NCBI RefSeq assembly: GCF_002736105.1
Contig: NZ_CP024123.1
Coordinates: forward strand, 2,038,001 to 2,102,000
DNA length: 64,000 bases
Reading direction: 5' to 3'
From: Solibacillus sp. R5-41
GTDB taxonomy: Bacteria; Bacillota; Bacilli; Bacillales_A; Planococcaceae
The position numbers and the translations under genes were made by a program. The notes beneath the pieces are model-generated. The model worked only from the letters and a program-made list of their open reading frames with translations. It was not told the origin of the DNA and ran no database searches. Positions 1 to 64,000 of the stretch are shown piece after piece; the stretch's first letter is position 1; the number at the start of each line of letters is the position of its first letter.

Positions 1-66
1 ATAAGAATATTTAATTGTTAAACATCGTAACATGGAATTAGGAATTTTGCAATAATTCTTAAAAAT
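1..66. repeat. Left copy of 66-bp direct repeat
   Basis: This stretch recurs at 3043-3108 with about four mismatches. The right copy lies just downstream of the helicase-partner gene, so the two copies look like the duplicated ends of an insertion spanning roughly 67-3042. The left copy may extend beyond the window. Confidence 0.8.
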
Positions 67-240
67 TTAGAAATCATTGCTAATACAGCTTTCCCGCTAC
101 AGATAATTTTAAATTTATGGGGGAGTTCAATTTATTACTTATTAATTCCACTTCTTATTGTAACTATGTAAAAATCATAATAAACTCATACTTTTGGAAA
201 TGAGAAGTGGGATGCTAGGACTACTTTTCTTATTAGATGA

Positions 241-422
241 TTACTTTTTAGCCACAAATTTAACATGATACCTATGTAATAAACTTGCAAACTGTTCTCT
301 CGTCATGAAATTCTGCGGATTAGTTCCAACTGATAATTTAGCTTCTTTATATAACCATTCCCATGAATGCTTATGATGTGTATTAACTGTACGTACCTTT
401 TCTACGTCTAATTTAGCATCAA
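241..422 (-). pseudogene. C-terminal remnant of a phage lysin-like protein
   Basis: An open frame without a start codon reads toward a TAA stop at 241-243. It encodes a tail with NPQNFMTREQFASLLHRYH, which resembles the C-terminal end of phage amidases of Bacillales. The upstream part is missing and the frame meets stops near 425. I read it as debris of a prophage lysis module, next to the holin-like remnant. The family assignment is tentative. Confidence 0.4.
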
Positions 423-443
423 CTTACTTTTGTAACTCATTAA

Positions 444-575
444 TCATCTCCAGCGTGTATCCTCTTTAATTGATCCGATGTCCTCTTTAACATCCTTAAT
501 ATTACTCTCAGCGACCGCTAGTCGAGTTTTAATGTCTGATACATCTGTTTCTAGTTTTCCAACTCTGTTTTCCAT
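444..575 (-). pseudogene. Truncated XhlA-like (hemolysin/holin-associated) protein
   Basis: An ATG at 575 follows an AGAGAGGT-type ribosome binding site and opens a 43-residue frame starting MENRVGKLETDVSDIKTRL. The heptad pattern and IKEDTRW ending match the N-terminal half of XhlA-type phage proteins. The C-terminal membrane helix of that family is absent because a TGA follows RWR. With the lysin fragment below it this is a decayed phage lysis cassette. Confidence 0.5.
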
Positions 576-663
576 ATGCTGACCTCTCTTTCTAGGTAAA
601 ATAAAAAACACTCCACAAATTAATGTGAAGTGCTATGCGTGTTTCTAGTATCTATTAGTTGTA

Positions 664-2094
664 TTATTTTTTGTATGTGTAAGGTTTTGCCATGCTCTGG
701 TTGAACTCAACATTTGATACTTTAAAATTAGTGTTCATTGGTGTAGAACCCTCGGCATTAGTCATTAATAAATACTTTTCATTTTTCTGATCTGCAGAAT
801 CATAACCAGTAGCATCTGAGTAATACCAGTTACCACCAACTTTTACCGCATTCCAAGAATGGGCAAAGCCTGTGTGTTTTTCTGTTCCTTGCACTAATCG
901 AGATTCAATACCAAAACGTTTATATAACTCTGCTGCAAAATCTGTATAACCGTTACAAGTTGTGTTCTCTTCTCCCCTAACCATGTATGGATTATCACTA
1001 GGAATATCAGTCCCGTAAGAAATATTAGAACCTATAAAATCATTAATAGCGTATATCACATCATAATCAGTTTCTAATTTGTAATTATCTACAATGGCTT
1101 TTTCAGCTTTATCCATACGTTTAACCCATGCAGAATGCTGTTCTGCATTACGATTATTGAAAACGTAGAGTGTTACTTTATATTTACCTTCACTCACTTT
1201 CTCGCTACTTGTTTGAAAAGTACGACCATACCAAGTGTAACCCTTTACTTCTTGACTAAAGTCAGCTGAATTAAAATGATAATTAATTAACTGTTCTTCC
1301 ATATCAGTTTTAGTGTAAACGATTGTTTCTTTAAAATCTTTGGAAGGATCATTGTAAAGATTTGTCATAATATTTTTAATATCTCCAAATGATTTAAACT
1401 CGCCAGAACCACTGTTTGAAACAGGAGGTTTAGAAGTTTCTGGTTTTGTAGATGGTGTTTCAACAACTACATTACCATTCAAAATACGGAAAATGAAGCT
1501 AGATAGTTCATTTGTAGTTACATTGTTTTTAGGTAAGTAGTTGCCTTTACCATCACCTTTAGATACTTCGTTTGAAGCTAAGATATTAATGTACTTGTAA
1601 GCCCAGTGGTTAGTCTTAATATCTTTAAATGTTGATTTACCAGCACTTTGTAATTTAAAAGCGTTAACTAAAATCTTTGACATTTCAGCACGTGTTAATT
1701 TACCATTTGGGTTAAAGTTGTTTTTGTTGTCTCCACCGAAAATACCAACCTCATAGCTCCAAATAATTGCATCAGCATATTGAGTGTTTGCATTCACATC
1801 TTTAAAGTTATTGTTGTAAGTACGTACTGTACTTAATTGAACTTTGCTCATAGAGTAAAGGATAGCACTTACCTCAGCGCGCGTAACCGGTTCTTTACCG
1901 TTTATTTGATTTCCAACTTTGAAATCAAATGCGTTAATGCTGTTTAAATAATTTACTGCTTCTGTATGTATCCCATTATTGCTTAAGTCTGTAAAAGCTT
2001 TAGCAGCGTTGGCATCTGCTGAAGTTGATACAAAAATTCCTGATGCTAATACCATACTTGTTACTAATGTTTTAAATGTTTGTGTGTTTTTCAT
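664..2094 (-). CDS. Secreted SLH-domain protein with C-terminal transglutaminase-like domain
   Basis: The 476-residue product starts with a signal peptide (residues 1-30, ending ADANA) after an AGGAGG ribosome binding site. Three SLH repeats (about 33-210) would anchor it to secondary cell-wall polymer. A Thr/Pro/Ser-rich linker follows, then a transglutaminase-like cysteine-protease fold (about 330-450). The Cys of TTCNGYTDFA, the His of GFAHSWNAV and the Asp of YYSDATGYD form the expected catalytic triad. It probably acts at the cell surface as a peptidase or cross-linking enzyme; the substrate cannot be told. It lies inside the insertion bounded by the 66-bp repeats, so it is likely cargo. 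Confidence 0.85.
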   Translation of the reverse strand: MKNTQTFKTLVTSMVLASGIFVSTSADANAAKAFTDLSNNGIHTEAVNYLNSINAFDFKVGNQINGKEPVTRAEVSAILYSMSKVQLSTVRTYNNNFKDVNANTQYADAIIWSYEVGIFGGDNKNNFNPNGKLTRAEMSKILVNAFKLQSAGKSTFKDIKTNHWAYKYINILASNEVSKGDGKGNYLPKNNVTTNELSSFIFRILNGNVVVETPSTKPETSKPPVSNSGSGEFKSFGDIKNIMTNLYNDPSKDFKETIVYTKTDMEEQLINYHFNSADFSQEVKGYTWYGRTFQTSSEKVSEGKYKVTLYVFNNRNAEQHSAWVKRMDKAEKAIVDNYKLETDYDVIYAINDFIGSNISYGTDIPSDNPYMVRGEENTTCNGYTDFAAELYKRFGIESRLVQGTEKHTGFAHSWNAVKVGGNWYYSDATGYDSADQKNEKYLLMTNAEGSTPMNTNFKVSNVEFNQSMAKPYTYKK

Positions 2095-2599
2095 TTCAAT
2101 CTCCTCCTATTTTCTTTTAGCTATCATCAAATGGGGAATAGAAATATTTACATATCCAAAATTCAGCAAAAGTAGATTCTTAATTGTATGGTGTCATAAT
2201 ATTTCTCCACACCATACATTATACGAGAGTTTGTTATAATTTAACATAAAAATAATTATTTGGTAATTATAGAAGCGAAAGTTAAACTTAAAATCATCCA
2301 AAAAAATAGCGCTAATCGATTGATTGCGTTTTGATACATGGCATTTAGAGCAGTTGCATTTATGCTATTCCGGTCTTATACCTTCTCTATATCTCGGTTT
2401 TATAACGAGCCTTCACCGTGCAGGCGACTTTCATCACACACGGCGATCCGTCAGCTGTAACTCTTCAAAACTTATTTCCCCACTTTTAATATATAATGCA
2501 AAGGTTAAATTTTTTATAATATTTTGAATTAAGGCAATAAAAATAACGCTAAGCCTCTGCTTGGGTTTAGTATGTCACTGAACAACGTGCGACTATTGT
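2095..2599. other. Intergenic region without a convincing gene
   Basis: This holds the promoter region of the SLH-transglutaminase gene. Short open frames exist on the plus strand near 2324-2527, but they have no ribosome binding site and no recognisable product. I see no RNA gene here. Confidence 0.5.
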
Positions 2600-2893
2600 T
2601 TATGTTAATGCCGCAATGATTATCCCTTCTTCTTCTTCCAAATAATTAAAAAAGGCTCTAACCCTTAAAATAATCGTATTGATGGTATGCGGCTTCTTAT
2701 TTTTTTGCTGATTAATTATCAGGAATTGCTTTAAGTGGATACGAGTAACATCCTCAATATTAATTGCGCCCTCTTCAAGGCAATAATCAACAAATGGCTT
2801 AACGACATATTTGTAAGTACTAATATTTGCCTGAGTCGTAATTTTAAACTTACGATCAGCGATAAAATCGTCATATGCAAATTTTAAAAGCAC
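2600..2893 (-). pseudogene. N-terminal core-binding stump of a tyrosine recombinase
   Basis: A GTG at 2893 follows GGAGG. The 97 residues carry the SAM-like core-binding domain of phage-type integrases: STYKYVVKPFVDYC, IEDVTRIHLKQFL and INTIILRVRAFFNYLEEE. The frame stops where the catalytic domain should begin, so the R-H-R-Y residues are all missing and the product cannot recombine DNA. It sits about 150 bases from the right copy of the direct repeat, the usual place for an integrase gene beside its attachment site. Confidence 0.7.
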
Positions 2894-2908
2894 AAAAAAT
2901 GCACCTCC

Positions 2909-2931
2909 ATTGTCTAATTTTAATAGACAAT
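2909..2931. promoter_or_regulatory. Palindromic operator-like site upstream of the integrase stump
   Basis: ATTGTCTA and TAGACAAT form perfect 8-bp arms around ATTTTAA, directly upstream of the ribosome binding site. Such a site suits binding of a dimeric phage-type repressor. This is inferred from symmetry and position only. Confidence 0.45.
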
Positions 2932-3042
2932 AAGAAGTGCATTATTAATAATAAATAAATTCAATTTTTCTCCGCTTCTTATCAAGTGGATCAAACCATT
3001 GGTACGACTGGATTTTTAAAACGTACCCCTCCGCTTCTCTTG

Positions 3043-3108
3043 ATAAGACTATTTAATTGTTAAAAATTGTAACATGGAATTAGGAGTTTTGCAATAATTC
3101 TTAAAAAT
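3043..3108. repeat. Right copy of 66-bp direct repeat
   Basis: It matches 1-66 at about 94 percent of positions and lies just past the stop codon of the gene ending at 3117. Together the copies delimit the 3-kb phage-like insertion. Confidence 0.8.
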
Positions 3109-3116
3109 GTGTTCTT

Positions 3117-3869
3117 TTAGCTCTTTTGCCAGTTCTCTTTTTCATGTGTAAAGAGAACGGACGCTACTTGTGCATCCCATTCATTTGTTAATGTGTTATA
3201 CACTTGTATATCATGCCGTTCCTCTGTTAGATCGTAAAGGACAAAGCACAGCAAGGGTACATCATTAATTTGAATGGATTCGGTTCCATGGATGGACGTA
3301 ATAAATGTTTGCACTTCGTCTTCCGCAAGTTCGTTGGATTGTTCGAGCGCTTGCAATTGCTCGATTAACTTCGATTCCTCAAGTTCCCCGATTTCCTCTG
3401 ACTCCATGTAAGGGAAACTGTCAGGAAACTGTTCGATATCCAATAATGCCTCGATATCCCCTTGTAAAATGTCTTTATGCAACGCGCTATATTGCAATTG
3501 ACGCGAAACGAGCGGTAATTCTTCTTCAAAAATGCCAGACTGTAATTGTGCAAGCCCTTTTGCTGTTAATGTGAAATACTCTTCCTTTTCAATCATTTGA
3601 AGGTGCAGCATTTTATTTGTTAAATCGTGAATAAAAAGCGGCTCAACTAATAAAATATCCGCTAAAATCGCAGCGCTTTGCAGTTTTGCCTTTTGAAAGG
3701 ATAGCAACATCATTTTCATTAAAATATCCATCGCATTGCGTACAACGGGATGATAGCTCACTTCCAATGTATGAACGGGAATGGAATATTGCATTTGCTT
3801 TTTGATTTCTATGTTTGGATTTTGCAAGAGCTGTTTTGCTAACTGTTCTTGGAATGCGTGTAAATCCAT
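3117..3869 (-). CDS. Helicase-associated protein of unknown function
   Basis: The start is placed at the ATG at 3869, which follows AGAAAGGAG; an upstream in-frame ATG at 3902 lacks such a site. The 250-residue product begins MDLHAFQEQLAKQLLQN. A middle part (about 50-110) looks like a winged-helix fold, with a helical segment followed by EYFTLTAKGLAQLQ. An acidic tail follows. It is about 40 bases downstream of the large helicase gene on the same strand, so the two are probably co-transcribed and act together. I do not recognise a named family. Confidence 0.75.
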   Translation of the reverse strand: MDLHAFQEQLAKQLLQNPNIEIKKQMQYSIPVHTLEVSYHPVVRNAMDILMKMMLLSFQKAKLQSAAILADILLVEPLFIHDLTNKMLHLQMIEKEEYFTLTAKGLAQLQSGIFEEELPLVSRQLQYSALHKDILQGDIEALLDIEQFPDSFPYMESEEIGELEESKLIEQLQALEQSNELAEDEVQTFITSIHGTESIQINDVPLLCFVLYDLTEERHDIQVYNTLTNEWDAQVASVLFTHEKENWQKS

Positions 3870-3911
3870 TTTTTCGCTCCTTTCTACGTGCGTACTTGGC
3901 ATTGAAACAAG

Positions 3912-6900
3912 TTACATCGAATGGTAGCCACCCTGCTGTTTAACGGTTTCAAGTAAATGTGTGTACATTGCTTTCGTTTTTTCCTGCTTCGGACGTTTCG
4001 TAAACATCGTGGCACTACCGATGAGCATGAGCAGTTCACGTGCACGAGATAAGGCAACATTTAAACGGCGATAATCTTTCGCAAAGCCAATATCTCCGCG
4101 CTCGTTTGCATGATTACGCACCATGCTAACGATGATGACATCCATCTCCATTCCTTGGAATTTATCGACAGAGCCTGTACGGATATGCAAATGGGGAACA
4201 GAAATTTCCTGTTCAATTAAACGATTAATCCGCTTCACTTGCTCTGCGTAGAAGGAAATAACACCAACAGACTTTAATGCGTCTTCTTCAATGAGTCCTT
4301 GCTGTTTGGCACTAGCCGTTGCTTCATTCATTGCGATAAGCTGCTGTTTAATTTGCTCGAGCTCACTTGCATTAAATAAGCTGGCGCCCTCTTTCATACG
4401 TTCCTCAAAATGCTGCTTGTCATTTGGAATATCAAGCCACATTAAATGGTTTTCACGTTTCACTAAATCGGTTTCTAAATAATGGTCCCGTAATTGATCG
4501 GAATCTTCTAACCCGCATTGAAGTGCTTCATTTTCATTTTTATAAAACGGCGCAATCGTCGCCATAATATTTTCATGCATCCGGTACTGGATTGCGAGCA
4601 TCGTCTTATTTTGCTTCGGTAAATTTTTATACAAACGTTCGAATAACGATTCCTCAAGCAATTTTTCAAGCTCGCGTTTTTGTTCAAATGTTGTACTTTC
4701 CTTTACAACTTGCTCTAATGTTTCTTCAAACGTTTCGTCGCCTACAAGTGGTGGTAGTTGATGGTGATCCCCTACTAGGATAATTTTTGCGCCCTTGAGC
4801 ATCGGTAAAAGTAGCTCGGGTGGGGTCGCTTTGGAAACTTCATCAATGATCACAACATCAAACGTTGGATAATTGTCCATGAATTCCTTGTTTGCAGAAG
4901 CGACGCATGTTGTCCCGATAACATTTGCATGCTTTACGTATAATTTTCGGATTTCGTCTAAATCATGACTGTTCGCTTGTGCTAATAAGCTATGCCACTC
5001 CGTTTGAAGCTGTTGCGTAACGGGCAGTATGTCGATTTTTAAGCGTAAACCAATAATTTCTTCATTGCATATATTCAATGCTTCGGTCGTTTGTGCCAGC
5101 GCTTGTTCAGGATTTGACCGCGTCAATTGTTCAAGTTCCGCTCGGCGTTTTTCAAGCTGAACACCTTGTACATTAATTTCTTTAAATTGGATCGTATGCT
5201 GTTCTAGTGTTTCCTTACCAAGCGTGATTTGCTCTGTAAGCACATCGAGTTCCTGTGCTTTTTTCGTATGCTGTGCCTCAAGCTTTTCACGATTGCCGAT
5301 TTGCGTTTCTGTTTTCACTTGCTCCAGCTCATTTTGCGCGAATTGTTCTTTTAATGCATCTATTGGTATGTCAGCCGTAAAATTAGCGGGAATCGCATCT
5401 TGTATCGTCTTCATTTGCACGGAGATTTTTTCGTGCTCCTGCTGTAACGTCTGTAATCTTTGTGCTTTTTCACTATTTTGCTCTTTGAACTGGGTAATGA
5501 TTTCTTCCTTTAGCTTTTCAAAAATGAGCACTGTTTCACGAATGGCATCCATATATTTTTCATTTAGCTGATCGAGGTATTGCTTGCGTAAATGGAGCCC
5601 TTGAATCGAGCGTGTCCCGTTCGTTGCATTCACCTTTTTGTCCCGAAATGCCATGCTGAGCTTTGTTAAAAACTCACTTACTTCTGCTAAAGAATACGTA
5701 TGGTTCATCGGTAAACTGAGCGGTGTCACGTGAATCGCGAGTGCAGTTTCACTGTACTTGATTGCCTTTTCAACACGCTCGTATACGTCCTTAATTGGCT
5801 TGTACTGCTCCATCTCTGGTTGAGTCCGTTCTAGAGCCGATAACAATCGGTCCATCGCATAATTGCGGCGAATATTGTATTGCTCCATGAATTCTTCAAT
5901 TTGAACGACTTTTTTTAATGCTGCAATTTTGTCGATTAGTGATTCATAATTGGCCGTTTCCTGCTCTCGTTCAAGTGCTTGTGAGAGGTGCTGCTGTTTC
6001 ACTTCAAGCTGTTGGAGCTGGAGTGTTTCTTTTGAAAAATGCAGCTGCTCGGTAAGGGTGTTTTTTACCTCGTGTAGTTGCTGTAATTCTTCCTGTAAGG
6101 CAGTTGTCGTTTTACCTTGTTCGAGCTGTGTGGCTAATCCTAGAACGATGTCAATTAGCGGCGTATGCGTTTGCTGTAATTTTTCTAATGTGCGCTCGGT
6201 TTCATCAAGAGCTTTATTGCAAACCGTTAACTCTTTTTTTAACGCCGAGATTTTTTCTGCTAATACATGCAGTTCTGCTTCGGCTGCTTCTTTTTGCTTG
6301 ATTTGTTGCTGAAGTTCCAGCTGTTTTTGCTGGAGAACAGCGATTTCCTCTTCAAACGTTTGAATATTGTCGGTTAGTAATTGCTCTTTTGTTGCATGCA
6401 AGGAAATTTCACTCGAAATCGCTTCAAACGTTTGCTTTTGCCAATAAGAGGCGACATTTTCCTCGATGAATTTTTTCCCTTCCTCTTCAATACTTTCCGT
6501 TCGACCATAACGTAATATACGAATGTCCTGATTCGAAAGTAAACGACTAAGCGCATTATCGACCGCTAAATTGGATTGGGAGGCTACAAGCGTTTTTAAT
6601 CCGGCCTTTGCATTTTGATAGCAAATCTCTGAGATAACCGTTGTTTTTCCGGTTCCAGGCGGGCCTTGGATGACGTATAAATCTTCCGCGCTGAACGCTC
6701 CTGCAACAGCTGCTTGCTGGAATTCATTTAAACGATTATGAAATTCGAGCTCCACCGTTTTTTTACGCTCTGCTAAAACAGGCTTGTCTTCAAATAAAAT
6801 CGTTTCGAGATTGGCATTGGCCGCTAAGCCCTCTTTTAACCGCTCAAAGCCTTTTAATAAGCGCTTTAGCTGAGATTTCGTCGAGGCATTCGAAAACGAA

Positions 6901-7658
6901 ACATCCTCAGATTGAAAATGCAATTCATTTTTTCGGGCTAATTGCGCGTTAAATGGTTTTAACTCGATTTCGACTGTTTGTTCTGCACGATTAACCTTTA
7001 CCACTTCGCCAATTTCCTGTACGTAGCCACGTAGGCGTGCACTGAGTCCTTTTAGCTGCTGCCACTGTTTTTTGTCCACATTGGCAAGACGCATCGTCAT
7101 ATGTGAAAAGGCGGCATTATACATAACAGTCGAAAAACGGGCATGAATATCTTCAATGTCTGCGTTTTTATTTTGTACTTTTAAATACCCTTCCCAGCTC
7201 GAAATTCGTTTATTGACATAGTCAAATCGCTCCTGAGCAATCGGTAATGCGGCAAGCATTTGAGTGAAATTTTCCTTATATGTATGACCGCTAATTCGTG
7301 ATGGCACAAAATGAATTTGCATTGCTGCTCGTCGATTCGTTGCGACCGGTGTCCCCTTGCCGCGCGTTCTGAAGCTTTTTGCTACGAGTCCATTTTTCGT
7401 ATCAAACACACAATCCATAATGACGACACGTTCATTAAACTTTTGCTTCAAAACATTATTTTTTTCATTATCAAAATAAAGTGTGACATTCATTTGCTCG
7501 TCATCCACTGAAACCTTCTCAATATGCACGATGAAATATTGCTGGAAATTAAAAAAGGCGTGTTCATCTGGAACATGCTGCTTCAACGCTTCACGCGCGG
7601 TGTTTGTCAATAAAATGTGACAACGCGTTTGCTCATATGTCATTGTTTTCTGTACCAT
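3912..7658 (-). CDS. Large superfamily 1 DNA/RNA helicase with coiled-coil insertion
   Basis: The start is the ATG at 7658 preceded by AAAAGGAGGG, giving about 1248 residues. Walker A is GPPGTGKTT (near residue 345) and Walker B is VVIIDEVSKA, followed by GDHHQLPPL. The C-terminal motor motifs are GSVDKFQGMEMDVII and NVALSRAR. This is the Upf1-like SF1B pattern (AAA_11/AAA_12). Between the Walker motifs lies an insertion of about 500 residues rich in Glu, Gln, Lys and Leu, predicted to form long coiled coils. Such helicases occur in nucleic-acid repair and in some defence loci; the precise role is unknown. It pairs with the gene at 3117-3869. Confidence 0.85.
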   Translation of the reverse strand: MVQKTMTYEQTRCHILLTNTAREALKQHVPDEHAFFNFQQYFIVHIEKVSVDDEQMNVTLYFDNEKNNVLKQKFNERVVIMDCVFDTKNGLVAKSFRTRGKGTPVATNRRAAMQIHFVPSRISGHTYKENFTQMLAALPIAQERFDYVNKRISSWEGYLKVQNKNADIEDIHARFSTVMYNAAFSHMTMRLANVDKKQWQQLKGLSARLRGYVQEIGEVVKVNRAEQTVEIELKPFNAQLARKNELHFQSEDVSFSNASTKSQLKRLLKGFERLKEGLAANANLETILFEDKPVLAERKKTVELEFHNRLNEFQQAAVAGAFSAEDLYVIQGPPGTGKTTVISEICYQNAKAGLKTLVASQSNLAVDNALSRLLSNQDIRILRYGRTESIEEEGKKFIEENVASYWQKQTFEAISSEISLHATKEQLLTDNIQTFEEEIAVLQQKQLELQQQIKQKEAAEAELHVLAEKISALKKELTVCNKALDETERTLEKLQQTHTPLIDIVLGLATQLEQGKTTTALQEELQQLHEVKNTLTEQLHFSKETLQLQQLEVKQQHLSQALEREQETANYESLIDKIAALKKVVQIEEFMEQYNIRRNYAMDRLLSALERTQPEMEQYKPIKDVYERVEKAIKYSETALAIHVTPLSLPMNHTYSLAEVSEFLTKLSMAFRDKKVNATNGTRSIQGLHLRKQYLDQLNEKYMDAIRETVLIFEKLKEEIITQFKEQNSEKAQRLQTLQQEHEKISVQMKTIQDAIPANFTADIPIDALKEQFAQNELEQVKTETQIGNREKLEAQHTKKAQELDVLTEQITLGKETLEQHTIQFKEINVQGVQLEKRRAELEQLTRSNPEQALAQTTEALNICNEEIIGLRLKIDILPVTQQLQTEWHSLLAQANSHDLDEIRKLYVKHANVIGTTCVASANKEFMDNYPTFDVVIIDEVSKATPPELLLPMLKGAKIILVGDHHQLPPLVGDETFEETLEQVVKESTTFEQKRELEKLLEESLFERLYKNLPKQNKTMLAIQYRMHENIMATIAPFYKNENEALQCGLEDSDQLRDHYLETDLVKRENHLMWLDIPNDKQHFEERMKEGASLFNASELEQIKQQLIAMNEATASAKQQGLIEEDALKSVGVISFYAEQVKRINRLIEQEISVPHLHIRTGSVDKFQGMEMDVIIVSMVRNHANERGDIGFAKDYRRLNVALSRARELLMLIGSATMFTKRPKQEKTKAMYTHLLETVKQQGGYHSM

Positions 7659-7806
7659 GAACACCCTCCTTTTCATAATAGTCATAGCTTCCATTATACC
7701 AAGATTTCACGTCGTTAGAAAGTAACAACTCGGGTTTAAATGAACGAGTAAGTATTGCGTGAAATAGCATTCTTAAGTTATGCATTAAAATCAAGCTGCA
7801 TTCACG

Positions 7807-8004
7807 CATGATGTCCAGATAATTTCTGCGAACAGTGAAGCGATTCACATGAGTACAAATGAATTTGCCGCCATCATTGAAGAAAGCACGGCAACTATTG
7901 AAGAGTTAAGTGCAACACTTATGAATATTTCAGAGGACCAAAAAGCCATTGCGAAATACATCGATGAAACGTATGAAGTAGCGCAATCGATTCGAGTGTG
8001 GTAG
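7807..8004 (+). pseudogene. Remnant of a methyl-accepting chemotaxis protein
   Basis: A plus-strand open frame without a start encodes the C-terminal part of an MCP signalling domain, including FAAIIEESTATIEELSAT and a tail that ends at TAG. The receptor's sensory, membrane and HAMP regions are missing. It lies between the helicase gene and the thioesterase gene and is too short to function. Confidence 0.6.
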
Positions 8005-8036
8005 GTAGATGTTATAGTTTTGGACTTCATATATTG

Positions 8037-8076
8037 TAAAACCCCATTTCGCACTACTTAGCGAGATGGGGTTTTG
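8037..8076. terminator. Bidirectional intrinsic terminator
   Basis: AAAACCCCATTTCGC and GCGAGATGGGGTTTT pair around an 8-nt loop, with A and T runs on both sides. It ends the thioesterase gene on the minus strand and could also stop plus-strand transcripts. Confidence 0.8.
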
Positions 8077-8102
8077 CATATGGTTATTGTTTTTGGAGTT
8101 TA

Positions 8103-8522
8103 CTAAGTACGTGCAATCTCTACATATTTTGCATCCCAATCAGGATTGATTTTCTTTAATGAAACCGGGCGGAAATTTTCCTTCTTCACAAGAATGTGCT
8201 CGGATGTAGCTGTTGCCGCAATCGTTCCATCCTCGTGTAAAATTTCATAGCCGTATGTCGTACGTAGTTTTGTATGCGCCTCGATCCACGTGCGAACAGT
8301 CGCTGTCTGACCGTAACGCATCGCCGCCTTATATTGAATTGAAAAGTCCATTACTGGTGACAAATAGCCGCTCTCTTCTAGCTCTGCATAGTTATAGCCG
8401 AGGTCTTTTAAAATTTTTGAGCGACCAATCTCACACCAAATCAAATAATTCGCATGGTACACCACACCCATTTGATCCGTCTCCGCATAACGGATGTCTA
8501 CTGTTGTTTCTGATACAAACAT
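8103..8522 (-). CDS. Acyl-CoA thioesterase, YbgC/FadM-like hotdog fold
   Basis: The start is the ATG at 8522 after TTTAGAGGTGATAG, giving 139 residues, the usual length for the family. The 4HBT signature is RYAETDQMGVVYHANYLIW, with the catalytic Asp. It hydrolyses acyl-CoA thioesters in the cytoplasm. The gene contains an integration site: a 32-bp stretch at 8431-8462 recurs exactly at 15660-15691, together with a diverged copy of this gene's 5' end and promoter. The present 5' end therefore probably came in with the element and restored the reading frame. Confidence 0.85.
   Translation of the reverse strand: MFVSETTVDIRYAETDQMGVVYHANYLIWCEIGRSKILKDLGYNYAELEESGYLSPVMDFSIQYKAAMRYGQTATVRTWIEAHTKLRTTYGYEILHEDGTIAATATSEHILVKKENFRPVSLKKINPDWDAKYVEIART
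8431..8462. repeat. Left attachment-site core (att) within the thioesterase gene
   Basis: These 32 bases are identical to 15660-15691. Similarity continues at a lower level toward the start codon and promoter. The right copy directly follows a broken integrase and its terminator, which is the expected layout for attL and attR of a site-specifically integrated element. Confidence 0.75.
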
Positions 8523-9065
8523 TTCTATCACCTCTAAATGCTATTATACCGCTAAATCCATTGGTATGTAAGGGTTTGTTGGAAATTGTTTTTTTGAAAT
8601 AATATCGAGGTGAAGTGTGGAATTAAGAAAATAAAAAATTCAGTTGTTTTACAAAAATTGGGAGAATAATCCAAATAAACGTTATTAAACACATGCTTAC
8701 TCCATTAAAATTCATTACTTCCATGTCCAGCAAAAAATATTCGCTTTCAAATTTGTAATATCCAGTGCAATTAGATTGGAATTTATATTTTGTGGAGGGC
8801 TCTATCTTTCATCAAATCTAGTGGTAGAATTTCACGTTAAAACCTAAGTCTCTTACAATTTTTGTTCGAGCTTCATTAAATATTCTTACTTCCATAAAAA
8901 GTGAGCGCTCAAGATCTCCTAATTAAATTGGACATAACCTAAAATATTCTGGTTTAATTCATTTTTTTTGATTATGATAGATAGAATTCTTATTAAATCT
9001 AAAATCTTATCATCCTCGACTTCACTTCCGAATTTAATTAAGATATTGTAGTTAAACTTTCCTAC
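8523..9065 (-). pseudogene. Decayed minus-strand gene fragments at the element's left end
   Basis: After the thioesterase promoter (8523-8640) only broken minus-strand frames remain. A 25-codon frame at 8818-8895 begins MEVRIFNEARTKIVRDLGF. A longer frame without a start ends at TAG 8919 and includes KFGSEVEDDKILDLIRILS. Neither is recognisable. They look like remains of one or two element genes. Confidence 0.4.
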
Positions 9066-9182
9066 TTTGCTCGTAACGCAACAAATTCACTACTATTCAA
9101 GATTCCAGATGCAATTTTTTTATCATCCTCCAATTTTCTTATGCTATAGTAATGGTGTCACCCAATATAAGAGAGCTTATCT

Positions 9183-9216
9183 AGTCGCAGCGCTTGTACT
9201 AGCTGCGGCTTTTTTT
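9183..9216 (+). terminator. Intrinsic terminator
   Basis: AGTCGCAGC pairs with GCTGCGGCT and is followed by seven T. There is no convincing plus-strand gene before it, so it may end a small untranslated transcript starting near 9140. Confidence 0.6.
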
Positions 9217-9361
9217 ATCAATCATACAGGCGCACGGCTAATTAAGTTCACTTCCCTATCATAGAATAAAGCGTAAAGTGATTTAACTTTACAAAACCTC
9301 TTCCATATTTCCATAAAAGGGTCACTTTTAAACAAGTGATCCTTTTAATTGTTTTTTTATA

Positions 9362-9565
9362 CTAATACATATATTTTTCCATAACCGCCCAAGCTCGTCG
9401 GTATGTTTTATCACAACTATATTGACTAGGTGTTTTACCACGTCTCACCAAAATAAATCCCCTTTTCTCAAGGTCAGCGATCGCAATATCTAATTCTGTA
9501 TCGTTTTGTCGTTGAATTGGCTGTAATCTGAATACACCATTTTGTGATGCTAAGCGAATATACAT
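9362..9565 (-). CDS. Small hypothetical protein
   Basis: The 67-residue product begins MYIRLASQNGVFRLQP and is rich in charged residues, with no membrane segment. An AAGGGG-type ribosome binding site precedes the ATG. It lies in the degenerate element and is probably a mobile-element accessory protein. I do not recognise the family. Confidence 0.55.
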   Translation of the reverse strand: MYIRLASQNGVFRLQPIQRQNDTELDIAIADLEKRGFILVRRGKTPSQYSCDKTYRRAWAVMEKYMY

Positions 9566-9753
9566 TTTTTCATCCCCTTAAAAAATTCTTAACATAGAAT
9601 GAACATCGGTATATTTTTTATCCGCAATTTCATCGACCAATTTATTCATTATCAACCATCACCCAATTTTGCAATCTCAAGTATTATATTATTTTTTCAG
9701 CTCATACTATCCTTGCTTGATAATGGCAAAAAAACAGAAAAGGAAGTGCGAGT

Positions 9754-10263
9754 ATGGGTATGTTTAGCGGTAATCCAAAAGACCAACCATTACATTATGG
9801 TGAGGTGTTCAGTATCTGGACAAATCTTGCTACAAACTATGGCATGATTGCTGGGTATCAAACATTTTATAATCATGCTGGTGATAAAGACTTGAAAAAA
9901 ATCATAGAAGAATTTGTTCAAGGTGCAAAAGAAGAAGTTAAACCATTAGAAGAGATTCTAAAAACCAATGGCATTGCATTACCTCCTGCACCGCCTGAAC
10001 GTGCAGATGCAAGACTAGAAGATATCCCTCCTGGTGCAAAGTTCAATGATCCAGAAATCAGTGCCGCAATATCATTAGACGCTGCTGCTAGTTTAGTTGC
10101 ATGTAGTCAAGCGATTGGTACGTCTATTAGAGAAGACATCGGCTTAATGTACGGTCAATTCCATACAGCTAAAGCACTGCTTGGCGCCAAACTATTACGC
10201 CTTAATAAAGAAAAAGGTTGGCTAGTACCTCCACCATTACATGTAAATCATCCAGAAAAATAA
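9754..10263 (+). CDS. DUF3231 family protein
   Basis: The ATG follows AAAAGGAAG. The 169-residue product is mostly helical, with an N-terminal HYGEVFSIWTNLATNYGMIAGYQTF and PPAPPERADARLEDIPPGAKFND in the middle. This matches the short, single-domain form of DUF3231, a ferritin-like four-helix family common in sporulating Bacillales. Function is not established. A strong terminator follows at 10292-10320. Confidence 0.75.
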   Translation: MGMFSGNPKDQPLHYGEVFSIWTNLATNYGMIAGYQTFYNHAGDKDLKKIIEEFVQGAKEEVKPLEEILKTNGIALPPAPPERADARLEDIPPGAKFNDPEISAAISLDAAASLVACSQAIGTSIREDIGLMYGQFHTAKALLGAKLLRLNKEKGWLVPPPLHVNHPEK

Positions 10264-10291
10264 TAAGAATTTATAAAGCCTATTTAAAGTA

Positions 10292-10320
10292 GTCCCCAGT
10301 TTAAAACTGGGGATTTTTTT
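10292..10320 (+). terminator. Intrinsic terminator after the DUF3231 gene
   Basis: TCCCCAGTTT pairs with AAACTGGGGA and is followed by a run of T. Confidence 0.85.
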
Positions 10321-10383
10321 ACTTTTTATTTTTAGTATTGTCGGATTGTTTACCTTGATTTGAATTCTTACACTGTTCTTTCG

Positions 10384-10479
10384 TTAAATCGTTCCTTCGC
10401 GGATATCCAAATCATCAGGACTTAAAACTGTTCCAAACTCTTCTGTTTTTTCTTTTTTATTGCCCTTCTTTTTTTGCAT
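10384..10479 (-). CDS. Very small Lys-rich protein
   Basis: An ATG at 10479 follows GGAGGTGATAAAAAAT, a near-perfect ribosome binding site. The 31-residue frame starts MQKKKGNKKEKTEEFGTVL and ends DIREGTI. It may be frameshifted at its end, because sequence past the stop continues with similar composition. Unknown function. Confidence 0.45.
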   Translation of the reverse strand: MQKKKGNKKEKTEEFGTVLSPDDLDIREGTI

Positions 10480-10770
10480 ATTTTTTATCACCTCCAATAC
10501 ATAAATTAACCACTTAGGAATAATTATGTTAGTTATAAACTCTGTACATTTTGGATTTTGGATAATGAATCTCTTAGCAACTCTACATTTACATAATCGA
10601 AATTCTAGAACTGGTCAATTAACCATGTGCATTTGTTTATATTTCTTTCTATCTTTTAAGCAAAATAACTTATATCTAAATAGGCAATTTGCCAATAGCT
10701 TTTCATCTTAAATACATAAATTAGTAGAGTAAGGCTAGCGTTACCTTAAAATAGAAAGGAGTTCCTGAAA

Positions 10771-11004
10771 TTGAACAATTATGAAAGCTGTCAAGGTTGT
10801 GTTTGTAATCAATTAAGACGCTTGCAACCTCAGACTGAAGTTGATCTCTACTTAGTTGGAGGACAAATTATAGAAAATGTTATTTTTATTAACATTAGCT
10901 CCAAGGATTGTTGCGCATTCTTTGTTGATCCATCAACAGATCCTGATTCAACAATCATCGTTGATTGTCAATATATTCAAGCTATTCGATTAGAAACAGT
11001 CTAA
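10771..11004 (+). CDS. Cys-rich protein resembling spore-coat-associated proteins
   Basis: Translation likely starts at TTG 10771, nine bases after AAAGGAG. The 77-residue product opens with CQGCVCNQLRRLQPQTEVDLYL and contains a CC pair and IIVDCQYIQAIRLE. Short Cys-rich proteins of this style occur among spore outer-layer proteins of Bacillus relatives. The assignment is by resemblance only. Confidence 0.55.
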   Translation: MNNYESCQGCVCNQLRRLQPQTEVDLYLVGGQIIENVIFINISSKDCCAFFVDPSTDPDSTIIVDCQYIQAIRLETV

Positions 11005-11111
11005 TAGATATGGCTCTTTATTTAGGTGAAGGGCACCATTAGAAAAAAGTTATTACACAAAATATTAATAATAGGATAATGCAAATTTAGCCTTACAAAA
11101 AATCTTTGCTG

Positions 11112-11267
11112 TTACAATTCTTCCGCTATGCCATAAAGGGTCACTTTTAGACAAGTGATCCTTTTAGAGTTTCTATCAGTGTCGTTATCTTCGTTCTGTA
11201 CAAGATAGTCACCGTCATTTGTTGTTCCAACCACTTCAATAAGAGCTGTCTTTTGAAATTTCTTCAT
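11112..11267 (-). CDS. Small hypothetical protein overlapping a hairpin
   Basis: An ATG at 11267 follows AGAAGGTAAAG and opens a 51-residue frame starting MKKFQKTALIEVVGTTNDGDY. Its end reads through a hairpin (AGGGTCACTT with AAGTGATCCT) that recurs near 9316, so the true protein may have been longer and been cut. Unknown function. Confidence 0.4.
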   Translation of the reverse strand: MKKFQKTALIEVVGTTNDGDYLVQNEDNDTDRNSKRITCLKVTLYGIAEEL

Positions 11268-11338
11268 GTCTTTACCTTCTTTCTATTATTTCAGACATAA
11301 AAAAAAGCCACTCCATTAAAATGAGTGACTTTGGCTAA

Positions 11339-11512
11339 TTATTTTTCAACAATATCTTTACTCGCTATGCATTTAACCTTTTCTCTTGGTGCAGTGAGCA
11401 ATACACGTCCTTTTTCATCATAAAGGAAGTAAGACCCTTCTTTTATTTCAACCAAATTCACTGACTTCACCTTATATGGTTTGAAATCATTTAAATGCAC
11501 AATATAATCCAT
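11339..11512 (-). CDS. Small hypothetical protein
   Basis: The ATG at 11512 is placed nine bases after GGAGGTG; an earlier in-frame ATG overlaps that site. The 57 residues start MDYIVHLNDFKPYKVKSV and predict a small beta-rich fold. Likely an accessory gene of the element. Confidence 0.5.
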   Translation of the reverse strand: MDYIVHLNDFKPYKVKSVNLVEIKEGSYFLYDEKGRVLLTAPREKVKCIASKDIVEK

Positions 11513-11546
11513 AATTAGGTTCACCTCCATATATTTATATCACATC

Positions 11547-11632
11547 TTATGACACGACCCTCTCTTCCCATTCTGCATATTTAATCTTGCTATTAATGTA
11601 ATAAACCTTGCCCTCCTTACCTCTAGCAACAC
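11547..11632 (-). pseudogene. C-terminal gene fragment
   Basis: A frame without a start encodes GKVYYINSKIKYAEWEERV and stops at TAA 11547-11549. It may be the end of a lost element gene. Confidence 0.3.
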
Positions 11633-11636
11633 GTCA

Positions 11637-11724
11637 AGCCGTAGCTCTGCAAAGCTGTGGCTTTTTGTTATACTAGACCTGTATAATTTTGCTGATCTGG
11701 GTGTGGAAACTCAGGTCTTTTTTT
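11637..11724 (+). terminator. Two tandem intrinsic terminators
   Basis: The first (11637-11666) pairs AGCCGTAGCT with AGCTGTGGCT before TTTTTG. The second (11675-11724) pairs AGACCTG with CAGGTCT before seven T. No gene is seen just upstream on the plus strand. Confidence 0.6.
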
Positions 11725-11826
11725 ATGCCTTTTAATAGGCATAATTGACAAATTGTACATTAATAAATAATTTAAAAAACATTTTCAATTCCTTGCCGTA
11801 TTTGTATAATAATAGTATAAATATTC

Positions 11827-12022
11827 GCCTCTGTAGCTCTAGAAGGGAAGAGCGCCGGAAAACAATTGTAGCGCCGGGTCGCAAGGGAAGGGTTTCAGAA
11901 GCACCGAAAAGCAAAAGAGCTGAGGCAGGTGAAATTCCTAGCCGGTGAAAGTCCGTAGGGAAGCGTGTTCCCCCTAGCCTATGCTTACGAAAGGAGTGTG
12001 GGTTCGAATCCCGTCAGAGGCA
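11827..12022 (+). ncRNA. tRNA-like RNA with a roughly 120-nt internal insertion
   Basis: The ends form a tRNA frame. GCCTCTG (11827-11833) pairs perfectly with CAGAGGC (12015-12021). GCTC and GAGC make a D stem around a loop containing GGG. GTGGG-TTCGAAT-CCCGT makes a T arm at 11998-12014. No normal 76-nt tRNA fits. About 120 nt with several hairpins (loops in GGTGAAATTCC and GGTGAAAGTCC, and a hairpin in GGGAAGCGTGTTCCC) lies between the D arm and position 11977. The stretch 11978-11994 could form a weak anticodon arm. CCA is not encoded. It could be an interrupted tRNA or an unrelated structured RNA with tRNA mimicry. Confidence 0.6.
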
Positions 12023-12144
12023 TTTAATCCCCGATTACTGCACATTATTTACAAAGTGTTCAGTAATCCTCATAAATAATTCCTTTATTTGTTTGAACTA
12101 TTATGTGATACTATCTTCAAATTAATAATGAAAGGAATTATGCA

Positions 12145-12189
12145 ATGAATCGATTAATTCAATATATCAGCTCAATACCGAGCTTGTAG
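12145..12189 (+). CDS. Candidate leader peptide (14 residues)
   Basis: ATG at 12145 lies after AAAGGAATT and encodes MNRLIQYISSIPSL, then TAG. The last codons lie in the 5' arm of a 16-bp stem (12178-12193 with 12213-12228). The layout resembles leader-peptide translational attenuators such as those of erm genes, but this peptide has no known counterpart that I can name. Confidence 0.5.
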   Translation: MNRLIQYISSIPSL

Positions 12190-12249
12190 GGAGTGCTATT
12201 ACATCCCTTGATGCTCCTTGCAAGCTTGGGTTTCTCAAGGGAGCTGATG
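12178..12249 (+). promoter_or_regulatory. Alternative hairpins around the ribosome binding site of the HCSCRLC protein
   Basis: CCGAGCTTGTAGGGAG can pair with CTCCTTGCAAGCTTGG. Alternatively CCCTTGA (12205-12211), with TACATC just before it, can pair with TCAAGGG (12235-12241) and GATGTA after it. The second fold buries the AAGGGAG ribosome binding site. The folds compete, so translation of the leader could control the downstream gene. Confidence 0.5.
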
Positions 12250-12252
12250 TAC

Positions 12253-12492
12253 ATGAAAAACCGTTCAAAATCTTACACTCGCCATCATCGCGAGAGAATC
12301 ATTCAAAAAAAATGGGCCATTTTAAAAAATGTCTATCAAATGGAAGATGAGTTCCTACCTGTACGTGGAACATTAAGCAAAGGAAAGGTTCACTGTTCTT
12401 GTAGGTTGTGTCGCTATGAGCAGTATCACGATATTCCAAAAGCTAAATATAAAGTAAGATGGCGAGCGTTGCAGGAGGAAATAGACGATTAA
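12253..12492 (+). CDS. Small basic protein with HCSCRLC motif
   Basis: The ATG at 12253 lies nine bases after AAGGGAG. The 79-residue product opens with a strongly basic MKNRSKSYTRHHRERIIQKK and ends with KGKVHCSCRLCRYEQYHD. The three Cys and the His suggest metal binding, and the basic part suggests nucleic-acid binding. Similar tiny HCSC-xLC proteins are common and uncharacterised in Firmicutes, by my recollection. It follows the tRNA-like RNA by about 230 bases on the same strand, so an RNA-protein partnership is possible. Confidence 0.65.
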   Translation: MKNRSKSYTRHHRERIIQKKWAILKNVYQMEDEFLPVRGTLSKGKVHCSCRLCRYEQYHDIPKAKYKVRWRALQEEIDD

Positions 12493-12510
12493 GTCTATTT
12501 CCATTTTTTT
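12477..12510 (+). terminator. Intrinsic terminator
   Basis: GGAAATAGAC and GTCTATTTCC pair around GATTAA, followed by seven T. The hairpin overlaps the last codons of the HCSCRLC gene. Confidence 0.85.
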
Positions 12511-12654
12511 GTCTACTGTTAACCACTTACAAAATTACAGATGATATATCAAAAAATATTAAATAGTATATTTTTTTCAATAAATATTATATATGGTATA
12601 TTTGGAAATGTTTATTTACTCCCTAAAAATATACATAAAAGGAGGAGCATAAGA

Positions 12655-12849
12655 GTGTCAAAAATTCCGATTTCTTTAAAGTTGATGATTAGTATTGGTA
12701 TTATTTTGATCTTTACTTCACTGTACTTTTTAAAAGACCACCAATATTATCTATGGATAAAACGGACAGGTAACATTTTGTTTATATTAGGAATTATTTT
12801 AATCCCCTTTGCTAAAGAATCTAATAATAGTAATCTAAAAACTAAATAA
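12655..12849 (+). CDS. Small two-helix membrane protein
   Basis: GTG at 12655 follows AAAGGAGGAG. The 64 residues carry two hydrophobic stretches: LMISIGIILIFTSLYFL and a second in NILFILGIILIPF. Small membrane protein of unknown role. A terminator lies at 12859-12886. Confidence 0.6.
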   Translation: MSKIPISLKLMISIGIILIFTSLYFLKDHQYYLWIKRTGNILFILGIILIPFAKESNNSNLKTK

Positions 12850-12858
12850 ATTTATCAC

Positions 12859-12886
12859 AAAGGCTGTCTATGGACAGTCTTTTTTA
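12859..12886 (+). terminator. Intrinsic terminator
   Basis: AGGCTGTC and GACAGTCT pair around TATG, followed by T6. Confidence 0.8.
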
Positions 12887-12936
12887 TCCTTGTCCAAAAT
12901 TTCCCCTACAGCACAATTTCTTTCAATTGCTTATTA

Positions 12937-13119
12937 CTAAATCGCCTTTAAATAATGCAGCGTGTACCCGTCTTTACTCTTAACCTCTGTTGCCATCGTT
13001 TCAAATTCCTTGTGTCCAATTGATTTACGACCACCTGCTTTTGCCCCCCTCGTATATTTGCCCAAGTTAGCCTTTGCTTCCAATGTAATATTATTTCCAC
13101 AATTTACATCTTTCACCAA
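12937..13119 (-). pseudogene. Fragment of an unknown protein
   Basis: Sixty residues with ANLGKYTRGAKAGGRKS and HKEFETMATEVKSKDGYTL. No good start signal is visible (only GGTG before a TTG/GTG), so it looks like the C-terminal part of a larger gene. Confidence 0.35.
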
Positions 13120-13173
13120 AATTTTATTTATTGTATATTTATCTTAATAAGTTAATTTAAAGGAGAATTCAAT

Positions 13174-13329
13174 GTGCCTTTTACCAATAAAAATAAAATT
13201 ATGGAAAATATAGAAAAACTAAGATCCCAATTAATAAATTTTGGAATGGAAAAAGGTCTAACCCATCCAAAAACTATTAAAGTTAGTCAAGATCTTGATA
13301 GGTTGTTAAATGAATACGTCATGAAATAA
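13174..13329 (+). CDS. Spo0E-like aspartyl-phosphate phosphatase
   Basis: GTG at 13174 follows AAAGGAG. The 51-residue product has the family pattern IEKLRSQLINFGMEKGL and then KVSQDLDRLLNEY, where S-Q-x-L-D is the signature of Spo0E family phosphatases that dephosphorylate the sporulation regulator Spo0A-P. The length is right for the family's short members. Its presence supports a spore-forming host. Confidence 0.8.
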   Translation: MPFTNKNKIMENIEKLRSQLINFGMEKGLTHPKTIKVSQDLDRLLNEYVMK

Positions 13330-13506
13330 TTAGGTAATTACGTTCTTCTTTTGACAAAATGTCCAATAGTCGAATTGATTGTTTAAAAAATCCTTAATTA
13401 TGCTATCCTCTTGTTAATCCAAATATCAGGTTAATTTATGCAATGAAAAAACATTGCTCCAATTTTTTTCGCATATAATATGAAACCATAAAGGAGGAGA
13501 ATTAAA

Positions 13507-13688
13507 ATGTTTAAACTCGGTAATATTTTGATTGTTACAGGTTTTCTCCTTATATTTTTATCTGCAGTAGGTAGTATATTGAATTTTTCACCAGAAATAA
13601 AGACAGTTATTATTTGACAAGTACGGGTACAGTATTAGCTTGTTCAGGAATAATAATTAATAAAAGAAATTCACTTGTTAGAAAATGA
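13507..13688 (+). pseudogene. Frameshifted small membrane protein
   Basis: ATG at 13507 follows AAGGAGGAG. Frame one gives MFKLGNILIVTGFLLIFLS and stops at TGA 13615. A shift at that point continues with a second hydrophobic helix (GTVLACSGIIINKR) to TGA 13686. Together they would be one two-helix protein of about 60 residues. Confidence 0.45.
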
Positions 13689-13750
13689 ATTATTAACTGC
13701 TTTCCTGTTCCACCAGCAACTTGAATATAACAACTACCATTTAATTTTTT

Positions 13751-13781
13751 TGTGCAGTAAGAATTTATTTTTTACTGCACA
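13751..13781. terminator. Intrinsic terminator
   Basis: TGTGCAGTAA and TTACTGCACA form a 10-bp stem between T-rich flanks. It could serve the RusA gene on the minus strand. Confidence 0.65.
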
Positions 13782-13788
13782 ATTTCTT

Positions 13789-14208
13789 TCAATTGCTTAG
13801 TACCTTAACCTTCACCTCTGCACGTGGCTGCATCCCATAAAATTTACGGACCACCATCTCAACGATCTGCGCATCATCATTCCAAATAATTTTGCTGAAC
13901 CCATCTTTAATGCCCTTAACCAAATTATCTAAATCTGGCTTAGTCGTCGGTCTTAATTCCCCACTCGCAATATGCGCCAGTTTTGGTTTTGTATGGTACT
14001 TTTTCGGTGGAATGATAAATACATCCACTTCAAGTCGTATCGATTCCTGTATAGGCTCCAATGGCTTATTTTGCCATGCTACGAGCTTGACCAACTCTTT
14101 ATAATTACGAGACTTGGGAGCGTCGTGTGTTCTGACACCCTTACCCATTCTCGAAAACCTCGGCCTTTCCTGTGCTTGAACTGGACCTGGTACTGTAAAT
14201 TGAATCAT
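13789..14208 (-). CDS. rusA: RusA family Holliday-junction endonuclease
   Basis: The start is the ATG at 14208, nine bases after GGAGG. The 139-residue product carries the RusA fold: FTVPGPVQAQERPRFSR, then KPDLDNLVKGIKDGFSKIIWND with the catalytic and metal-binding aspartates, and a basic C-terminal strand. RusA resolvases cut Holliday junctions during phage recombination or packaging. It shows that this element derives from a phage. Confidence 0.85.
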   Translation of the reverse strand: MIQFTVPGPVQAQERPRFSRMGKGVRTHDAPKSRNYKELVKLVAWQNKPLEPIQESIRLEVDVFIIPPKKYHTKPKLAHIASGELRPTTKPDLDNLVKGIKDGFSKIIWNDDAQIVEMVVRKFYGMQPRAEVKVKVLSN

Positions 14209-14341
14209 TGCCCTAAACCTCCTACGCCACCCGAATACCATTTTTATTAAGGGCTACTAACTTATATCCCTCGCACTTCAACTGTTTAATTTCTAGTGCT
14301 GTAACATTCCCACGAATACTAACACGTCTTTATCTACAAGT

Positions 14342-14593
14342 TTACATAGCTCTGTGTACTGCATCAGCACTATCCTCAACCTTATAAATCCCTTCAACAT
14401 AAAACGGCACGTCACCTTGCAAATGGATCCGTAAATTATGTTGCTCGTAATTACATCTATAATTATGGGTATCAACATCTGCTTTTTGTTCGATACCCTT
14501 AAATTCATATACATGTCCCTCGAACTCAATTAATCTTGCTGGTGCACGATAGTTGTCATAAATAGCTGTTTTGCTCTCATACGTAGGTGTCAT
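14342..14593 (-). CDS. Small phage-type hypothetical protein
   Basis: The ATG at 14593 follows GGGAGGAATAGG and gives 83 residues starting MTPTYESKTAIYDNYRAPAR. An upstream extension to 14683 has no ribosome binding site. Aromatic and charged, no membrane helix. It lies in line with RusA and the gene at 14656 as a minus-strand phage early-type cluster. Confidence 0.6.
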   Translation of the reverse strand: MTPTYESKTAIYDNYRAPARLIEFEGHVYEFKGIEQKADVDTHNYRCNYEQHNLRIHLQGDVPFYVEGIYKVEDSADAVHRAM

Positions 14594-14655
14594 CCCTATT
14601 CCTCCCTTTTCTCCGCAATCCCGGCATTTATCAAATTTTGAAGATAGCGCAATTG

Positions 14656-14781
14656 CTAAGTTGCATAATATGCATCTGTGCAACCCAAAATTCGTGTATG
14701 TACATCCACCAATGCTTCAAACAGAAATACATAATCGCTGATTAAATCACTGATTGCTTGATCTACTTGTTGCTTGGTCAT
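14656..14781 (-). CDS. Small phage-type protein
   Basis: ATG at 14781 follows AGGTGGAGC. The 41 residues start MTKQQVDQAISDLISDYVF and are helical. Likely a minor phage early protein. Confidence 0.45.
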   Translation of the reverse strand: MTKQQVDQAISDLISDYVFLFEALVDVHTRILGCTDAYYAT

Positions 14782-14889
14782 GCTCCACCTAATTTTCAAC
14801 TTTTGCTCGTTCTGCTTCAAAATCGAAGTGAGGCCAACCGTTTTGCTGCCGAACTATTAATTTCTGATGATAGTTTAATTGAATGCCAT

Positions 14890-15574
14890 TAAAACGAAAC
14901 CCAATAACTGAATTGAATTTTGATGAAGCGGAAGAAATTGAACGTGATTAGTTTTATTCAGAAGAAGAGTTAAATGAATTTTTAAGTAGCTATTAAGAAA
15001 AACGACTCCCCTACTCGCATTGCGCTATTTACTTTACTTGCAATGACCGAAATGAGACGTGGTGAAGCAATGGGCCTCTATTTTTTCTGATATTGATTTA
15101 GTGAATAAGACAATTTCAATTACAAAAACACGTGATAGACATGGTGAACGTAATCCGAAAACCAAACGTAGTATTCTTAAAGTGCATATTTACGATGTAC
15201 TCGCAGCTGAATTAAAGACTTATTATAACTGGACCGTTAAGGAAAAATGGAAGCGTAATTTCGAACCTAAAAATGATGATGTAGTGTTTATTACAGTGAG
15301 GGGTTTACAGCCAATTGCGGATAGCTATACAAAAGATGCTATGAGGTATATATCAGATAAGTATAAAGTTAGGCGAATTAAAACACATGGATTACGTCAT
15401 ACGTTTGCATCCATTTTGTTATCAAGAAATGTCTCATTAATCACTGTGGCTGAAATGCTTGGAGATCATCCTAATACGGTGAATAATATTTATGCTCACT
15501 CACTTGTCAAGAAAGAAACCGAAGCGAGTGAATTATTAAATTTAATTGTCACTAAAAAGGAACAAATTATGTGA
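14890..15574 (+). pseudogene. Broken tyrosine recombinase (integrase) of the element
   Basis: The catalytic half is readable: EMRRGEAMGLYF (first Arg), HGLRHTFAS (His-x-x-Arg) and NNIYAHS (nucleophilic Tyr). A frameshift in a T run at about 15077-15082 separates the Arg region from the rest. Further upstream, frames with ELNFDEAEEIERD and FYSEEELNEFLSSY are broken by stops, and the N-terminal domain is missing. The gene reads toward the right attachment core 86 bases away and must be inactive. Confidence 0.8.
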
Positions 15575-15616
15575 TTTTGCTCCATTTGGGGTCCCTATTG
15601 GGGTCCATGAACAATT

Positions 15617-15658
15617 TAGAGCCTAGAAACCCTTTAATACCAAGGGTTCTAGGCTCTG
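15617..15658 (+). terminator. Integrase terminator
   Basis: AGAGCCTAGAAACCC and GGGTTCTAGGCTCT pair with one mismatch around a short loop, directly before the att core. Confidence 0.75.
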
Positions 15659-15659
15659 T

Positions 15660-15691
15660 TCACACCAAATCAAATAATTCGCATGGTACAC
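15660..15691. repeat. Right attachment-site core (att)
   Basis: Identical over 32 bases to 8431-8462 and followed to about 15840 by a diverged copy of the 5' end and promoter of the thioesterase gene. Confidence 0.75.
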
Positions 15692-15840
15692 GATGCCAAT
15701 TTGATCCGTCTCCGCATAACCGATGTACTGTTGTTTCTGACACAAACATTTCTTTCAGCTTTAGATGCTATTATAACGCTAAATCCATTGGTATGTAAGG
15801 GTTTGTTGGAAATTGTTTTTTGGGAATAATATTAGGTCGA
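15692..15840 (-). pseudogene. Displaced 5' fragment of the thioesterase gene with its promoter
   Basis: It parallels 8463-8620 with scattered differences and small indels, including the start-codon region and the stretch with CTAAATCCATTGGTATG upstream. It is most simply the host's original 5' end, displaced by integration. From 15841 to 15957 I see no gene. Confidence 0.65.
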
Positions 15841-15957
15841 GGGGTGGCGTAAAGTAAATGATGTATATAAATATTTCGTAAATTTGGAGCCTCAATCCAG
15901 TAGACGTGTTGGAGCAATAAATTTAACTATTTACAGCACTATAGATCAAATTTTTAA

Positions 15958-16899
15958 TTATCCCCATATAAAATTCATTACAAATCCAGCTGTAATTCCT
16001 AATATTACGCTTAGCATTGTACCAATTAAGTAGTACTCAGAAAAACTTTTATCATCAAATTGTTTGAATCTAGTTAATGCCTTCATTGCAATTAAAAATC
16101 CAATGCTTGATAAATTATTTGACACACAAAGTATTAAAATTAAATTTCTTTCTAAAACTCCAATCCACATACCAGCCTTTGGAGGCGAATCACTTATAAA
16201 CGAAATTTTCTTATTCAATTTCACATCATCTTCAGCTTTCGTAACATACTTATCTAATTGAGTTTCTATATTTAATTCACTAAATCCTTCATATCTCAAG
16301 TTAGTATTACTAGAAGTGAAGCTTCCCTCAATAGAAGTTTCGATTATCTTATTTGTCGGTCTAAATTCAGATAACATCTTCCCTATAAGATGTCCAAAAA
16401 AATATGTATTTGTTAATAAAATAATTAACGTACCAATAATTTTTGTTTGGAAATTTAATTCAATAGTCTCACGGGCTGTCACAAAATCAATTAATTTATT
16501 CGGTAAACTATTATAATCTTCAAACAGAAGAATCGCGAATGCCACAATACTAAAAATATGGATTAATTGGTCTGAAATATACAATAAAGTGAGTCGCATT
16601 GATATTTGATGTGGGCTTAAATTACTACATTTTACAATACGATTATTTAACTTTTCTTTAATTAAATCGGTTAGTAGGTGTAGTAAACAAATAATAAATA
16701 GATAGAAAATAATTATTACATTGAATTCAATCAAACCTAAAAAAATACTCACTATTACTAATACTACATATGTTATTAAATGTATACCGACATGTTGAAA
16801 TACCCCCATAGTCCCACTTTGCTTTTTCTTAACTAAACGATCAGACTGTAACGGATAATCAGCTATTAAATGTCCTAATATGAATAGTAATATTAACAT
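15958..16899 (-). CDS. DUF3307 family membrane protein
   Basis: The ATG at 16899 follows CAGGAGTAC and lies one base after the stop of the SatD gene. The 313-residue product opens with FILGHLIADYPLQSDRLVKKK, the DUF3307 signature, and has about six membrane helices. DUF3307 and SatD proteins commonly form a two-gene unit. The role is not established; the tight coupling suggests that the membrane protein and the soluble partner work together. Confidence 0.75.
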   Translation of the reverse strand: MLILLFILGHLIADYPLQSDRLVKKKQSGTMGVFQHVGIHLITYVVLVIVSIFLGLIEFNVIIIFYLFIICLLHLLTDLIKEKLNNRIVKCSNLSPHQISMRLTLLYISDQLIHIFSIVAFAILLFEDYNSLPNKLIDFVTARETIELNFQTKIIGTLIILLTNTYFFGHLIGKMLSEFRPTNKIIETSIEGSFTSSNTNLRYEGFSELNIETQLDKYVTKAEDDVKLNKKISFISDSPPKAGMWIGVLERNLILILCVSNNLSSIGFLIAMKALTRFKQFDDKSFSEYYLIGTMLSVILGITAGFVMNFIWG

Positions 16900-16900
16900 T

Positions 16901-17662
16901 TTAGTACTCCTGACCAAATCTAAATAGTTTAATGTTCCTTTTTAATTCCTCTTCCAACTTTTCTTGAACTGTATTTTTATTATTACTATCTATTCTAGAT
17001 TGTGTTTCTTTTAAAGTCAGTAAGTTATAAAGCGTTTCCGCAGCTTCTAGTATTAAATCTGTCTTTCCAGCTGTATAATGACCAGAAATTGTAGAAGTAG
17101 ATTTTCCTACCCGAGCTGCAATTATTTTTTGTGATCGCATAAGACTAAATAAACCTAGAATTTCTCTTTGCTTGGCTGTTTGCTCTAAAATTACTGCACT
17201 TTGAAATTGCAATAAAATATTAATTAATTCAATTTCACCAATCTCATTATTGTTTAATGGGCTAAATTCAATTAACTTCTTACGATTTTTATTTTCTTTT
17301 ATTTTATCATTTGCCATTCTTGCATTTTTAATTAAAATATTGTTCCAGGTTTCAATATTTATATGATTTATATTCTCTTCAATCATTCCACAAGAAACTC
17401 CGAAATAAGGCATATTATCTTGGTATTTCCAATTGTAGATGATATAGTTAGCTATCATAAGTGCACTAGAATAACCTTCGACCAGACATATTATTTCATC
17501 GCCCATTCTATGTTTAACTGCTATTTTCCTTGTACTATTAGTATTCGCTAAAACATTTTGCCATTTTGTAAGATATTCACTTAATTCTAGTCCATTATTA
17601 AATTTACTAGAATCTGTAACATCTAATATAAATACAGAGACTGCGTTTTGCACGAATGACAC
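16901..17662 (-). CDS. SatD-like protein with helix-turn-helix
   Basis: The 253-residue product follows a promoter with a 9-bp inverted repeat. The first part (HRMGDEIICLVEGYSSALM, near 55-75) resembles a nucleotide-cyclase-like fold without its full set of catalytic residues. Near 185-215 the stretch IIAARVGKSTSTISGHYTAG is a clear helix-turn-helix. It is therefore probably a sensor or regulator for its operon with the DUF3307 protein. SatD was first named in the Streptococcus sat operon; function remains unclear. Confidence 0.65.
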   Translation of the reverse strand: MSFVQNAVSVFILDVTDSSKFNNGLELSEYLTKWQNVLANTNSTRKIAVKHRMGDEIICLVEGYSSALMIANYIIYNWKYQDNMPYFGVSCGMIEENINHINIETWNNILIKNARMANDKIKENKNRKKLIEFSPLNNNEIGEIELINILLQFQSAVILEQTAKQREILGLFSLMRSQKIIAARVGKSTSTISGHYTAGKTDLILEAAETLYNLLTLKETQSRIDSNNKNTVQEKLEEELKRNIKLFRFGQEY

Positions 17663-17701
17663 CCCCTTTCAATTTTGGTTTATATTAAATGATAACTTAG
17701 A

Positions 17702-17751
17702 AATTCGGCTAATCAACCGTACTTTTATTATTTCGCTTAAAAAGCCGAATT
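17702..17751. promoter_or_regulatory. Inverted-repeat operator upstream of the SatD gene
   Basis: AATTCGGCT and AGCCGAATT are perfect 9-bp arms 32 bases apart, 40 to 90 bases before the start codon. Autoregulation by the helix-turn-helix of the SatD-like protein is a plausible reading. Confidence 0.45.
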
Positions 17752-17933
17752 TACGGGAATCCGTATTAAGAGCCGTATTATCTATAAACTACTGCCCATC
17801 CACTATCTTTCGCACATTCCCATATTTTATACAATCTGTTTACTTTCTTTTAATGTTATCATCAATTGCAGGTTTTCCACCAACATTGTCTTTTTGCGAG
17901 CTCCTACTAATTTTACATTCAATCGTTATTGGA

Positions 17934-18356
17934 TTATTGACTTTTATTACGGTTGAGTTGTTTTTCAATACCCTCACGATCAATTTGAATCCAATATTCT
18001 GCTATTTTACCATCTTCAATTCTATAAACTGCACTTGCTATTTCAATAACCGGAAGGCTTGTTGGCTGATATCCATCGACTTCTCCAACATGCGTACCAA
18101 CTTGTTTCCAGCGTACATATACTTTATTACCTTGTCCCATAAACTCTTGGATTTCTAATGAAAATTTGCCATATACCTCGATCATTTCTTTTACGTGATC
18201 AGCATAATCTTTTGGCGTTCTTTTAACTGTTAATTCCTCTTCAGAAATTACTTGATGCGCCAATACTTGGTCTGCCATTAATTCAGTTGCGTAATCTGGA
18301 TTATTCCCTGAACGTACTTCTTCAAAAAATTTCTTAACAATTTGTTCTGGTGTCAT
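17934..18356 (-). CDS. SnoaL-like (NTF2-fold) ester cyclase family protein
   Basis: The 140-residue product starts MTPEQIVKKFFEEVRSGN and has the cone-shaped alpha+beta pattern of SnoaL-like proteins, ending DGKIAEYWIQIDREGI. Members bind small hydrophobic ligands or act as cyclases; the substrate here is unknown. A GGAGGAT ribosome binding site precedes the ATG. Confidence 0.7.
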   Translation of the reverse strand: MTPEQIVKKFFEEVRSGNNPDYATELMADQVLAHQVISEEELTVKRTPKDYADHVKEMIEVYGKFSLEIQEFMGQGNKVYVRWKQVGTHVGEVDGYQPTSLPVIEIASAVYRIEDGKIAEYWIQIDREGIEKQLNRNKSQ

Positions 18357-19123
18357 TTAAATCCTCCGCTCTATATTTATACATTTTGGGAAGGATAACA
18401 ATATCCCCCGTACTTAATAATAATTCGAGAGGTAAGAAAATGGAATGATTTTTTACATCTCTCTCAAAACCAAACAAAACTTTGCGCTCCATTGTTTGTG
18501 TAAAGCGGCTCACGTTATTAAATGTGTTTTAGTGTTTGAATCAATATGCATCAGAATTTTGATTGAGAAATTTGTTTTTTTTTCTTAAAGAGGAAAAAAT
18601 TTTAACTAAAATCATCAGAAATAGACCTAGATAAAGTAGACTTGTTCCTAAGGGATAGTTTATTGCGTATTCTTTTTGAATTTCCAATAGCTCTGGACTA
18701 CTTATAAAATCAAGATCTTGAATAGGTATAAGAATTACCTGACATAAATATTAGATTACTATGAAAAAAACTTATACTTAAAAGTGTTACCTTATTGAAA
18801 AAAATCCGCATAATGTCCCCCATTTTTTCCGTTATTTCTTATTTAGACGTTTTCACTCAAAAAATGCTGTTCGATAGCAAAAAGAAAAATGTCCGCCATG
18901 ACTGCAATAAACAATACTGACGGACTTTGAATTTATTTAGTTACAGAATGATGAGTAATGATTAGATTAAACGGTGCTGTTACTACATCCACTGCCCCAC
19001 CACTGTTAAAAATCCGCGCTGTGAGACGCATCGAGAATCTACTTTGCGGGTAGTTACCCGTGTCGATTGCACCCACAGTCCAGTTGTGAAAGGCATAAAA
19101 AAAAGGGTTCAATTGAAAATAAG
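18357..19123 (-). pseudogene. Gene remnants and a terminator, no intact gene
   Basis: A startless minus-strand frame ending at TGA 18541 encodes a tail with a membrane helix (SLLYLGLFLMILVKIF). A second startless frame ending at TAA 18933 encodes FSMRLTARIFNSGGAVDVV and may be the end of a surface or exosporium protein. A hairpin at 18886-18928 (GTCCGCCA with TGACGGAC) is a likely terminator. Confidence 0.4.
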
Positions 19124-19777
19124 TTAAAATTCTTTCTTATGATATATAAATGCTGCAATGAAATAAGAAATAATGTATATGATAGCTCCCAATATTAGAT
19201 ATATAATCGGAACGTATAAAGATGGATTAATATTTAAATTTGACAGTGGTAATTGTTCTATTAAATAGCCAACTACGCTTTGTAATCCAATAGTAGCAAA
19301 AAGTCCCCCCATTCCACTTCCAAGTACAATAGCATCCGACTTTTCTGGCCCAAAAATATAGAGGAGTGGAAAAACTATCGCACCAGCAAAGAGAACTACG
19401 AAAGTCCCAAAAGAGACAATACTAAATATGCCATCGATTGATGTAATTGAAACTAGATCATATATATAGAAAATGCCATATGATAATATAGCTCCGATAA
19501 ATGCAATTAAAAAATAGAAAAGGTAGTGACTTTGTACAATATTTCTTCTACTAACAGGTAAAGTAAGTACGTACTTGTCATAACCAGACCTAGCCTCAAG
19601 TTTTATAACTTCAGTTGCAGGTAAAGTCATTAACAAGATAATAAGCATAGCAGCCATTCCATGTATTGAAGAGTCTCCAAAATAAAGAAGTATCCCAGAC
19701 ACCAATATAGTTAGTCCTGTGTACGCAAAAATGCTTCGATAAACTAGGTAATAGTTTGTCAATAATAGACCGGTCAT
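19124..19777 (-). CDS. ABC-2 type transporter permease
   Basis: The 217-residue product has six hydrophobic segments and the motif EVIKLEARSGYDKYVLTLP, found in permeases of the phenol-soluble-modulin/antimicrobial-peptide exporter type. The start overlaps the end of the ATPase gene. With that ATPase it would form an exporter in the cytoplasmic membrane. The 45-residue candidate peptide gene just upstream makes a peptide substrate plausible. Confidence 0.8.
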   Translation of the reverse strand: MTGLLLTNYYLVYRSIFAYTGLTILVSGILLYFGDSSIHGMAAMLIILLMTLPATEVIKLEARSGYDKYVLTLPVSRRNIVQSHYLFYFLIAFIGAILSYGIFYIYDLVSITSIDGIFSIVSFGTFVVLFAGAIVFPLLYIFGPEKSDAIVLGSGMGGLFATIGLQSVVGYLIEQLPLSNLNINPSLYVPIIYLILGAIIYIISYFIAAFIYHKKEF

Positions 19778-20632
19778 TTATTTTTCACTCCTGCTTAAGA
19801 AGACACTAAGTTCTTCCATTGAGATAGTTTGAGCAGCCATTCCATTTGGCAATTTCTTTTTATCTGATACAAGTACACTAAAATAAGAATCATACTTCCT
19901 TTTGGCCACAAATATTTCTTTGTTGAGTAACGTTAATTGTTCCACATCAATATCTACAACAGCATAATTTTCATAAAACTTATCTTTTTCTTCATTTAAT
20001 AAAATTTCACCATCTTTTATAAAGACAATGTGGCTAGCTATTTTCTCGACATCACTCATGATATGAGATGAAAGTAATATACCGCCGTTACTTTTACTCA
20101 CAAAACTTTTTAATTCATCTAACAAATCCTCCCTTGATGAGGGATCAAGGCCTCCCGTCGCCTCATCTAGGAGTAATAATTTTGCATTATGCGACAATGC
20201 AACAGATACAGACAGTTTCATTGACATCCCACGTGAGAATTTATTTACTTTTTTATCTATCGGTAAAGAGAAAGCATTAACTAATCGATAAAAATTGGCT
20301 TGATCCCAAGAGTCAAAAAGTTTTTTAAAAACTTTATTTAGTTGTTTTATTGTAAGATGAGCCGGTAAATTCATAGCATCAAATACGACGCCAATATTTT
20401 CTTTAATCTTGACGTATTTATTTATATTTTCTTCACCAAATATTTTTACTGTACCGCCATCTTTAGAAATTAATCCTAGTACTGTTTTAAATGTTGTTGA
20501 TTTACCTGCCCCATTATCACCAATAAACCCAACAATTGATCCATAAGGCACATTGAACGTAACGTCTTTTAAGACAACTTTGTCACCAAATGATTTGCTA
20601 ATATTTTCAATCTCAATAAGGTTTGACATCAT
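19778..20632 (-). CDS. ABC transporter ATP-binding protein
   Basis: The 284-residue product has Walker A (GDNGAGKST), the signature KFSRGMSMKLSVS, and Walker B (LLLLDEATGGLDP), followed by the switch His in SSHIMSDVE. The signature motif is an atypical SRGMS, as in many exporters of this subfamily. It is coupled to the permease gene below. Confidence 0.85.
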   Translation of the reverse strand: MMSNLIEIENISKSFGDKVVLKDVTFNVPYGSIVGFIGDNGAGKSTTFKTVLGLISKDGGTVKIFGEENINKYVKIKENIGVVFDAMNLPAHLTIKQLNKVFKKLFDSWDQANFYRLVNAFSLPIDKKVNKFSRGMSMKLSVSVALSHNAKLLLLDEATGGLDPSSREDLLDELKSFVSKSNGGILLSSHIMSDVEKIASHIVFIKDGEILLNEEKDKFYENYAVVDIDVEQLTLLNKEIFVAKRKYDSYFSVLVSDKKKLPNGMAAQTISMEELSVFLSRSEK

Positions 20633-20762
20633 TTCACTCCTATATTAATAGTTATAGCTCTTTCCAGAAGAAATTCGAATTGATCCGAAGCCTCTATAAT
20701 ACCTTCTTACAATTTATCAAGGTTTACACTTTGGCCTCCTCATCTATAAATATTAGAGTCGT

Positions 20763-20900
20763 TCAGACTAAGTCGCCTACTAACGAATCATTCATTGGAG
20801 CCGGCCAGACTAAACCATTAGGATCAACTGTACCTAAAAATACAAAATCATTTGACGTTAGAAGAGTGAACAAAGATAATAATACTAACATCTTGTTCAT
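20763..20900 (-). CDS. Candidate secreted signalling-peptide precursor
   Basis: ATG at 20900 follows AAAGGTGA. The 45-residue product begins MNKMLVLLSLFTLLTSNDF, a hydrophobic export-type segment, and has a polar C-terminal part ending NDSLVGDLV. It lies between a divergent RRNPP-type regulator and an ABC exporter on its own strand. Pro-peptides of PapR, NprX and Phr have this size and layout, with the active peptide at the C terminus. No homolog was checked. Confidence 0.6.
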   Translation of the reverse strand: MNKMLVLLSLFTLLTSNDFVFLGTVDPNGLVWPAPMNDSLVGDLV

Positions 20901-20917
20901 TTTATGTCACCTTTAAA

Positions 20918-21040
20918 CGATAGTAATATTAACCTTTCCGTTAATTACTAACATTATCTGGTTATTTTTTGGTGATGTCAATTTATATTTTTGGATTTTT
21001 TTAGGTTTTTTTGTATATTTTATAAGCAAATGATTTTTCG
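20918..21040. promoter_or_regulatory. Divergent promoter region between the peptide and regulator genes
   Basis: Near 20925-20946 an imperfect palindrome (GTAATATTAAC with GTTAATTAC) could bind the HTH regulator. AT-rich promoter sequence fills the rest up to GGGAGG before the regulator. Confidence 0.4.
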
Positions 21041-21051
21041 GGAGGAAAACT

Positions 21052-22338
21052 ATGGATATTGGTCATAAAATTAAACTTCGTAGAAAGGAATTAGGCTTAA
21101 CACAAGCTGATTTAGCTGAACCTGAATTTACACGAGGGTTTATTAGTCAAATTGAGAATGACATTACAAAGCCACCGCTTAAAACGTTAGAAATTATTGC
21201 GACAAAGCTTGCTGTCTCAATCAACTATCTTATTGGGGGAGAAAGTGAAGACTCTGTAGAATTTACTACGCACCATAAAGTATCGGAAAAGATTAAAATT
21301 GCGAAAAGGCTCATTAACCTTCGCAAATATGGAGATGCATCTTCAATCATCGAAAAAATCGAGAAAGTAGGCAATCAAGATTTTATGGGAGATATTTTAG
21401 CATTAAAGGGTGAGGTTTTTTATGAACAACAACAATACCTGGATGCGATTGACTTACTGAAACAATCGTTAATTTATCTTCATCCACATGATCCAATCGC
21501 CAAAATCGACATTTATGTAAAGCTTGCTGACAGTTATATGAATGGTCAAAAATATGATGAAGCGATTGACTATGGCTTCTATGGCTTATCGATTATTAAA
21601 AGTAATCATCATGAGGAGCGATTATTCGAATTAAAGCTTCTCAACATACTAGGTTATTGTCATTGTCGAAGAGGTGAATATAAGCAGGGAATCCGTTATG
21701 TAGAGGAGGCTCTTTCTCTTTCAGACGCAATCCAAATTCATTACAATTACGGTGCACTTAAAATGTTACGTGGCCTAGCCCATACGTATTTGAAGGATTA
21801 TGAAAAAGGGATTCGCTATACGAAAGAAGCCCTTCATTTTTTCAAAAGTACAAACGCTATCCAAGAAATTGTCGGTTGCTTAACCAATTTAGGAATCCTT
21901 TATAAATATACGTATGATTACGAGCAAGCGATCCATTTCTTAAAAGAAAGTTTAATCGCAGCAGAAGAAGCACATTTACACTATCATAAGCAAAATAGCT
22001 TATATGAGCTTGCCGACACATTCCTAGTAGCTCATCAATATGAAGAAGCCCTTTCCCTTGTTGAAGAGAATTTACAGCTTATTCAAGAGAAACGGTTACG
22101 CGGTAAGACTTTCTATATTTTAGGTTCCGCACATGCTTCATTATCAAATTGGGCTGAAGCGATAACGTATACGCGACAAGCGCTCAAATTATTTGAAGAG
22201 CATGATATGAAGCGTTGGCAAGCAAAATCGTTAACGAAACTAGCGGAAATCTATTACTTACAAGGGGAACATCAAGCGTCTCATATCCATTATCAAAAAT
22301 CCCTTGATATTTATGAGTCACTGATGGAAGCTGAATAA
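21052..22338 (+). CDS. RRNPP-type quorum-sensing regulator (HTH + TPR)
   Basis: ATG follows CGGGAGGAAAA. The 428-residue product has an N-terminal XRE helix-turn-helix (residues 6-60, LGLTQADLAEPEFTRGFIS), then about eight TPR repeats to the C terminus. Length and order match NprR/PlcR-like regulators that bind a re-imported peptide in the TPR groove. No phosphatase-type Rap domain precedes the TPRs. Likely targets are its own region and the divergent peptide-ABC operon. Confidence 0.8.
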   Translation: MDIGHKIKLRRKELGLTQADLAEPEFTRGFISQIENDITKPPLKTLEIIATKLAVSINYLIGGESEDSVEFTTHHKVSEKIKIAKRLINLRKYGDASSIIEKIEKVGNQDFMGDILALKGEVFYEQQQYLDAIDLLKQSLIYLHPHDPIAKIDIYVKLADSYMNGQKYDEAIDYGFYGLSIIKSNHHEERLFELKLLNILGYCHCRRGEYKQGIRYVEEALSLSDAIQIHYNYGALKMLRGLAHTYLKDYEKGIRYTKEALHFFKSTNAIQEIVGCLTNLGILYKYTYDYEQAIHFLKESLIAAEEAHLHYHKQNSLYELADTFLVAHQYEEALSLVEENLQLIQEKRLRGKTFYILGSAHASLSNWAEAITYTRQALKLFEEHDMKRWQAKSLTKLAEIYYLQGEHQASHIHYQKSLDIYESLMEAE

Positions 22339-22493
22339 CTTTTATTAGAAACAAAGAACCTCGATATCCTTTTTTCTATGAATTATGATTCTACTTAAGT
22401 CAATATTTCGGACAAGGAATAAGAGGCATTTAAGGTAATAAATTTAACGGTATTAGTCGATAATTTTGTTCAATATGAATAATTCAGCATATA

Positions 22494-22533
22494 AAAAGCT
22501 TATTGGAAACGGCAGCGCCCTGTCCAATAAGCT
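22494..22533 (-). terminator. Terminator of the beta-oxidation operon
   Basis: AGCTTATTGGA and TCCAATAAGCT form an 11-bp stem; on the minus strand it is followed by TTTTTATA. Confidence 0.85.
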
Positions 22534-22567
22534 AAATGTTTTGTTTTCAAATTATGCGTCTTCTACA

Positions 22568-23407
22568 CTAAGTATAGCGATAAAACCCTTGCCCTGTTTT
22601 TCGCCCATAATGCCCTGCACGAACTAGCTTTTTCAACGACTGTGGAATGCGATATTTCGAATCACCGGTTTCATTTAAAAGCGTTTCTTGAACATAAAGC
22701 AACGTATCCAAACCAATCATATCCGCAAGCTTTAACGGACCAATGGGTTGATTTGTTCCTAAAACCATTCCTTTATCAATATCTTCTGCGGTTGCAATAC
22801 CTTCATCTAAAACAAAAATTGCCTCACTAATCATCGGTATAAGAATGCGATTGACAACGAATAATGGTGCATCTGTCACGGTAATGCTTTCTTTTCCTAT
22901 TTGAGCAGTTAATTGTTGGACAAAGGCGACCGTTTCATCCGAAGTTGCCTCCCCTCGAATCACTTCAACAAGCTTCATGACAGGGACTGGATTGAAAAAA
23001 TGCATGCCGCACACACGATCAGGACGCTTTGTTGCAGCTGCAATTTCTGTGATAGAATAACTGGAAGTATTGGAGGCAAAAATAGTCTTTTGCTCACAAA
23101 TTTCATCCAACTCTTTGAAAATGGATTTTTTCATTTCCATATTTTCAATAATGGCCTCTACAATCAAATCCGCATCTGCTAATAATGCCTTATCCGAAGT
23201 AAATTGGATACGTTGGAGAATTTCATTTCCGTTACGCGTGCTGTCGTGTTTTTTTAGCACTCTTTCAATATTAATAGCAATAACTTCACGCGCTTTCACT
23301 AGTGCCTCCTCATTAAGGTCACTAAGTATGACATCATATCCTGCCATGGCAAATGTTTGGGCAATGCCGTTTCCCATAATGCCTGAACCGATAACTCCTA
23401 CCTTCAT
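22568..23407 (-). CDS. 3-hydroxybutyryl-CoA dehydrogenase
   Basis: The 279-residue product starts with a Rossmann motif (GVIGSGIMGNGIAQTFAMAG) for NAD and has the family signature HFFNPVPVMKLVEVI, plus ADMIGLDTLL and GRKTGQGFYRY at the C terminus. It oxidises (S)-3-hydroxyacyl-CoA in fatty-acid degradation or, in reverse, makes hydroxybutyryl-CoA. Last gene of the operon acyl-CoA dehydrogenase, tetR, acyl-CoA ligase, thiolase, dehydrogenase. It resembles mmgB of B. subtilis. Confidence 0.9.
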   Translation of the reverse strand: MKVGVIGSGIMGNGIAQTFAMAGYDVILSDLNEEALVKAREVIAINIERVLKKHDSTRNGNEILQRIQFTSDKALLADADLIVEAIIENMEMKKSIFKELDEICEQKTIFASNTSSYSITEIAAATKRPDRVCGMHFFNPVPVMKLVEVIRGEATSDETVAFVQQLTAQIGKESITVTDAPLFVVNRILIPMISEAIFVLDEGIATAEDIDKGMVLGTNQPIGPLKLADMIGLDTLLYVQETLLNETGDSKYRIPQSLKKLVRAGHYGRKTGQGFYRYT

Positions 23408-23422
23408 CCTTTTTCACCCGCC

Positions 23423-24619
23423 TTAATTTGATTCGTTTTCTACGTGTTCAATGACCACTGCAATTCCTTGTCCACCACCGATACATAGACTCGCGACTGC
23501 ATATTTTCCGTTACGACGTTTTAATTCATAGGCAGCTGACAATAATACGCGTGCGCCACTTGCACCTACAGGATGTCCGAGTGCAATGGCACCACCGTGT
23601 ATATTTGTTTTGGTACGATTTAACCCAAGCTCTTTTTCAACTGCTAAAAATTGCGCCGCAAACGCTTCATTCACTTCAAATACATCAATATCATCAATTG
23701 TAAGGTTCGCTCGTTCTAATGCTTGCTTGATTGCCGGTACCGGTCCAATCCCCATAATTGTTGGATCGACGCCAACTACTCCCCAAGAAACAATCCGCGC
23801 TAATGGTTTTAATCCGTGATTTTTCACGGCATCTTCTCCTGCAATGATAAAAGATGCCGCGCCATCATTAATTCCAGAGGCATTACCAGCTGTCACGGTT
23901 CCATCTTGTTTAAATGCAGGACGAAGCTTGGCCATTCCTTCTGCATGTACTTGCGGTTTAATATGTTCATCTTTGTCTATGATAATCGTACCTTTTCGTG
24001 TTTTTACTTCTACTGGGACAATTTCTTCAGCAAATATTCCGTCTTGCTGAGCCTGTGCAGCTCGTTGATTGGATTCAATGGCAAACGCATCTTGTTCTTC
24101 ACGCGATATCTCGTACTGCTCAGCTAATTTTTCTGCCGTAAGCCCCATACCGCTTCCTGTATAACAATCGGTTAACGTCGCTTGCAGCATGTCTTGAAAT
24201 TTCAGTGTACCCATTTTTGCTCCACCGAATCGTTGCTCAAAGTTTGCATACGGGGATTGTGACATATTTTCTGCCCCACCCGCTAACACAATTTGTGCTT
24301 CTCCAAGCAAGATATGCTGTGCGCCAGTTACAATGGCTTGCAAACCTGATCCACATAATCGATTCAGCGTTAAGGCCGGGACTTCTTGTGGAACACCCGC
24401 ATGAAGTCCGATGTGGCGCGAAAGATACGATGCATTCTCACTACTATGAATGACATTTCCGTAAACGACATGATCTACCTGATTCGGCTCTACATTTGCA
24501 CGCTTCATCGCTTCAATCGCTGTCGCTGCTCCGAGTTCCGTTGCACCTAAACCTGCAAAAGATCCTCCAAATGCTGTAAATGCTGTTCTTGCTCCATCAA
24601 TAATGTATACGTTTTTCAT
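23423..24619 (-). CDS. Acetyl-CoA C-acetyltransferase (thiolase)
   Basis: A full 398-residue thiolase. The acyl-accepting Cys is in LNRLCGSGLQAI, the second catalytic region is NVHGGAIALGHPVGASGAR-like (here NIHGGAIALGHPVGASG), and the last catalytic Cys is in ASLCIGGGQG. It cleaves 3-ketoacyl-CoA or condenses acetyl-CoA. It lies 15 bases before the dehydrogenase gene. It resembles mmgA. Confidence 0.92.
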   Translation of the reverse strand: MKNVYIIDGARTAFTAFGGSFAGLGATELGAATAIEAMKRANVEPNQVDHVVYGNVIHSSENASYLSRHIGLHAGVPQEVPALTLNRLCGSGLQAIVTGAQHILLGEAQIVLAGGAENMSQSPYANFEQRFGGAKMGTLKFQDMLQATLTDCYTGSGMGLTAEKLAEQYEISREEQDAFAIESNQRAAQAQQDGIFAEEIVPVEVKTRKGTIIIDKDEHIKPQVHAEGMAKLRPAFKQDGTVTAGNASGINDGAASFIIAGEDAVKNHGLKPLARIVSWGVVGVDPTIMGIGPVPAIKQALERANLTIDDIDVFEVNEAFAAQFLAVEKELGLNRTKTNIHGGAIALGHPVGASGARVLLSAAYELKRRNGKYAVASLCIGGGQGIAVVIEHVENESN

Positions 24620-24716
24620 AATTCAACTTCTCCTCCTTCTTCGGATTTTCTGGCCAACATGACTTGGTTACTATTAAAATTGACTTTTCTACTTAATGAA
24701 GATAGTTAGCTTATCC

Positions 24717-26219
24717 TCACACACCTACATCCACTTTAGGGCCCAATGTATGCTTCAACACTTTACCAGAAGCATTTCTCGGTAATTCATTCAGGAATTC
24801 TACTTCCAATGGCACTTTATATTTCGCGAGCTGTGTTGCCAGGTAGTCCTTCACTTGCGCTTCTGTCATCGTTTTCCCTTCTTTTACAACGGCGAAAGCT
24901 TTTGGTACTTCTCCGTAGACGGGATGAGGCACGCCGACTACTGCCGCTTCTAATAGTTCAGGAATTTGATAGAGCACTTCTTCCACTTCAACTGGGTAAA
25001 CATTTTCTCCGCCTCGAATAATCATATCTTTTTTGCGGTCTACAATATACAGAAGCCCATCCTCGTCGAATCGCCCTAAATCGCCTGAATAGAGCCAACC
25101 ATCTTTTATTGCGCGAGCTGTTTCTTCTTCATTTTTTAAATAGCCTTTCATGACTTGAGGGCCTTTTACGACAATTTCTCCAACTTGTCCAGCAGGTAGT
25201 GAATTGCCGTATTCATCGACGATTCGTATTTCCGTTTGTGGTAGTGGTTCACCAACTGATCCGATTTTATGAAGGGCAAGATGGTCTTTAAGTGAGGAAG
25301 CGGCAGGTGCATTTTCCGTTTGACCATATAAGTTTTGTACCTTTATATTCGGGAATGTTTCTTTTAATTTCTTCAAAATTTCGTAGGGCATAGGTGCCGC
25401 TCCGTAACCGAATAAACGCAGTGTTAGAAGCTCAATTTCCTTTATATGTGGCAAATTCAACATAATCGTATACATTGCTGGAACACCGAAGAACATGGTC
25501 GGCTTTGCATTTTGTAAAAGTGCTAATGTTTTGTCAGTAGAGAACGTCTCTTCAATAATGATCGTTCCACCTTTATACGTAACTGGGACAACGAAAACAT
25601 GCGCTGCTGCACAATGGAATAATGGTGTGGATACAAGCATGCGGTCATTTTCTGTAATATCCATTACCTCTGACCAAATTTCTCCTGCCGCAATGATATT
25701 TCGATGCGTCAACATAACCCCTTTAGGCTTCCCGGTTGTTCCAGATGTGTACATAATAACGGACGTATCATGCTCACCTAATGGCACAGGTGATAAGTGG
25801 AGTGATTCATCATCGAGAATCTTACCGAGCTGATTTTCGCCTCCGATTGCTAGCTTTTCATGGAAGACATATTTCGTCGCGTCAATGACGTTTTCAATAC
25901 GTATATCATAAATAAGCGACTTTGCTTCTGAATGATTGAAAATATATTCCACTTCAGGAACAGCGAGCTTCGTATTTACGGGCATAACAGAAAATCCACC
26001 TAATTGAAGACCGAAGTAGCACACTAAAAATACATCGGTGTTTAATGAATAAAGCGCAATGATATCGCCCTTTTCATAGCCATTCGATTGAAAGTAAGCC
26101 GCAACTCGTTTCGCCTTTTCATAAAATTCATGATAGGTCCACTCACGTCCGTTATAAGAAGTAAACACTTTGTTTGGTTGACTTTGAGCATAATTGCCGA
26201 ATAATTCCGGTAGTAACAT
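24717..26219 (-). CDS. Fatty-acyl-CoA ligase (AMP-forming)
   Basis: The 500-residue product carries the ANL-family P-loop VIMYTSGTTGKPKGVML, the YGQTENAPAASS motif, the YSGDLGRFDEDGLLYIVDRKKDMI hinge motif split over two lines here, and the catalytic Lys in PRNASGKVLKHTL. It activates a carboxylic acid, probably a medium- or long-chain fatty acid, for the beta-oxidation enzymes encoded next to it. Confidence 0.9.
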   Translation of the reverse strand: MLLPELFGNYAQSQPNKVFTSYNGREWTYHEFYEKAKRVAAYFQSNGYEKGDIIALYSLNTDVFLVCYFGLQLGGFSVMPVNTKLAVPEVEYIFNHSEAKSLIYDIRIENVIDATKYVFHEKLAIGGENQLGKILDDESLHLSPVPLGEHDTSVIMYTSGTTGKPKGVMLTHRNIIAAGEIWSEVMDITENDRMLVSTPLFHCAAAHVFVVPVTYKGGTIIIEETFSTDKTLALLQNAKPTMFFGVPAMYTIMLNLPHIKEIELLTLRLFGYGAAPMPYEILKKLKETFPNIKVQNLYGQTENAPAASSLKDHLALHKIGSVGEPLPQTEIRIVDEYGNSLPAGQVGEIVVKGPQVMKGYLKNEEETARAIKDGWLYSGDLGRFDEDGLLYIVDRKKDMIIRGGENVYPVEVEEVLYQIPELLEAAVVGVPHPVYGEVPKAFAVVKEGKTMTEAQVKDYLATQLAKYKVPLEVEFLNELPRNASGKVLKHTLGPKVDVGV

Positions 26220-26232
26220 ATCGATCGCCCCT

Positions 26233-26817
26233 TTATTTCAATAATTTAATAATGTAGTCTGCAAAATGCTGTTTGAGCTCTTCCTTTGCCATTCTCCCAT
26301 TTGGGCTATACCATTGTTGAATCCAATTCATTGCACCAAGTATGATCATTCGGACTATAATCGGCTCCTTCACATGAAATTCCCCTGTTGTGAAGCCTTT
26401 TTCAATTACTTTGTCAAATAGACTAGAATAATGCTTTCGTAATTTCAGCACTGGTTCGATTTGTTCGGGATTAAACATTTGTTTCGGCTCGATAATCATG
26501 TTAAAGGTTTCTTTTTCCTCCACTGCATAGTTGATATGTGTGGCGACCATTTTTCGAAGAATTTCTTCCGCGGTGCCCTCTCCTTGTAACTCCTCCTCAA
26601 GCTCTTGCGTTGCTTGCGCGAGCACAAGTTTATGACATTGGTACATTAAATCGCCTTTATTTTTAAAGTAATAATATAAAGAACCTTTCGTCATCAACAT
26701 CTCTGCCGCAATTTCTTCCATTGTTGCGCCATCATAACCTCTCCGATTAACGATCGTAATTGCGGATAATAAGATTTGTTCTTTCTTCTTTAGTATTTTT
26801 TTCTCAGAGAGTTTCAT
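26233..26817 (-). CDS. TetR family regulator of fatty-acid degradation
   Basis: The 194-residue product has the TetR helix-turn-helix (MEEIAAEMLMTKGSLYYYFKN) at residues 30-55 and a helical ligand domain. It is encoded inside the beta-oxidation operon, so it probably responds to acyl-CoA and represses the operon. B. subtilis FadR is the closest functional parallel that I know. The inverted repeats at 28095-28141 are candidate binding sites. Confidence 0.8.
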   Translation of the reverse strand: MKLSEKKILKKKEQILLSAITIVNRRGYDGATMEEIAAEMLMTKGSLYYYFKNKGDLMYQCHKLVLAQATQELEEELQGEGTAEEILRKMVATHINYAVEEKETFNMIIEPKQMFNPEQIEPVLKLRKHYSSLFDKVIEKGFTTGEFHVKEPIIVRMIILGAMNWIQQWYSPNGRMAKEELKQHFADYIIKLLK

Positions 26818-26826
26818 TTTAGCCTC

Positions 26827-27975
26827 CTACGACAGTATTTTTTTGGCGATAATTCCTTTCATAATTTCGGTTGTCCCAGCGTAAATGGACGTCACCGAAA
26901 TGTCACGATATCTACGAGCAATTTCATATTCCTCCATATAGCCATAGCCACCATGAAGTTGAAGACATTCCGCAGCTACTCGTTTTGCCATTTCACTAAT
27001 CCACCACTTTGCCATCGATACTTCTTTGACGATATCATCGCCATGCATATGTTTTTCGGTCAAGGTATTCACATAGTTTCGTCCCATGTCAATCTCTGTT
27101 GCCATTTCAGCAAGTTTAAACTGAGTATTTTGGAAATCGGCAATTCGGCTGCCGAAAGCTTTACGTTCTTTCACATAATCTATTGTCAGTTTCAGCATTT
27201 CTTCTGCTTCTACTTGAACTTGAAGTGCTACGACAAGGCGCTCTTGCTGCAGCTTTTCCATTAAATAATAAAATCCTTTACCTTCTTCACCAAGTAGGTT
27301 TTCAACAGGTACTTTTACGTCCTCAAAAATTAGCTCTGCTGTATCACCAGAATGCATGCCGATTTTATTTAACTTTTTCCCCCGTTTGAACCCCTTTGTT
27401 CCATTTTCAACGATTAGTAAACTAATTCCGCGATACGCGGGTTGTGCATGAGTATCTGTTTTACAAACTACAACGACGTAATCTGCATGGACGCCATTTG
27501 TAATAAACGTTTTCTCTCCGTTTAAAATATAGTATTCACCGTCTTTACGCGCAGTAGTTTTTATGCCGGCTAAGTCTGAACCAGCGCCAGGCTCAGTCAT
27601 GGCGATTGCGGAAATATATTCACCAGTAGCGCTTTTTGGAAGCCACTTTTGTTTTTGTTGCTCTGTCCCATACGTCGCGATGTAAGGGCTTACAATATCG
27701 GAATGCAAACAGATTCCACTCGCTAAACCCACCCCTACTTTTTCTAATTCTTCGGTTAAAATCATAGAGTAAGAGAAATCAAGCTCCAAGCCACCATACT
27801 GTTCTTCCACCCATGGAAGTAAGAAACCATTTTCGCCTAGCTTTAACCAAAATTCACGTGGAATATCACGTTCTTCTTCCCATTTTTCGTAATACGGATA
27901 CGCTTCTTTCTGGAGCATTTTTCTAAGTGCTTCTCTAAACATTTCATGTTCTTTTGTTAAAAAAGTAGCTTTCAT
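26827..27975 (-). CDS. Acyl-CoA dehydrogenase
   Basis: A full 382-residue flavoprotein. It has the signatures [16 protein letters not shown] and FITNG for FAD/substrate binding and [20 protein letters not shown] toward the C terminus, with the catalytic Glu expected in the YAGTTEI region. It makes the first double bond in beta-oxidation. First gene of the operon. Confidence 0.92.
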
Positions 27976-28094
27976 GTGTTTTTATTCCTCCTTAAGGTAT
28001 AAAATTTGTTTTCTGTATATTCTGAATTAAGTTTCATTTTAGCGGTCTAAATTCTAAATTGCAATGTTTTTTTAAACGGCGTTCAATTTTTAAT

Positions 28095-28141
28095 TTATGT
28101 TCAAACTTTGAATATCATTCATTATGAAAGTTTGAACATAA
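28095..28141. promoter_or_regulatory. 15-bp inverted repeat, candidate operator of the beta-oxidation operon
   Basis: TTATGTTCAAACTTT and AAAGTTTGAACATAA are perfect complements 17 bases apart. The space between holds a second small palindrome, TGAAT-ATC-ATTCA, resembling half of the FadR-type site TGAATGA-TCATTCA. It lies 120 to 170 bases before the acyl-CoA dehydrogenase gene. Confidence 0.5.
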
Positions 28142-28218
28142 AAAATATGTATTCTATTTGGTAGAAAAGGCTGTGATAGTGTGAAATGGATGGAATGAAA
28201 TTAATAAGAGGGGTTTAA

Positions 28219-28430
28219 ATGACGGATCATGAATCACTTGAAATGTTATAAAAAAATGGAACGAACGGAGTCCCAACTTGAAGTATTACATTACAAGTTT
28301 TGATGAATTCAGAGATAATAGCAGAAAAAAGCGATATGTTTGGTAGTTTTAAACAAACTGAACAAAAGCAAGAACAAATAATTGATTTATTTTCAATACG
28401 TTCTCTATTGACCAAGAAGCCGAGTTACGC
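28219..28430 (+). pseudogene. Degraded small gene
   Basis: After GAGGGG an ATG opens MTDHESLEML and stops at once. Shifted frames continue with MERTESQLEVL-like and EQKQEQIIDLFS-like helical sequence. This looks like a frameshifted small coiled-coil protein of the type common in Bacillales. Confidence 0.35.
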
Positions 28431-28456
28431 TACCTAAAACAATAAATGCATATACG

Positions 28457-28490
28457 AAAAAAGGACATGCTGCGCTCCATGTCCTTTTTG
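28457..28490. terminator. Bidirectional intrinsic terminator
   Basis: AAAAAAGGACATG and CATGTCCTTTTTT-like arms (GGACATG with CATGTCC) with A and T runs. Confidence 0.8.
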
Positions 28491-28513
28491 TTTTAACATT
28501 TAATGGTCAAATT

Positions 28514-29101
28514 TTATCTAATATACTGATAAAACAACCCGTCATTCGTATCGTACCATAGAATTTGGCCGTGTTTTTTCTTTGGCAGTCTTACGTTCAA
28601 ACTCCATTCAGGGAATAGTTTGATTAATTGGATTTGTTCACCCGTTGCAAATGCTACAAACGAAATATAATGCGCCTTTGTCATTGGGTGTTCGCTGGAA
28701 ATAGACCATTCATTGTCAATTTCTACAATGCTTAATTTTTCAGTGTCTGTAGCTTTTTTTGCTTCAAGTGGTTCAAGTTTACGACCGCAACATGAAATAG
28801 TGAAATTCCCTGTTGCAAGCCCAATGTTCGTACAATTTGGACAAACATAATAAAGTGACTTTTTCATATTTCCTCCTACCATTTCATTTAATGTGATTTC
28901 CCCAACTAATAAATATTCAATGGGTACTTCTAGGAGGGTTGATAATTGCGGGAGTAGTGAAATGTCTGGACATCCGGAACCGCGCTCCCATTTTGAGATG
29001 GTGCGGTCTGAAAGAAGCATTTCATCAGCTAATTGTTTTTGTGTCAGCCCTTTTTCCTTCCGCAGTTGATAGATGAGCTGACCAATTTTTTCATTATCCA
29101 T
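28514..29101 (-). CDS. XRE regulator fused to a desulfoferrodoxin-like domain
   Basis: The 195-residue product has an N-terminal XRE helix-turn-helix (KGLTQKQLADEMLLSDRTISKWE). A middle part carries Cys pairs (CPNCTNIGLATGN, CC). The C-terminal part contains SSEHPMTKAHYISFVAF, the HPMxxxHYI motif of superoxide reductase/desulfoferrodoxin. It may be a metal- or redox-responsive regulator. The full set of iron ligands cannot be confirmed by eye. Confidence 0.7.
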   Translation of the reverse strand: MDNEKIGQLIYQLRKEKGLTQKQLADEMLLSDRTISKWERGSGCPDISLLPQLSTLLEVPIEYLLVGEITLNEMVGGNMKKSLYYVCPNCTNIGLATGNFTISCCGRKLEPLEAKKATDTEKLSIVEIDNEWSISSEHPMTKAHYISFVAFATGEQIQLIKLFPEWSLNVRLPKKKHGQILWYDTNDGLFYQYIR

Positions 29102-29361
29102 GTGTAATCCCTCCTCCTACTTTATAATAATGTGCATTGATGTCCTTTACAACAAACGCTCCGTAGAGTTTGTGAATCCCCAAAATAATTTAAAGAAATG
29201 TAGCTTTTGAATAAAGTTCGATAAAAAGTAAGTTACAAACGCTAATTTTATATAGAAAGAAACCAACCGTTTTGAAACAAAATTTGATCAAAACAGTTGG
29301 TTCTTTATTTATCTAGTTTGGTTTTTATAATAAAGGTTGATTATTTCAGGATACGTAACTT
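29102..29361. other. Intergenic region with one terminator
   Basis: A hairpin at about 29258-29309 (AACCAACCGTTTTGA with TCAAAACAGTTGGTT) is the only structured feature. The cassette-like array starts just after it. Confidence 0.6.
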
Positions 29362-29390
29362 CAATTAAAGCACCCCGTTTGTTTAAGTAC
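29362..29390 (-). repeat. First, degenerate half-core of the cassette array
   Basis: AAAGCACCCCGTTTGTTTAAG is a mutated form of the half-core AAAGCCCCCGTTAGTTGAA, located just after the stop of the first cassette gene. Confidence 0.6.
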
Positions 29391-29405
29391 ATTTGAAACC
29401 AACAG

Positions 29406-29639
29406 TTATCCAAAGTTATTATGAAAACACCAAACAACAAGAATCATACTAACTATTCCCCAAGCTGTGGCACTCAATATCCACCAAATTATGGATTTAT
29501 CTTTTGTTGAACTTTCCTCTCCTTCCATATTTACTGTTATAAAAGCGAGCTTACTTTCCATACCTTTTTTCATAGAAGTGAGAACAACAAATCCGATTAT
29601 TATGAAAGCAATTGTTATCCAGAGTAATAAGTCCACCAT
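29406..29639 (-). CDS. Small two-helix membrane protein (array unit)
   Basis: ATG follows AAAGGAGG. The 77 residues have an N-terminal helix (LLLWITIAFIIIGFVVL) and a C-terminal helix (IIWWILSATAWGIVSMILVV) around a short polar loop. Unknown function. It is the leftmost gene flanked by the array repeats. Confidence 0.65.
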   Translation of the reverse strand: MVDLLLWITIAFIIIGFVVLTSMKKGMESKLAFITVNMEGEESSTKDKSIIWWILSATAWGIVSMILVVWCFHNNFG

Positions 29640-29682
29640 TTATACCTCCTTTTTTTGTGAATTACTTTCCTTCCAATCTTCT

Positions 29683-29768
29683 TTATTCAATTATCCTGCT
29701 TCTTTAGTTTAATAAGAAAAAATGCTTTACTCCTTCTTGAAGTAAAGCACCCCGTTAGTTGAATAAGG
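29683..29768 (-). repeat. Array boundary element, full type
   Basis: A palindromic core (TTCAATTATCCTGCTTCTTTAGTT), a terminator hairpin (GCTTTACT with AGTAAAGC, followed by T6 on the minus strand) and the half-core AAAGCACCCCGTTAGTTG. Confidence 0.8.
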
Positions 29769-29775
29769 ATTATAT

Positions 29776-29967
29776 AAAATAATATCTTGTGATTTAACCA
29801 AACATTTAAATCAACTTTCCCTTGAACTGACAATAAACGATATAAGTACCGATAAGGCTCCCTACATTTTGTTAAATCTGGAATTCCCGTAACCTTTTCA
29901 TAACCAGATTTAAACTCCTTTGCCGATTTTTCATCTAGAACGTATAATGCAACCTTTACTTGAAATA
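29776..29967 (-). pseudogene. Unknown gene fragment cut by a boundary element
   Basis: A startless frame overlapping the end of the next gene encodes LYVLDEKSAKEFKSGYEKV and a tail that reads into the boundary element. It seems to be the 3' part of a former unit that was left when the 93-residue gene was joined to it. Confidence 0.4.
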
Positions 29968-30237
29968 TGCTCTATATGCTGTGATAAAATCTTTTGGTGA
30001 AGATTTCACGATATACGTATATACACCTTGTAGCGTATGTAAATAGAGAATACCACCTTGATTTGCAATTTCTCGATAAGAAAAATCCATCACAACCTTA
30101 ATCGGAAACTCTCTATTCTGTGTAACGACCTTATCATTGTATAAGTAAATGATTCGGTCATGCTCAATTTCAAACTGTTCAATACTTGTCACTTTTCTTT
30201 CTATTTTTATATAAGGATGTTGCGCTATCAAGCTCAT
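29956..30237 (-). CDS. Hypothetical 93-residue protein (array unit)
   Basis: ATG follows TAGGAGG. The product starts MSLIAQHPYIKIERKVTS and is a small beta-strand-rich protein with QGVYTYIVKSSPKDFI near the end, somewhat like the DNA-binding or PH-like folds of competence/LytTR-type small proteins. No firm family. Confidence 0.6.
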   Translation of the reverse strand: MSLIAQHPYIKIERKVTSIEQFEIEHDRIIYLYNDKVVTQNREFPIKVVMDFSYREIANQGGILYLHTLQGVYTYIVKSSPKDFITAYRAYFK

Positions 30238-30276
30238 ATAATCCTCCTAAAACAAAGACTTCTTATTATTATATTA

Positions 30277-30444
30277 TCACAATTCATGTTGTCTATTTGT
30301 TTTAATTCCTCTTAAACGTGTAGGCCTTCCCAATGATGAAACATCCTGAATATTTAACCACAGTTTATAATCCGCGAATACTCCAGATCCTCGACCTTCT
30401 TTAATCGACTTCTCAACTTTAGATGTCCTAGTTCTTTTAGAAAT
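30277..30444 (-). pseudogene. tnsA: Truncated tnsA (Tn7-like transposon endonuclease)
   Basis: The frame encodes SKRTRTSKVEKSIKEGRGSG, ADYKLWLNIQDVSSLG and then RLRGIKTNRQHEL before TGA. This is the N-terminal signature of Tn7-type TnsA (KxxKYIKEGRGxG..Y.PWLTIQDVPSxGR). About 55 of the usual 270 residues remain. The ATT where the start should be, seven bases after AAAGGAG, suggests a lost ATG. No tnsB or tnsC is visible. Confidence 0.7.
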
Positions 30445-30480
30445 AAAAACACTCCTTTAGATTATAGTAATCCAAAGGAG

Positions 30481-30540
30481 TAAAACGGTATAACTTTATT
30501 TAAAACGGTACATCTTTTTTAAAAACAGTAAAACTTCATT
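30481..30540. repeat. Three tandem 20-bp repeats, candidate TnsB-binding sites
   Basis: TAAAACGGTATAACTTTATT, TAAAACGGTACATCTTTTTT and AAAAACAGTAAAACTTCATT follow each other without a gap. They lie just upstream of the tnsA remnant. Tn7-type right ends carry such phased TnsB sites next to tnsA, so this is probably a decayed transposon end. Confidence 0.6.
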
Positions 30541-30566
30541 TAAAATCTACACAAATACTAGTTTTT

Positions 30567-30662
30567 CCTTATTAAACTAACCTGCTGCTTTAGTTCAATA
30601 AGAAAAAAGAGCTGCATTTGCAACTCAATGTTATTCAAGTAAAGCCCCCGTTAGTTGAAGAA
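30567..30662 (-). repeat. Array boundary element, full type
   Basis: Palindrome AAACTAACCTGCTGCTTTAG, terminator GAGTTGC/GCAGCTC-type (here GCTGCATTTGCAACTC), then half-core AAAGCCCCCGTTAGTTGAAG. This is close to the array consensus. Confidence 0.85.
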
Positions 30663-30668
30663 CAGAGC

Positions 30669-30778
30669 TACCAAAACAAGGTTTGGGGACATACTGATCA
30701 TAAGCAGCCAAAACAAAACACCTAATTCAATTGAATTGGGTGTTTTGTTACCTAACTTTGATTTGGGAACGATTATTT
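30669..30778 (-). repeat. Array spacer of the second type
   Basis: It holds CCAAAACAAGGTTTGGGG, a terminator hairpin (AACAAAACACC with GGTGTTTTGTT) and the tail CCTAACTTTGATTTGGGAACG. A close relative is at 31521-31630 on the other side of the next gene. Confidence 0.75.
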
Positions 30779-31340
30779 ATCTTTCAATGTATTCCATATG
30801 CAATGCATTATTTTCCCATTCTTCTCTTAAAATACCCATACGAATTGAATCGTAATAAAAACCTTCGTGATAGCGAACTTTACGAATACGTGCTTCGATT
30901 TGCATACCTAGTTTTTCACCAACACGAATCATTCTTTCGTTCCCAGACCAAGTTGTAAAGCCAACACGAACTAAAGGTATAGTTGAAAATAGATGAATTA
31001 TCCATAAATTTAATGCACGTGTACCAATGCCTTTTCCCCATGAGCCTGCTTCATGTAATATTATTCCCATTTCAAGCCATTTAGACGGCTCATGCTCCCA
31101 ATAATAAGAAACAATACCTCGGACAATTCCACTCACTTCAATCACCCAATAGCTTTCATCACCAATCCATTCATCTTTTGATAACAGAAAATCTTCATAT
31201 GATTTGGAGTGATGGGGAAAATATGGGGCATCCCATTTTTTCCATTCTGGTTTTTCATCTTTATAAATGAGCTCCCATAAGCGAAATAAATCTTCTTCTA
31301 CTATTGGTCGAATCGTCAATTCTTTGTCTGAATACATCAT
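30777..31340 (-). CDS. GNAT N-acetyltransferase, RimJ/RimL type (array unit)
   Basis: The 187-residue product starts MMYSDKELTIRPIVEEDL and has the acetyl-CoA loop motif EAGSWGKGIGTRAL and NERMIRVGEKLGMQIEARIRKVRY. This is the RimJ/RimL-type branch that acetylates protein N termini or small amines such as antibiotics. The substrate is unknown. Flanked by matching second-type spacers. Confidence 0.8.
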   Translation of the reverse strand: MMYSDKELTIRPIVEEDLFRLWELIYKDEKPEWKKWDAPYFPHHSKSYEDFLLSKDEWIGDESYWVIEVSGIVRGIVSYYWEHEPSKWLEMGIILHEAGSWGKGIGTRALNLWIIHLFSTIPLVRVGFTTWSGNERMIRVGEKLGMQIEARIRKVRYHEGFYYDSIRMGILREEWENNALHMEYIER

Positions 31341-31520
31341 TTATCCTCTTTTCAATTGTTTTAGTTTCATTGAGATTGAAAAGAGAAAAATATATCTACT
31401 TTTCAATCACCTTTGTTACCTGTTTCATATTAATCAATCCTTTCTAAAATAAAGTTATCCTTATTTTATCACAATTTACATAAATTGAATATTTTTAGCA
31501 ATTATGTAGACTAAAAAACT

Positions 31521-31630
31521 TCCCAAAGCGCCGTTTCAGGACATACTATTAATAAGCAGCCAAAAGCAAACACCCCACTCACACTAGAATGGGGTGTATT
31601 GTTACCTAACTTTCATTTGGGAACGTTATT
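31521..31630 (-). repeat. Array spacer of the second type
   Basis: TCCCAAAGCGCCGTTTCAGG, a terminator (CACCCCACTC with AATGGGGTG) and TTACCTAACTTTCATTTGGG parallel the spacer at 30669-30778. Confidence 0.75.
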
Positions 31631-31674
31631 TAAAATTATTTTGAATGTATCATTGAGAAATGCAAAGTGGATTT

Positions 31675-32064
31675 TTAGTGGTACTTTTGCCAAGAACCTT
31701 CAAGTTGAATTATTTCTCCACCTTTTTTAACACGATAAACAACACCTCTATTTGGTGTAGATTTATTACTTACATAAAAATCACCTAATTGAATGACATT
31801 ATCGTAATCCCTTGATTCAATATAAAACTCTTCAGTAGGATATGTGTTCTGTAAATATTCTTCTAATCCATCATAACGTTGTGCATGAATATTTGAGCGT
31901 ATAGTAGGATAAATTGCGAAAAAAACAATATAACTTCCGACAATTATACTAACAATAATTCGTGCCAACTTTCTTCTTTTTCGAAAAATTATTAATGTAA
32001 TAACAACCGCTATTAACACAATAATTGCAATACCTATTAGAAATAATAAATCTACTGGATGCAA
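31675..32064 (-). CDS. Membrane-anchored hypothetical protein (array unit)
   Basis: A TTG at 32064 after GGAGGGGG is the best start and gives about 129 residues. Two N-terminal helices (LLFLIGIAIIVLIAVVI and a second near 40-60) precede an outside domain of about 75 residues with ESRDYDNVIQLGDFYVSN. Unknown function. Confidence 0.65.
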   Translation of the reverse strand: MHPVDLLFLIGIAIIVLIAVVITLIIFRKRRKLARIIVSIIVGSYIVFFAIYPTIRSNIHAQRYDGLEEYLQNTYPTEEFYIESRDYDNVIQLGDFYVSNKSTPNRGVVYRVKKGGEIIQLEGSWQKYH

Positions 32065-32224
32065 AAAATCCCCCTCCAACCTCAATGCCAATTAAACACT
32101 CGTAGTTGTATTTAATTTTATTATCTTTCCCAAAGCGGTGTCTGGTAACGATTTTTGCTTAATGATTGTTAATCAGGATAAACTCTTATCGCTTTCTGCT
32201 CAAAGTAAAATTAGTTTTTGGTTT

Positions 32225-32680
32225 TCATATCCCACAATGATATATATAATAATTGCCCTCAGACAGTTGTTTGGATATAGAACTGAATTTTTCAAATTTT
32301 GCTATCGCATAGTCTCTATCGAAACGCACTAATTCATCCTCGGAGTAATTATGGTAATAAATCATTTTTAGGATTTCTTTTGGACCATTTTTTAATAAAT
32401 CACTCCAAGCAGTAAAAATAGAAATAAGGGAAGCAGCCGAATGTTCATCAAATAGGGTAACGCCAATGTTATTAAAGCCTATGTGTTTAGGCATTCCAGG
32501 CAAGCTAGGGTTCCTGCATGGAATCCATGTAAGTGAATCATAAATATATTCAACTATGTTATCTTCAAGTCCAATGTATTCAACAATTAAATCTTTGTAA
32601 TGCTCTTTATCTCTCCAAAAATATTTAAAAAAATCTTCATTTTGTGTTTCGGTCTTTTTTATTAAATAAAAATCATGCAT
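32225..32680 (-). CDS. Hypothetical 151-residue protein (array unit)
   Basis: ATG follows GGAGGG. The soluble product starts MHDFYLIKKTETQNEDFF and contains SLPGMPKHIGFNNIGVTLFD. It resembles immunity-type or SMI1-like small proteins in composition, but I do not recognise the family. Before its left end a decayed spacer (32127-32160, TTTCCCAAAGCGGTG) remains. Confidence 0.6.
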   Translation of the reverse strand: MHDFYLIKKTETQNEDFFKYFWRDKEHYKDLIVEYIGLEDNIVEYIYDSLTWIPCRNPSLPGMPKHIGFNNIGVTLFDEHSAASLISIFTAWSDLLKNGPKEILKMIYYHNYSEDELVRFDRDYAIAKFEKFSSISKQLSEGNYYIYHCGI

Positions 32681-32774
32681 AAATACCCTCCATATGAATT
32701 AAAACCATTTAATGTAATTAATAACCATCTTATCATATACTGTTCATTCATTTGTTTTAAATATTTATCCTCGC

Positions 32775-32883
32775 TTTAATAAAGTATTCTGCTTCGTTAT
32801 TTGAATTAAATAAAGCCCCCAAACCATCGTTTGGGGACCATTTGAAATCCTTGTTGCATTAAAGCCCCGTTAGTTGAATAAGG
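32775..32883 (-). repeat. Array boundary element, mixed type
   Basis: A degraded palindrome (TATTCTGCTTCGTTATTTG), a terminator CCCCAAACCATCGTTTGGGG and the half-core AAAGCCCCGTTAGTTGAAT. Confidence 0.75.
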
Positions 32884-32896
32884 CTCTGCTCTCGGA

Positions 32897-33784
32897 CTAT
32901 TTGATATACGTATTGCTTTCAAGATCATCTTTAATGACCTCAGTAGGAATTATGAACTCCAAAGCGCCCATTGCCCCTGGTGCTACTTCGTATTTGTCAA
33001 AGCAAATGACTAACTTACCCTCGTTATTGATGTAGAAACTTTGATTTCTATCGACATTTACAAAAGATACCTCTTCAGGCTTTTCAACAATCCCCGCTAC
33101 CCAGTAGTAATTACTGCTATCTTTCTTATAATTTGCGATCATTTGCTCACGGATATTGTTGCTGATGTTATAAATGTAGTTATCATCTTTGAAAAGACTT
33201 GGTAATGTAATTAAAAGTTCGTTCTTCTTATCTATCGTATCGAATTGTCTTGCGGAGTAACCATTTGATGTGCTGACTTCATAACGCTCGATAGAAAGGA
33301 TTTGATCGTTGTCGGTCTTCACTTCATAACCCCCTTCGACTCCAATATGCCCTCCGCCCATGCTCTCAACATATTTCATAGCTTCCTTGAAGGCTTCATA
33401 TTGTGCTTGGGCTTCAACCATATATTTTTTATTCAAGCTTGCTTCAAATTCAGTGTTCTCCAATCCTTGTATAGCCGGTACTTTGATATCTGCTTTATAT
33501 GTTTCTTTATCTTCTTTAAATTCGTGGAAGGAAACAACTTTTGCTAGACTACCAATGACAGGCACGTCTTTTACTGAAGCCGCAAAGGATTCACTCGTGT
33601 TCACACCTAATACAAAAATTAGTGCTGCTGCCGCTACTCCTCCAGTAATTTTTTTAGGCAATTTTTTATGATTTTTATTGTTCTTCATTCCTTGTTTTAT
33701 TGCATGCCTAACAACAAAATCTAATTCTTCTGGAATAGGAATATTGTCATTTTCTTTTTTCATTTGTTTTAATTTATCATCCAT
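32897..33784 (-). CDS. Anti-sigma factor, RsiV-like
   Basis: The 295-residue product has a cytoplasmic N-terminal part, one membrane helix (ITGGVAAAALIFVLGV, near residue 50) and a large outside domain with SNNIREQMIANYKK and FYINNEGKLVICFDKYEVAPGAMG, the DUF3298 pattern of RsiV. In B. subtilis, RsiV binds lysozyme and releases SigV. It is encoded two bases after the sigma gene. It is a two-gene unit in the array. Confidence 0.8.
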   Translation of the reverse strand: MDDKLKQMKKENDNIPIPEELDFVVRHAIKQGMKNNKNHKKLPKKITGGVAAAALIFVLGVNTSESFAASVKDVPVIGSLAKVVSFHEFKEDKETYKADIKVPAIQGLENTEFEASLNKKYMVEAQAQYEAFKEAMKYVESMGGGHIGVEGGYEVKTDNDQILSIERYEVSTSNGYSARQFDTIDKKNELLITLPSLFKDDNYIYNISNNIREQMIANYKKDSSNYYWVAGIVEKPEEVSFVNVDRNQSFYINNEGKLVICFDKYEVAPGAMGALEFIIPTEVIKDDLESNTYIK

Positions 33785-33786
33785 TA

Positions 33787-34281
33787 TTAATAATTCTCCT
33801 CAATCATATCGATGCGTAATATTTGTAACGCTTTGTACAACCTTGTTTTAACAGTACTGACATTTTCGTTTAAGATCTCAGCAATTTCACCTAGTTTGAA
33901 GTCTTCGATGTATCGGAGTATAATCACGCTACGGTACTGCTCGGGTAGCGCATTGATTGCTGTATTTAAATCAACATTTTCATAATTATCCATCATTCCT
34001 GTATCTAAGTTAGATAGTATCTCGTCATCTATAACCATTAGTTTTTTCTGTTTCCGAAGCAGGTCAAGGGCCGTATTCACGACAATTCGATAGAACCATG
34101 TTCTGATATACTCAGGATTTTTTAATGAATTCTTATTAGAGAACGCTTTATTAATGGCATCATGCACCACATCAAGTGCATCTTCCCGATTTTGTACATA
34201 TTGGTAAGCCAGTCTGTAGTACTTTTCTTGATTCTGCATCACAAAATCTGCGATGTTTGTCCCTAAATCTGTTTTGTTCAT
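33787..34281 (-). CDS. ECF sigma factor, SigV-like
   Basis: The 164-residue product has region 2 (DALDVVHDAINKAFSN, YIRTWFYRIVVNTALDLLRK) and region 4 (ALPEQYRSVIILRYIEDFKLGEIAEIL). With the RsiV-like gene it forms a lysozyme- or envelope-stress-type switch. An ECF-type promoter lies 56 bases upstream, so it may activate itself. Confidence 0.85.
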   Translation of the reverse strand: MNKTDLGTNIADFVMQNQEKYYRLAYQYVQNREDALDVVHDAINKAFSNKNSLKNPEYIRTWFYRIVVNTALDLLRKQKKLMVIDDEILSNLDTGMMDNYENVDLNTAINALPEQYRSVIILRYIEDFKLGEIAEILNENVSTVKTRLYKALQILRIDMIEENY

Positions 34282-34336
34282 CTTTTACAACTTCTCCTTA
34301 AGGTGAAAATTCATTATAAGTGCACTCTATAAGTTT

Positions 34337-34363
34337 GACGTACAGCTAATCTAAAAAGTTTGC
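34337..34363 (-). promoter_or_regulatory. Candidate ECF promoter of the sigma/anti-sigma pair
   Basis: On the minus strand GCAAAC is followed after 17 bases by CGTC. This fits the AAC...CGTC pattern of autoregulated ECF sigma genes. Confidence 0.5.
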
Positions 34364-34490
34364 TAACACAAATAAAATATAACAATTCAATTAATCTTCT
34401 TTTATTACGTTACTGATAATGTAAGATTAACAACAAAACAAGTAAACTATCTAGATGTCGATAAAATTTTCACACTTCACAAAAAGTCGT

Positions 34491-34550
34491 TCTTATTAAA
34501 CTAACCTGCTTCGTTAGTTTAATAAGAAAAAGGCTATGTTATAATTAAGG
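34491..34550 (-). repeat. Array boundary element, palindrome with partial spacer
   Basis: CTTATTAAACTAACCTGCTT and CGTTAGTTTAATAAG form a long palindrome. AAAAAGGCTATGTTATAA follows, a tail seen again near 60250. Confidence 0.8.
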
Positions 34551-34760
34551 AATCCGCTGTATATGCAAGATTTTATTCAAAATATGATCCAGTTCAATTT
34601 CTTTTGAACAGCATTGAAAGCTTTGTTGTATCTAAGTTCTAACGATAGTGCAAAAAAAGGTGTATATGAATGAAATACAGAAAAACACTTAATACATTGG
34701 TATGACAATGTTTTAAGTGTTTTATCTCGTCCCAAAACTTTTATTTGGGAACGTTATTTT
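34551..34760 (-). repeat. Spacer of the second type, no gene
   Basis: AAAACACTTAATACATTG with CAATGTTTTAAGTGTTTT makes a strong terminator at 34681-34722, and TTTATTTGGGAACGTTATTT follows. No open frame with a ribosome binding site is seen in 34551-34680. Confidence 0.65.
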
Positions 34761-34775
34761 ACTTTGTATGCATGG

Positions 34776-34994
34776 TTATACAGATGCTCTTTTATTAATA
34801 ATAAATAAAAATATAAGATGGCATATAGCAATGAAAATAAATAAACCACCTAACAATACTAGAGAAAACCATTTTAATTCAGGTGTTTGAACTACACCAG
34901 CAGCATCTACTTCTCTAGTATAAATAAATGTAGCTAAACCGCCAAATACGACAATCCAAAAAGCAGTAAGCGTCCACCATATTTTTTTAATCAT
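34776..34994 (-). CDS. DUF3923 family small membrane protein (array unit)
   Basis: ATG follows AAAAGGAGG. The 72 residues begin MIKKIWWTLTAFWIVVFGG, followed by TREVDAAGVVQTPELKW and a second helix. This matches DUF3923, small two-helix proteins of Bacillales and Lactobacillales with unknown function. Confidence 0.75.
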   Translation of the reverse strand: MIKKIWWTLTAFWIVVFGGLATFIYTREVDAAGVVQTPELKWFSLVLLGGLFIFIAICHLIFLFIINKRASV

Positions 34995-35087
34995 TTTTAT
35001 TCCTCCTTTTAATTAAATCTACGGAAAGAGGTTAATGGAGTTTCATATTTTCCCCAAAAATATATTTAAAATCAAATCAAAGTATAG

Positions 35088-35158
35088 TTCCCAAAGCATC
35101 CTTTGGGAAGATTATTGAAATGCTTGTTGCACTAAAGCCCCTTTTATTTGAAGAAGGG
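35088..35158 (-). repeat. Array boundary element, third type
   Basis: TTCCCAAAGCATCCTTTGGGAA hairpin, then AAATGCTTGTTGCACTAAAG and the half-core CCCCTTTTATTTGAAG, slightly decayed. Confidence 0.75.
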
Positions 35159-35168
35159 AGTATTAGAA

Positions 35169-35627
35169 TTAATTAATATCACCTACATAAGTTGTAGATT
35201 TTCCACTGTCAAAATAAGAAATTAAATGAGGCCTTAATGCTTTTGGAAATAAGTTATATTCTAACAACTCCTTAATTGGTAACCACTCTGTACCTATTTG
35301 CCCCTTGTCAGGACTGTTTCCAATATGAAATGTATCTAGCTTAACATTACACAAAAACATAAATTCAGTTTGATGTGCATGAGAATGATAGGAAGCTAAC
35401 TCATGGTTTTTTCCAATGTATTCTCGTACAAAGATCAATTCTCCAATTTCAACCTCCGCACCTAACTCTTCTTTGCACTCCCTTTCTAAAGCTTGGTGAA
35501 GATTTTCACCATGTTCTTGACCACCACCCGGTAAAATATAATATGTTCCACTATTTTCTTGTATTTTTATGACTAATAAATTCCCGTCTTTAACTATAAC
35601 TGCTTTTGCTGAATTTCTTATTGCCAT
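35169..35627 (-). CDS. Nudix hydrolase (array unit)
   Basis: The 152-residue product has a complete Nudix box, GGGQEHGENLHQALERECKE followed by ELGAEV, with the metal-binding REx2EE residues. It hydrolyses a nucleoside-diphosphate derivative; the substrate is not predictable. ATG follows AAAGGGGAG. Boundary elements lie on both sides. Confidence 0.85.
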   Translation of the reverse strand: MAIRNSAKAVIVKDGNLLVIKIQENSGTYYILPGGGQEHGENLHQALERECKEELGAEVEIGELIFVREYIGKNHELASYHSHAHQTEFMFLCNVKLDTFHIGNSPDKGQIGTEWLPIKELLEYNLFPKALRPHLISYFDSGKSTTYVGDIN

Positions 35628-35739
35628 TTTAAATACTCCCCTTTAAAAATTCAGTATTTATTCTCAATTTTCTAATGAACTACTCCTCTACATTAGAAAA
35701 AGGAGCTTTGCTTCTATTCAACAAAAGAGTGTACATCTC

Positions 35740-35830
35740 CTTCTTCAACTAACCTGCCCCGTTAGTAAAAAAGAAAAAAGAGCTGCCTATGCAACTCAAT
35801 ATTATTCAAGTATTGCCCCCGTTAGTTAAA
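35740..35830 (-). repeat. Array boundary element, full type
   Basis: Palindrome CAACTAACCTGCCCCGTTAG, terminator GAGCTGC...GCAACTC and half-core TTGCCCCCGTTAGTTAAAA. Confidence 0.85.
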
Positions 35831-35845
35831 ATATTAATTGGGACA

Positions 35846-36385
35846 CTAAGTACAGGAAACAAAATACCAATTATTATTCAATTTTTGCATCCTAATTATA
35901 GTAGCCTGAACATCTTCGTTAGTTGGTTCTAATCCTCTTGGAGAAAAAACGTATCCCGAAAAATTATCTAGGATTCCCCTTACTGTGAAAAAGAATAATT
36001 TATCATTCATTTTCATAACTTCATTTCCGTCTGACAATGAGAAATTATTGTACTTTTTTGGAACTAGGAATAAATTCCCACTTTCATTGGATGGTTTGAT
36101 TTCACCATTTATAATTTGTCTAGCCACTTCTTCACGCTTATCCAGTTTAAAAGAAAATTCGACGTTCTGAAATAGAGGCGATAATGGTCGATCGATTACC
36201 AAAAAAATCAATGTAACACTTAAGATTAAAGGTAGGAAGCTTTTTACTCTGGTCTTTTTATATCTTCTAAAAATATGTACTACTGAAAGTATGAAAAGTA
36301 CAATTCCTCCTAAAAGCAAAAGCAACGTCAAAGGGAAATAGATAAAAAGCGCAACTAAAATACTAGAGGTGAAATGATTTATCAT
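35846..36385 (-). CDS. Hypothetical membrane protein (array unit)
   Basis: The 179-residue product has two or three N-terminal helices (ILVALFIYFPLTLLLLLGG and neighbours) and a C-terminal soluble part of about 100 residues with NLFLVPKKYNNFSLSDG. Unknown function. Confidence 0.65.
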   Translation of the reverse strand: MINHFTSSILVALFIYFPLTLLLLLGGIVLFILSVVHIFRRYKKTRVKSFLPLILSVTLIFLVIDRPLSPLFQNVEFSFKLDKREEVARQIINGEIKPSNESGNLFLVPKKYNNFSLSDGNEVMKMNDKLFFFTVRGILDNFSGYVFSPRGLEPTNEDVQATIIRMQKLNNNWYFVSCT

Positions 36386-36559
36386 TTCACTAATAATCGA
36401 TAAAACAATGAATACAATTAGTGTATATGTAATCCAATTGTTCTTGGTTATTCTTAAAGTCCTAATAAATATTCCTCCCCAATCATTTTATCTCACATAA
36501 ATATCCAATTCCGAGTATTATCAACCTGCACGTTTGTACGATTAGAAAAGCATTACTGT

Positions 36560-36656
36560 TATTTCAGTAAACTGCCTCGTTAGTTCAAGAAGAAAAAAGA
36601 GCTGCATAGGCAACTCAATGTTATTCAAGTAAAGCCCCCGTTAGTTGAACAAGGGG
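36560..36656 (-). repeat. Array boundary element, full type
   Basis: AGTAAACTGCCTCGTTAGTT palindrome, terminator GAGCTGC...GCAACTC, half-core AAAGCCCCCGTTAGTTGAAC. Confidence 0.85.
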
Positions 36657-36659
36657 CAT

Positions 36660-36971
36660 TTAAATTTCTAACCATTCATTCACATTAGCAATGCCACTAT
36701 ATGTTTTAATCCAGACGATGTTTTTTTCTAAGAATTCTAATCCTACATTAGTAAGATGTGCTGAGTTAAGTACAACCGAGTGAACAGTTTCATCATACCA
36801 CTCATCATCCTCAAAGTAAGAAATGGTGATACCCTTCACATACCCATAATATTCCATGGTGTCTAAAATTTCAGCCCACATAAACAATTCTAAATTATAA
36901 TCTATATGATTAGGGATTCTCCCATTATTTATTTCAAACAGTATACTGTACATCAATTTTTCCTTATCCAC
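36660..36971 (-). CDS. YjcQ-like winged-helix protein (array unit)
   Basis: GTG follows GGGGGGAG. The 103 residues start MDKEKLMYSILFEINNGRIP and end with a helix-strand segment LTNVGLEFLEKN. Layout and length fit the YjcQ family of small winged-helix proteins, possibly of phage origin. Role unknown. Confidence 0.65.
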   Translation of the reverse strand: MDKEKLMYSILFEINNGRIPNHIDYNLELFMWAEILDTMEYYGYVKGITISYFEDDEWYDETVHSVVLNSAHLTNVGLEFLEKNIVWIKTYSGIANVNEWLEI

Positions 36972-36991
36972 GTTCTCCCCCCTAAAAAATT

Positions 36992-37090
36992 CATCTTAAA
37001 CTATGCTGCTCCGTTAGTACAATAAGAAAAAGAGCTGCCTTAAGCTGCTCAATGATCTTTATGTAAAGCCCCCGTTAATTTAAGAAGAAC
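36992..37090 (-). repeat. Array boundary element, full type
   Basis: TTAAACTATGCTGCTCCGTTAG, terminator GAGCTGCCTTAAGCTGCTC and half-core AAAGCCCCCGTTAATTTAAG. Confidence 0.85.
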
Positions 37091-37099
37091 TAAAGGCCT

Positions 37100-37504
37100 C
37101 TACTCTTGATTAAAATGCAATAATTTATCTAATGGCATTTCTGATTCTTTAAAACCATATTTCTTTAACATCATTTGTTCTATCGCTTTTTCAGGGTTCT
37201 CTTGATAAATCTTTATAATTACTTCACAATGTGCCAAAGCTAAGTGTTCTGTAAGCATTTGTGCAAATTCACGCAGTATTTCTTTATGTTCATCTTTAAC
37301 AGCTTCATCAGAGAAATATGTAGCAGAGACATAGTTTGCACGTTGGTCATCTTCTTCATAAATTAAATCTGGAATTTCAAAATCATCAAATGTGGCAGGT
37401 CGAAATTCATCTAAAATGGCTAAAGCATAATGTTGGTCGCCAATTCGAACATCCCACACTTCAAAGTCTCTTAATCTAATTTTACGTTCAAAATAATCAA
37501 TCAA
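37100..37504 (-). CDS. Hypothetical acidic protein (array unit)
   Basis: TTG at 37504 follows AAAGGGGACG. The 134-residue soluble product starts MIDYFERKIRLRDFEVWDVR. No known motif is visible. Overall charge is strongly negative. Confidence 0.6.
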   Translation of the reverse strand: MIDYFERKIRLRDFEVWDVRIGDQHYALAILDEFRPATFDDFEIPDLIYEEDDQRANYVSATYFSDEAVKDEHKEILREFAQMLTEHLALAHCEVIIKIYQENPEKAIEQMMLKKYGFKESEMPLDKLLHFNQE

Positions 37505-37560
37505 ACTAAAACGTCCCCTTTCAATTTATTTTACTGCTGATAATCAATCAAAATTACATC

Positions 37561-37668
37561 TTCTTATTCAACTATTCTGCGCCGTTAAGTGAAAAAAATG
37601 CAACCAAAGCGTGGTTTGGAAAGCCTTCCTCGTAGAGTCACCAAAGTCTGATTTGGGAACGTTTATTG
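37561..37668 (-). repeat. Array boundary element, mixed type
   Basis: Core TTCAACTATTCTGCGCCGTTAAG, hairpin CCAAAGCGTGGTTTGG and the second-type tail CAAAGTCTGATTTGGGAACG in one element. Confidence 0.75.
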
Positions 37669-37700
37669 TATTGTAATGAATAACTTATTGTTTATAATAA

Positions 37701-37925
37701 CTAGTGCTTATTATAATGTCTGGTATCACATTTCACTCGAATCTTCTTAACAAGAGAATCAGAGTATCCTATCGTCTGAATGAGCAATTCTACTGACCAA
37801 AAGAGCATTCCTATAAGTAAGGCGTATTTAAAAATAGGAGATGTTGAGTACCCAGCTATGTAGACACCATATAACATCATAAACAAAAACCCTATAAGCA
37901 GAAGAATTTTTTTTAGTTTTATCAA
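37701..37925 (-). CDS. Small two-helix membrane protein (array unit)
   Basis: TTG start after GTGAGGTTAG. The 74 residues have helices IKLKKILLLIGFLFMMLYGV and KYALLIGMLFWSVELLI with a basic end. Unknown function. Confidence 0.6.
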   Translation of the reverse strand: MIKLKKILLLIGFLFMMLYGVYIAGYSTSPIFKYALLIGMLFWSVELLIQTIGYSDSLVKKIRVKCDTRHYNKH

Positions 37926-38013
37926 ATTACTAACCTCACTTTAAAAGACTAAAGAATTTAAATTATTATCAGTGTACATGCCTATGGATACAAAGTAAAT
38001 ATCTGTTTAAAAC

Positions 38014-38105
38014 GAACCCGAAGCGTCGTTGGGCACATTTTCGAAACGCTTGTTGTACTAAAGCACCCCGTTAGTTTAACAAGAAATGCTCCCCTAACGG
38101 GGTTT
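38014..38105 (-). repeat. Array boundary element, third type
   Basis: CCGAAGCGTCGTTGGG, TCGAAACGCTTGTTGTACTA, half-core AAAGCACCCCGTTAGTTTAAC, and a hairpin CCCCGTTAG with CTAACGGGG. Confidence 0.8.
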
Positions 38106-38188
38106 TGTACCCATCTCGGTTGAATATTCCAATGGGTATTGGACATCATGCTTTCCACAAACAATTAAAGTAGGGGTTGAAATTAATT

Positions 38189-38449
38189 TCAATTTTCTTG
38201 TAAGGTCATATATTTGAATTTCCCTATCAAAAAATTCAAACTAATAGCTGATATATCTTTAGTTATAGCCAATGAAAAATACTGCTCATATTTATTTGGC
38301 ATATAGAGAGATAATTTTGTACGTTCAATTTTTAATTTATTTCGCTCATCTGTAGAAAGTTCTTTATTTTTAATTAATCGGAGTAAATTTTGTATTTTCT
38401 CAAAATGGACATGTTCAGAATTATAAATACAATCATTTGAAAAGGTCAT
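38189..38449 (-). CDS. Hypothetical small helical protein (array unit)
   Basis: The 86-residue product starts MTFSNDCIYNSEHVHFEKIQ and is helical and basic. The ATG has only a weak ribosome binding site. Unknown function. Confidence 0.5.
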   Translation of the reverse strand: MTFSNDCIYNSEHVHFEKIQNLLRLIKNKELSTDERNKLKIERTKLSLYMPNKYEQYFSLAITKDISAISLNFLIGKFKYMTLQEN

Positions 38450-38511
38450 ATAATCTCTGATATAAAAGTGTCGTAAACCTAATGATATTACAACAAATTA
38501 ATCCAAATACT

Positions 38512-39978
38512 TTATAACTCACAGATCGTTACTTTCACATGCGCCCCACCAATTTCTCGGTTATTGACAGTAATATCTCCTCCATGCTTCTTTACAATCG
38601 CCTTAGCAATATATAGGCCTAAACCTGAGAGTCCATTTTCTTCCGAATCTTTATTTTTTTCCTGATAATATTTATCGAATACATTTTGTTTCCTTTCAAT
38701 TGAAAAACCCGGACCGTTATCAAGGATATCAAATGAAAGACTTCCATCTGTCTCTACGGCTATAATCCATTCAATTTCACCATTTTTAGGTGTATAACGA
38801 ATACTATTCGTAATAATATTATCAAGCACCTGAGAAATTCGATCTGGATCAATCATTCGTATACTTTTGTCATCTTCGTCAATCATTCGATGATTAAAAG
38901 CGATACATTTCTCCGCACATAACCTTTGATATTCTTGGCTTTTCATTTGCACAAATTGATAGATATTTGTTTGTTTAGTATTAAGGATGAAGGTGGGTTT
39001 CTCTACAAGTGCAATCTCATTCAAATCACTTATTAAATGACTTGCATAATTTGTATTTCTAATAATCGTTTGTAAATACGGCACTAATCGTTCTTTTTGT
39101 CTTTTTCCACTTTCTAATAACCCTTCAGCATGACCTTGAATAATAGTTAATGGATTTCTCAAATCGTGTGAAATGGCTGCCATCATATCTTTTCGTTCTT
39201 GCTCTAGTTGAAGTTGGCGATCCAGAGAGTCTTTCAATGCCGATCTCATTTCTTCAAACGCTTGAGTTAGTTGCTCCAATTCAATAGAATAACTAATCGT
39301 CGGCAAGGTGAAGTCTAAGTCCTGTTCTTTTATTTTTTTTGTACTTTCAATAATTTCGTTAAATGGTCGTTCAAACTGTTGACTTAACAGTTTTCCAGCA
39401 AAGTAAGAAAAAAGATAGAAACACATAAATGGTGTTACAACAAACAGAATCATTAAACCAAAGAAGATAATCATCCATCCATTATGAGGGTTTGATGTGA
39501 TTAGGCTAAGTCCATACTTTAAAGCAATAGCCCCTTGAACCTTTCCTTGGTCGTCCTTAATTGGGTAATACTTTACGAATCCACCATCTTTTTTCGTTAC
39601 ACCATCATTTATGTTTTGCTTTAACTCCTTAGCACTGTCAACAGAATTTGTCTGATAAGTACCGTAAACAACCTCGCCGCTTAAATCAATGACTTGAAAA
39701 TCAATCCCATCTATAGGAATTACTGACTCTAATTGCTTTTGACTATTACTTGAAAGCAAAGACGCCCCAACATCATCTATATATTTTTCAATAGCAGGTA
39801 GTTCCTGTTCATAATAATTAGCGGGATTTAGCTTATTCGTTGTATACAGCAGATACATACAAAAGAGTAACAATACCCAGGTTATTATAGTTGCTACAAC
39901 ACTCTTGACTAAAATAAGGTGGAAAGAAGTAATAAATTTGGTTCTTAATGTCTGATTTTTTCTATTTATTTTTCCCAT
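38512..39978 (-). CDS. Sensor histidine kinase of a two-component system
   Basis: The ATG at 39978 follows GAAGAGG and overlaps the end of the regulator gene. Two membrane helices (about 25-45 and 165-190) enclose an outside domain of about 120 residues. HAMP-like and DHp parts follow with AAISHDLRNPLTIIQGHAEG (phospho-His), then the ATPase motifs DNIITNSIRYTP, DNGPGF and GLSGLGLYIAK. It fits the VanS/YclK-like envelope-sensing group. Confidence 0.85.
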   Translation of the reverse strand: MGKINRKNQTLRTKFITSFHLILVKSVVATIITWVLLLFCMYLLYTTNKLNPANYYEQELPAIEKYIDDVGASLLSSNSQKQLESVIPIDGIDFQVIDLSGEVVYGTYQTNSVDSAKELKQNINDGVTKKDGGFVKYYPIKDDQGKVQGAIALKYGLSLITSNPHNGWMIIFFGLMILFVVTPFMCFYLFSYFAGKLLSQQFERPFNEIIESTKKIKEQDLDFTLPTISYSIELEQLTQAFEEMRSALKDSLDRQLQLEQERKDMMAAISHDLRNPLTIIQGHAEGLLESGKRQKERLVPYLQTIIRNTNYASHLISDLNEIALVEKPTFILNTKQTNIYQFVQMKSQEYQRLCAEKCIAFNHRMIDEDDKSIRMIDPDRISQVLDNIITNSIRYTPKNGEIEWIIAVETDGSLSFDILDNGPGFSIERKQNVFDKYYQEKNKDSEENGLSGLGLYIAKAIVKKHGGDITVNNREIGGAHVKVTICEL

Positions 39979-40646
39979 CGATAACCTCTTCCCCATACCG
40001 TTGTGATACTAGGTACTTGTTCACCAACCTTTTGCAGCTTTGCTCTAATGTTTTTGATGTGCTCATTTATGGTAATCGAATCACCTGACGCCTCTAAGCC
40101 CCACACTTTCTCATAAATTTGCTCTCGAGTAAGTACTTGTCCACAATTTACCGCAAGATATTGAATAATTTCAAACTCTCTCGTAGTCAATAAAACCTCT
40201 TGAGAATCGTAGAACATTTGATAGCTTGCTAAATCAATGATTATCTTCCCAAAAAATAAACAATGCAACTGACTATTACTTTTTCTTTCTTCCCTACGTA
40301 AATGGGCATAAATTCGCATTTTTAATTCTCTTAAACTAAATGGCTTTATTAAATAATCATCGCCACCAACAAGCAAACCTTGGACGAGATCATTTTCTGT
40401 TTGCTTTGCACTTAAAAATAAAATAGGCATATTCACACTTTTTCTAATTTGCTCACATAACTCAAACCCGTTCATTCCTGGCATCATTACATCAAGAATC
40501 AACAAGTCAGGCCTATGCTTTAATTGGCCTAATGCATCTATACCATTTGCAGCTTTCAAGACTTGATAACCTTCATCTTCTAAAGCATCTTGCAAGAAAG
40601 TAAGTATCTCTACTTCATCGTCAATAATTAAAATCTTCTCTTTCAT
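39966..40646 (-). CDS. OmpR/PhoB family response regulator
   Basis: The ATG at 40646 follows GGGTGAT. The receiver has DDE near the N terminus, the phospho-Asp in LLILDVMMPGMNGF and the conserved Lys in LIKPFSLREL. The C-terminal winged helix ends TTVWGRGYRWE. With the kinase it forms a pair; the divergent DUF418 gene at 40890 is the obvious candidate target. Confidence 0.88.
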   Translation of the reverse strand: MKEKILIIDDEVEILTFLQDALEDEGYQVLKAANGIDALGQLKHRPDLLILDVMMPGMNGFELCEQIRKSVNMPILFLSAKQTENDLVQGLLVGGDDYLIKPFSLRELKMRIYAHLRREERKSNSQLHCLFFGKIIIDLASYQMFYDSQEVLLTTREFEIIQYLAVNCGQVLTREQIYEKVWGLEASGDSITINEHIKNIRAKLQKVGEQVPSITTVWGRGYRWEK

Positions 40647-40680
40647 TAAAATCACCCTATCCATTTATTTATCTCAATCA

Positions 40681-40850
40681 AATTCGCCTTGGCGAATTTA
40701 AGTCCAGTCGAGCTTAGTTAAAAGTACTGTAAAATTATCAAGAAAGAATAAAGAGCTGCACCCTTTGCAAAAAAAATGTATTCTCTTTATAAAATCTTGA
40801 TAATTTCAAGTTAAAGTTCCATTATCAAATATTTTTCAGCAGAAAACGAT
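40681..40850. promoter_or_regulatory. Intergenic region between the regulator and the DUF418 gene
   Basis: It has a hairpin AAATTCGCC/CGAATTT at 40680-40700 and a wide inverted repeat, AAATTATCAAGA at about 40733 with TCTTGATAATTT at about 40793. Inside are pieces (AAAGAGCTGCA...TTTGCA) like the array terminator, but no GTTAG core. Confidence 0.45.
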
Positions 40851-40889
40851 TTGCTGAGAGACAATATATCAATCAAAGGATGGATGATT

Positions 40890-42113
40890 ATGAAACAAAA
40901 GCTTTCACCTATTTCAAGTAAAGATCGCCTAGAAACAATCGATATGTTACGAGGTTTTGCGCTTTTCGGCATCATTATAGCAAATATTGTTTGGTTTCTT
41001 TATCCTGTTTACTTGCAGCAAGATCCCTCTTTTACAAATGAATGGACGTCCTTTTGGAATCAGTCTGATTACACAGCCAAATCCATTCTCTCTATGTTTG
41101 TTGACGGAAAGTTTGTGATGCTCTTTTCCATGCTGTTCGGTTTTGGAATGGTCATTATGCAGGAAAGAGCAGCTGCTAATGAGTTACACTTTTGGGGAAT
41201 CTATTCTCGACGACTTATCGCTTTATTTATTTTCGGTTGTATACATGCGTATTTCATCTGGTTTGGGGATATTTTAACAGACTATGCAATCCTAGGTTTA
41301 TTACTCCTATTTATGCATAAGTTAAAACCTAAAACTATGCTAATCATTAGCGTAACCTTATATAGCTTACTATTCATTCTTTTTACGGTAGGAACACTGT
41401 TATCCGATCCCGCCGCTATGACGATGGAAATATCAGAAGAAGACCGCCAGCTTATTCAAGCAACAATAGAAGTCCATCAAAATGGAAGCATTAAAGACCT
41501 ATTTGAAGCAAATCTATTTGAAAGAACTTATTATACAATGAGAAATGGGTTATACGCCCTTTATTCAGGGATGCCACTCGGCTATTTGTTTACTAACCTT
41601 CCTTTTCTACTAATGTTCTTATTCGGATCTGCTATCGCGAAGAAAAAGTGGATACATCATTTTCAACAGTATCGAAAAGGCTTTTTCATTACTTGGCTCA
41701 TTACATTAATAATTGGTGGCACCTTGAACTGGATCTTACCTTTCCTTTTAGAAAATGAATCTGCTGTTCAAACGATTCAATATGTAAGCTCACCACTTGT
41801 AACAATCTTTTTTGCGATTAGTCTTCTTTTCATTTATCACACGGTAAAAGGTAAGAAAATATTACAGTGGTTTACTTTCCCAGGAAGAATGGCATTCACT
41901 AACTACATTAGCCAATCCATCATATGTACTTTCTTATTCGGTCCTTTTGTATTTGGCGTATATGGCAAGCTACACTTAACAACAGGAATTATGATTGCAA
42001 TTGCAATCTACGCTTTCCAGATGCTCTTTAGTAAATGGTGGTTGTCCAAATTCCGCTATGGTCCGTTGGAGTATATTTGGAGAACGATTACTTATTGGGG
42101 TATTAAAAGGTAA
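40890..42113 (+). CDS. DUF418 family membrane protein
   Basis: The ATG at 40890 lies after AAAGGATGGATG. The product of about 407 residues has the signature RLETIDMLRGFALFGIIIAN at its start and roughly nine helices, with GPLEYIWRTITYWG at the end, both typical of YeiB/DUF418 proteins. Function is unknown. It is the only plus-strand gene of normal size in the array region and faces away from the two-component genes. Confidence 0.85.
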   Translation: MKQKLSPISSKDRLETIDMLRGFALFGIIIANIVWFLYPVYLQQDPSFTNEWTSFWNQSDYTAKSILSMFVDGKFVMLFSMLFGFGMVIMQERAAANELHFWGIYSRRLIALFIFGCIHAYFIWFGDILTDYAILGLLLLFMHKLKPKTMLIISVTLYSLLFILFTVGTLLSDPAAMTMEISEEDRQLIQATIEVHQNGSIKDLFEANLFERTYYTMRNGLYALYSGMPLGYLFTNLPFLLMFLFGSAIAKKKWIHHFQQYRKGFFITWLITLIIGGTLNWILPFLLENESAVQTIQYVSSPLVTIFFAISLLFIYHTVKGKKILQWFTFPGRMAFTNYISQSIICTFLFGPFVFGVYGKLHLTTGIMIAIAIYAFQMLFSKWWLSKFRYGPLEYIWRTITYWGIKR

Positions 42114-42121
42114 AGTGAAAC

Positions 42122-42160
42122 TTAATCAGTGGGGATATTCTTTATCCCCACTGATTATTT
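42122..42160 (+). terminator. Terminator of the DUF418 gene
   Basis: ATCAGTGGGGATA and TATCCCCACTGAT form a 13-bp stem around TTCTT. Confidence 0.9.
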
Positions 42161-42316
42161 AAGGAACTTCCTGTTGGTCAGTACCAATCGGACTTTTACG
42201 GGATAAAGTCGTCCAACCTAAAGAGGGGGACTTTTCTTAAATCCACTTTTTCATATTATAAGTTCAAACCGCCATCACACGTGTTAATTAACCAAGTTTG
42301 ATTAAGTGACTTTAGC

Positions 42317-42411
42317 CTTCTTGGATTAAACTGCTGCGTTAGTTGAAGAGGAAAAAAGAGCTGCCTAAGCAACTCAACGATCTTTCACTAAAGCCCCCGT
42401 TAGTTGAAGAA
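42317..42411 (-). repeat. Array boundary element, full type
   Basis: TTAAACTGCTGCGTTAGTTG palindrome, terminator GAGCTGCCTAAGCAACTC, half-core AAAGCCCCCGTTAGTTGAAG. Confidence 0.85.
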
Positions 42412-42462
42412 TATTTTATATGGAAATATTATAATTCCGCAAATTACAGCTACCCACAATTG
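42412..42462 (-). pseudogene. Leftover 3' end of a gene related to the one at 59228-59485
   Basis: Bases 42412-42462 match 59238-59290 with few changes (TATTATAATTCCGCAAATTAC in both). At 59228 this is the coding end of a membrane protein; here only the end is left behind the half-core. It is a scar of unit exchange. Confidence 0.6.
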
Positions 42463-42468
42463 AACTGT

Positions 42469-42834
42469 TTATAATTTTCCGTGCGGGAATCGAGCATTTT
42501 GATAGCATTTTACTAGTTTACTTAACCATTCATCACTAAGTCCCCAAATTTCACTCTCATATATTAAACCAAAATCGTCCGAACCATAGGCGGCGATTTC
42601 TTCATTTTGGGTCAAATTATAGAGTTCCAAATATACTTCTTTACGCACACTTTCTGACAAATTTTCTTCCCCATCTAAAGCTTCTTTTTTCTTTTTTAAT
42701 GCCTCTAATTCATTCCAAACACGTACCCATTCTTTATCAAATACGGATGAATCCCTCATATCTAAAACTTTATCAAAATCCATATCTGAAAAATCTATTT
42801 TTTTCAACTGCTCTAATAAAGTATCTGCAATCAT
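42469..42834 (-). CDS. Hypothetical soluble protein (array unit)
   Basis: The 121 residues start MIADTLLEQLKKIDFSDMDF and are helical and acidic, with NELEALKKKKEALDGEE as a coiled-coil stretch. ATG follows GAAGGGAG. Unknown function; the size would suit an immunity protein. Confidence 0.6.
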   Translation of the reverse strand: MIADTLLEQLKKIDFSDMDFDKVLDMRDSSVFDKEWVRVWNELEALKKKKEALDGEENLSESVRKEVYLELYNLTQNEEIAAYGSDDFGLIYESEIWGLSDEWLSKLVKCYQNARFPHGKL

Positions 42835-42885
42835 GATCTTTCTCCCTTCGAAAAAATTAAGGCTGACTATATTGATTTGTTTGAA

Positions 42886-43053
42886 TCAACTTTCTTGTCT
42901 ATTATGTTTCTGTTGGATATAAGACTTTAATAAACTCCCAATAGCTATTCCAATTACTAAACCTAATTCAATATTTTTTGCAACGAAATGACCAATAAAA
43001 CCACCAAAGACTCCCATTAAGATTACTGTTTTAATCCAACGTAATTCGTACAT
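42886..43053 (-). CDS. Small membrane protein (array unit)
   Basis: ATG at 43053 follows AAGGGAGATAG. The 55 residues begin MYELRWIKTVILMGVFGG and have two short helices rich in Gly, then a basic tail. Unknown function. Confidence 0.6.
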   Translation of the reverse strand: MYELRWIKTVILMGVFGGFIGHFVAKNIELGLVIGIAIGSLLKSYIQQKHNRQES

Positions 43054-43149
43054 AACTATCTCCCTTTCTAAGAATGGTTTCTATTTTACTTTTACTTCCA
43101 CCAGCATTATATTTTACTTTTTATTTAACGAATAAACTTGTTAATTCAT

Positions 43150-43443
43150 TTAAAATGTAGATTGATTTAATAACATCATAATAGTCAACATTCCTGATAA
43201 ACCAACAGTAATTAAAATTGTTATTACTCCTCTTAAAAGTGGCTTCCCGTCTCTTATACTTGTCATTCCAATTATCCCGAAGAATAAAGTTATCCATGAT
43301 ATAAAGCAAATAATATTTAAAACATCTGTACCTGTTATTTCAATAACAAAATTAGAAAATCCTTTCCAATATGCTGCTATCAAAAAGAATATTAAGCAGA
43401 CTATCGAAAGGACAAAAGACAATACATTAATTTTTTTTCTCAT
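43150..43443 (-). CDS. Three-helix membrane protein (array unit)
   Basis: ATG at 43443 follows AAAGAGGTG and gives 97 residues starting MRKKINVLSFVLSIVCLIFF. Three membrane helices, no other motif. Confidence 0.65.
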   Translation of the reverse strand: MRKKINVLSFVLSIVCLIFFLIAAYWKGFSNFVIEITGTDVLNIICFISWITLFFGIIGMTSIRDGKPLLRGVITILITVGLSGMLTIMMLLNQSTF

Positions 43444-43494
43444 AAAAATCACCTCTTTGTTACTATACAATCTTTCTTAAATCTTTTATATAGC

Positions 43495-43540
43495 TACCAA
43501 TCTTTGGTTTGGGAACGTTTATTAAGTTTGTTTTGTATGC
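43495..43540 (-). repeat. Array spacer of the second type, partial
   Basis: CCAATCTTTGGTTTGGGAACG and TTTTGTATGCTTTATAAA parallel the tails at 34740 and 51110. Confidence 0.6.
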
Positions 43541-43640
43541 TTTATAAATCCTTTTTGCACTAAAAACCATTTTTTGTTGCATTAGAATTTTAGAAACTCT
43601 TACACTTGTTTGAATTATTTTCTTGTGCAATATATTTGGA

Positions 43641-43949
43641 CTAAATTACGACAAAAAGCAGAATTAAGAAAATCGTCGCAATCAAAGATAAGGTTCTACC
43701 CAATTTTGCCCCCAAGTCATTTTTGAACTTATAACCCAGAATCAATGCTGATATATAGAAAATTAGCGAATAAAATATTGTATAATGCAATCCTGTGTCA
43801 CCATTTGACCAAGGATTTAATCCAATAAATCTTAATATACTGTCTCCGTATGATTCTCTATCACCAAACGAAAATGAAAATAATATTCCAAATATAAATA
43901 GTAATAATGAAATCGAACCTAACCCGATTTTTTTATAATCTTGGTTCAA
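43641..43949 (-). CDS. Three-helix membrane protein (array unit)
   Basis: The 102 residues start MNQDYKKIGLGSISLLLFIF and contain three helices with a loop of about 30 residues after the first. Unknown function. Start after a GGAAGGGG site. Confidence 0.65.
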   Translation of the reverse strand: MNQDYKKIGLGSISLLLFIFGILFSFSFGDRESYGDSILRFIGLNPWSNGDTGLHYTIFYSLIFYISALILGYKFKNDLGAKLGRTLSLIATIFLILLFVVI

Positions 43950-44012
43950 GAATAAAGTTCCCCTTCCAATTTTTATATATATAAATATTTATTCACTACT
44001 CTTTTAAAACTT

Positions 44013-44119
44013 CCTTCTTATTCAAAGATTTGCGTCGATAGTTAAAGAAAAAAAAACCAAAGCGTCGTTTGGGAAAATTTTCGAAATGCTTGTTGCACTA
44101 AAGCCTCCGTTACTTTGAA
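44013..44119 (-). repeat. Array boundary element, third type
   Basis: Decayed palindrome (TTCAAAGATTTGCGTCGATAG), hairpin CCAAAGCGTCGTTTGGG, TTTTCGAAATGCTTGTTGC and half-core AAAGCCTCCGTTACTTTGAA. Confidence 0.75.
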
Positions 44120-44184
44120 ATGTAATATTCCGAAAGATGTATCTACTGCGAACAAAAAATACAGAGTACATCTTAGGGAAATCA

Positions 44185-44289
44185 TTACATCATATTTGGA
44201 ATAAATACTTCCATAAATAAGTAGTAGCCTAGAGCCCCAACGACTAAGCCAATAAGGATTATTACAATCGATAAAGTTTTAGTTTTCAT
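44185..44289 (-). CDS. Very small one-helix membrane protein (array unit)
   Basis: ATG at 44289 follows GAGGTGAAAATC. The 34 residues start MKTKTLSIVIILIGLVVGAL and form one membrane helix. Confidence 0.55.
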   Translation of the reverse strand: MKTKTLSIVIILIGLVVGALGYYLFMEVFIPNMM

Positions 44290-44351
44290 GATTTTCACCT
44301 CACCTAAATTTTAAAAAGAAAGGTTCTTTATTGATACTCTATTTTCAAGAT

Positions 44352-44361
44352 TGACTAACCT
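44352..44361 (-). repeat. Left half of a palindromic core split by IS110 copy 1
   Basis: TGACTAACCT precedes the element; the other half, GCCCCGTTAGTT, begins at 46119. Joined they restore a standard array palindrome. Confidence 0.85.
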
Positions 44362-44539
44362 CCCTCTATAAACATTGAGATATCAACGGTTTCCATCACT
44401 TCGTGATTTAAGAAAAATATTTTTCTCCCCTCTGATAAACAGAGTCTTGAATTTATAGATTATATTACCAATTAAAGCGTACGCTTCGCTAAAACTAATG
44501 GAAATCATTAGCTTTTTTATCCATTATTTTGATGCACAA

Positions 44540-44730
44540 TGGATCTCTGCGATGCTTATGACGACGTACCCTCCCATGTCTCTTAGCGTCAACGCGCTTA
44601 CATTCCTTCGTTCGGTCTATTCATAAGGCAGAGGCCTGCTAAGCTGCCCCGGGGACTCATAGTCTAAGTTTAGTGATATTGCCGGCTTCTCCGTATCATC
44701 CTTTTTGTTATAGCTCTTTGATCGAAATGC
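44540..44730 (-). ncRNA. Candidate bridge RNA of IS110 copy 1
   Basis: The noncoding stretch after the transposase stop is conserved in all copies. Read on the minus strand it holds first CGGGGCAGCTTAG (complement of 44639-44651), which matches the target core at 12 of 13 positions. Further on come AAGGAATG and GGGAGGG, which resemble the two donor flanks AGGAATG and the complement of CTCCCTC. Target-like before donor-like guide is the order known for IS110 bridge RNAs. The RNA ends are not determined. Confidence 0.6.
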
Positions 44731-46008
44731 TTACGCTGCCTCTCCGAGAGAGTAGAGATCTTTCATCATAAGTTGCTCGTTAAAATACACTTTCTTTTTA
44801 CAAATACCATGTAATATTTTCAGTAATTTACCACAGAGAACTACCATCGATTGCTTACCCCGTAAGGGATTCTGATTCCTTGTGGTGTAGTATTCGTGAA
44901 GTTGTTTGAATGCTAGGTTATGCCGAATCAAAGGAACAATCACTTTGAAAAGGATATGTCTAAGTCTCTTACGTCCACGTTTTGATATATGTTTTTGACC
45001 CTTATGTTGACCAGAAGAGTTTTCACGTAATGTTAGTCCCGCTAGTTTAATGAGTTGGCGTGGATTTTCGTAAAGTGAAAAACTCCCTACTTCGGAAAGT
45101 AGATCAACAATTGTCGCATCTCCTAAACCTGGTACTGACGCGAGTAGGTCATATTCCATCGTTGTCTTTGCCAATTCAGTTAATTGGTCATTCACTGCTT
45201 CGATTTCAGTTTCTAATAAGCGAAACTGACGTAGGAGTGTGGCGATTTCATGTTTGGCCATCTTTTGTCCTTCTGTCAGTCCTATAGAGTTTGAAGCCTT
45301 TTCAATGAGTAGCTTAGCTTTTGGTAGTTGTGGAGCTCTCATACCCCCTACCTGACGGTAGAAAAATACAAGTTCTTCCGCGGTTTTCCCTTGAATGTCC
45401 TGTGGCATTGGTGTTCTTTCTAATGCAGTAAGTGCCATTTTTCCGAAAGTAGGAAAGACTTGAGTGAATTCAGGAAAATATCGATCGAGCCAACGAATGA
45501 TTCGATTTTTAATACTTGCTAGATCTTCCGTTAACTTTAATCTAAGAGTAGAACCAATCCGTAGTTCAGCTTCTACTTCTTTTAATATTCGTGGATAGCT
45601 AAAGCGTCCATCTTTCAATAACCGTGCGATGACTAATGCATCTTTTTTATCATTCTTAGTCGGCAAATTATCATCAAGTTCTTTCGAACGTTTGACGTGC
45701 ATTGGATTCACCATGACAAGTGGGATTCCGTATTGATCTAAGAAATAGGCTAAGTTCATCCAGTAGTGGCCTGTAGGCTCAATCCCTATTATTACTTCAG
45801 TTTTCTTAGCTTCCTTCATCATTTGACGAATCTTTTCATACAAATTTTCGAAGCCTTCTTTCGATTGATGTACCGCAAAAGCTTTTTCTATTACTCGCCC
45901 GCGTTCATCGACAAAACATGCGTAATGAATACGCTTAGCAATATCCATGCCGACAACCAGTGTATTTTCAGTAACTTGATTAATTTTGTTATTCCATTTA
46001 GAATGCAT
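44731..46008 (-). CDS. IS110-family transposase (DEDD recombinase), copy 1
   Basis: The ATG at 46008 follows AAGGAGG by eight bases and gives 425 residues; an in-frame GTG at 46053 is a weaker choice. The N-terminal RuvC-like part has VVGMDIAKRIHYACF, GIEPTGHYWMN and NDKKDALVIARLL (the acidic tetrad). The C-terminal part has LASVPGLGDATIVDLLSEVG and ENSSGQHKGQKH, with the serine region used in IS110 strand exchange. The ribosome binding site AGGAG can pair with CTCCT just after it, which could limit expression. Confidence 0.93.
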   Translation of the reverse strand: MHSKWNNKINQVTENTLVVGMDIAKRIHYACFVDERGRVIEKAFAVHQSKEGFENLYEKIRQMMKEAKKTEVIIGIEPTGHYWMNLAYFLDQYGIPLVMVNPMHVKRSKELDDNLPTKNDKKDALVIARLLKDGRFSYPRILKEVEAELRIGSTLRLKLTEDLASIKNRIIRWLDRYFPEFTQVFPTFGKMALTALERTPMPQDIQGKTAEELVFFYRQVGGMRAPQLPKAKLLIEKASNSIGLTEGQKMAKHEIATLLRQFRLLETEIEAVNDQLTELAKTTMEYDLLASVPGLGDATIVDLLSEVGSFSLYENPRQLIKLAGLTLRENSSGQHKGQKHISKRGRKRLRHILFKVIVPLIRHNLAFKQLHEYYTTRNQNPLRGKQSMVVLCGKLLKILHGICKKKVYFNEQLMMKDLYSLGEAA

Positions 46009-46118
46009 AAAGGAGTCCTCCTTGTTTGATGATGGGTCAATGGTCGTTGACACTCATGCATCATACTAGAGGGCTCCTTTTCTTTCAAGACCTCGAACAT
46101 CTTTCAAACAGGAATGCT

Positions 46119-46196
46119 GCCCCGTTAGTTCAATAAGAAAAAGAGCTGCATATGTAACTCAATGATCTTCAAGTAAAGCCTCCGTTAGCTTAAGTA
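46119..46196 (-). repeat. Array boundary element, right part after IS110 copy 1
   Basis: GCCCCGTTAGTTCAATAAG (half palindrome), terminator GAGCTGC...GTAACTC, half-core AAAGCCTCCGTTAGCTTAAG. Confidence 0.85.
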
Positions 46197-46249
46197 CATT
46201 TCTTCACAATCTTATTAAGCAACTGTATTTTTAAGGTTGTTTGAATCCT

Positions 46250-46642
46250 TTAAGAACTTTTGCGATAGTATTTTCTAATTTTTATTGTTATGTCTCCTTC
46301 ATTAATTTTTACGTTTTCTGTTTCAGAAACTTTCTTTATAGAATCTTTAACAATTTGTTGAATCATCGTATCATCAACTTTTACATCCTTCGGGAAACTT
46401 ACTGATACAGACAACTCTTTAAAATTTCCACCTGCGGATATCGATATTTCCTCACTATCAAGCTCCGTTTGTTCTGTAATAGATATTATTATTTCATTGT
46501 GTAATTCTGATAAAAAAATTCTTTCGGGTGATAAAATTGCATCATTTTCCCCGTTTTCCGTAATATCTATTACTTCCTCTCCATTACACCCAACTAACAA
46601 AATCGAACTAAATACAATTCCTAAAATTATAGTTTTTTTCAA
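46250..46642 (-). CDS. Lipoprotein of unknown function (array unit)
   Basis: The likely start is TTG at 46642 after AAGGGGAAATAGAGGAG. The product of about 130 residues has the lipobox SSILLVGC near residue 19 and an outside domain with EISISAGGNFKELSVSVSFP. No family recognised. Confidence 0.6.
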   Translation of the reverse strand: MKKTIILGIVFSSILLVGCNGEEVIDITENGENDAILSPERIFLSELHNEIIISITEQTELDSEEISISAGGNFKELSVSVSFPKDVKVDDTMIQQIVKDSIKKVSETENVKINEGDITIKIRKYYRKSS

Positions 46643-46744
46643 CTCCTCTATTTCCCCTTTCAAAAATAAATTGCACATTCCACAACAATTCTACATACAT
46701 AAGTTTGAAGGTATATATTGGTTAAAGTTACAAATTAAAACATA

Positions 46745-46782
46745 ATCTTCTTTAACTAATCTGCCCCGTTAGTGGAATAATC
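46745..46782 (-). repeat. Array palindrome, single
   Basis: CTTCTTTAACTAATCTGCCC and CGTTAGTGGAATAA. The half-core that should follow is missing. Confidence 0.7.
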
Positions 46783-47069
46783 AGCTGTTTTATCCAGTTT
46801 AACACTTTTACAAATACTGGTATATAGAGGTGTGCATTTCTTTTACCTTTGCACAAACATCGCTCAAACGATTCGATAATGGGACAGATGGATACTTGGT
46901 TACGTGGATTGTCTAGGTCAGTGTGAGAGCAAAACAAAAGGACTTGCGTGTAATTTAACGCACAAGTCCCTAGATTGATGTGTTATTCTCTTTAATTTTG
47001 ATTATCTAAAAGTCTATAATATCCCACATTATTCATTATGTTTAAATAGTAAGCCTTTCCAACATATTT
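46783..47069. other. Region without an intact gene
   Basis: It holds a terminator-like hairpin at 46931-46971 (GGACTTGCGTG with CACAAGTCC). Open frames here lack ribosome binding sites and match nothing that I know. It may be the remains of one lost unit. Confidence 0.45.
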
Positions 47070-47400
47070 TTAATATCCCCAAATACTAATCAGCATGATT
47101 ATAATTCCTATCACTAAAAATGAAATGGAAATTCTTGATAAACTTCAGTTAATCATATCAATAATAGTCATACCTATAAGAACACCACTGATTGCTGAAA
47201 CAAATGACCAAAAGAATCGTTTTATAAAGTTTTCTGTGTCCCCAAACTTATTTCCTCATTTCTTGTTGCTTGCGATAGTTAAGTACTATTCGATTTGAAT
47301 TTTGAGTCTTCGTAGACGTAAAGGAACGATTGTTAGTGTAAATGAAATCGGTCCAAATATGCACCCTACTAAATTCCACAATGGATAATTTTCCACTATG
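47070..47400 (-). pseudogene. Decayed small membrane proteins
   Basis: One frame ending at TAA 47070 contains two helices (AISGVLIGMTIIDMI and SFLVIGIIIMLIS) separated by an in-frame TGA. A second frame, GTG near 47396 to TAG 47286, has ENYPLWNLVGCIFGPISF. Both lack clear starts. GTTTGGGGACACAGAAAA occurs here and again in the gene at 48222, marking a recombination seam. Confidence 0.4.
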
Positions 47401-47402
47401 TG

Positions 47403-48209
47403 TTATTTCTTATCATTTTTAATATCACGAATAATCCATTGTGCTGCCTCTTTTAAATTTGGACACACTGCATCTGCTAATGGATCACTCTCACCAATAA
47501 AAACGGTTCTTGTACCTGCTTTTTTACCTGCCTGAATATCAGTATCAGTATCTCCAACCATATATGATTTTTCAAGATCAATTTTGTATTTTTCTCCTAA
47601 ATCTAAAATCATTTTGCTATTTGGTTTTCTACATTCACACCCAGCCTTTGGTTTATGCGGACAATAGGCAACCTCATGAATCGTTGCTCCTTTTTTCTCC
47701 AGTTCAGCCACCATATAGTCATGAATTTTATTTAACTGCTTTTCCTTCATATAACCTAATCCAATTCCACCTTGATTTGTTACGACAAACACATAATCAA
47801 AATACTCATTTAAACTTTTAATTGCTTCTTCTACACCAGGTAAAAAATAAAATTGATTCGGTTCGTTTACAAATTTCACTCGATCAGTTAGCACTTCATT
47901 TATTACTCCATCTCGATCTAAAAAAACTGCCCTTTTCAATCTCATCACACCTTTAATTTTTAACATTACTTTTATTATGTTAAAAATTCTCGGCTTTAAG
48001 CATATATCTTTTTTGTAAAAAAACTTTAATTTTACTTCAACGACAATTGTTTCAATAAGTGCAACTAACCATACAAATAGAAGAATTATTGTAATTCCAA
48101 TATCTGCTAACCTTTCAATTGTATTTCTGGTCTCAAAGAAAATCTTTATTCCTAAGAAAAAAATTACTCCTACTCCAAATAATTTTATGAATAGTTGCAA
48201 TTTTTCCAT
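47403..48209 (-). CDS. Two-helix segment fused to HAD-IIIA heptose-bisphosphate-type phosphatase
   Basis: The 268-residue frame has two parts. Residues 1-88 hold two membrane helices. From Met89 (ATG at 47945, after AAAGGTG) a complete GmhB-like phosphatase of 180 residues follows: FLDRDGVINE (catalytic Asp), VVTNQGGIGLGYM, CPHKPKAGCECRKP (zinc loop) and MVGDTDTDIQAG. A bacterial GmhB removes the phosphate at C7 of heptose bisphosphate. Either the phosphatase starts at 47945 and the upstream part is another gene whose stop was lost, or it is a real fusion. Confidence 0.75.
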   Translation of the reverse strand: MEKLQLFIKLFGVGVIFFLGIKIFFETRNTIERLADIGITIILLFVWLVALIETIVVEVKLKFFYKKDICLKPRIFNIIKVMLKIKGVMRLKRAVFLDRDGVINEVLTDRVKFVNEPNQFYFLPGVEEAIKSLNEYFDYVFVVTNQGGIGLGYMKEKQLNKIHDYMVAELEKKGATIHEVAYCPHKPKAGCECRKPNSKMILDLGEKYKIDLEKSYMVGDTDTDIQAGKKAGTRTVFIGESDPLADAVCPNLKEAAQWIIRDIKNDKK

Positions 48210-48221
48210 ATCAATAAGATC

Positions 48222-48653
48222 CTATTGCTGAAAAAGGCACAATTCCTCTTCAAGAATTGCGCCCGATTGTGGAAGATCGTTTTTCTGTGTCCCCAAACTT
48301 TCTTGAGATAAATTTAACCAATTTTTTTCATCAATTGTTTGGATTTTATACTTTGACCCAACTATATCTAACATTCTTTGATAAGTTTTAACATCCCAAG
48401 AATCTTCCACATGTTCATATAAGTCTTTTTGTATAAATTCTTGAGTAATATAGTTTGTAACAGAACTAATGTCAACTAATTCTCCAAAAAACTGTCTTAA
48501 CATAATCGAATCCTCTTTTTCTAAAGGTTCATCTGATAGGAGATATATTCTAAATACATTAACAATTACATTTATATCTTCGTCATCTAAAAAATAAAGT
48601 GGCTCTAACTTTTTATCTTCTTCTGTAAAGGGTCCTCTAGTATCTTCACTCAT
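48222..48653 (-). CDS. Chimeric hypothetical protein (array unit)
   Basis: The 143-residue frame has an unfamiliar middle part (LYFLDDEDINVIVNVFRIY). Its start codon lies in a leftover IS110 end, and a 10-bp inverted repeat (CCTCTAGTAT with ATACTAGAGG) surrounds the start. Its last 25 or so codons run through array spacer sequence including a terminator (GGCGCAATTC with GGAATTGTGCC, then T5). It therefore looks like a gene remodelled at both ends, and the product may not be functional. Confidence 0.5.
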   Translation of the reverse strand: MSEDTRGPFTEEDKKLEPLYFLDDEDINVIVNVFRIYLLSDEPLEKEDSIMLRQFFGELVDISSVTNYITQEFIQKDLYEHVEDSWDVKTYQRMLDIVGSKYKIQTIDEKNWLNLSQESLGTQKNDLPQSGAILEEELCLFQQ

Positions 48654-48708
48654 GCATCATACTAGAGGGCTCCTTTTAGACCTCGAACATCCTTCAAACA
48701 GGAATGCT
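48648..48708 (-). mobile_element. Solo right-end remnant of the IS110 element
   Basis: These 61 bases match the right end of the three complete copies (CACTCATGCATCATACTAGAGG and on to AGGAATGCT) with a 6-bp deletion. The array half-palindrome GCCCCGTTAGTT follows, as at the complete copies. It is a fourth, older insertion. Confidence 0.8.
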
Positions 48709-48757
48709 GCCCCGTTAGTTGAATAAGAAATTATTCGTACCCCCCGTTAGCTTCAGG
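48709..48757 (-). repeat. Array boundary element overlapping a gene's 3' end
   Basis: Half palindrome GCCCCGTTAGTTGAATAAG is followed almost at once by the half-core CCCCCCGTTAGCTTC, which codes for the last residues (PEANGG) of the gene ending at 48731. No terminator remains between them. Confidence 0.75.
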
Positions 48758-49294
48758 AAGTTTTTTATATTCTTCTTTATTTTTAACTAAAGAGAAAACA
48801 TAATTTCGTAACTCAATTAATTGCTTGGCATCATCAGATATTTCACAGTACTGTTCAGAAACAGTATGAGTAAATACTTCAAGATTAATCGTAATTTCCC
48901 ATTCATCTTCACTAAAGGGTTTTCTTAAACAATTTGTTTGTGGATTAAAGTTTTTCGTTCCTGTTATATTTATCTCTTTCATTTTCTGATAAATCATATC
49001 CATTTCTTCTGCTGTAAATGTCAAATTCGTTGTTACTGTTCCATCAGCTACTAAATCCTTTGTTATTGTGTCTTCATAGGTATTAATTACATTCCTTTTA
49101 TCAACACCAAATTCCACGATAAAATAGAAATCACTTGGTATTGCTTCTGGCATAGTAATAGTATTACTATCTTCTATTACAGCTTCTTTCTCCTCGATTA
49201 CTTGCTTTTCTTGTGAACAACCAACTAGGAGAAAACAAGTAAGAAGTAAAACAAATAAGCCTGTCTCACTTTTCTTGAATTTATTTCGAAACAT
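48731..49294 (-). CDS. Lipoprotein of unknown function (array unit)
   Basis: The best start is the ATG at 49294, six bases after AAAAGGGGGG. The product of about 187 residues has the lipobox CFLLVGC and an acidic linker before a soluble domain (DFYFIVEFGVDKRNVINTYE). Its C terminus is encoded by the half-core, an example of core-gene overlap. Confidence 0.7.
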   Translation of the reverse strand: MFRNKFKKSETGLFVLLLTCFLLVGCSQEKQVIEEKEAVIEDSNTITMPEAIPSDFYFIVEFGVDKRNVINTYEDTITKDLVADGTVTTNLTFTAEEMDMIYQKMKEINITGTKNFNPQTNCLRKPFSEDEWEITINLEVFTHTVSEQYCEISDDAKQLIELRNYVFSLVKNKEEYKKLPEANGGYE

Positions 49295-49320
49295 TTTCAT
49301 CCCCCCTTTTTTATCCATAA

Positions 49321-49355
49321 TTGTTAAACTAACCTGCTTCGTTAGTTTAACAAGG
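49321..49355 (-). repeat. Array palindrome, single
   Basis: TTGTTAAACTAACCTGCTTC and GTTAGTTTAACAA form a 14-bp-arm palindrome without terminator or half-core. Confidence 0.85.
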
Positions 49356-49356
49356 T

Positions 49357-49590
49357 CATTCAGTATCACTTGTATATTTTTCTGGTAGTAATTGCATTAC
49401 ATTACACTTTACTAATTCACCTTTAAAAGGAATGATCACATCAGTATCTTTCCCATTAGTAAAAAATGAAAGTTATTTTTCTCCGTACCTTCCATCCCTA
49501 ATTGCTTTTCTATACTTACCATCTTCTTCAATAGCAATTGCTTCTTCCGTGCTTATTCCTTGTATAGCGTAATATTTTGTACCTTTTTTA
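49357..49590 (-). pseudogene. Frameshifted or stop-broken array gene
   Basis: Minus-strand coding sequence GTKYYAIQGISTEEAIAIEE continues to GRYGEK, then a TAA, and goes on in frame with FFTNGKDTDVIIPFKGE to a TGA at 49357. The start is missing. Unknown family. Confidence 0.5.
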
Positions 49591-49947
49591 TACTATAAAG
49601 AATATCGTTTGGGAATGGAGGTATTCAACACCTTTTTCTAATTTATTTAACATTGAGATTAAACTATGAGTTGTAATACATACTTAAACAATTTTCTTCC
49701 TCCTAATAAATTCTATTTATTACCAAGACGTCTAAAATTACTTCCTGTTCCAAAATCGATTACGGTGTTGCCGCTGAATTTAAATAGCTTTAGCAATCTT
49801 CCACTAAACAGCCCTAAAGTTTAACAAGAAAAAGAGCCGTCTATGCAGCTCTTTGATCTCTTTAAATAAAGGAAAACCTGTGTTTTTATTTGTCTCATGT
49901 TATTAGGTCAATGCCCAACTCAATGATCTTCAAGTAAAGCCCCCATT
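49591..49947 (-). repeat. Decayed spacer region of the array
   Basis: No intact gene. Worn boundary pieces occur at 49795-49870 (CTAAACAGCCC...GTTTAACAAG, AAAAAGAGCCG...GCAGCTCTTT) and at 49917-49950 (CTCAATGATCTTCAAGTAAA, GCCCCCATTAGA). Confidence 0.6.
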
Positions 49948-50134
49948 AGATGTTGTTTCTTTGTTAAGTAAGGGACCATTTGAATTATCCGATGTTCGTA
50001 TCGTTCAAAATTTACCGCCACATTACTATGTTTTAATTTATGTCTTCATTACAGCAAATGGTGATATTGAGCCAGTGTATTCACCAAACAGATGTTGCAA
50101 ACGCAATGTCGTGAACGGTCAACCTCCAGAATGA
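49948..50134 (+). pseudogene. Plus-strand gene fragment
   Basis: A startless frame with SKGPFELSDVRIVQNLPPHY and NGDIEPVYSPNRCCKRN ends at TGA 50134 beside the IS3-type element. Its orientation is opposite to the array genes. Unknown family. Confidence 0.4.
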
Positions 50135-51095
50135 AAAAAGTTAGACACGGTTATTTCATCTAGGCAGCTTGGGTAAATTGAGTTCGGTATTGTACCGGAC
50201 TCAATTTTAATTTTGCCTTAATCCGTTTTGTGTTGTAATAATTTATATAGTTTTCGAGATCTTCTTTAAAGTGCTCGATACTTTCAAATTCTTTTAAGTA
50301 AAGAAATTCAGATTTCATGATGCCAAAGAAATTCTCCATTACGGAGTTATCGTGACAATTTCCTTTGCGTGACATACTTTGCACAATGCCTCTCGTCTTT
50401 AGGGCGTGGCGATATTGCTTCATTTGATAATGCCAGCCTTGATCTGAATGCATTAATAGATGATGGTATTCTGGTAAGCTTTCTAATGCCTTTTCTAACA
50501 TCTCTGAAACTAAAGAATAGGTAGGGTCTAGAGCCAATTGTATAGGTGATAATTTCTCCGTTAAACAGGTCTAAAACAGGCGATAAATAAAGCTTCTCGC
50601 CAAATAATTTGAACTCTGTAATATCCGTTACCCATTTCTCATTCGGTGCTTCGGCCTTGAAATTGCGATCCAAAATATTATCCGCAATTTCGCCAACCGT
50701 GCCATTAAAAGATTTATATTTTTTCATGCGGACAATACACTTTAAGCCAAGTTCTTTCATGATGCGTTGAACCTTCTTATGATTCACTTTTTGCCCACGA
50801 TTCGCGAGCTCATCACGAATGCGACGGTAGCCGTAACGACCCTCATGTTCATCGTAAATCGCTTGGATTTCAGCCTTTAAATCGACGTCTGGATCGGGTA
50901 AATCGAACTTTTTCGCCATATCGTAAAACGTACTACGTGGAATATCCGCATATGCCACAAGCGCTTTCACCGCTTGAGCTTTCCTTGCCATTTACATATC
51001 GTTGAACCGCTGCTAATTCCTCTTCTGGGCACATTTTAGCCATAGAAAAACCGCACCTCCTTGTTAGATGTGTCTAACAAATGGGGTGCAGTTCA
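50134..51095 (-). mobile_element. Degenerate IS3-family (IS150-like) element
   Basis: The right end TGAACTGCACCCCATTTG (complement of 51078-51095) is IS150-like and TTAGACAC recurs at both ends. orfA is cut to about 20 codons by an internal deletion. orfB is broken by a frameshift near 50535. The element cannot move by itself. Confidence 0.8.
50160..50991 (-). pseudogene. Frameshifted IS3-family transposase orfB
   Basis: Two overlapping frames together give a complete orfB. The first half has HEGRYGYRRIRDEL and NEKWVTDITEF (first catalytic Asp). The second has LLMHSDQGWHYQ (second Asp) and MSRKGNCHDNSVMENFFG (catalytic Glu). The shift lies between GEIITYTI and ALDPTYSLV, near 50535. Confidence 0.85.
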
Positions 51096-51190
51096 GCTTT
51101 CATTTTGGAACGTTATTTGTATTCGTTTTGTATATTTTATTAACCCTTGTAACACTAAACCATCTAACTTATCGGCTCCGAAAAATGCGG

Positions 51191-51754
51191 TTATTTAACA
51201 ATACCGATACTATCAAGTGGATAAATTTTAATGTTGGTTTTTCCTAAAACCTTTTCCATTGGTACTAACCCCACACTAGGATATCTACTATCAACACTAT
51301 TTCTACGGTTATCACCTAAAACAAATAAATAGCCTTCTGGTATCGTTGAATAATCTGTTAAAGACTGTAAAGTGAAATCTTGTGTTAGTGTACCAGTGTC
51401 TAGCAGTTGTTTTTTATACAAGTCTAAATATGATTCTTCCAAAGCTTCATCGTTTATATAAAGCGTGTCATTCTCATAAGCAATATGGTCTCCTGGTAAT
51501 CCTATGACACGTTTAATATAAATCTCACCAATAGGAGCTTCGAATACGATAACATCAAATCTATCGATACCAGAAATTTTCTTACCAATTTTATTTACTA
51601 AAACTATATCTCCATCTTCATATGTTGGCATCATTGAAGCACCATCTACTACAACTGGTGAAATAATAAACGTTATTATAGCAATAGTAAAAACACATGC
51701 TACCACAGTAGACTTAATCCAGTCTAGTAATTCCTTTTTCTTAGAGTTATCCAA
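51191..51754 (-). CDS. Type I signal peptidase (array unit)
   Basis: TTG start after AAAGGAGTG. The 187-residue product has one N-terminal helix (VVACVFTIAIITFIISPVVV), the catalytic Ser in VDGASMMPT, the catalytic Lys in GEIYIKRVIGLPGD, and LGDNRRNSVDSR toward the end. It is a SipS-like enzyme that removes signal peptides at the outer membrane face. Finding a signal peptidase as an accessory unit is uncommon. Confidence 0.88.
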   Translation of the reverse strand: MDNSKKKELLDWIKSTVVACVFTIAIITFIISPVVVDGASMMPTYEDGDIVLVNKIGKKISGIDRFDVIVFEAPIGEIYIKRVIGLPGDHIAYENDTLYINDEALEESYLDLYKKQLLDTGTLTQDFTLQSLTDYSTIPEGYLFVLGDNRRNSVDSRYPSVGLVPMEKVLGKTNIKIYPLDSIGIVK

Positions 51755-51837
51755 AACAACATCACTCCTTTATTTACCATTAAATTAATTATAAATTATT
51801 AATATCACTTATATGCTTATTATTAGAATTACAAAAG

Positions 51838-51905
51838 TTATCAAAGCCCCTATTCAATTGAAAGGGACGTTTGATTCCCTAACTTTATTTGGGAATGTTT
51901 TTTTG
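51838..51905 (-). repeat. Array spacer of the second type, short
   Basis: TCAAAGCCCCTATTCAATTG with TTGATT and GGGA pairing, then CCCTAACTTTATTTGGGAATG. A similar worn tail lies at 51104-51180 (TTTTGGAACGTTATTTG). Confidence 0.65.
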
Positions 51906-51918
51906 AATAAATTATTAG

Positions 51919-52578
51919 TCAGTAGAAGAGTGATACTAACAAGTTATATAAAGAGTGGATAACGATTACCGACCAAAGAGAACCGCTTTTCTTATACACA
52001 TAACCGAATATAACGCTCAATATAAAAGCTGTTAATGAAGTAGTTAAAATATAAGGAAATTCGAAAAGCCCTTTATAAAACCAAATAGGAAAATGAATGG
52101 ATACAAAAAGTAAAGATGTAATCGCATTAGCTATCCAAAATTTAAAAGAATTCATCAGTTTTTTTAATAAAAAACCTCTAAAGACAATTTCTTCAGTAAT
52201 CCCGACTAATAGTACAGTATTTAGCAATTCGTTAAACCCTATTCGAAAATCAATATTATTATGTAAAACTGTGAAATTTAATATTATGAAATAAGATATG
52301 AAAACTAAGGATACCCAACCTGCCCATTTTAAACCCTTTCTAAAGTTATAACGTAACCCTAAATAGGAAAGTGGAACCGCTTTTTCCATAACTTTAACTA
52401 ATATTAAAACTGGAATTATCCAAATAACCACTTTAATAACGGCTGATAATATAGCTCTTGGAACAGAATTCATCAAATCTAAATATTGAACTAACCATAA
52501 CTCTCTGATACACCATAGGGCAAAAAATGTTATGAAATATCCCCAAATATAATTCTTATTTATTTTTAAATCCATCAA
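51919..52578 (-). CDS. CPBP family intramembrane metalloprotease (array unit)
   Basis: The 219-residue product has about six helices and the CAAX-protease/bacteriocin-processing motifs GITEEIVFRGFLLKKL (EExxxR), LLFVSIHFPIWF (H) and FGYVYKKSGSLWSVIVIHSL (H). These enzymes often give self-protection against peptides. ATG follows AAAGGAGGTG. Confidence 0.85.
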   Translation of the reverse strand: MMDLKINKNYIWGYFITFFALWCIRELWLVQYLDLMNSVPRAILSAVIKVVIWIIPVLILVKVMEKAVPLSYLGLRYNFRKGLKWAGWVSLVFISYFIILNFTVLHNNIDFRIGFNELLNTVLLVGITEEIVFRGFLLKKLMNSFKFWIANAITSLLFVSIHFPIWFYKGLFEFPYILTTSLTAFILSVIFGYVYKKSGSLWSVIVIHSLYNLLVSLFY

Positions 52579-52719
52579 ACACCTCCTTTTTTTCTACTTC
52601 AAGAATCCTACTGAACTAAACCAATAGTATCGCTTTGTAAAATACCATTAATTTACTTGTACGAATGAAATTAATTAAAAATTTCAAAAAAGGAATAATC
52701 TATATATGATTTCAACAAG

Positions 52720-52789
52720 TTCCCAAAGCGTCGTTTTGGGAAAATTTTCGAAATGCTTGTTGCACTAAAGCCCCCGTTAGTTGAAGAAC
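52720..52789 (-). repeat. Array boundary element, third type
   Basis: TTCCCAAAGCGTCGTTTTGGGAA hairpin, TTTTCGAAATGCTTGTTGC, half-core AAAGCCCCCGTTAGTTGAAG. A clean example of this type. Confidence 0.85.
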
Positions 52790-52794
52790 AGTAT

Positions 52795-53301
52795 TTAATT
52801 TTTTTCTAAGATACACTTAACAAAATCAGATTTTTCATCAGTATATTTTTGTTTATTATTTTTATTTGCTACTGATAGTTTCTGTTTAAGTTGTTCATAT
52901 TCAATTCTTGCGTCATCATTACTTCTTAAATAATCTCTAAATTTCAACTGATCGATTAGATATTTACTTCCACTTTGGAACATGTGGATTTGATGTGTCC
53001 TTAGTTCGCCTTTACTAAAATAATGCCTATCTGGCAAAATGTTGGTTCCTCGATATGAGTATCCAAGGCTTTCTAAATGTGAGATACAATACTCAGCATC
53101 GCTAAATTTATGTATTTCAACAGCAATATCAATAATCGGCTTTGCACTCAGATAATTTACTGCGGTACTTCCAATATGGTGAACATCCACAATATACTTA
53201 CTAATTTTCTTCTGAATTTCCCCTTTTTCTAATAAAAATTCTTTTTCCCATTCTTCTGTCCAAGGGGTTAAAAAAACTTCACCTTTTGGTAACCCTAACA
53301 T
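52795..53301 (-). CDS. GrpB family protein (array unit)
   Basis: The 168-residue product has VFLTPWTEEWEKEF, then VDVHHIGSTAVNYLSAKPII with the GSTAV motif of the GrpB/UPF0157 nucleotidyltransferase-like fold. These proteins are often accessory and of unknown role. ATG follows CGAGGTGATG. Confidence 0.85.
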   Translation of the reverse strand: MLGLPKGEVFLTPWTEEWEKEFLLEKGEIQKKISKYIVDVHHIGSTAVNYLSAKPIIDIAVEIHKFSDAEYCISHLESLGYSYRGTNILPDRHYFSKGELRTHQIHMFQSGSKYLIDQLKFRDYLRSNDDARIEYEQLKQKLSVANKNNKQKYTDEKSDFVKCILEKN

Positions 53302-53370
53302 TTCATCACCTCGATTAACGGATTTGTGTATTTTATCTATTTTAGTTATATTTTTATAATTGTCAATATT

Positions 53371-53408
53371 TTCTTATTCAACTAACCTGCTGCGTTAGTT
53401 CAACAAGG
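53371..53408 (-). repeat. Array palindrome, single
   Basis: TCTTATTCAACTAACCTGCT and GCGTTAGTTCAACAAG, without terminator or half-core. Confidence 0.85.
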
Positions 53409-53427
53409 ACGTATTTTAAGATTTAAA

Positions 53428-53658
53428 TTACCACTCTATATCCATATAAATTTCTGCAATAAGTCTTCCATCGATTGTTCCATTTTTAAAAAGAACCTCA
53501 GAAGTATCAAACTCTTGAGTATAGGAACCTCTAACTCGCGTAAGATAATATCCTTCTGGATTTTGGCTGATCCAATATTCTTCATTTTGATATGTAAAAG
53601 GGTATTCTTCTCCATTTGCTATACCTTCTTGGAACTCAATAAACTCTTTTAAAGTCAT
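53428..53658 (-). CDS. Small hypothetical protein (array unit)
   Basis: The ATG at 53658 lies eight bases after AGGTGG and gives 76 residues starting MTLKEFIEFQEGIANGEEY. Contains FTYQNEEYWISQNPEGYYLT, a beta-rich part. Unknown function. Confidence 0.6.
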   Translation of the reverse strand: MTLKEFIEFQEGIANGEEYPFTYQNEEYWISQNPEGYYLTRVRGSYTQEFDTSEVLFKNGTIDGRLIAEIYMDIEW

Positions 53659-53696
53659 CTTTTCCACCACCTGTGAGCTTATTTTAAAATATATCT

Positions 53697-53788
53697 CCTT
53701 ATTTCACTAAACCGCTGCGTTAGTTCAATAGGAAAAAGCTACCCTAAAGGCAGCCTTGTTTTGCTAAAGCCCCCGTTAGTGCAATAAG
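53697..53788 (-). repeat. Array boundary element, full type
   Basis: TTCACTAAACCGCTGCGTTAG, terminator GGCTGCC...GGTAGC, half-core AAAGCCCCCGTTAGTGCAATAAG. Confidence 0.85.
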
Positions 53789-53807
53789 AACCCAAATTTA
53801 TGAACAG

Positions 53808-54611
53808 TTATACAAGTCGAAAATTTTCCAACTCAAGTCTGTTTAACCAGTCATGAACTAATGCGTTAAATACATCGGTTTGTTCGATTTGTAGATTGTG
53901 ACCAGCCATATCAAGCACTGCAAAAGTTGCCCTTGGGTAATCTTCAATTAGTCGCCACGCATCGTGATATCCGACTACATTGTCCTGACGCCCTGTGATA
54001 ATTAGAATGGGAAACTCAAGTTTAGATGAAATATCGAAGGTAAAGCCATATCCATTTTGACGAATGTTGTTTAAGAATTCATAATTTGTTTGTTTAGAAG
54101 GAATTAAAATTTCATTTCGAAACCTCTCCCATTCAGTTTGACCTTGCACTACCCCCATGGAGCAAAATTCATCAGCATCCTCTGGTGACAAATGTGATAT
54201 CAAGTTGCTGTCTTTTTTTAGAACGGTCTGCTGTGGTAATATCCTTTCATCGAACTCAGTTATAGTCATTGGTGCCATCAGCAGTAATCCACGAACTGTG
54301 TCCTGCCGTGAACAGACTATGCCTCTGGCAATGTATCCGCCATATGAATTACCACAAATAATAAAAGGTTGACCAGGGATAATCTCGTCCAAAAGACGCA
54401 ATATCACTTCTAAAATATCATCAGAGTTCTGAATATATGGTTGTGACTCGGAATGCCCCATACCTGGTAAGTCTATGTATATTCTCTTCCAACCGCTTCG
54501 TTTCTCGAATAACGGTTCCATTGCATGTAACATCACTTGATGGTCAAGTGTCCAACCATGCAACATAACGATGGGATATCCTTCTCCAATTACTTTATGA
54601 TAAATCGACAT
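53808..54611 (-). CDS. Alpha/beta hydrolase (array unit)
   Basis: The ATG at 54611 follows AAAGGGGAAAC and gives about 267 residues. The fold shows PIVMLHGWTLDHQ (oxyanion region), the nucleophile Ser in FIICGNSYGGYIARG, the Asp in LIITGRQDNVVG and the His in VLDMAGHNLQIE. It is probably an esterase or lactonase; the substrate is unknown. Confidence 0.85.
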   Translation of the reverse strand: MSIYHKVIGEGYPIVMLHGWTLDHQVMLHAMEPLFEKRSGWKRIYIDLPGMGHSESQPYIQNSDDILEVILRLLDEIIPGQPFIICGNSYGGYIARGIVCSRQDTVRGLLLMAPMTITEFDERILPQQTVLKKDSNLISHLSPEDADEFCSMGVVQGQTEWERFRNEILIPSKQTNYEFLNNIRQNGYGFTFDISSKLEFPILIITGRQDNVVGYHDAWRLIEDYPRATFAVLDMAGHNLQIEQTDVFNALVHDWLNRLELENFRLV

Positions 54612-54693
54612 GTATTTGTTTCCCCTTTCACTGTAAACCAGATGTATCGACATGGAATTTAATCCTTCCATATATTACAATTTTAACAAATTT

Positions 54694-54786
54694 CCTTGTT
54701 CAACTAAACTGCCCCGTTAGTTCAATAAGAAAAAGCTCCCCTAAAGGCAGCCTTGTTCTGCTAAAGCACCCCGTTAGTTGCATTAG
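54694..54786 (-). repeat. Array boundary element, full type
   Basis: TTCAACTAAACTGCCCCGTTAG, terminator GGCTGCC..GGGAGC, half-core AAAGCACCCCGTTAGTTG. It is very like the element at 53697. Confidence 0.85.
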
Positions 54787-54787
54787 A

Positions 54788-54874
54788 TTACACTACTAAG
54801 TCAGTTACCATAAAGGCAATATATAGTAAAGTAAGTGTGATAAAAGATAGTAAAAAGACCTTAAATTTCTCCAT
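54788..54874 (-). CDS. Very small one-helix membrane protein (array unit)
   Basis: ATG at 54874 follows AAAGGGGAAAAG. The 28 residues start MEKFKVFLLSFITLTLLYI. It fills one complete unit between two boundary elements, which supports it being a real gene. Confidence 0.6.
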   Translation of the reverse strand: MEKFKVFLLSFITLTLLYIAFMVTDLVV

Positions 54875-54889
54875 ATTTACTTTTCCCCT

Positions 54890-54965
54890 TTATTCAACAC
54901 TTCTGCACCGTTAGCACAAGAGGCGATTTCTCTAATTGAACAATCGCCCTCGTTAGTTTAAGTGC
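54890..54965 (-). repeat. Array boundary element, diverged
   Basis: TTCAACACTTCTGCACCGTTAG, terminator GCGATT...AATCGC and half-core CCCTCGTTAGTTTAAG. Confidence 0.75.
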
Positions 54966-54999
54966 AATTTTCTACGTTCAAATTCCCCAATAAAACAAT

Positions 55000-55191
55000 T
55001 TAGAATACTTTAAAAAATGCGTTTAGTATAAGAGCTAAAATCGCTAATACAACACAAATATTTACAATGATTACACTTATTTTGTTATCATTTTTATCGT
55101 CTTTATCTCCTCTACTTTGTTGTTTTACCTTTCTATATATACCTTGAACCTTTAATTGCTTTTGGATTTTATCTTGTTTTTTTGGGCTCAT
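55000..55191 (-). CDS. Small C-tail-anchored protein (array unit)
   Basis: The 63 residues have a basic, helical first half (MSPKKQDKIQKQLKVQGIYR) and one membrane helix at the end (SVIIVNICVVLAILALIL). ATG follows AGGAGAAAGG. Confidence 0.6.
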   Translation of the reverse strand: MSPKKQDKIQKQLKVQGIYRKVKQQSRGDKDDKNDNKISVIIVNICVVLAILALILNAFFKVF

Positions 55192-55274
55192 TCCTTTCTC
55201 CTCATAAACTATAACGATGCTAATATCATCTGTTTAATAACTACTTCTACGTTCTTACTAAAGAAACCTCTTTT

Positions 55275-55285
55275 TCAACTAACCT
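55275..55285 (-). repeat. Left half of a palindromic core split by IS110 copy 2
   Basis: TTCAACTAACCT ends at the CT where the element begins. The partner half starts at 57043. Confidence 0.85.
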
Positions 55286-55463
55286 CCCTCTATAAACATT
55301 GAGATATCAACGGTTTCCATCACTTCGTGATTTAAGAAAAATATTTTTCTCCCCTCTGATAAACAGAGTCTTGAATTTATAGATTATATTACCAAGTAAA
55401 GCGTACGCTTCGCTAAAACTAATGGAAATCATTAGCTTTTTTATCCATTATTTTGATGCACAA

Positions 55464-55654
55464 TGGATCTCTGCGATGCTTATGACGACGTACCCTCCCA
55501 TGTCTCTTAGCGTCAACGCGCTTACATTCCTTCGTTCGGTCTATTCATAAGGCAGAGGCCTGCTAAGCTGCCCCGGGGACTCATAGTCTAAGTTTAGTGA
55601 TATTGCCGGCTTCTCCGTATCATCCTTTTTGCTATAGCTCTTTGATCGAAATGC
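55464..55654 (-). ncRNA. Candidate bridge RNA of IS110 copy 2
   Basis: Same position and guide-like stretches as in copy 1. The target-like stretch is at 55563-55575 and carries GCCCCG, matching this copy's own right flank GCCCCG. Confidence 0.6.
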
Positions 55655-56932
55655 TTACGCTGCCTCTCCGAGAGAGTAGAGATCTTTCATCATAAGTTGC
55701 TCGTTAAAATACACTTTCTTTTTACAAATACCATGTAATATTTTCAGTAATTTACCACAGAGAACTACCATCGATTGCTTACCCCGTAAGGGATTCTGAT
55801 TCCTTGTTGTGTAGTATTCGTGAAGTTGTTTGAATGCTAGGTTATGCCGAATCAAAGGAACAATCACTTTGAAAAGGATATGTCTAAGTCTCTTACGTCC
55901 ACGTTTTGATATATGTTTTTGACCCTTATGTTGACCAGAAGAGTTTTCACGTAATGTTAGTCCCGCTAGTTTAATGAGTTGGCGTGGATTTTCGTAAAGT
56001 GAAAAACTCCCTACTTCGGAAAGTAGATCAACAATTGTCGCATCTCCTAAACCTGGTACTGACGCGAGTAGGTCATATTCCATCGTTGTCTTTGCCAATT
56101 CAGTTAATTGGTCATTCACTGCTTCGATTTCAGTTTCTAATAAGCGAAACTGACGTAGGAGTGTGGCGATTTCATGTTTGGCCATCTTTTGTCCTTCTGT
56201 CAGTCCTATAGAGTTTGAAGCTTTTTCAATGAGTAGCTTAGCTTTTGGTAGTTGTGGAGCTCTCATACCCCCTACCTGACGGTAGAAAAATACAAGTTCT
56301 TCCGCGGTTTTCCCTTGAATGTCCTGTGGCATTGGTGTTCTTTCTAATGCAGTAAGTGCCATTTTTCCGAAAGTAGGAAAGACTTGAGTGAATTCAGGAA
56401 AATATCGATCGAGCCAACGAATGATTCGATTTTTAATACTTGCTAGATCTTCCGTTAACTTTAATCTAAGAGTAGAACCAATCCGTAGTTCAGCTTCTAC
56501 TTCTTTTAATATTCGTGGATAGCTAAAGCGTCCATCTTTCAATAACCGTGCGATGACTAATGCATCTTTTTTATCATTCTTAGTCGGCAAATTATCATCA
56601 AGTTCTTTCGAACGTTTGACGTGCATTGGATTCACCATGACAAGTGGGATTCCGTATTGATCTAAGAAATAGGCTAAGTTCATCCAGTAGTGGCCTGTAG
56701 GCTCAATCCCTATTATTACTTCAGTTTTCTTAGCTTCCTTCATCATTTGACGGATCTTTTCATACAAATTTTCGAAGCCTTCTTTCGATTGATGTACCGC
56801 AAAAGCTTTTTCTATTACTCGCCCGCGTTCATCGACAAAACATGCGTAATGAATACGCTTAGCAATATCCATGCCGACAACCAGTGTATTTTCAGTAACT
56901 TGATTAATTTTGTTATTCCATTTAGAATGCAT
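55655..56932 (-). CDS. IS110-family transposase, copy 2
   Basis: The 425-residue protein, from the ATG at 56932, appears identical in sequence to the copy at 44731-46008. All acidic residues and the C-terminal serine region are intact, so this copy is probably active. Confidence 0.93.
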   Translation of the reverse strand: MHSKWNNKINQVTENTLVVGMDIAKRIHYACFVDERGRVIEKAFAVHQSKEGFENLYEKIRQMMKEAKKTEVIIGIEPTGHYWMNLAYFLDQYGIPLVMVNPMHVKRSKELDDNLPTKNDKKDALVIARLLKDGRFSYPRILKEVEAELRIGSTLRLKLTEDLASIKNRIIRWLDRYFPEFTQVFPTFGKMALTALERTPMPQDIQGKTAEELVFFYRQVGGMRAPQLPKAKLLIEKASNSIGLTEGQKMAKHEIATLLRQFRLLETEIEAVNDQLTELAKTTMEYDLLASVPGLGDATIVDLLSEVGSFSLYENPRQLIKLAGLTLRENSSGQHKGQKHISKRGRKRLRHILFKVIVPLIRHNLAFKQLHEYYTTRNQNPLRGKQSMVVLCGKLLKILHGICKKKVYFNEQLMMKDLYSLGEAA

Positions 56933-57042
56933 AAAGGAGTCCTCCTTGTTTGATGATGGGTCAATGGTCGTTGACACTCATGCATCATACTAGAGGGCTC
57001 CTTTTCTTTCAAGACCTCGAACATCCTTCAAACAGGAATGCT

Positions 57043-57109
57043 GCCCCGTTAGTTGAAGTAGAAAAAGGCTCTACTCCTTATTGAAGTAAAGCCCCCGTTA
57101 GTGCAATAG
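57043..57109 (-). repeat. Array boundary element, right part after IS110 copy 2
   Basis: GCCCCGTTAGTTGAAGTAG, a short terminator-like GGCTCTACTCC, half-core AAAGCCCCCGTTAGTGCAATAG. Confidence 0.85.
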
Positions 57110-57111
57110 AT

Positions 57112-58158
57112 TTAGTTGTTTTTGAGTCTCACACTATAAAACCTCATAGCTTTTGGAACTCCTTCTATTTCAAAAACGCCATTCATGATTAAATGTCTTA
57201 CCCTATACTCAAAAAACTCGTCACCAATATATTGGTCTAAATATCCAATAACCTCACCAATAAGACGTGCTGATTTCATAAAATCATTATTCTTTCTCTC
57301 CGTATGTAATTTTTTAGCTTTATTGATTATATAGTCATCATAGTAAGCTACGTCTACACTCTTTATTTCTTTATTTTCCCATACCCTTAGAACCTCTTGT
57401 GTAGAAGATAACTCTTGCCATTCCTTCTCCAATTTTTCACGTTGCTCTTGACTTATCGGAGGAACCATTCTACCTTTCTCATAAATTAACCTTAATTTTT
57501 CAGAAATAATTTCTCCAGTGTGTAACGGGTAACAATCAGTATCTGGAATATTGAATTGATTTTTATATTGCTTAGTGGTATCCATTAAGAAAATATCGTA
57601 TTTATTATCTTTTAATAAATACAGAACATATCTTAAGGCAGTCTGTTCGTGAGAATTCGCCCCAACCCAAACTATAATTGTTGTATTTTTAGGAATAGCG
57701 TTAATCATTGAAGTAGTATTATTGAAATTATATTGGTATTCATCTATATAATCATCATCAAAAATTAGATGATTTTTTATCCATTCATACCTTTGATTAA
57801 GCCCAACCTTATCATGCAATTGCCAAACTGGACCAATAGAGAACATATCCGAAAATGAGATAACCTTTTCTTCGTCCTGCGATTCCATTTCTTTTAATGC
57901 TCTTTTTAAACTACCAGATGCTGAATCACCAAAGAGAATATGTACAAACTTATAGTTTTTATTATTTTTTTTATCAGTTTGGTTTCTTTTATAATTCAGA
58001 AAATCATTATATGTTTTTTTCAAGTCTGTCACAAATTGCCCCTCAGTATATTGGTCTGTTTCTTCAAGCATATTGATTCGCAAAAGAATTTGAAATAAAA
58101 GTGATTTCACTTCATCATCAGGAGAATTTTTAAGGATTCTTTTCAATTCATCAATCAA
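57112..58158 (-). CDS. DUF1835 domain protein (array unit)
   Basis: The likely start is TTG at 58158 after AAAGGGGGTAAT, giving about 348 residues. The middle part has HILFGDSASGSLKRAL and FSIGPVWQL (DUF1835), and the end has DFMKSARLIGEVIGYLDQYI and FEYRVRHLIMNGVFEIEG (DUF3658-like). The pair is common in Firmicutes, with unknown function. Confidence 0.8.
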   Translation of the reverse strand: MIDELKRILKNSPDDEVKSLLFQILLRINMLEETDQYTEGQFVTDLKKTYNDFLNYKRNQTDKKNNKNYKFVHILFGDSASGSLKRALKEMESQDEEKVISFSDMFSIGPVWQLHDKVGLNQRYEWIKNHLIFDDDYIDEYQYNFNNTTSMINAIPKNTTIIVWVGANSHEQTALRYVLYLLKDNKYDIFLMDTTKQYKNQFNIPDTDCYPLHTGEIISEKLRLIYEKGRMVPPISQEQREKLEKEWQELSSTQEVLRVWENKEIKSVDVAYYDDYIINKAKKLHTERKNNDFMKSARLIGEVIGYLDQYIGDEFFEYRVRHLIMNGVFEIEGVPKAMRFYSVRLKNN

Positions 58159-58204
58159 TTTATTACCCCCTTTACAGATAATATTACCATAAAAATACAG
58201 CACA

Positions 58205-58344
58205 TCTTATTAAACATAACTGCCCCGTTAGTTTAAGTGTAACATTTCACAATGGATCACCGAAGCCTACTTGATGTTTTAGACATAAAAATAGACCATC
58301 GAAATGATGGTCTTGTTTAACTAAGCCCCCGTTAGTTGAATAAC
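58205..58344 (-). repeat. Array boundary element with long spacer, copy A
   Basis: ATAACTGCCCCGTTAGTTTAAG, a spacer of about 60 bases, terminator AGACCATC/GATGGTCT, half-core AAGCCCCCGTTAGTTGAAT. The spacer is nearly identical to 62789-62880. Confidence 0.85.
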
Positions 58345-58350
58345 AAAACA

Positions 58351-59145
58351 TTAAAAGAATTCATATAACCCATTTACAAAATAATCATATACGTTATCAT
58401 CAATAATCTTTTCCCCGTATCCTTCAAAAAAAATTGCTTTATCTATTTCATTTTCAAAGGCATTGGGTTTTGAGCGTATAGCCAATGATACGTCATATCG
58501 TGGGTCTCCATAAGCTCCACTTCCCCAATCAATTACTCCTGTTATTACTCCGTTCGAGACTAAAACATTATCAATTGTAAAGTCTCCGTGAATTAAAGTT
58601 TGTTTATAGAAGTTGGGTTTATTTGTTTTAATTTTTTCTAATAATTTTTCATTTCCATCAACTTTATAATTTTTCAAATTATATTCAGCTTGATTTAACA
58701 TTTGGTCAATCCATTTTCGTTCATAAGTTAGCTCTTTTGGGCAAGGGGTTGTATGTATTTGCAATAGGAGTGCACCAAAATTAAATATCATTTCTTGCCG
58801 TTTCTCTTTATTTTTCTCAGTGAATAAAGCAGTCCTTATTGTTTCTCCTTCTAAAAACTCGAGGAGAGCCCAGGAATCCCCGTGGTTTTCTTGTTCAACA
58901 AATTTCTTCACTTTTGGAACAGGTAGTTTAGTTTGATTAGTCAAACAGTTTAATACAGATATTTCTCTATTCAACCAAGACCTAAATAATTCTCCCTTTG
59001 TCCTTTTCAGTGCATAATACCCTTGGTTATTTTCAATTAATCCAACATCAGATGTGTAACCTTGCCGTGGAAACCTTATAGAAATAATCTTGTTAAGATA
59101 TTCTTTTATTTCAATTGGAATTTCATCGATATTTATTGGTTGCAT
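58351..59145 (-). CDS. Aminoglycoside-phosphotransferase-family kinase (array unit)
   Basis: The ATG at 59145 follows ATGGGGTG and gives about 264 residues. It has the APH fold: the catalytic loop LIHGDFTIDNVLVSNG and the metal-binding GVIDWGSGAYGDPRYD. It phosphorylates a hydroxylated small molecule. Members include antibiotic-resistance kinases, but the fold alone does not prove resistance. Confidence 0.85.
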   Translation of the reverse strand: MQPINIDEIPIEIKEYLNKIISIRFPRQGYTSDVGLIENNQGYYALKRTKGELFRSWLNREISVLNCLTNQTKLPVPKVKKFVEQENHGDSWALLEFLEGETIRTALFTEKNKEKRQEMIFNFGALLLQIHTTPCPKELTYERKWIDQMLNQAEYNLKNYKVDGNEKLLEKIKTNKPNFYKQTLIHGDFTIDNVLVSNGVITGVIDWGSGAYGDPRYDVSLAIRSKPNAFENEIDKAIFFEGYGEKIIDDNVYDYFVNGLYEFF

Positions 59146-59206
59146 TGAGTACACCCCATCTAATAAGCATTTTACTACTTAATTCTTTATCTATAATCAT
59201 AATCCC

Positions 59207-59241
59207 TTCTTCAACTAAACTGCCCTGTTAGTTGAAGAAGG
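59207..59241 (-). repeat. Array palindrome, single
   Basis: CTTCTTCAACTAAACTGCCC and TGTTAGTTGAAGAAG form a nearly perfect palindrome. It includes the stop codon of the gene at 59228. Confidence 0.85.
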
Positions 59242-59485
59242 TTTTATATGAAAATATTATAATTCCGCAAATTACTGCTACCCCTACTAATGTGAATAAG
59301 TAAAGAAAAGGAGAATTAGCCTTACTAAAAACCACTTCACTTTGAAGTGTCTCTACATTATCCCACGCACTTGTAAAATCTGGTTTGTAGTTTCTTGTTT
59401 TTATATAACTGACTAACATCATACCGACAAAATAGACTACATGAATTGCAATTGAATCACTAAATGCTTGGAAAACCAACCTCAT
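59228..59485 (-). CDS. Membrane protein with its stop codon in the core (array unit)
   Basis: The 85 residues start MRLVFQAFSDSIAIHVVYFV and have two helices. The reading frame ends with TTC-AAC-TAA, and AACTAA belongs to the array palindrome, so the core supplies the last codon and the stop. A diverged 3' end of this gene is left at 42412-42462. Confidence 0.7.
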   Translation of the reverse strand: MRLVFQAFSDSIAIHVVYFVGMMLVSYIKTRNYKPDFTSAWDNVETLQSEVVFSKANSPFLYLFTLVGVAVICGIIIFSYKTFFN

Positions 59486-59520
59486 TTAGACACCCCCTTA
59501 TCACGATTATAACCCATATG

Positions 59521-59617
59521 CCTTATTGAACTAACCTGCTCGTTAGTTTAACAAGAAAAAAGAGCTGCAAATGCAACTCAATGATCTTCAAGTAAAGCCC
59601 CCGTTAGTTTAATAAGA
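59521..59617 (-). repeat. Array boundary element, full type
   Basis: TTGAACTAACCTGCTCGTTAG, terminator GAGCTGCAAATGCAACTC, half-core AAAGCCCCCGTTAGTTTAAT. Confidence 0.88.
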
Positions 59618-59645
59618 ACTTCTTTCTAGTTTATCTATAGTTTTT

Positions 59646-60074
59646 TTATTCTGTCATTGCTTTTTCTAAAATACTGAAAAATTTATCATCTTCAAATAAA
59701 TAACGGTCGTATGAACCTCTATTATCTTCAACTGCTATCCTTTTACCGGTAATATCCATAAACATAAAATAACCTGTGTTCAAAGTGATTTTCATTAAGT
59801 AATCATTATCGAAAGATATTGAATCGTCTTTTTTAAATTTCGATTTTTCAAAAGCCTTTATCATTTTTTTTTGAGTTGTATCTGTTAACTCAATCGGAAC
59901 AAGTACTCCATCCACTTCCAAATCAAACTTTGTCACCTCTACAGTTTGTTCTTCTACACTAAAATCGGCACGCTTTAAAACATCCGTCGCAGAATAAGTT
60001 GGTTCCGAGTAATATAGATAAATCCCAATTCCTAAAATTCCAACTATAATTATTCCAACTATAATTTTTTTCAT
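59646..60074 (-). CDS. Exported or membrane-anchored hypothetical protein (array unit)
   Basis: The 142 residues begin with a basic hydrophobic segment (MKKIIVGIIIVGILGIGIYL). A soluble outside domain follows with EVDGVLVPIELTDTTQKKM. ATG after AAGGGATTG. Unknown family. Confidence 0.65.
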   Translation of the reverse strand: MKKIIVGIIIVGILGIGIYLYYSEPTYSATDVLKRADFSVEEQTVEVTKFDLEVDGVLVPIELTDTTQKKMIKAFEKSKFKKDDSISFDNDYLMKITLNTGYFMFMDITGKRIAVEDNRGSYDRYLFEDDKFFSILEKAMTE

Positions 60075-60145
60075 TTATTCAATCCCTTCATCCTCACTGA
60101 ATTAGATTCAATTAAAACCTTCCAAATCCTTTTTTAAATAAAAAC

Positions 60146-60270
60146 ATCCCCAAAGCGTCGTTTGGTCACATTTCTTAACTTAGCGTTATAAATCCCCATA
60201 ATTCTGAAGGTACTCCTTGTTGCACTAAACTGCCCCGTTAGTTCAATTAAGAAAAAGGCTATGTTATAAG
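60146..60270 (-). repeat. Array boundary element, mixed third type and palindrome
   Basis: CCCCAAAGCGTCGTTTGG, CTTGTTGCACTAAACTGCCC, CGTTAGTTCAATTAAG and the tail AAAAAGGCTATGTTATAAG also seen at 34528. Confidence 0.8.
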
Positions 60271-60296
60271 AAAAGGTTAATTTATAACGTATAGTG

Positions 60297-60455
60297 CTAC
60301 TGTCTCTTTTCAACAAATAACAAAATTAGTGTTGCCAATGGACCTAATACAAGTGAAAGTAAAAACCAATTTAACCCGGTTCTATTCTTCCCTTGTGCAA
60401 GTGCAGCATTTATCAACGCCAATGTACCCCAACCTACGAAATATTGGTTATCCAT
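60297..60455 (-). CDS. Small two-helix membrane protein (array unit)
   Basis: ATG at 60455 follows AGGGGGATAG. The 52 residues start MDNQYFVGWGTLALINAALA and end in a helix (WFLLSLVLGPLATLILLFV). The unit is bounded on both sides by array elements. Confidence 0.65.
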   Translation of the reverse strand: MDNQYFVGWGTLALINAALAQGKNRTGLNWFLLSLVLGPLATLILLFVEKRQ

Positions 60456-60476
60456 CTTCTATCCCCCTATTACATT

Positions 60477-60570
60477 TAATCATGCTGCCCTCCGTTAGTT
60501 GAAAAAAAGCGCCCAAAGTAGCCTAAGCAACTCATTAATCTTTCACTAAAGCCCCCGTTAGTTCAGTAAA
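60477..60570 (-). repeat. Array boundary element, full type, overlapping a stop codon
   Basis: CATGCTGCCCTCCGTTAGTTG, spacer ending CAACTC, half-core AAAGCCCCCGTTAGTTCAG. The TAA of the next gene lies in AACTAACGG. Confidence 0.85.
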
Positions 60571-60947
60571 AGGTCTAATATTTTTTTTGTTTGTTTATCA
60601 TTGATTTTGTAGCTGTCACGCACATCACTAACAAAAAGTGTTATGTTTAATCCAAAATTTTTATTGACATATAAAACTTCTGTCTTACCGTCTTTATACT
60701 TCAGCTGAATTTTGTAATCGTGAGGATATACAAGTTCATAATTAGCAGTAACACGATTTGACCGATTAAGGATTCCAGTGATGGTCTTTATTTTTTCCTT
60801 GTCGGTAGTGATTTTTCCTTTTTCAATTGGTTCATCATATTTTTGGATAGTCATGCTTTGGATTCCTGAAAATCCGTTATAAAAAAATGAAAATCCTAAT
60901 GCACACACAAGAATAGCTATAAACGAGTAGATAATAGTTTTTTTCAT
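60558..60947 (-). CDS. Exported hypothetical protein (array unit)
   Basis: The ATG at 60947 follows GGGGGGATT and gives 129 residues. A signal or anchor helix (TIIYSFIAILVCALGFSFFY) is followed by a domain with YDEPIEKGKITTDKEKIKTI. The frame ends CTG-AAC-TAA, inside the half-core. Confidence 0.65.
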   Translation of the reverse strand: MKKTIIYSFIAILVCALGFSFFYNGFSGIQSMTIQKYDEPIEKGKITTDKEKIKTITGILNRSNRVTANYELVYPHDYKIQLKYKDGKTEVLYVNKNFGLNITLFVSDVRDSYKINDKQTKKILDLLLN

Positions 60948-61006
60948 TAAATCCCCCCATATCTTTCTCATTAGACGTTTATATTGGAAAAAAGTCACAA
61001 TTCCTA

Positions 61007-61019
61007 ATTCAACTAAACT
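61007..61019 (-). repeat. Left half of a palindromic core split by IS110 copy 3
   Basis: ATTCAACTAAACT ends at CT, the junction with the element. Its partner GCTCCGTTAGTT starts at 62777. Confidence 0.85.
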
Positions 61020-61197
61020 CCCTCTATAAACATTGAGATATCAACGGTTTCCATCACTTCGTGATTTAAGAAAAATATTTTTCTCCCCTCTGATAAACAG
61101 AGTCTTGAATTTATAGATTATATTACCAAATGAAGCGTACGCTTCGCTAAAACTAATGGAAATCATTAGCTTTTTTATCCATTATTTTGATGCACAA

Positions 61198-61388
61198 TGG
61201 ATCTCTGCGATGCTTATGACGACGTACCCTCCCATGTCTCTTAGCGTCAACGCGCTTACATTCCTTCGTTCGGTCTATTCATAAGGCAGAGGCCTGCTAA
61301 GCTGCTCCGGGGACTCATAGTCTAAGTTTAGTGATATTGCCGGCTTCTCCGTATCATCCTTTTTGTTATAGCTCTTTGATCGAAATGC
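61198..61388 (-). ncRNA. Candidate bridge RNA of IS110 copy 3
   Basis: The target-like stretch at 61297-61309 reads CTAAGCTGCTCCG, with T where the other copies have C. The target flank of this copy reads CTGCTCCG (62775-62782) and has the same T. This paired change supports a guide role. Confidence 0.65.
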
Positions 61389-62666
61389 TTACGCTGCCTC
61401 TCCAAGACAGTAGAGATCTTTCATCATAAGTTGCTCGTTAAAATACACTTTCTTTTTACAAATACCATGTAATATTTTCAGTAATTTACCACAGAGAACT
61501 ACCATCGATTGCTTACCCCGTAAGGGATTCTGATTCCTTGTGGTGTAGTATTCGTGAAGTTGTTTGAATGCTAGGTTATGCCGAATCAAAGGAACAATCA
61601 CTTTGAAAAGGATATGTCTAAGTCTCTTACGTCCACGTTTTGATATATGCTTTTGACCCTTATGTTGACCAGAAGAGTTTTCACGTAATGTTAGTCCCGC
61701 TAGTTTAATGAGTTGGCGTGGATTTTCGTAAAGTGAAAAACTCCCTACTTCGGAAAGTAGATCAACAATTGTCGCATCTCCTAAACCTGGTACTGACGCG
61801 AGTAGGTCATATTCCATCGTTGTCTTTGCCAATTCAGTTAATTGGTCATTCACTGCTTCGATTTCAGTTTCTAATAAGCGAAACTGACGTAGGAGTGTGG
61901 CGATTTCATGTTTGGCCATCTTTTGTCCTTCTGTCAGTCCTATAGAGTTTGAAGCCTTTTCAATGAGTAGCTTAGCTTTTGGTAGTTGTGGAGCTCTCAT
62001 ACCCCCTACCTGACGGTAGAAAAATACAAGTTCTTCCGCGGTTTTCCCTTGAATGTCCTGTGGCATTGGTGTTCTTTCTAATGCAGTAAGTGCCATTTTT
62101 CCGAAAGAAGGAAAGACTTGAGTGAATTCAGGAAAATATCGATCGAGCCAACGAATGATTCGATTTTTAATACTTGCTAGATCTTCCGTTAACTTTAATC
62201 TAAGAGTAGAACCAATCCTTAGTTCAGCTTCTACTTCTTTTAATATTCGTGGATAGCTAAAGCGTCCATCTTTCAATAACCGTGCGATGACTAATGCATC
62301 TTTTTTATCATTCTTAGTCGGCAAATTATCATCAAGTTCTTTCGAACGTTTGACGTGCATTGGATTCACCATGACAAGTGGGATTCCGTATTGATCTAAG
62401 AAATAGGCTAAGTTCATCCAGTAGTGGCCTGTAGGCTCAATCCCTATTATTACTTCAGTTTTCTTAGCTTCCTTCATCATTTGACGAATCTTTTCATACA
62501 AATTTTCGAAACCTTCTTTCGATTGATGTACCGCAAAAGCTTTTTCTATTACTCGCCCGCGTTCATCAACAAAACATGCGTAATGAATACGCTTAGCAAT
62601 ATCCATGCCGACAACCAGTGTATTTTCAGTAACTTGATTAATTTTGTTATTCCATTTAGAATGCAT
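61389..62666 (-). CDS. IS110-family transposase, copy 3
   Basis: The 425-residue protein from the ATG at 62666 differs from the other copies by very few residues (FPSFG for FPTFG, and LYCLGEAA for LYSLGEAA at the end). The catalytic residues are intact. Confidence 0.93.
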   Translation of the reverse strand: MHSKWNNKINQVTENTLVVGMDIAKRIHYACFVDERGRVIEKAFAVHQSKEGFENLYEKIRQMMKEAKKTEVIIGIEPTGHYWMNLAYFLDQYGIPLVMVNPMHVKRSKELDDNLPTKNDKKDALVIARLLKDGRFSYPRILKEVEAELRIGSTLRLKLTEDLASIKNRIIRWLDRYFPEFTQVFPSFGKMALTALERTPMPQDIQGKTAEELVFFYRQVGGMRAPQLPKAKLLIEKASNSIGLTEGQKMAKHEIATLLRQFRLLETEIEAVNDQLTELAKTTMEYDLLASVPGLGDATIVDLLSEVGSFSLYENPRQLIKLAGLTLRENSSGQHKGQKHISKRGRKRLRHILFKVIVPLIRHNLAFKQLHEYYTTRNQNPLRGKQSMVVLCGKLLKILHGICKKKVYFNEQLMMKDLYCLGEAA

Positions 62667-62776
62667 AAAGGAGTCCTCCTTGTTTGATGATGGGTCAATG
62701 GTCGTTGACACTCATGCATCATACTAGAGGGCTCCTTTTCTTTCAAGACCTCGAACATCTTTCAAACAGGAATGCT

Positions 62777-62900
62777 GCTCCGTTAGTTTAAGTGTAACAT
62801 TTCACAATAGATCACCGAAGCCTACTTGATGTTTTAGACATAAAAATAGACCATCGAAATGATGGTCTTGTTTAACTAAAGCCCCCTTTAGTTGAAGAAG
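62777..62900 (-). repeat. Array boundary element with long spacer, copy B
   Basis: GCTCCGTTAGTTTAAGTG, then a spacer nearly identical to 58222-58330 including the AGACCATC/GATGGTCT terminator, then half-core AAAGCCCCCTTTAGTTGAAG. Confidence 0.85.
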
Positions 62901-63107
62901 AATAGAGACGCTCCTTAATCAATCGCGCTCTATAAAAGAATAAAGGAATTAAAAACACGAATGCAAATTAGCTTATTCTTCTTAAACTAACGTCATCCTC
63001 ACTTAAGATAAGAGGGCAAAGTAAAATTAACTCTTTTTCCCATAAGGAATATTCATTTCGTTCAGTAATCAGTATCATTTTTCTGGCGAAATGAAATTAC
63101 TTAATTA
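62901..63107. other. Right edge of the array, no gene
   Basis: A last worn core, TTCTTCTTAAACTAACGTCA, lies near 62976-62996. To its right no further repeat is seen, so the array ends here within the window. Confidence 0.6.
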
Positions 63108-63956
63108 TTATTCAGCGGAAACCCTCTTCATTAATCGCTTTAATTTATTTTCTGTTTCTGTTTCCTCTACTGGTGTATAGATGCTACACCGTAAATCCAT
63201 ATCGCCTTGAACTTGAAGAGAAGTTAAATTAAACAACATTTTCCCTGCTTTTGCATGTCTGAATTCAATTATCATTTCTGGAGCCTTACTCACTTGACTT
63301 TCTTGCCATAAATCCTGGAATTCTGAATGTGAATGACTCATTTCTTCAATAAATTGGTTATACCATTCATCGCCTAAATAGTGTCCATAATAGGTACGGA
63401 AAATAGAAAGAAAACCTTTAGCAAAATGTTCCCAATTAACGGCCAATGCTTTAAATTCTTTTCTAATGAAAACTAAACGAATCAGATTTCTTTGACTATT
63501 CGGTATTTGTTCAAAATCTAAAAAAACATGAGCAGCTGCAGGATTCCAACCTACAATATGACAATGCCGATCCGTAATGATAGTCGGACAATATGTTAAT
63601 TCAGCTAAAATTCGTTTTAGAGAAGGGTTTAGCTCTGATTGATTCTTTTTTAGATTTGTAATTTCCGATTTTACTTCTAATGCCAGGTCGTATAAGTAGT
63701 CTGTTTCATCTTTACTTAATTGCAATGCTGTAGAAATACAATCAAGTACGCTTGAAGATACTTTTATATCTCTTCCTTGCTCTAGCCATGTATACCAAGT
63801 GGTACTTACACCTGCTAATTGTGCAACCTCTTCTCTTCGTAACCCAGGTGTCCTTCTCCGAGTTCCGGCAGGCAAACCAATAGACTCTGGCTTAATTTGG
63901 GCACGCTTAGCTTTTAAGAATGTCGACACAGCTTCTAGCCTAGTTTTATCATTCAT
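63108..63956 (-). CDS. XRE regulator with MmyB-like ligand-binding domain
   Basis: The 282-residue product has an N-terminal helix-turn-helix (RTPGLRREEVAQLAGVSTTW, WLEQGRDIKVS) and a PAS-like MmyB domain (YCPTIITDRHCHIVGWNPAA, RNLIRLVFI). These regulators usually bind a fatty-acid-like or other small ligand. It has no array element after its start and is probably part of the core chromosome. Confidence 0.85.
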   Translation of the reverse strand: MNDKTRLEAVSTFLKAKRAQIKPESIGLPAGTRRRTPGLRREEVAQLAGVSTTWYTWLEQGRDIKVSSSVLDCISTALQLSKDETDYLYDLALEVKSEITNLKKNQSELNPSLKRILAELTYCPTIITDRHCHIVGWNPAAAHVFLDFEQIPNSQRNLIRLVFIRKEFKALAVNWEHFAKGFLSIFRTYYGHYLGDEWYNQFIEEMSHSHSEFQDLWQESQVSKAPEMIIEFRHAKAGKMLFNLTSLQVQGDMDLRCSIYTPVEETETENKLKRLMKRVSAE

Positions 63957-64000
63957 TATTAAAACTCCTCATCCTATCAATTTAACCTAGTATTTATTAT

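Follow-up and report, generated by a model that had tools for sequence, protein, structure and literature searches.

The region at 29,362–63,000 of the window (the whole 64,000-nt stretch analysed, positions 2,038,001 to 2,102,000 of NZ_CP024123.1; Solibacillus sp. R5-41, GCF_002736105.1) is probably a gene-cassette array kept up by site-specific recombination, and a 294-residue Xer-like recombinase, itself carried as a unit, is the likely enzyme. Comparison of sequences brought out the recombination sites, the units, the breakpoints, the exchange of units between close genomes, the recombinase unit with its ends, and the co-occurrence of this recombinase with the sites. With about two hundred mostly single-gene units in the arrays of the R5-41 genome (in the blocks examined) joined at one palindromic site, and with the recombinase gene as a like unit, the system looks integron-type and lies outside the known integrons.

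A conserved palindromic site bounds the units

A scan for the pattern of left arm, CTAACG, spacer, and right arm found 32 copies of a site of about 35 bp in the window. All of them lie within 29,362–63,000, with the first centred at 29,750 and the last at 62,883, as compared to 0–3 sites in two local 100-bp shuffles of each of three genome blocks. This confirms the repeated boundary elements that an earlier note had read in the interval. With a separate pattern search, the window yielded 56 matches and shuffled sequence 4.6 on average. An Rfam search of the window returned no family at its gathering score. The site consists of a left arm CTTnTTnAACTAA, an asymmetric 8–9-nt spacer, and a right arm TTAGTTnAAnAAG, in a 13-(8/9)-13 layout, and its arms are conserved in sequence, also outside terminators. 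The integron core consensus is GTTRRRY and RYYYAAC; AACTAAC and GTTAGTT fit RYYYAAC and GTTRRRY at six of seven positions, as had been noticed earlier. Two head classes, type 1 and type 2, have spacers that differ by one nucleotide, and, of the 237 sites that were classed, 130 have a type 1 head and precede a gene.

In the window, 29 sites scored on the minus (coding) strand and three on the plus strand; the letters of these three also read as sites on the minus strand, with one or two core mismatches. All coordinates of sites are the centre ±17, on the minus strand, from the site scan. Type 1 heads occur at 34492..34526 (CGAAGCAGG), 35740..35774 (CGGGGCAGG), 36558..36592, 36992..37026, 37563..37597, 42317..42351, 46747..46781, 49320..49354, 53373..53407, 54695..54729, 59206..59240, 59521..59555, and 60216..60250. 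The plus-scored site at 30567..30601 has a type 1 head with the spacer AGCAGCAGG as read on the minus strand, and the head at 53698..53732 is type 1-like (CGCAGCGGT). Type 2 heads occur at 29733..29767 (CGGGGTGCT), 30629..30663 (CGGGGGCT), 36619..36653, 37053..37087, 38049..38083, 42378..42412, 44088..44122, 52755..52789, 53754..53788, 54752..54786, 57076..57110, 59582..59616, and 60536..60570; the plus-scored sites at 35122..35156 and 62866..62900 have type 2-like heads as read on the minus strand. The sites at 32848..32882 and 58310..58344 have the spacers CGGGGCT and CGGGGGC, respectively.

The array runs past the window, with site cores on to about 2.14 Mb, and further core clusters lie near 2.22–2.25, 1.72–1.78, and 2.50–2.66 Mb; these limits are partly those of the sequence blocks examined. 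Three blocks (464 kb in all) of the 4.28-Mb genome contain 260 sites, 237 of which share the array orientation, and the arrays are co-directional with replication.

Contents of the units

Between the sites lies mostly one co-directional gene or a terminator piece of about 60–105 nt. The longest ATG open reading frame (at least 60 aa) in 154 units of 250–2000 nt is co-directional in 128, opposite in 10, and absent in 16, which bears out the earlier reading of one same-orientation gene per unit. Neighbouring sites less than 160 nt apart occur 65 times in the three blocks, and terminator hairpins lie between the two palindromes of such a composite. By crude motif sorting, 25 of these 65 pairs surround GAGTTGC...GCAGCTC with a T run, 12, 10, and 3 surround three other terminators, and 15 are left over. 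The element described previously as the full type—a half-site after the stop codon, this first terminator, and a second palindrome—is therefore real, and accounts for those 25 pairs.

All of the genes described here are on the minus strand. Single unit genes encode a GNAT acetyltransferase (PF13302; 30777..31340), a NUDIX domain protein (35169..35627), a YjcQ-like protein (36660..36971), a signal peptidase S26 (51191..51754), a CAAX (Rce1-like) protease (51919..52578), a GrpB family protein (52795..53301), an 80-aa protein without a Pfam match (53428..53670), an alpha/beta hydrolase (53808..54671), a DUF1835/DUF3658 protein (57112..58203), and an APH phosphotransferase family member (58351..59154). 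The unit at 32897..34281 has two genes, for a sigma-70-like factor (33787–34281) and a DUF3298/PdaC protein (32897–33784), and a histidine kinase and response regulator pair (38512..40664) lies inside the array region. IS110 copies are inserted in sites: one element, in the centre of a site, spans 44350..46119 (transposase 44731–46053), and a second and a third copy span 55274..57043 (transposase 55655–56977) and 61008..62777 (transposase 61389–62711), all with approximate ends. A Tn554-like cluster is present in array C.

The recombinase and its family

Which enzyme acts on the sites? In a genome search for an intact recombinase of the system, the window gave only a 28% match, a 171-aa fragment at 15,059–15,574, in agreement with the earlier statement that no intact integrase lies there. 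Only decayed copies were found around the window, and the genome has two intact copies of the 294-aa recombinase plus fragments. The protein contains the Phage_integrase domain (PF00589, 137.6 bits), and R140, K164, H230, R233, H256, and Y265 are invariant in 24 recombinase sequences. We take these residues to be the catalytic RKHRHY set, which, together with the domain, marks a tyrosine recombinase. The nearest profiles are NF040815 XerA (224 bits, narrowly passing the cut-off of 220), XerD (207 of the 330 bits needed), and XerC (202 of 335), and the nearest solved chain, 4a8e, is Xer-like. A Xer chromosome-dimer recombinase is a single-copy host gene at equivalog score; here, there are two intact copies plus fragments. 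The integron-integrase models failed (TIGR02249, 90 bits against a cut-off of 265; PRK15417, 57 against 435), so that by profile the protein falls outside the IntI family, which is marked by a specific insertion in the catalytic domain, and its best stretch to the solved IntI4 is 68 residues. The predicted structure is a modest model (pLDDT 75.7) with a poor C-terminus. The other tyrosine recombinases of the genome are about 26–34% identical where long matches exist, and no relatives were found in viral contigs.

The earlier note had suggested seeking a recombinase near the array ends. One exists, not at a fixed end but as a unit in many contexts. The two copies in R5-41 are 97.6% alike over 1001 nt, core to core, and have unrelated flanks. 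Among 31 full-span loci (24 hand-picked and 7 others, from 47 named loci, matched over the whole protein), a core with at most one mismatch is present at a fixed place upstream in 29 and downstream in 25, as compared to 6.5% of random 40-nt stretches. The recombinase is transcribed against the array in 19 mapped loci. It was present in 23 of 33 site-rich genomes and in 11 of 167 others (Fisher p 1.6e-14, in a test that ignores shared ancestry); the latter 11 have fewer than 5 sites.

Such co-occurrence, with a recombinase family that ends at the sites across genera, argues against dif-like modules, in which host Xer proteins would recombine the sites as for pdif and the unit-borne recombinase would be a passenger. 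The layout of two inverted arms and a short spacer is indeed dif-like, and PMC12907356 describes pdif modules as gene units flanked by Xer sites. Moreover, some site-bearing genomes lack the recombinase, and no close remnant was found in 6 of 10 site-bearing genomes without a close recombinase. A search with a B. subtilis dif sequence gave no host dif match at up to 3 mismatches. We consider this explanation unlikely.

The relatives extend the pattern. A 65% relative lies in a plasmid array whose sites share the arms and have different spacers, and 49–53% relatives in other families are still beside CTAACG-type sequence. Both megaplasmids and other members of the Bacillales thus carry related enzymes together with similar sites. 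Near several distant relatives, the site points with the recombinase, not against it. Many 61–66% relatives are single genes outside clear arrays, possibly fixed platforms. In five such loci that were read (L058, L106, L108, L167, and L169), no clear bounding CTAACG site was found; L106 has a site-like stretch downstream, and, in all but L167, a site-like remnant centred on GGGC lies upstream. Judging from pattern counts, other Psychrobacillus-, Paenisporosarcina-, and Viridibacillus-type genomes may have arrays of similar size.

Is the array a diverged integron?

A true but diverged integron, in which an IntI relative would recombine attC-like sites as folded single strands, seems quite unlikely. 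Besides the six-of-seven core match, several features recall integrons. Taken together, the type 2 palindrome, terminator, and type 1 palindrome are reminiscent of the paired simple sites in attC, and the spacers of the two palindromes differ by one nucleotide; the recombinase opposes the array in its 19 mapped loci; and the arrays follow replication. The element had accordingly been proposed to fold as one hairpin like attC. This part of the proposal finds no support: the arms are conserved in sequence, and no pairing tried showed covariation at the variable arm positions (z 0.7 for 1L-1R, −3.6 for 2L-2R, −1.6 for 1L-2L, −0.6 for 2R-1R, 1.1 for the same unit, and 0.8 for all sites), with power limited by having only 46 composites with 4 variable positions. 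At that power, the sites do not appear to be recognised, as attC is, by folded structure rather than sequence, and we rejected attC-type folding as the site mechanism. In addition, the integrase model failed while the XerA model passed, both palindromes of the composite are breakpoints, and the recombinase moves as a unit with unrelated flanks at many loci, instead of residing on a fixed platform with intI, attI, and a promoter. Since the integrase model failed, the arms lack covariation, and the recombinase sits on a cassette, the array is not an integron by membership, yet it appears to work like one.

Breakpoints and exchange of units

When copies of the site from different contexts are compared, their similarity ends between the left arm and the third base of the spacer. 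In this comparison, sites with spacers shorter than 6 nt or near block ends were dropped, and the pairs are not independent. For long units that resemble each other only to the left of the site (47 pairs at 49 sites), the left arm retains 91–100% identity, and the match at the first variable spacer base does not exceed background (0.49 vs 0.51). For those with resemblance only to the right (112 pairs at 64 sites), it is the right arm that is retained (67–100%), and the match at the variable positions of the left arm falls to background or close to it (0.28, 0.46, 0.36 vs 0.33, 0.32, 0.26). At type 1 sites, the first variable spacer base matches at 0.33 in 163 left-alike pairs and 0.79 in 58 right-alike pairs, with a background of 0.37. 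The break thus lies to its left. In 187 of 196 left-alike pairs, both members have the same head class; therefore, GCAG/GCT is no help in placing the exchange. The model leaves one observation unexplained: the last spacer base goes with neither of its neighbours.

We compared 96 repeated segments, leaving 37 of IS110 size aside. For 23 of them the start, and for 46 the end, falls within 25 nt of a site in each copy; random placement would give about 0.1% for either. Only 7 segments are bounded by sites at both ends in each copy (13 with a limit of 40 nt). Two Paenisporosarcina-type genomes, G026 and G107, are 97–99.8% alike where compared. At one place, a shared pair of sites encloses two units in G026 and one unrelated unit in G107; at another, 6.1 kb that include the recombinase stand against 19.3 kb. 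The unit-sized differences expected of close genomes are thus seen, but only 2 of 8 have both ends at sites; two have one end at a site, three neither, and one lies at the end of shared sequence. The R5-41 and S. palustris genomes have units in common that end at cores and reach 98.8% likeness, and their comparison gave no single clean insertion. These patterns indicate that the units recombine at the sites, as exchangeable gene cassettes bounded by recombination sites do in integrons.

The repeats might instead be mere insertion targets or MITE-like elements, with units exchanged by homologous recombination between dispersed repeats. We regard this as very unlikely, even though IS110 copies lie in sites, three terminator families have 10–25 copies each, and the three differences above have no end at a site. 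The random orientation expected of a MITE, which would have spoken against the earlier proposal, is not seen, as one orientation holds over whole arrays (237 of 260 sites). In addition, similarity breaks at the left spacer edge and not anywhere in the repeat, and exchange occurred at bare sites (G026/G107 event 2). Plain terminators conserved by function can hardly account for the repeats, despite the hairpins between the composite palindromes, given the 130 type 1 heads in front of genes, the arms conserved outside terminators, and the unit exchange between close genomes.

Proposed mechanism

In the cassette model that we favour, a unit would comprise a head (spacer and right arm), its content, and a tail (left arm). 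The content is usually a single gene, but can also be a short terminator piece or the gene of the recombinase itself. In a recombination event, one unit's tail would be joined to another's head, and the strands would be exchanged at the left edge of the spacer, so that units would be gained, lost, and exchanged whole. The two head classes are seldom swapped. The 294-aa recombinase, carried as a unit and transcribed against the array, would cut the site, presumably in duplex and not folded DNA, and circles may be the intermediate. The intact copies in two other arrays of the genome could act in trans on the array in the window.

Comparison with known systems

Like integrons and superintegrons, the arrays are long, one-orientation series of single accessory genes with a tyrosine recombinase transcribed against them, and some have no intact recombinase. 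They share co-directionality with replication with superintegrons, according to PMC8946536, and IS110/IS1111-type elements in their sites with attC, according to PMC11187229. In contrast to integrons, the recombinase fails the integrase models and is itself a unit, the sites are sequence-conserved palindromes of about 35 bp without arm covariation, both palindromes of the composite seem to recombine, and the host group is Bacillales. The earlier proposal of an integron-like Bacillales array thus stands for exchangeable units, core-region breakpoints, and whole-unit differences, but not for attC-like folding.

The pdif modules of Acinetobacter (XerC/XerD) are likewise gene units between short two-arm tyrosine-recombinase sites with a central spacer. 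Unlike them, the present system has its recombinase on a unit, one site polarity (237 of 260) where those modules have sites in inverse orientation, some two hundred units on the chromosome in the blocks examined, and 13-nt arms with an 8–9-nt spacer rather than 11-6-11. XerA, XerC, and XerD provide the nearest profiles and solved chain, but the recombinase here has two intact copies plus fragments that end at array sites. Tn554-type and RIT elements are likewise mobile and depend on tyrosine recombinases, but each such element has several of these enzymes, while here one recombinase accompanies exchangeable gene units.

Implications

We lean towards the view that Bacillales have their own, integron-independent cassette system, with an Xer-derived recombinase family, short duplex sites, and the recombinase as a cassette in its arrays, moving between chromosomes and megaplasmids and with diverged versions in other Bacillales families. 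Among the matches listed, no prior description of such a system was found in the literature. Reports of mobile integrons in Gram-positive bacteria are few (PMC8946536). Proteins related to the recombinase can already be found in databases, and where they are named it is mostly as generic tyrosine recombinase or XerD (120 of 2205 matches listed), so more arrays can be sought at once. If the view holds, a second, separately built cassette system would explain the stockpiling of accessory genes in these Bacillales genera, and cassette arrays would not need single-strand attC folding. The system would also offer a present-day equivalent of the duplex-DNA stage that integron ancestors are proposed to have passed through, and a model in which the transition from duplex-cutting Xer proteins to integron integrases could be tested (PMC7790495).

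Site architecture and head classes

The recombination site is a palindrome of about 35 bp with the core CTAACG, in which the left arm (CTTnTTnAACTAA) is followed by an asymmetric spacer of 8–9 nt and then by the right arm (TTAGTTnAAnAAG). A unit thus consists of a head (spacer and right arm), its content, and a tail (left arm). Among 282 sites, selected with a looser cut than the 260 counted below, the heads fall into two classes: type 1 heads (CGnnGCAGn, n = 130) as a rule precede genes, type 2 heads (mostly CGGGGGCT, n = 107) precede terminators, the recombinase or other content, and 45 are without class. Unlike the heads, the tails are similar across units. Close neighbours, less than 160 nt apart, are type 2 followed by type 1 in 46 of 65 pairs, while the commonest longer step is type 1 to type 2 (72), followed by 1–1 (31), 2–1 (27) and 2–2 (20).

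Covariation of the variable arm positions was no better than shuffled across the terminator (z 0.7), inside one palindrome over all sites (z 0.8) and inside one unit (z 1.1), and the 2L–2R pairing was below shuffled (z −3.6). Because the variable positions match no better than shuffled ones, the arms look as if they are kept by sequence, as in a duplex site, and not by pairing.

Arrays and their content

The window (genome positions 2,038,001–2,102,000) holds 32 sites, all within 29.7–62.9 kb, 29 of which are scored on the minus strand. Three fetched blocks of the genome, 464 kb in total, contain 50, 84 and 126 sites, and one orientation is common to 237 of these 260; two shuffles of each block gave 0–3 sites. 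Over the whole genome, a single 4.28-Mb contig, 50 of the 51 near-exact cores lie between 1.45 and 2.66 Mb. In the fetched pieces, GC skew stays positive as far as 1.98 Mb and is negative from 2.04 Mb onwards, one 3.5-kb piece at 2.49 Mb being the exception, and the array polarity switches with it, from plus before the switch to minus after. Since the polarity follows the GC skew, array genes on either side are read in the direction of fork movement, a likeness to superintegrons, whose array genes are reported to be co-directional with replication (PMC8946536).

The longest ORF is co-directional in 128 of the 154 units of 250–2000 nt and opposite in 10; the other 16 have no ORF of 60 aa. A Pfam scan covered a subset of the ORF list, namely 31 ORFs from 29.7–62.9 kb with the IS110 transposases excluded. 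No Pfam match was found for 15 of them, and the matches of the remainder include GNAT, NUDIX, sigma factor, S26, CAAX protease, GrpB, alpha/beta hydrolase, APH family and HAD. The 65 pieces shorter than 160 nt comprise terminator families of 25, 12, 10 and 3 copies, together with 15 unsorted pieces.

Breakpoints at the sites

Sites whose similarity is confined to one side were paired and compared base by base (231 left-alike pairs from 94 sites and 296 right-alike pairs from 109 sites, the pairs not being independent). In the left-alike pairs the likeness ends at the first variable spacer base, and in the right-alike pairs it ends inside the left arm. In type 1 sites, this first variable base matches at a rate of 0.33 in left-alike and 0.79 in right-alike pairs, with a background of 0.37, which confines the exchange to the interval bounded by the left arm and the third spacer base. 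The following spacer base is not decisive for the placement, and the last one tracks neither side (0.51 and 0.34, background 0.40). The head class is identical in 8556 of 18,637 background pairs. Among pairs with classed heads it differs in 9 of the 196 that are left-alike and 6 of the 230 that are right-alike, so a swap of class is rare but possible.

Among 96 repeated segments, with 37 IS110-sized ones set aside, a site stands at the start in both copies of 23, at the end of 46, and at both ends of 7; the random expectation for one end is about 0.1%. We also compared two close genomes of one Paenisporosarcina-type genus group, G026 and G107, over 18 fetched stretches, in which the collinear stretches are 96.9–99.8% alike and are interrupted by eight differences. 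In event 2, the same pair of sites bounds two single-gene units in G026 and, in G107, one unit unrelated to them. Event 3 sets 6.1 kb, including the recombinase, against 19.3 kb, with a site at both ends. Events 1 and 7 have a site at one end only, events 4, 5 and 6 have no end at a site, and event 8 is the end of the shared sequence.

The recombinase unit

The Xer-like tyrosine recombinase, placed near XerA/XerD by Pfam and NCBIfam, is itself carried as a unit. Its two intact 294-aa frames, at 1,751,072 and 2,647,626, are 97.6% alike over 1001 nt, the likeness spanning CTAACG to ACTAACG, and the DNA flanking them is unrelated. Pieces of decayed copies are present at 2.13 and 2.24 Mb, together with a short piece at 1.74 Mb.

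A scan of the named collection gave 47 recombinase loci, mainly in Psychrobacillus, Solibacillus, Sporosarcina, Paenisporosarcina, Lysinibacillus and Viridibacillus; Bacillus contributes a single record, and one distant record comes from Clostridiales. In all 31 loci matched over the whole protein, cores with at most one mismatch were counted in a fixed 40-nt stretch: 29 loci have one upstream (20 of them exact) and 25 have one downstream (16 of them exact), as compared to 6.5% (2.1% exact) of random 40-nt stretches. Among the loci that lack the downstream core are L115, L121 and L130, where what looks like a group II intron follows, starting at or just past the terminator of the recombinase unit. 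Genes annotated as ltrA occur on array-bearing plasmids. Most sites run opposite to the recombinase in all 19 mapped loci. In the distant relatives L176, L177, L178, L183 and L185, the closest site-like sequence points the same way as the recombinase gene.

In L109–L131, the approximately 75 nt from the core to the recombinase start (TATGTCTATAATTCTATTAAGTTGGCAATAATCC...) are strongly conserved, making this stretch a candidate promoter or accessory binding site. A GGTCAATAATTCC-like piece upstream of the gene is retained in 78% relatives.

Distribution across genomes and plasmids

At least five site-pattern matches were found in 33 of 200 genomes of the family. Recombinase matches that count as close (identity of 77% or more and E ≤ 1e-56, with fragments admitted) occur in 23 of these 33, versus 11 of the 167 others (Fisher p 1.6e-14, shared ancestry ignored). 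Four of the ten site-bearing genomes without a close match keep short remnants of 59–91% identity (G002, G078, G107 and G112); the other six have no remnant that close at 1e-6.

In a class-wide sample of 398 genomes, the recombinase search at 1e-90 gave matches in 22, of which 11 fall outside the family, and a broad palindrome pattern is present in 66. We read 21 relative loci for adjoining sites, 19 from this sample and two from the family-genome search. Site-like sequence adjoins the gene in L162, L163, L176–L178, L182, L183, L185 and L186, and is doubtful or absent in the remainder. Five relatives of 61–66% (L058, L106, L108, L167 and L169), mostly one per genome, lie outside clear arrays, with site-like remnants near some.

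Plasmids also carry the gene or relatives of it. A Sporosarcina psychrophila plasmid has it at 94.7%, and a plasmid of ‘Arthrobacter citreus’ NEB 577, whose gene content looks like that of Bacillaceae, bears a 65% relative inside an array of single genes, where the site arms are the same and the spacers contain CATCAG or CTGCCA. A Metabacillus plasmid encodes a 48% relative and has sites with CGGGGCAG and GGGTGCT.

Other elements in and near the arrays

Three IS110-family elements, about 99% alike, lie in site centres at 44350–46119, 55274–57043 and 61008–62777 of the window, where the insertion separates CTAACGGGGCAG from GTTAGTT. A fragment lies near 48671–48730, and additional copies occur in the other fetched blocks. 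They parallel the IS1111-type elements that target the attC of integrons (PMC11187229). A second repeat family of TTTGGGAACGTTATTT and CCAAACGACGCTTTGGG hairpins stands between array genes at 30728–30777, 31582–31654, 34725–34782, 43474–43546, 51097–51141 and 51855–51898, and a CAATCGGG-centred element is found in related arrays. The window also holds an IS3-like transposase (HTH_21, rve) divided between two frames at 50160–50991 and, outside the array, a 171-aa tyrosine-recombinase fragment at 15059–15574 with 28% identity to the array recombinase. Four adjacent tyrosine-recombinase genes (L034–L037; genome 2,606,934–2,611,245) lie inside array C, an array region outside the window; one, in a 654-aa frame, is presumably Tn554-like, judging by its size. 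Similar clusters occur in G009, G017 and G215.

Proposed mechanism

Among the literature matches listed (titles and abstract beginnings, with most subscription papers outside the coverage), no such system is described. Comparison of the sequences shows exchange at the site, and we infer the recombinase as the enzyme, the duplex as the substrate and a circle as the intermediate.

Synapsis: The recombinase, supplied by whichever copy is intact, would bring two sites together.

Exchange: The strands would then be exchanged where the spacer meets the left arm.

Excision and entry: The unit would leave or enter as a circle, the site of which would be composed of its own tail and its own head. Because the spacer is asymmetric, the units would keep their fixed polarity.
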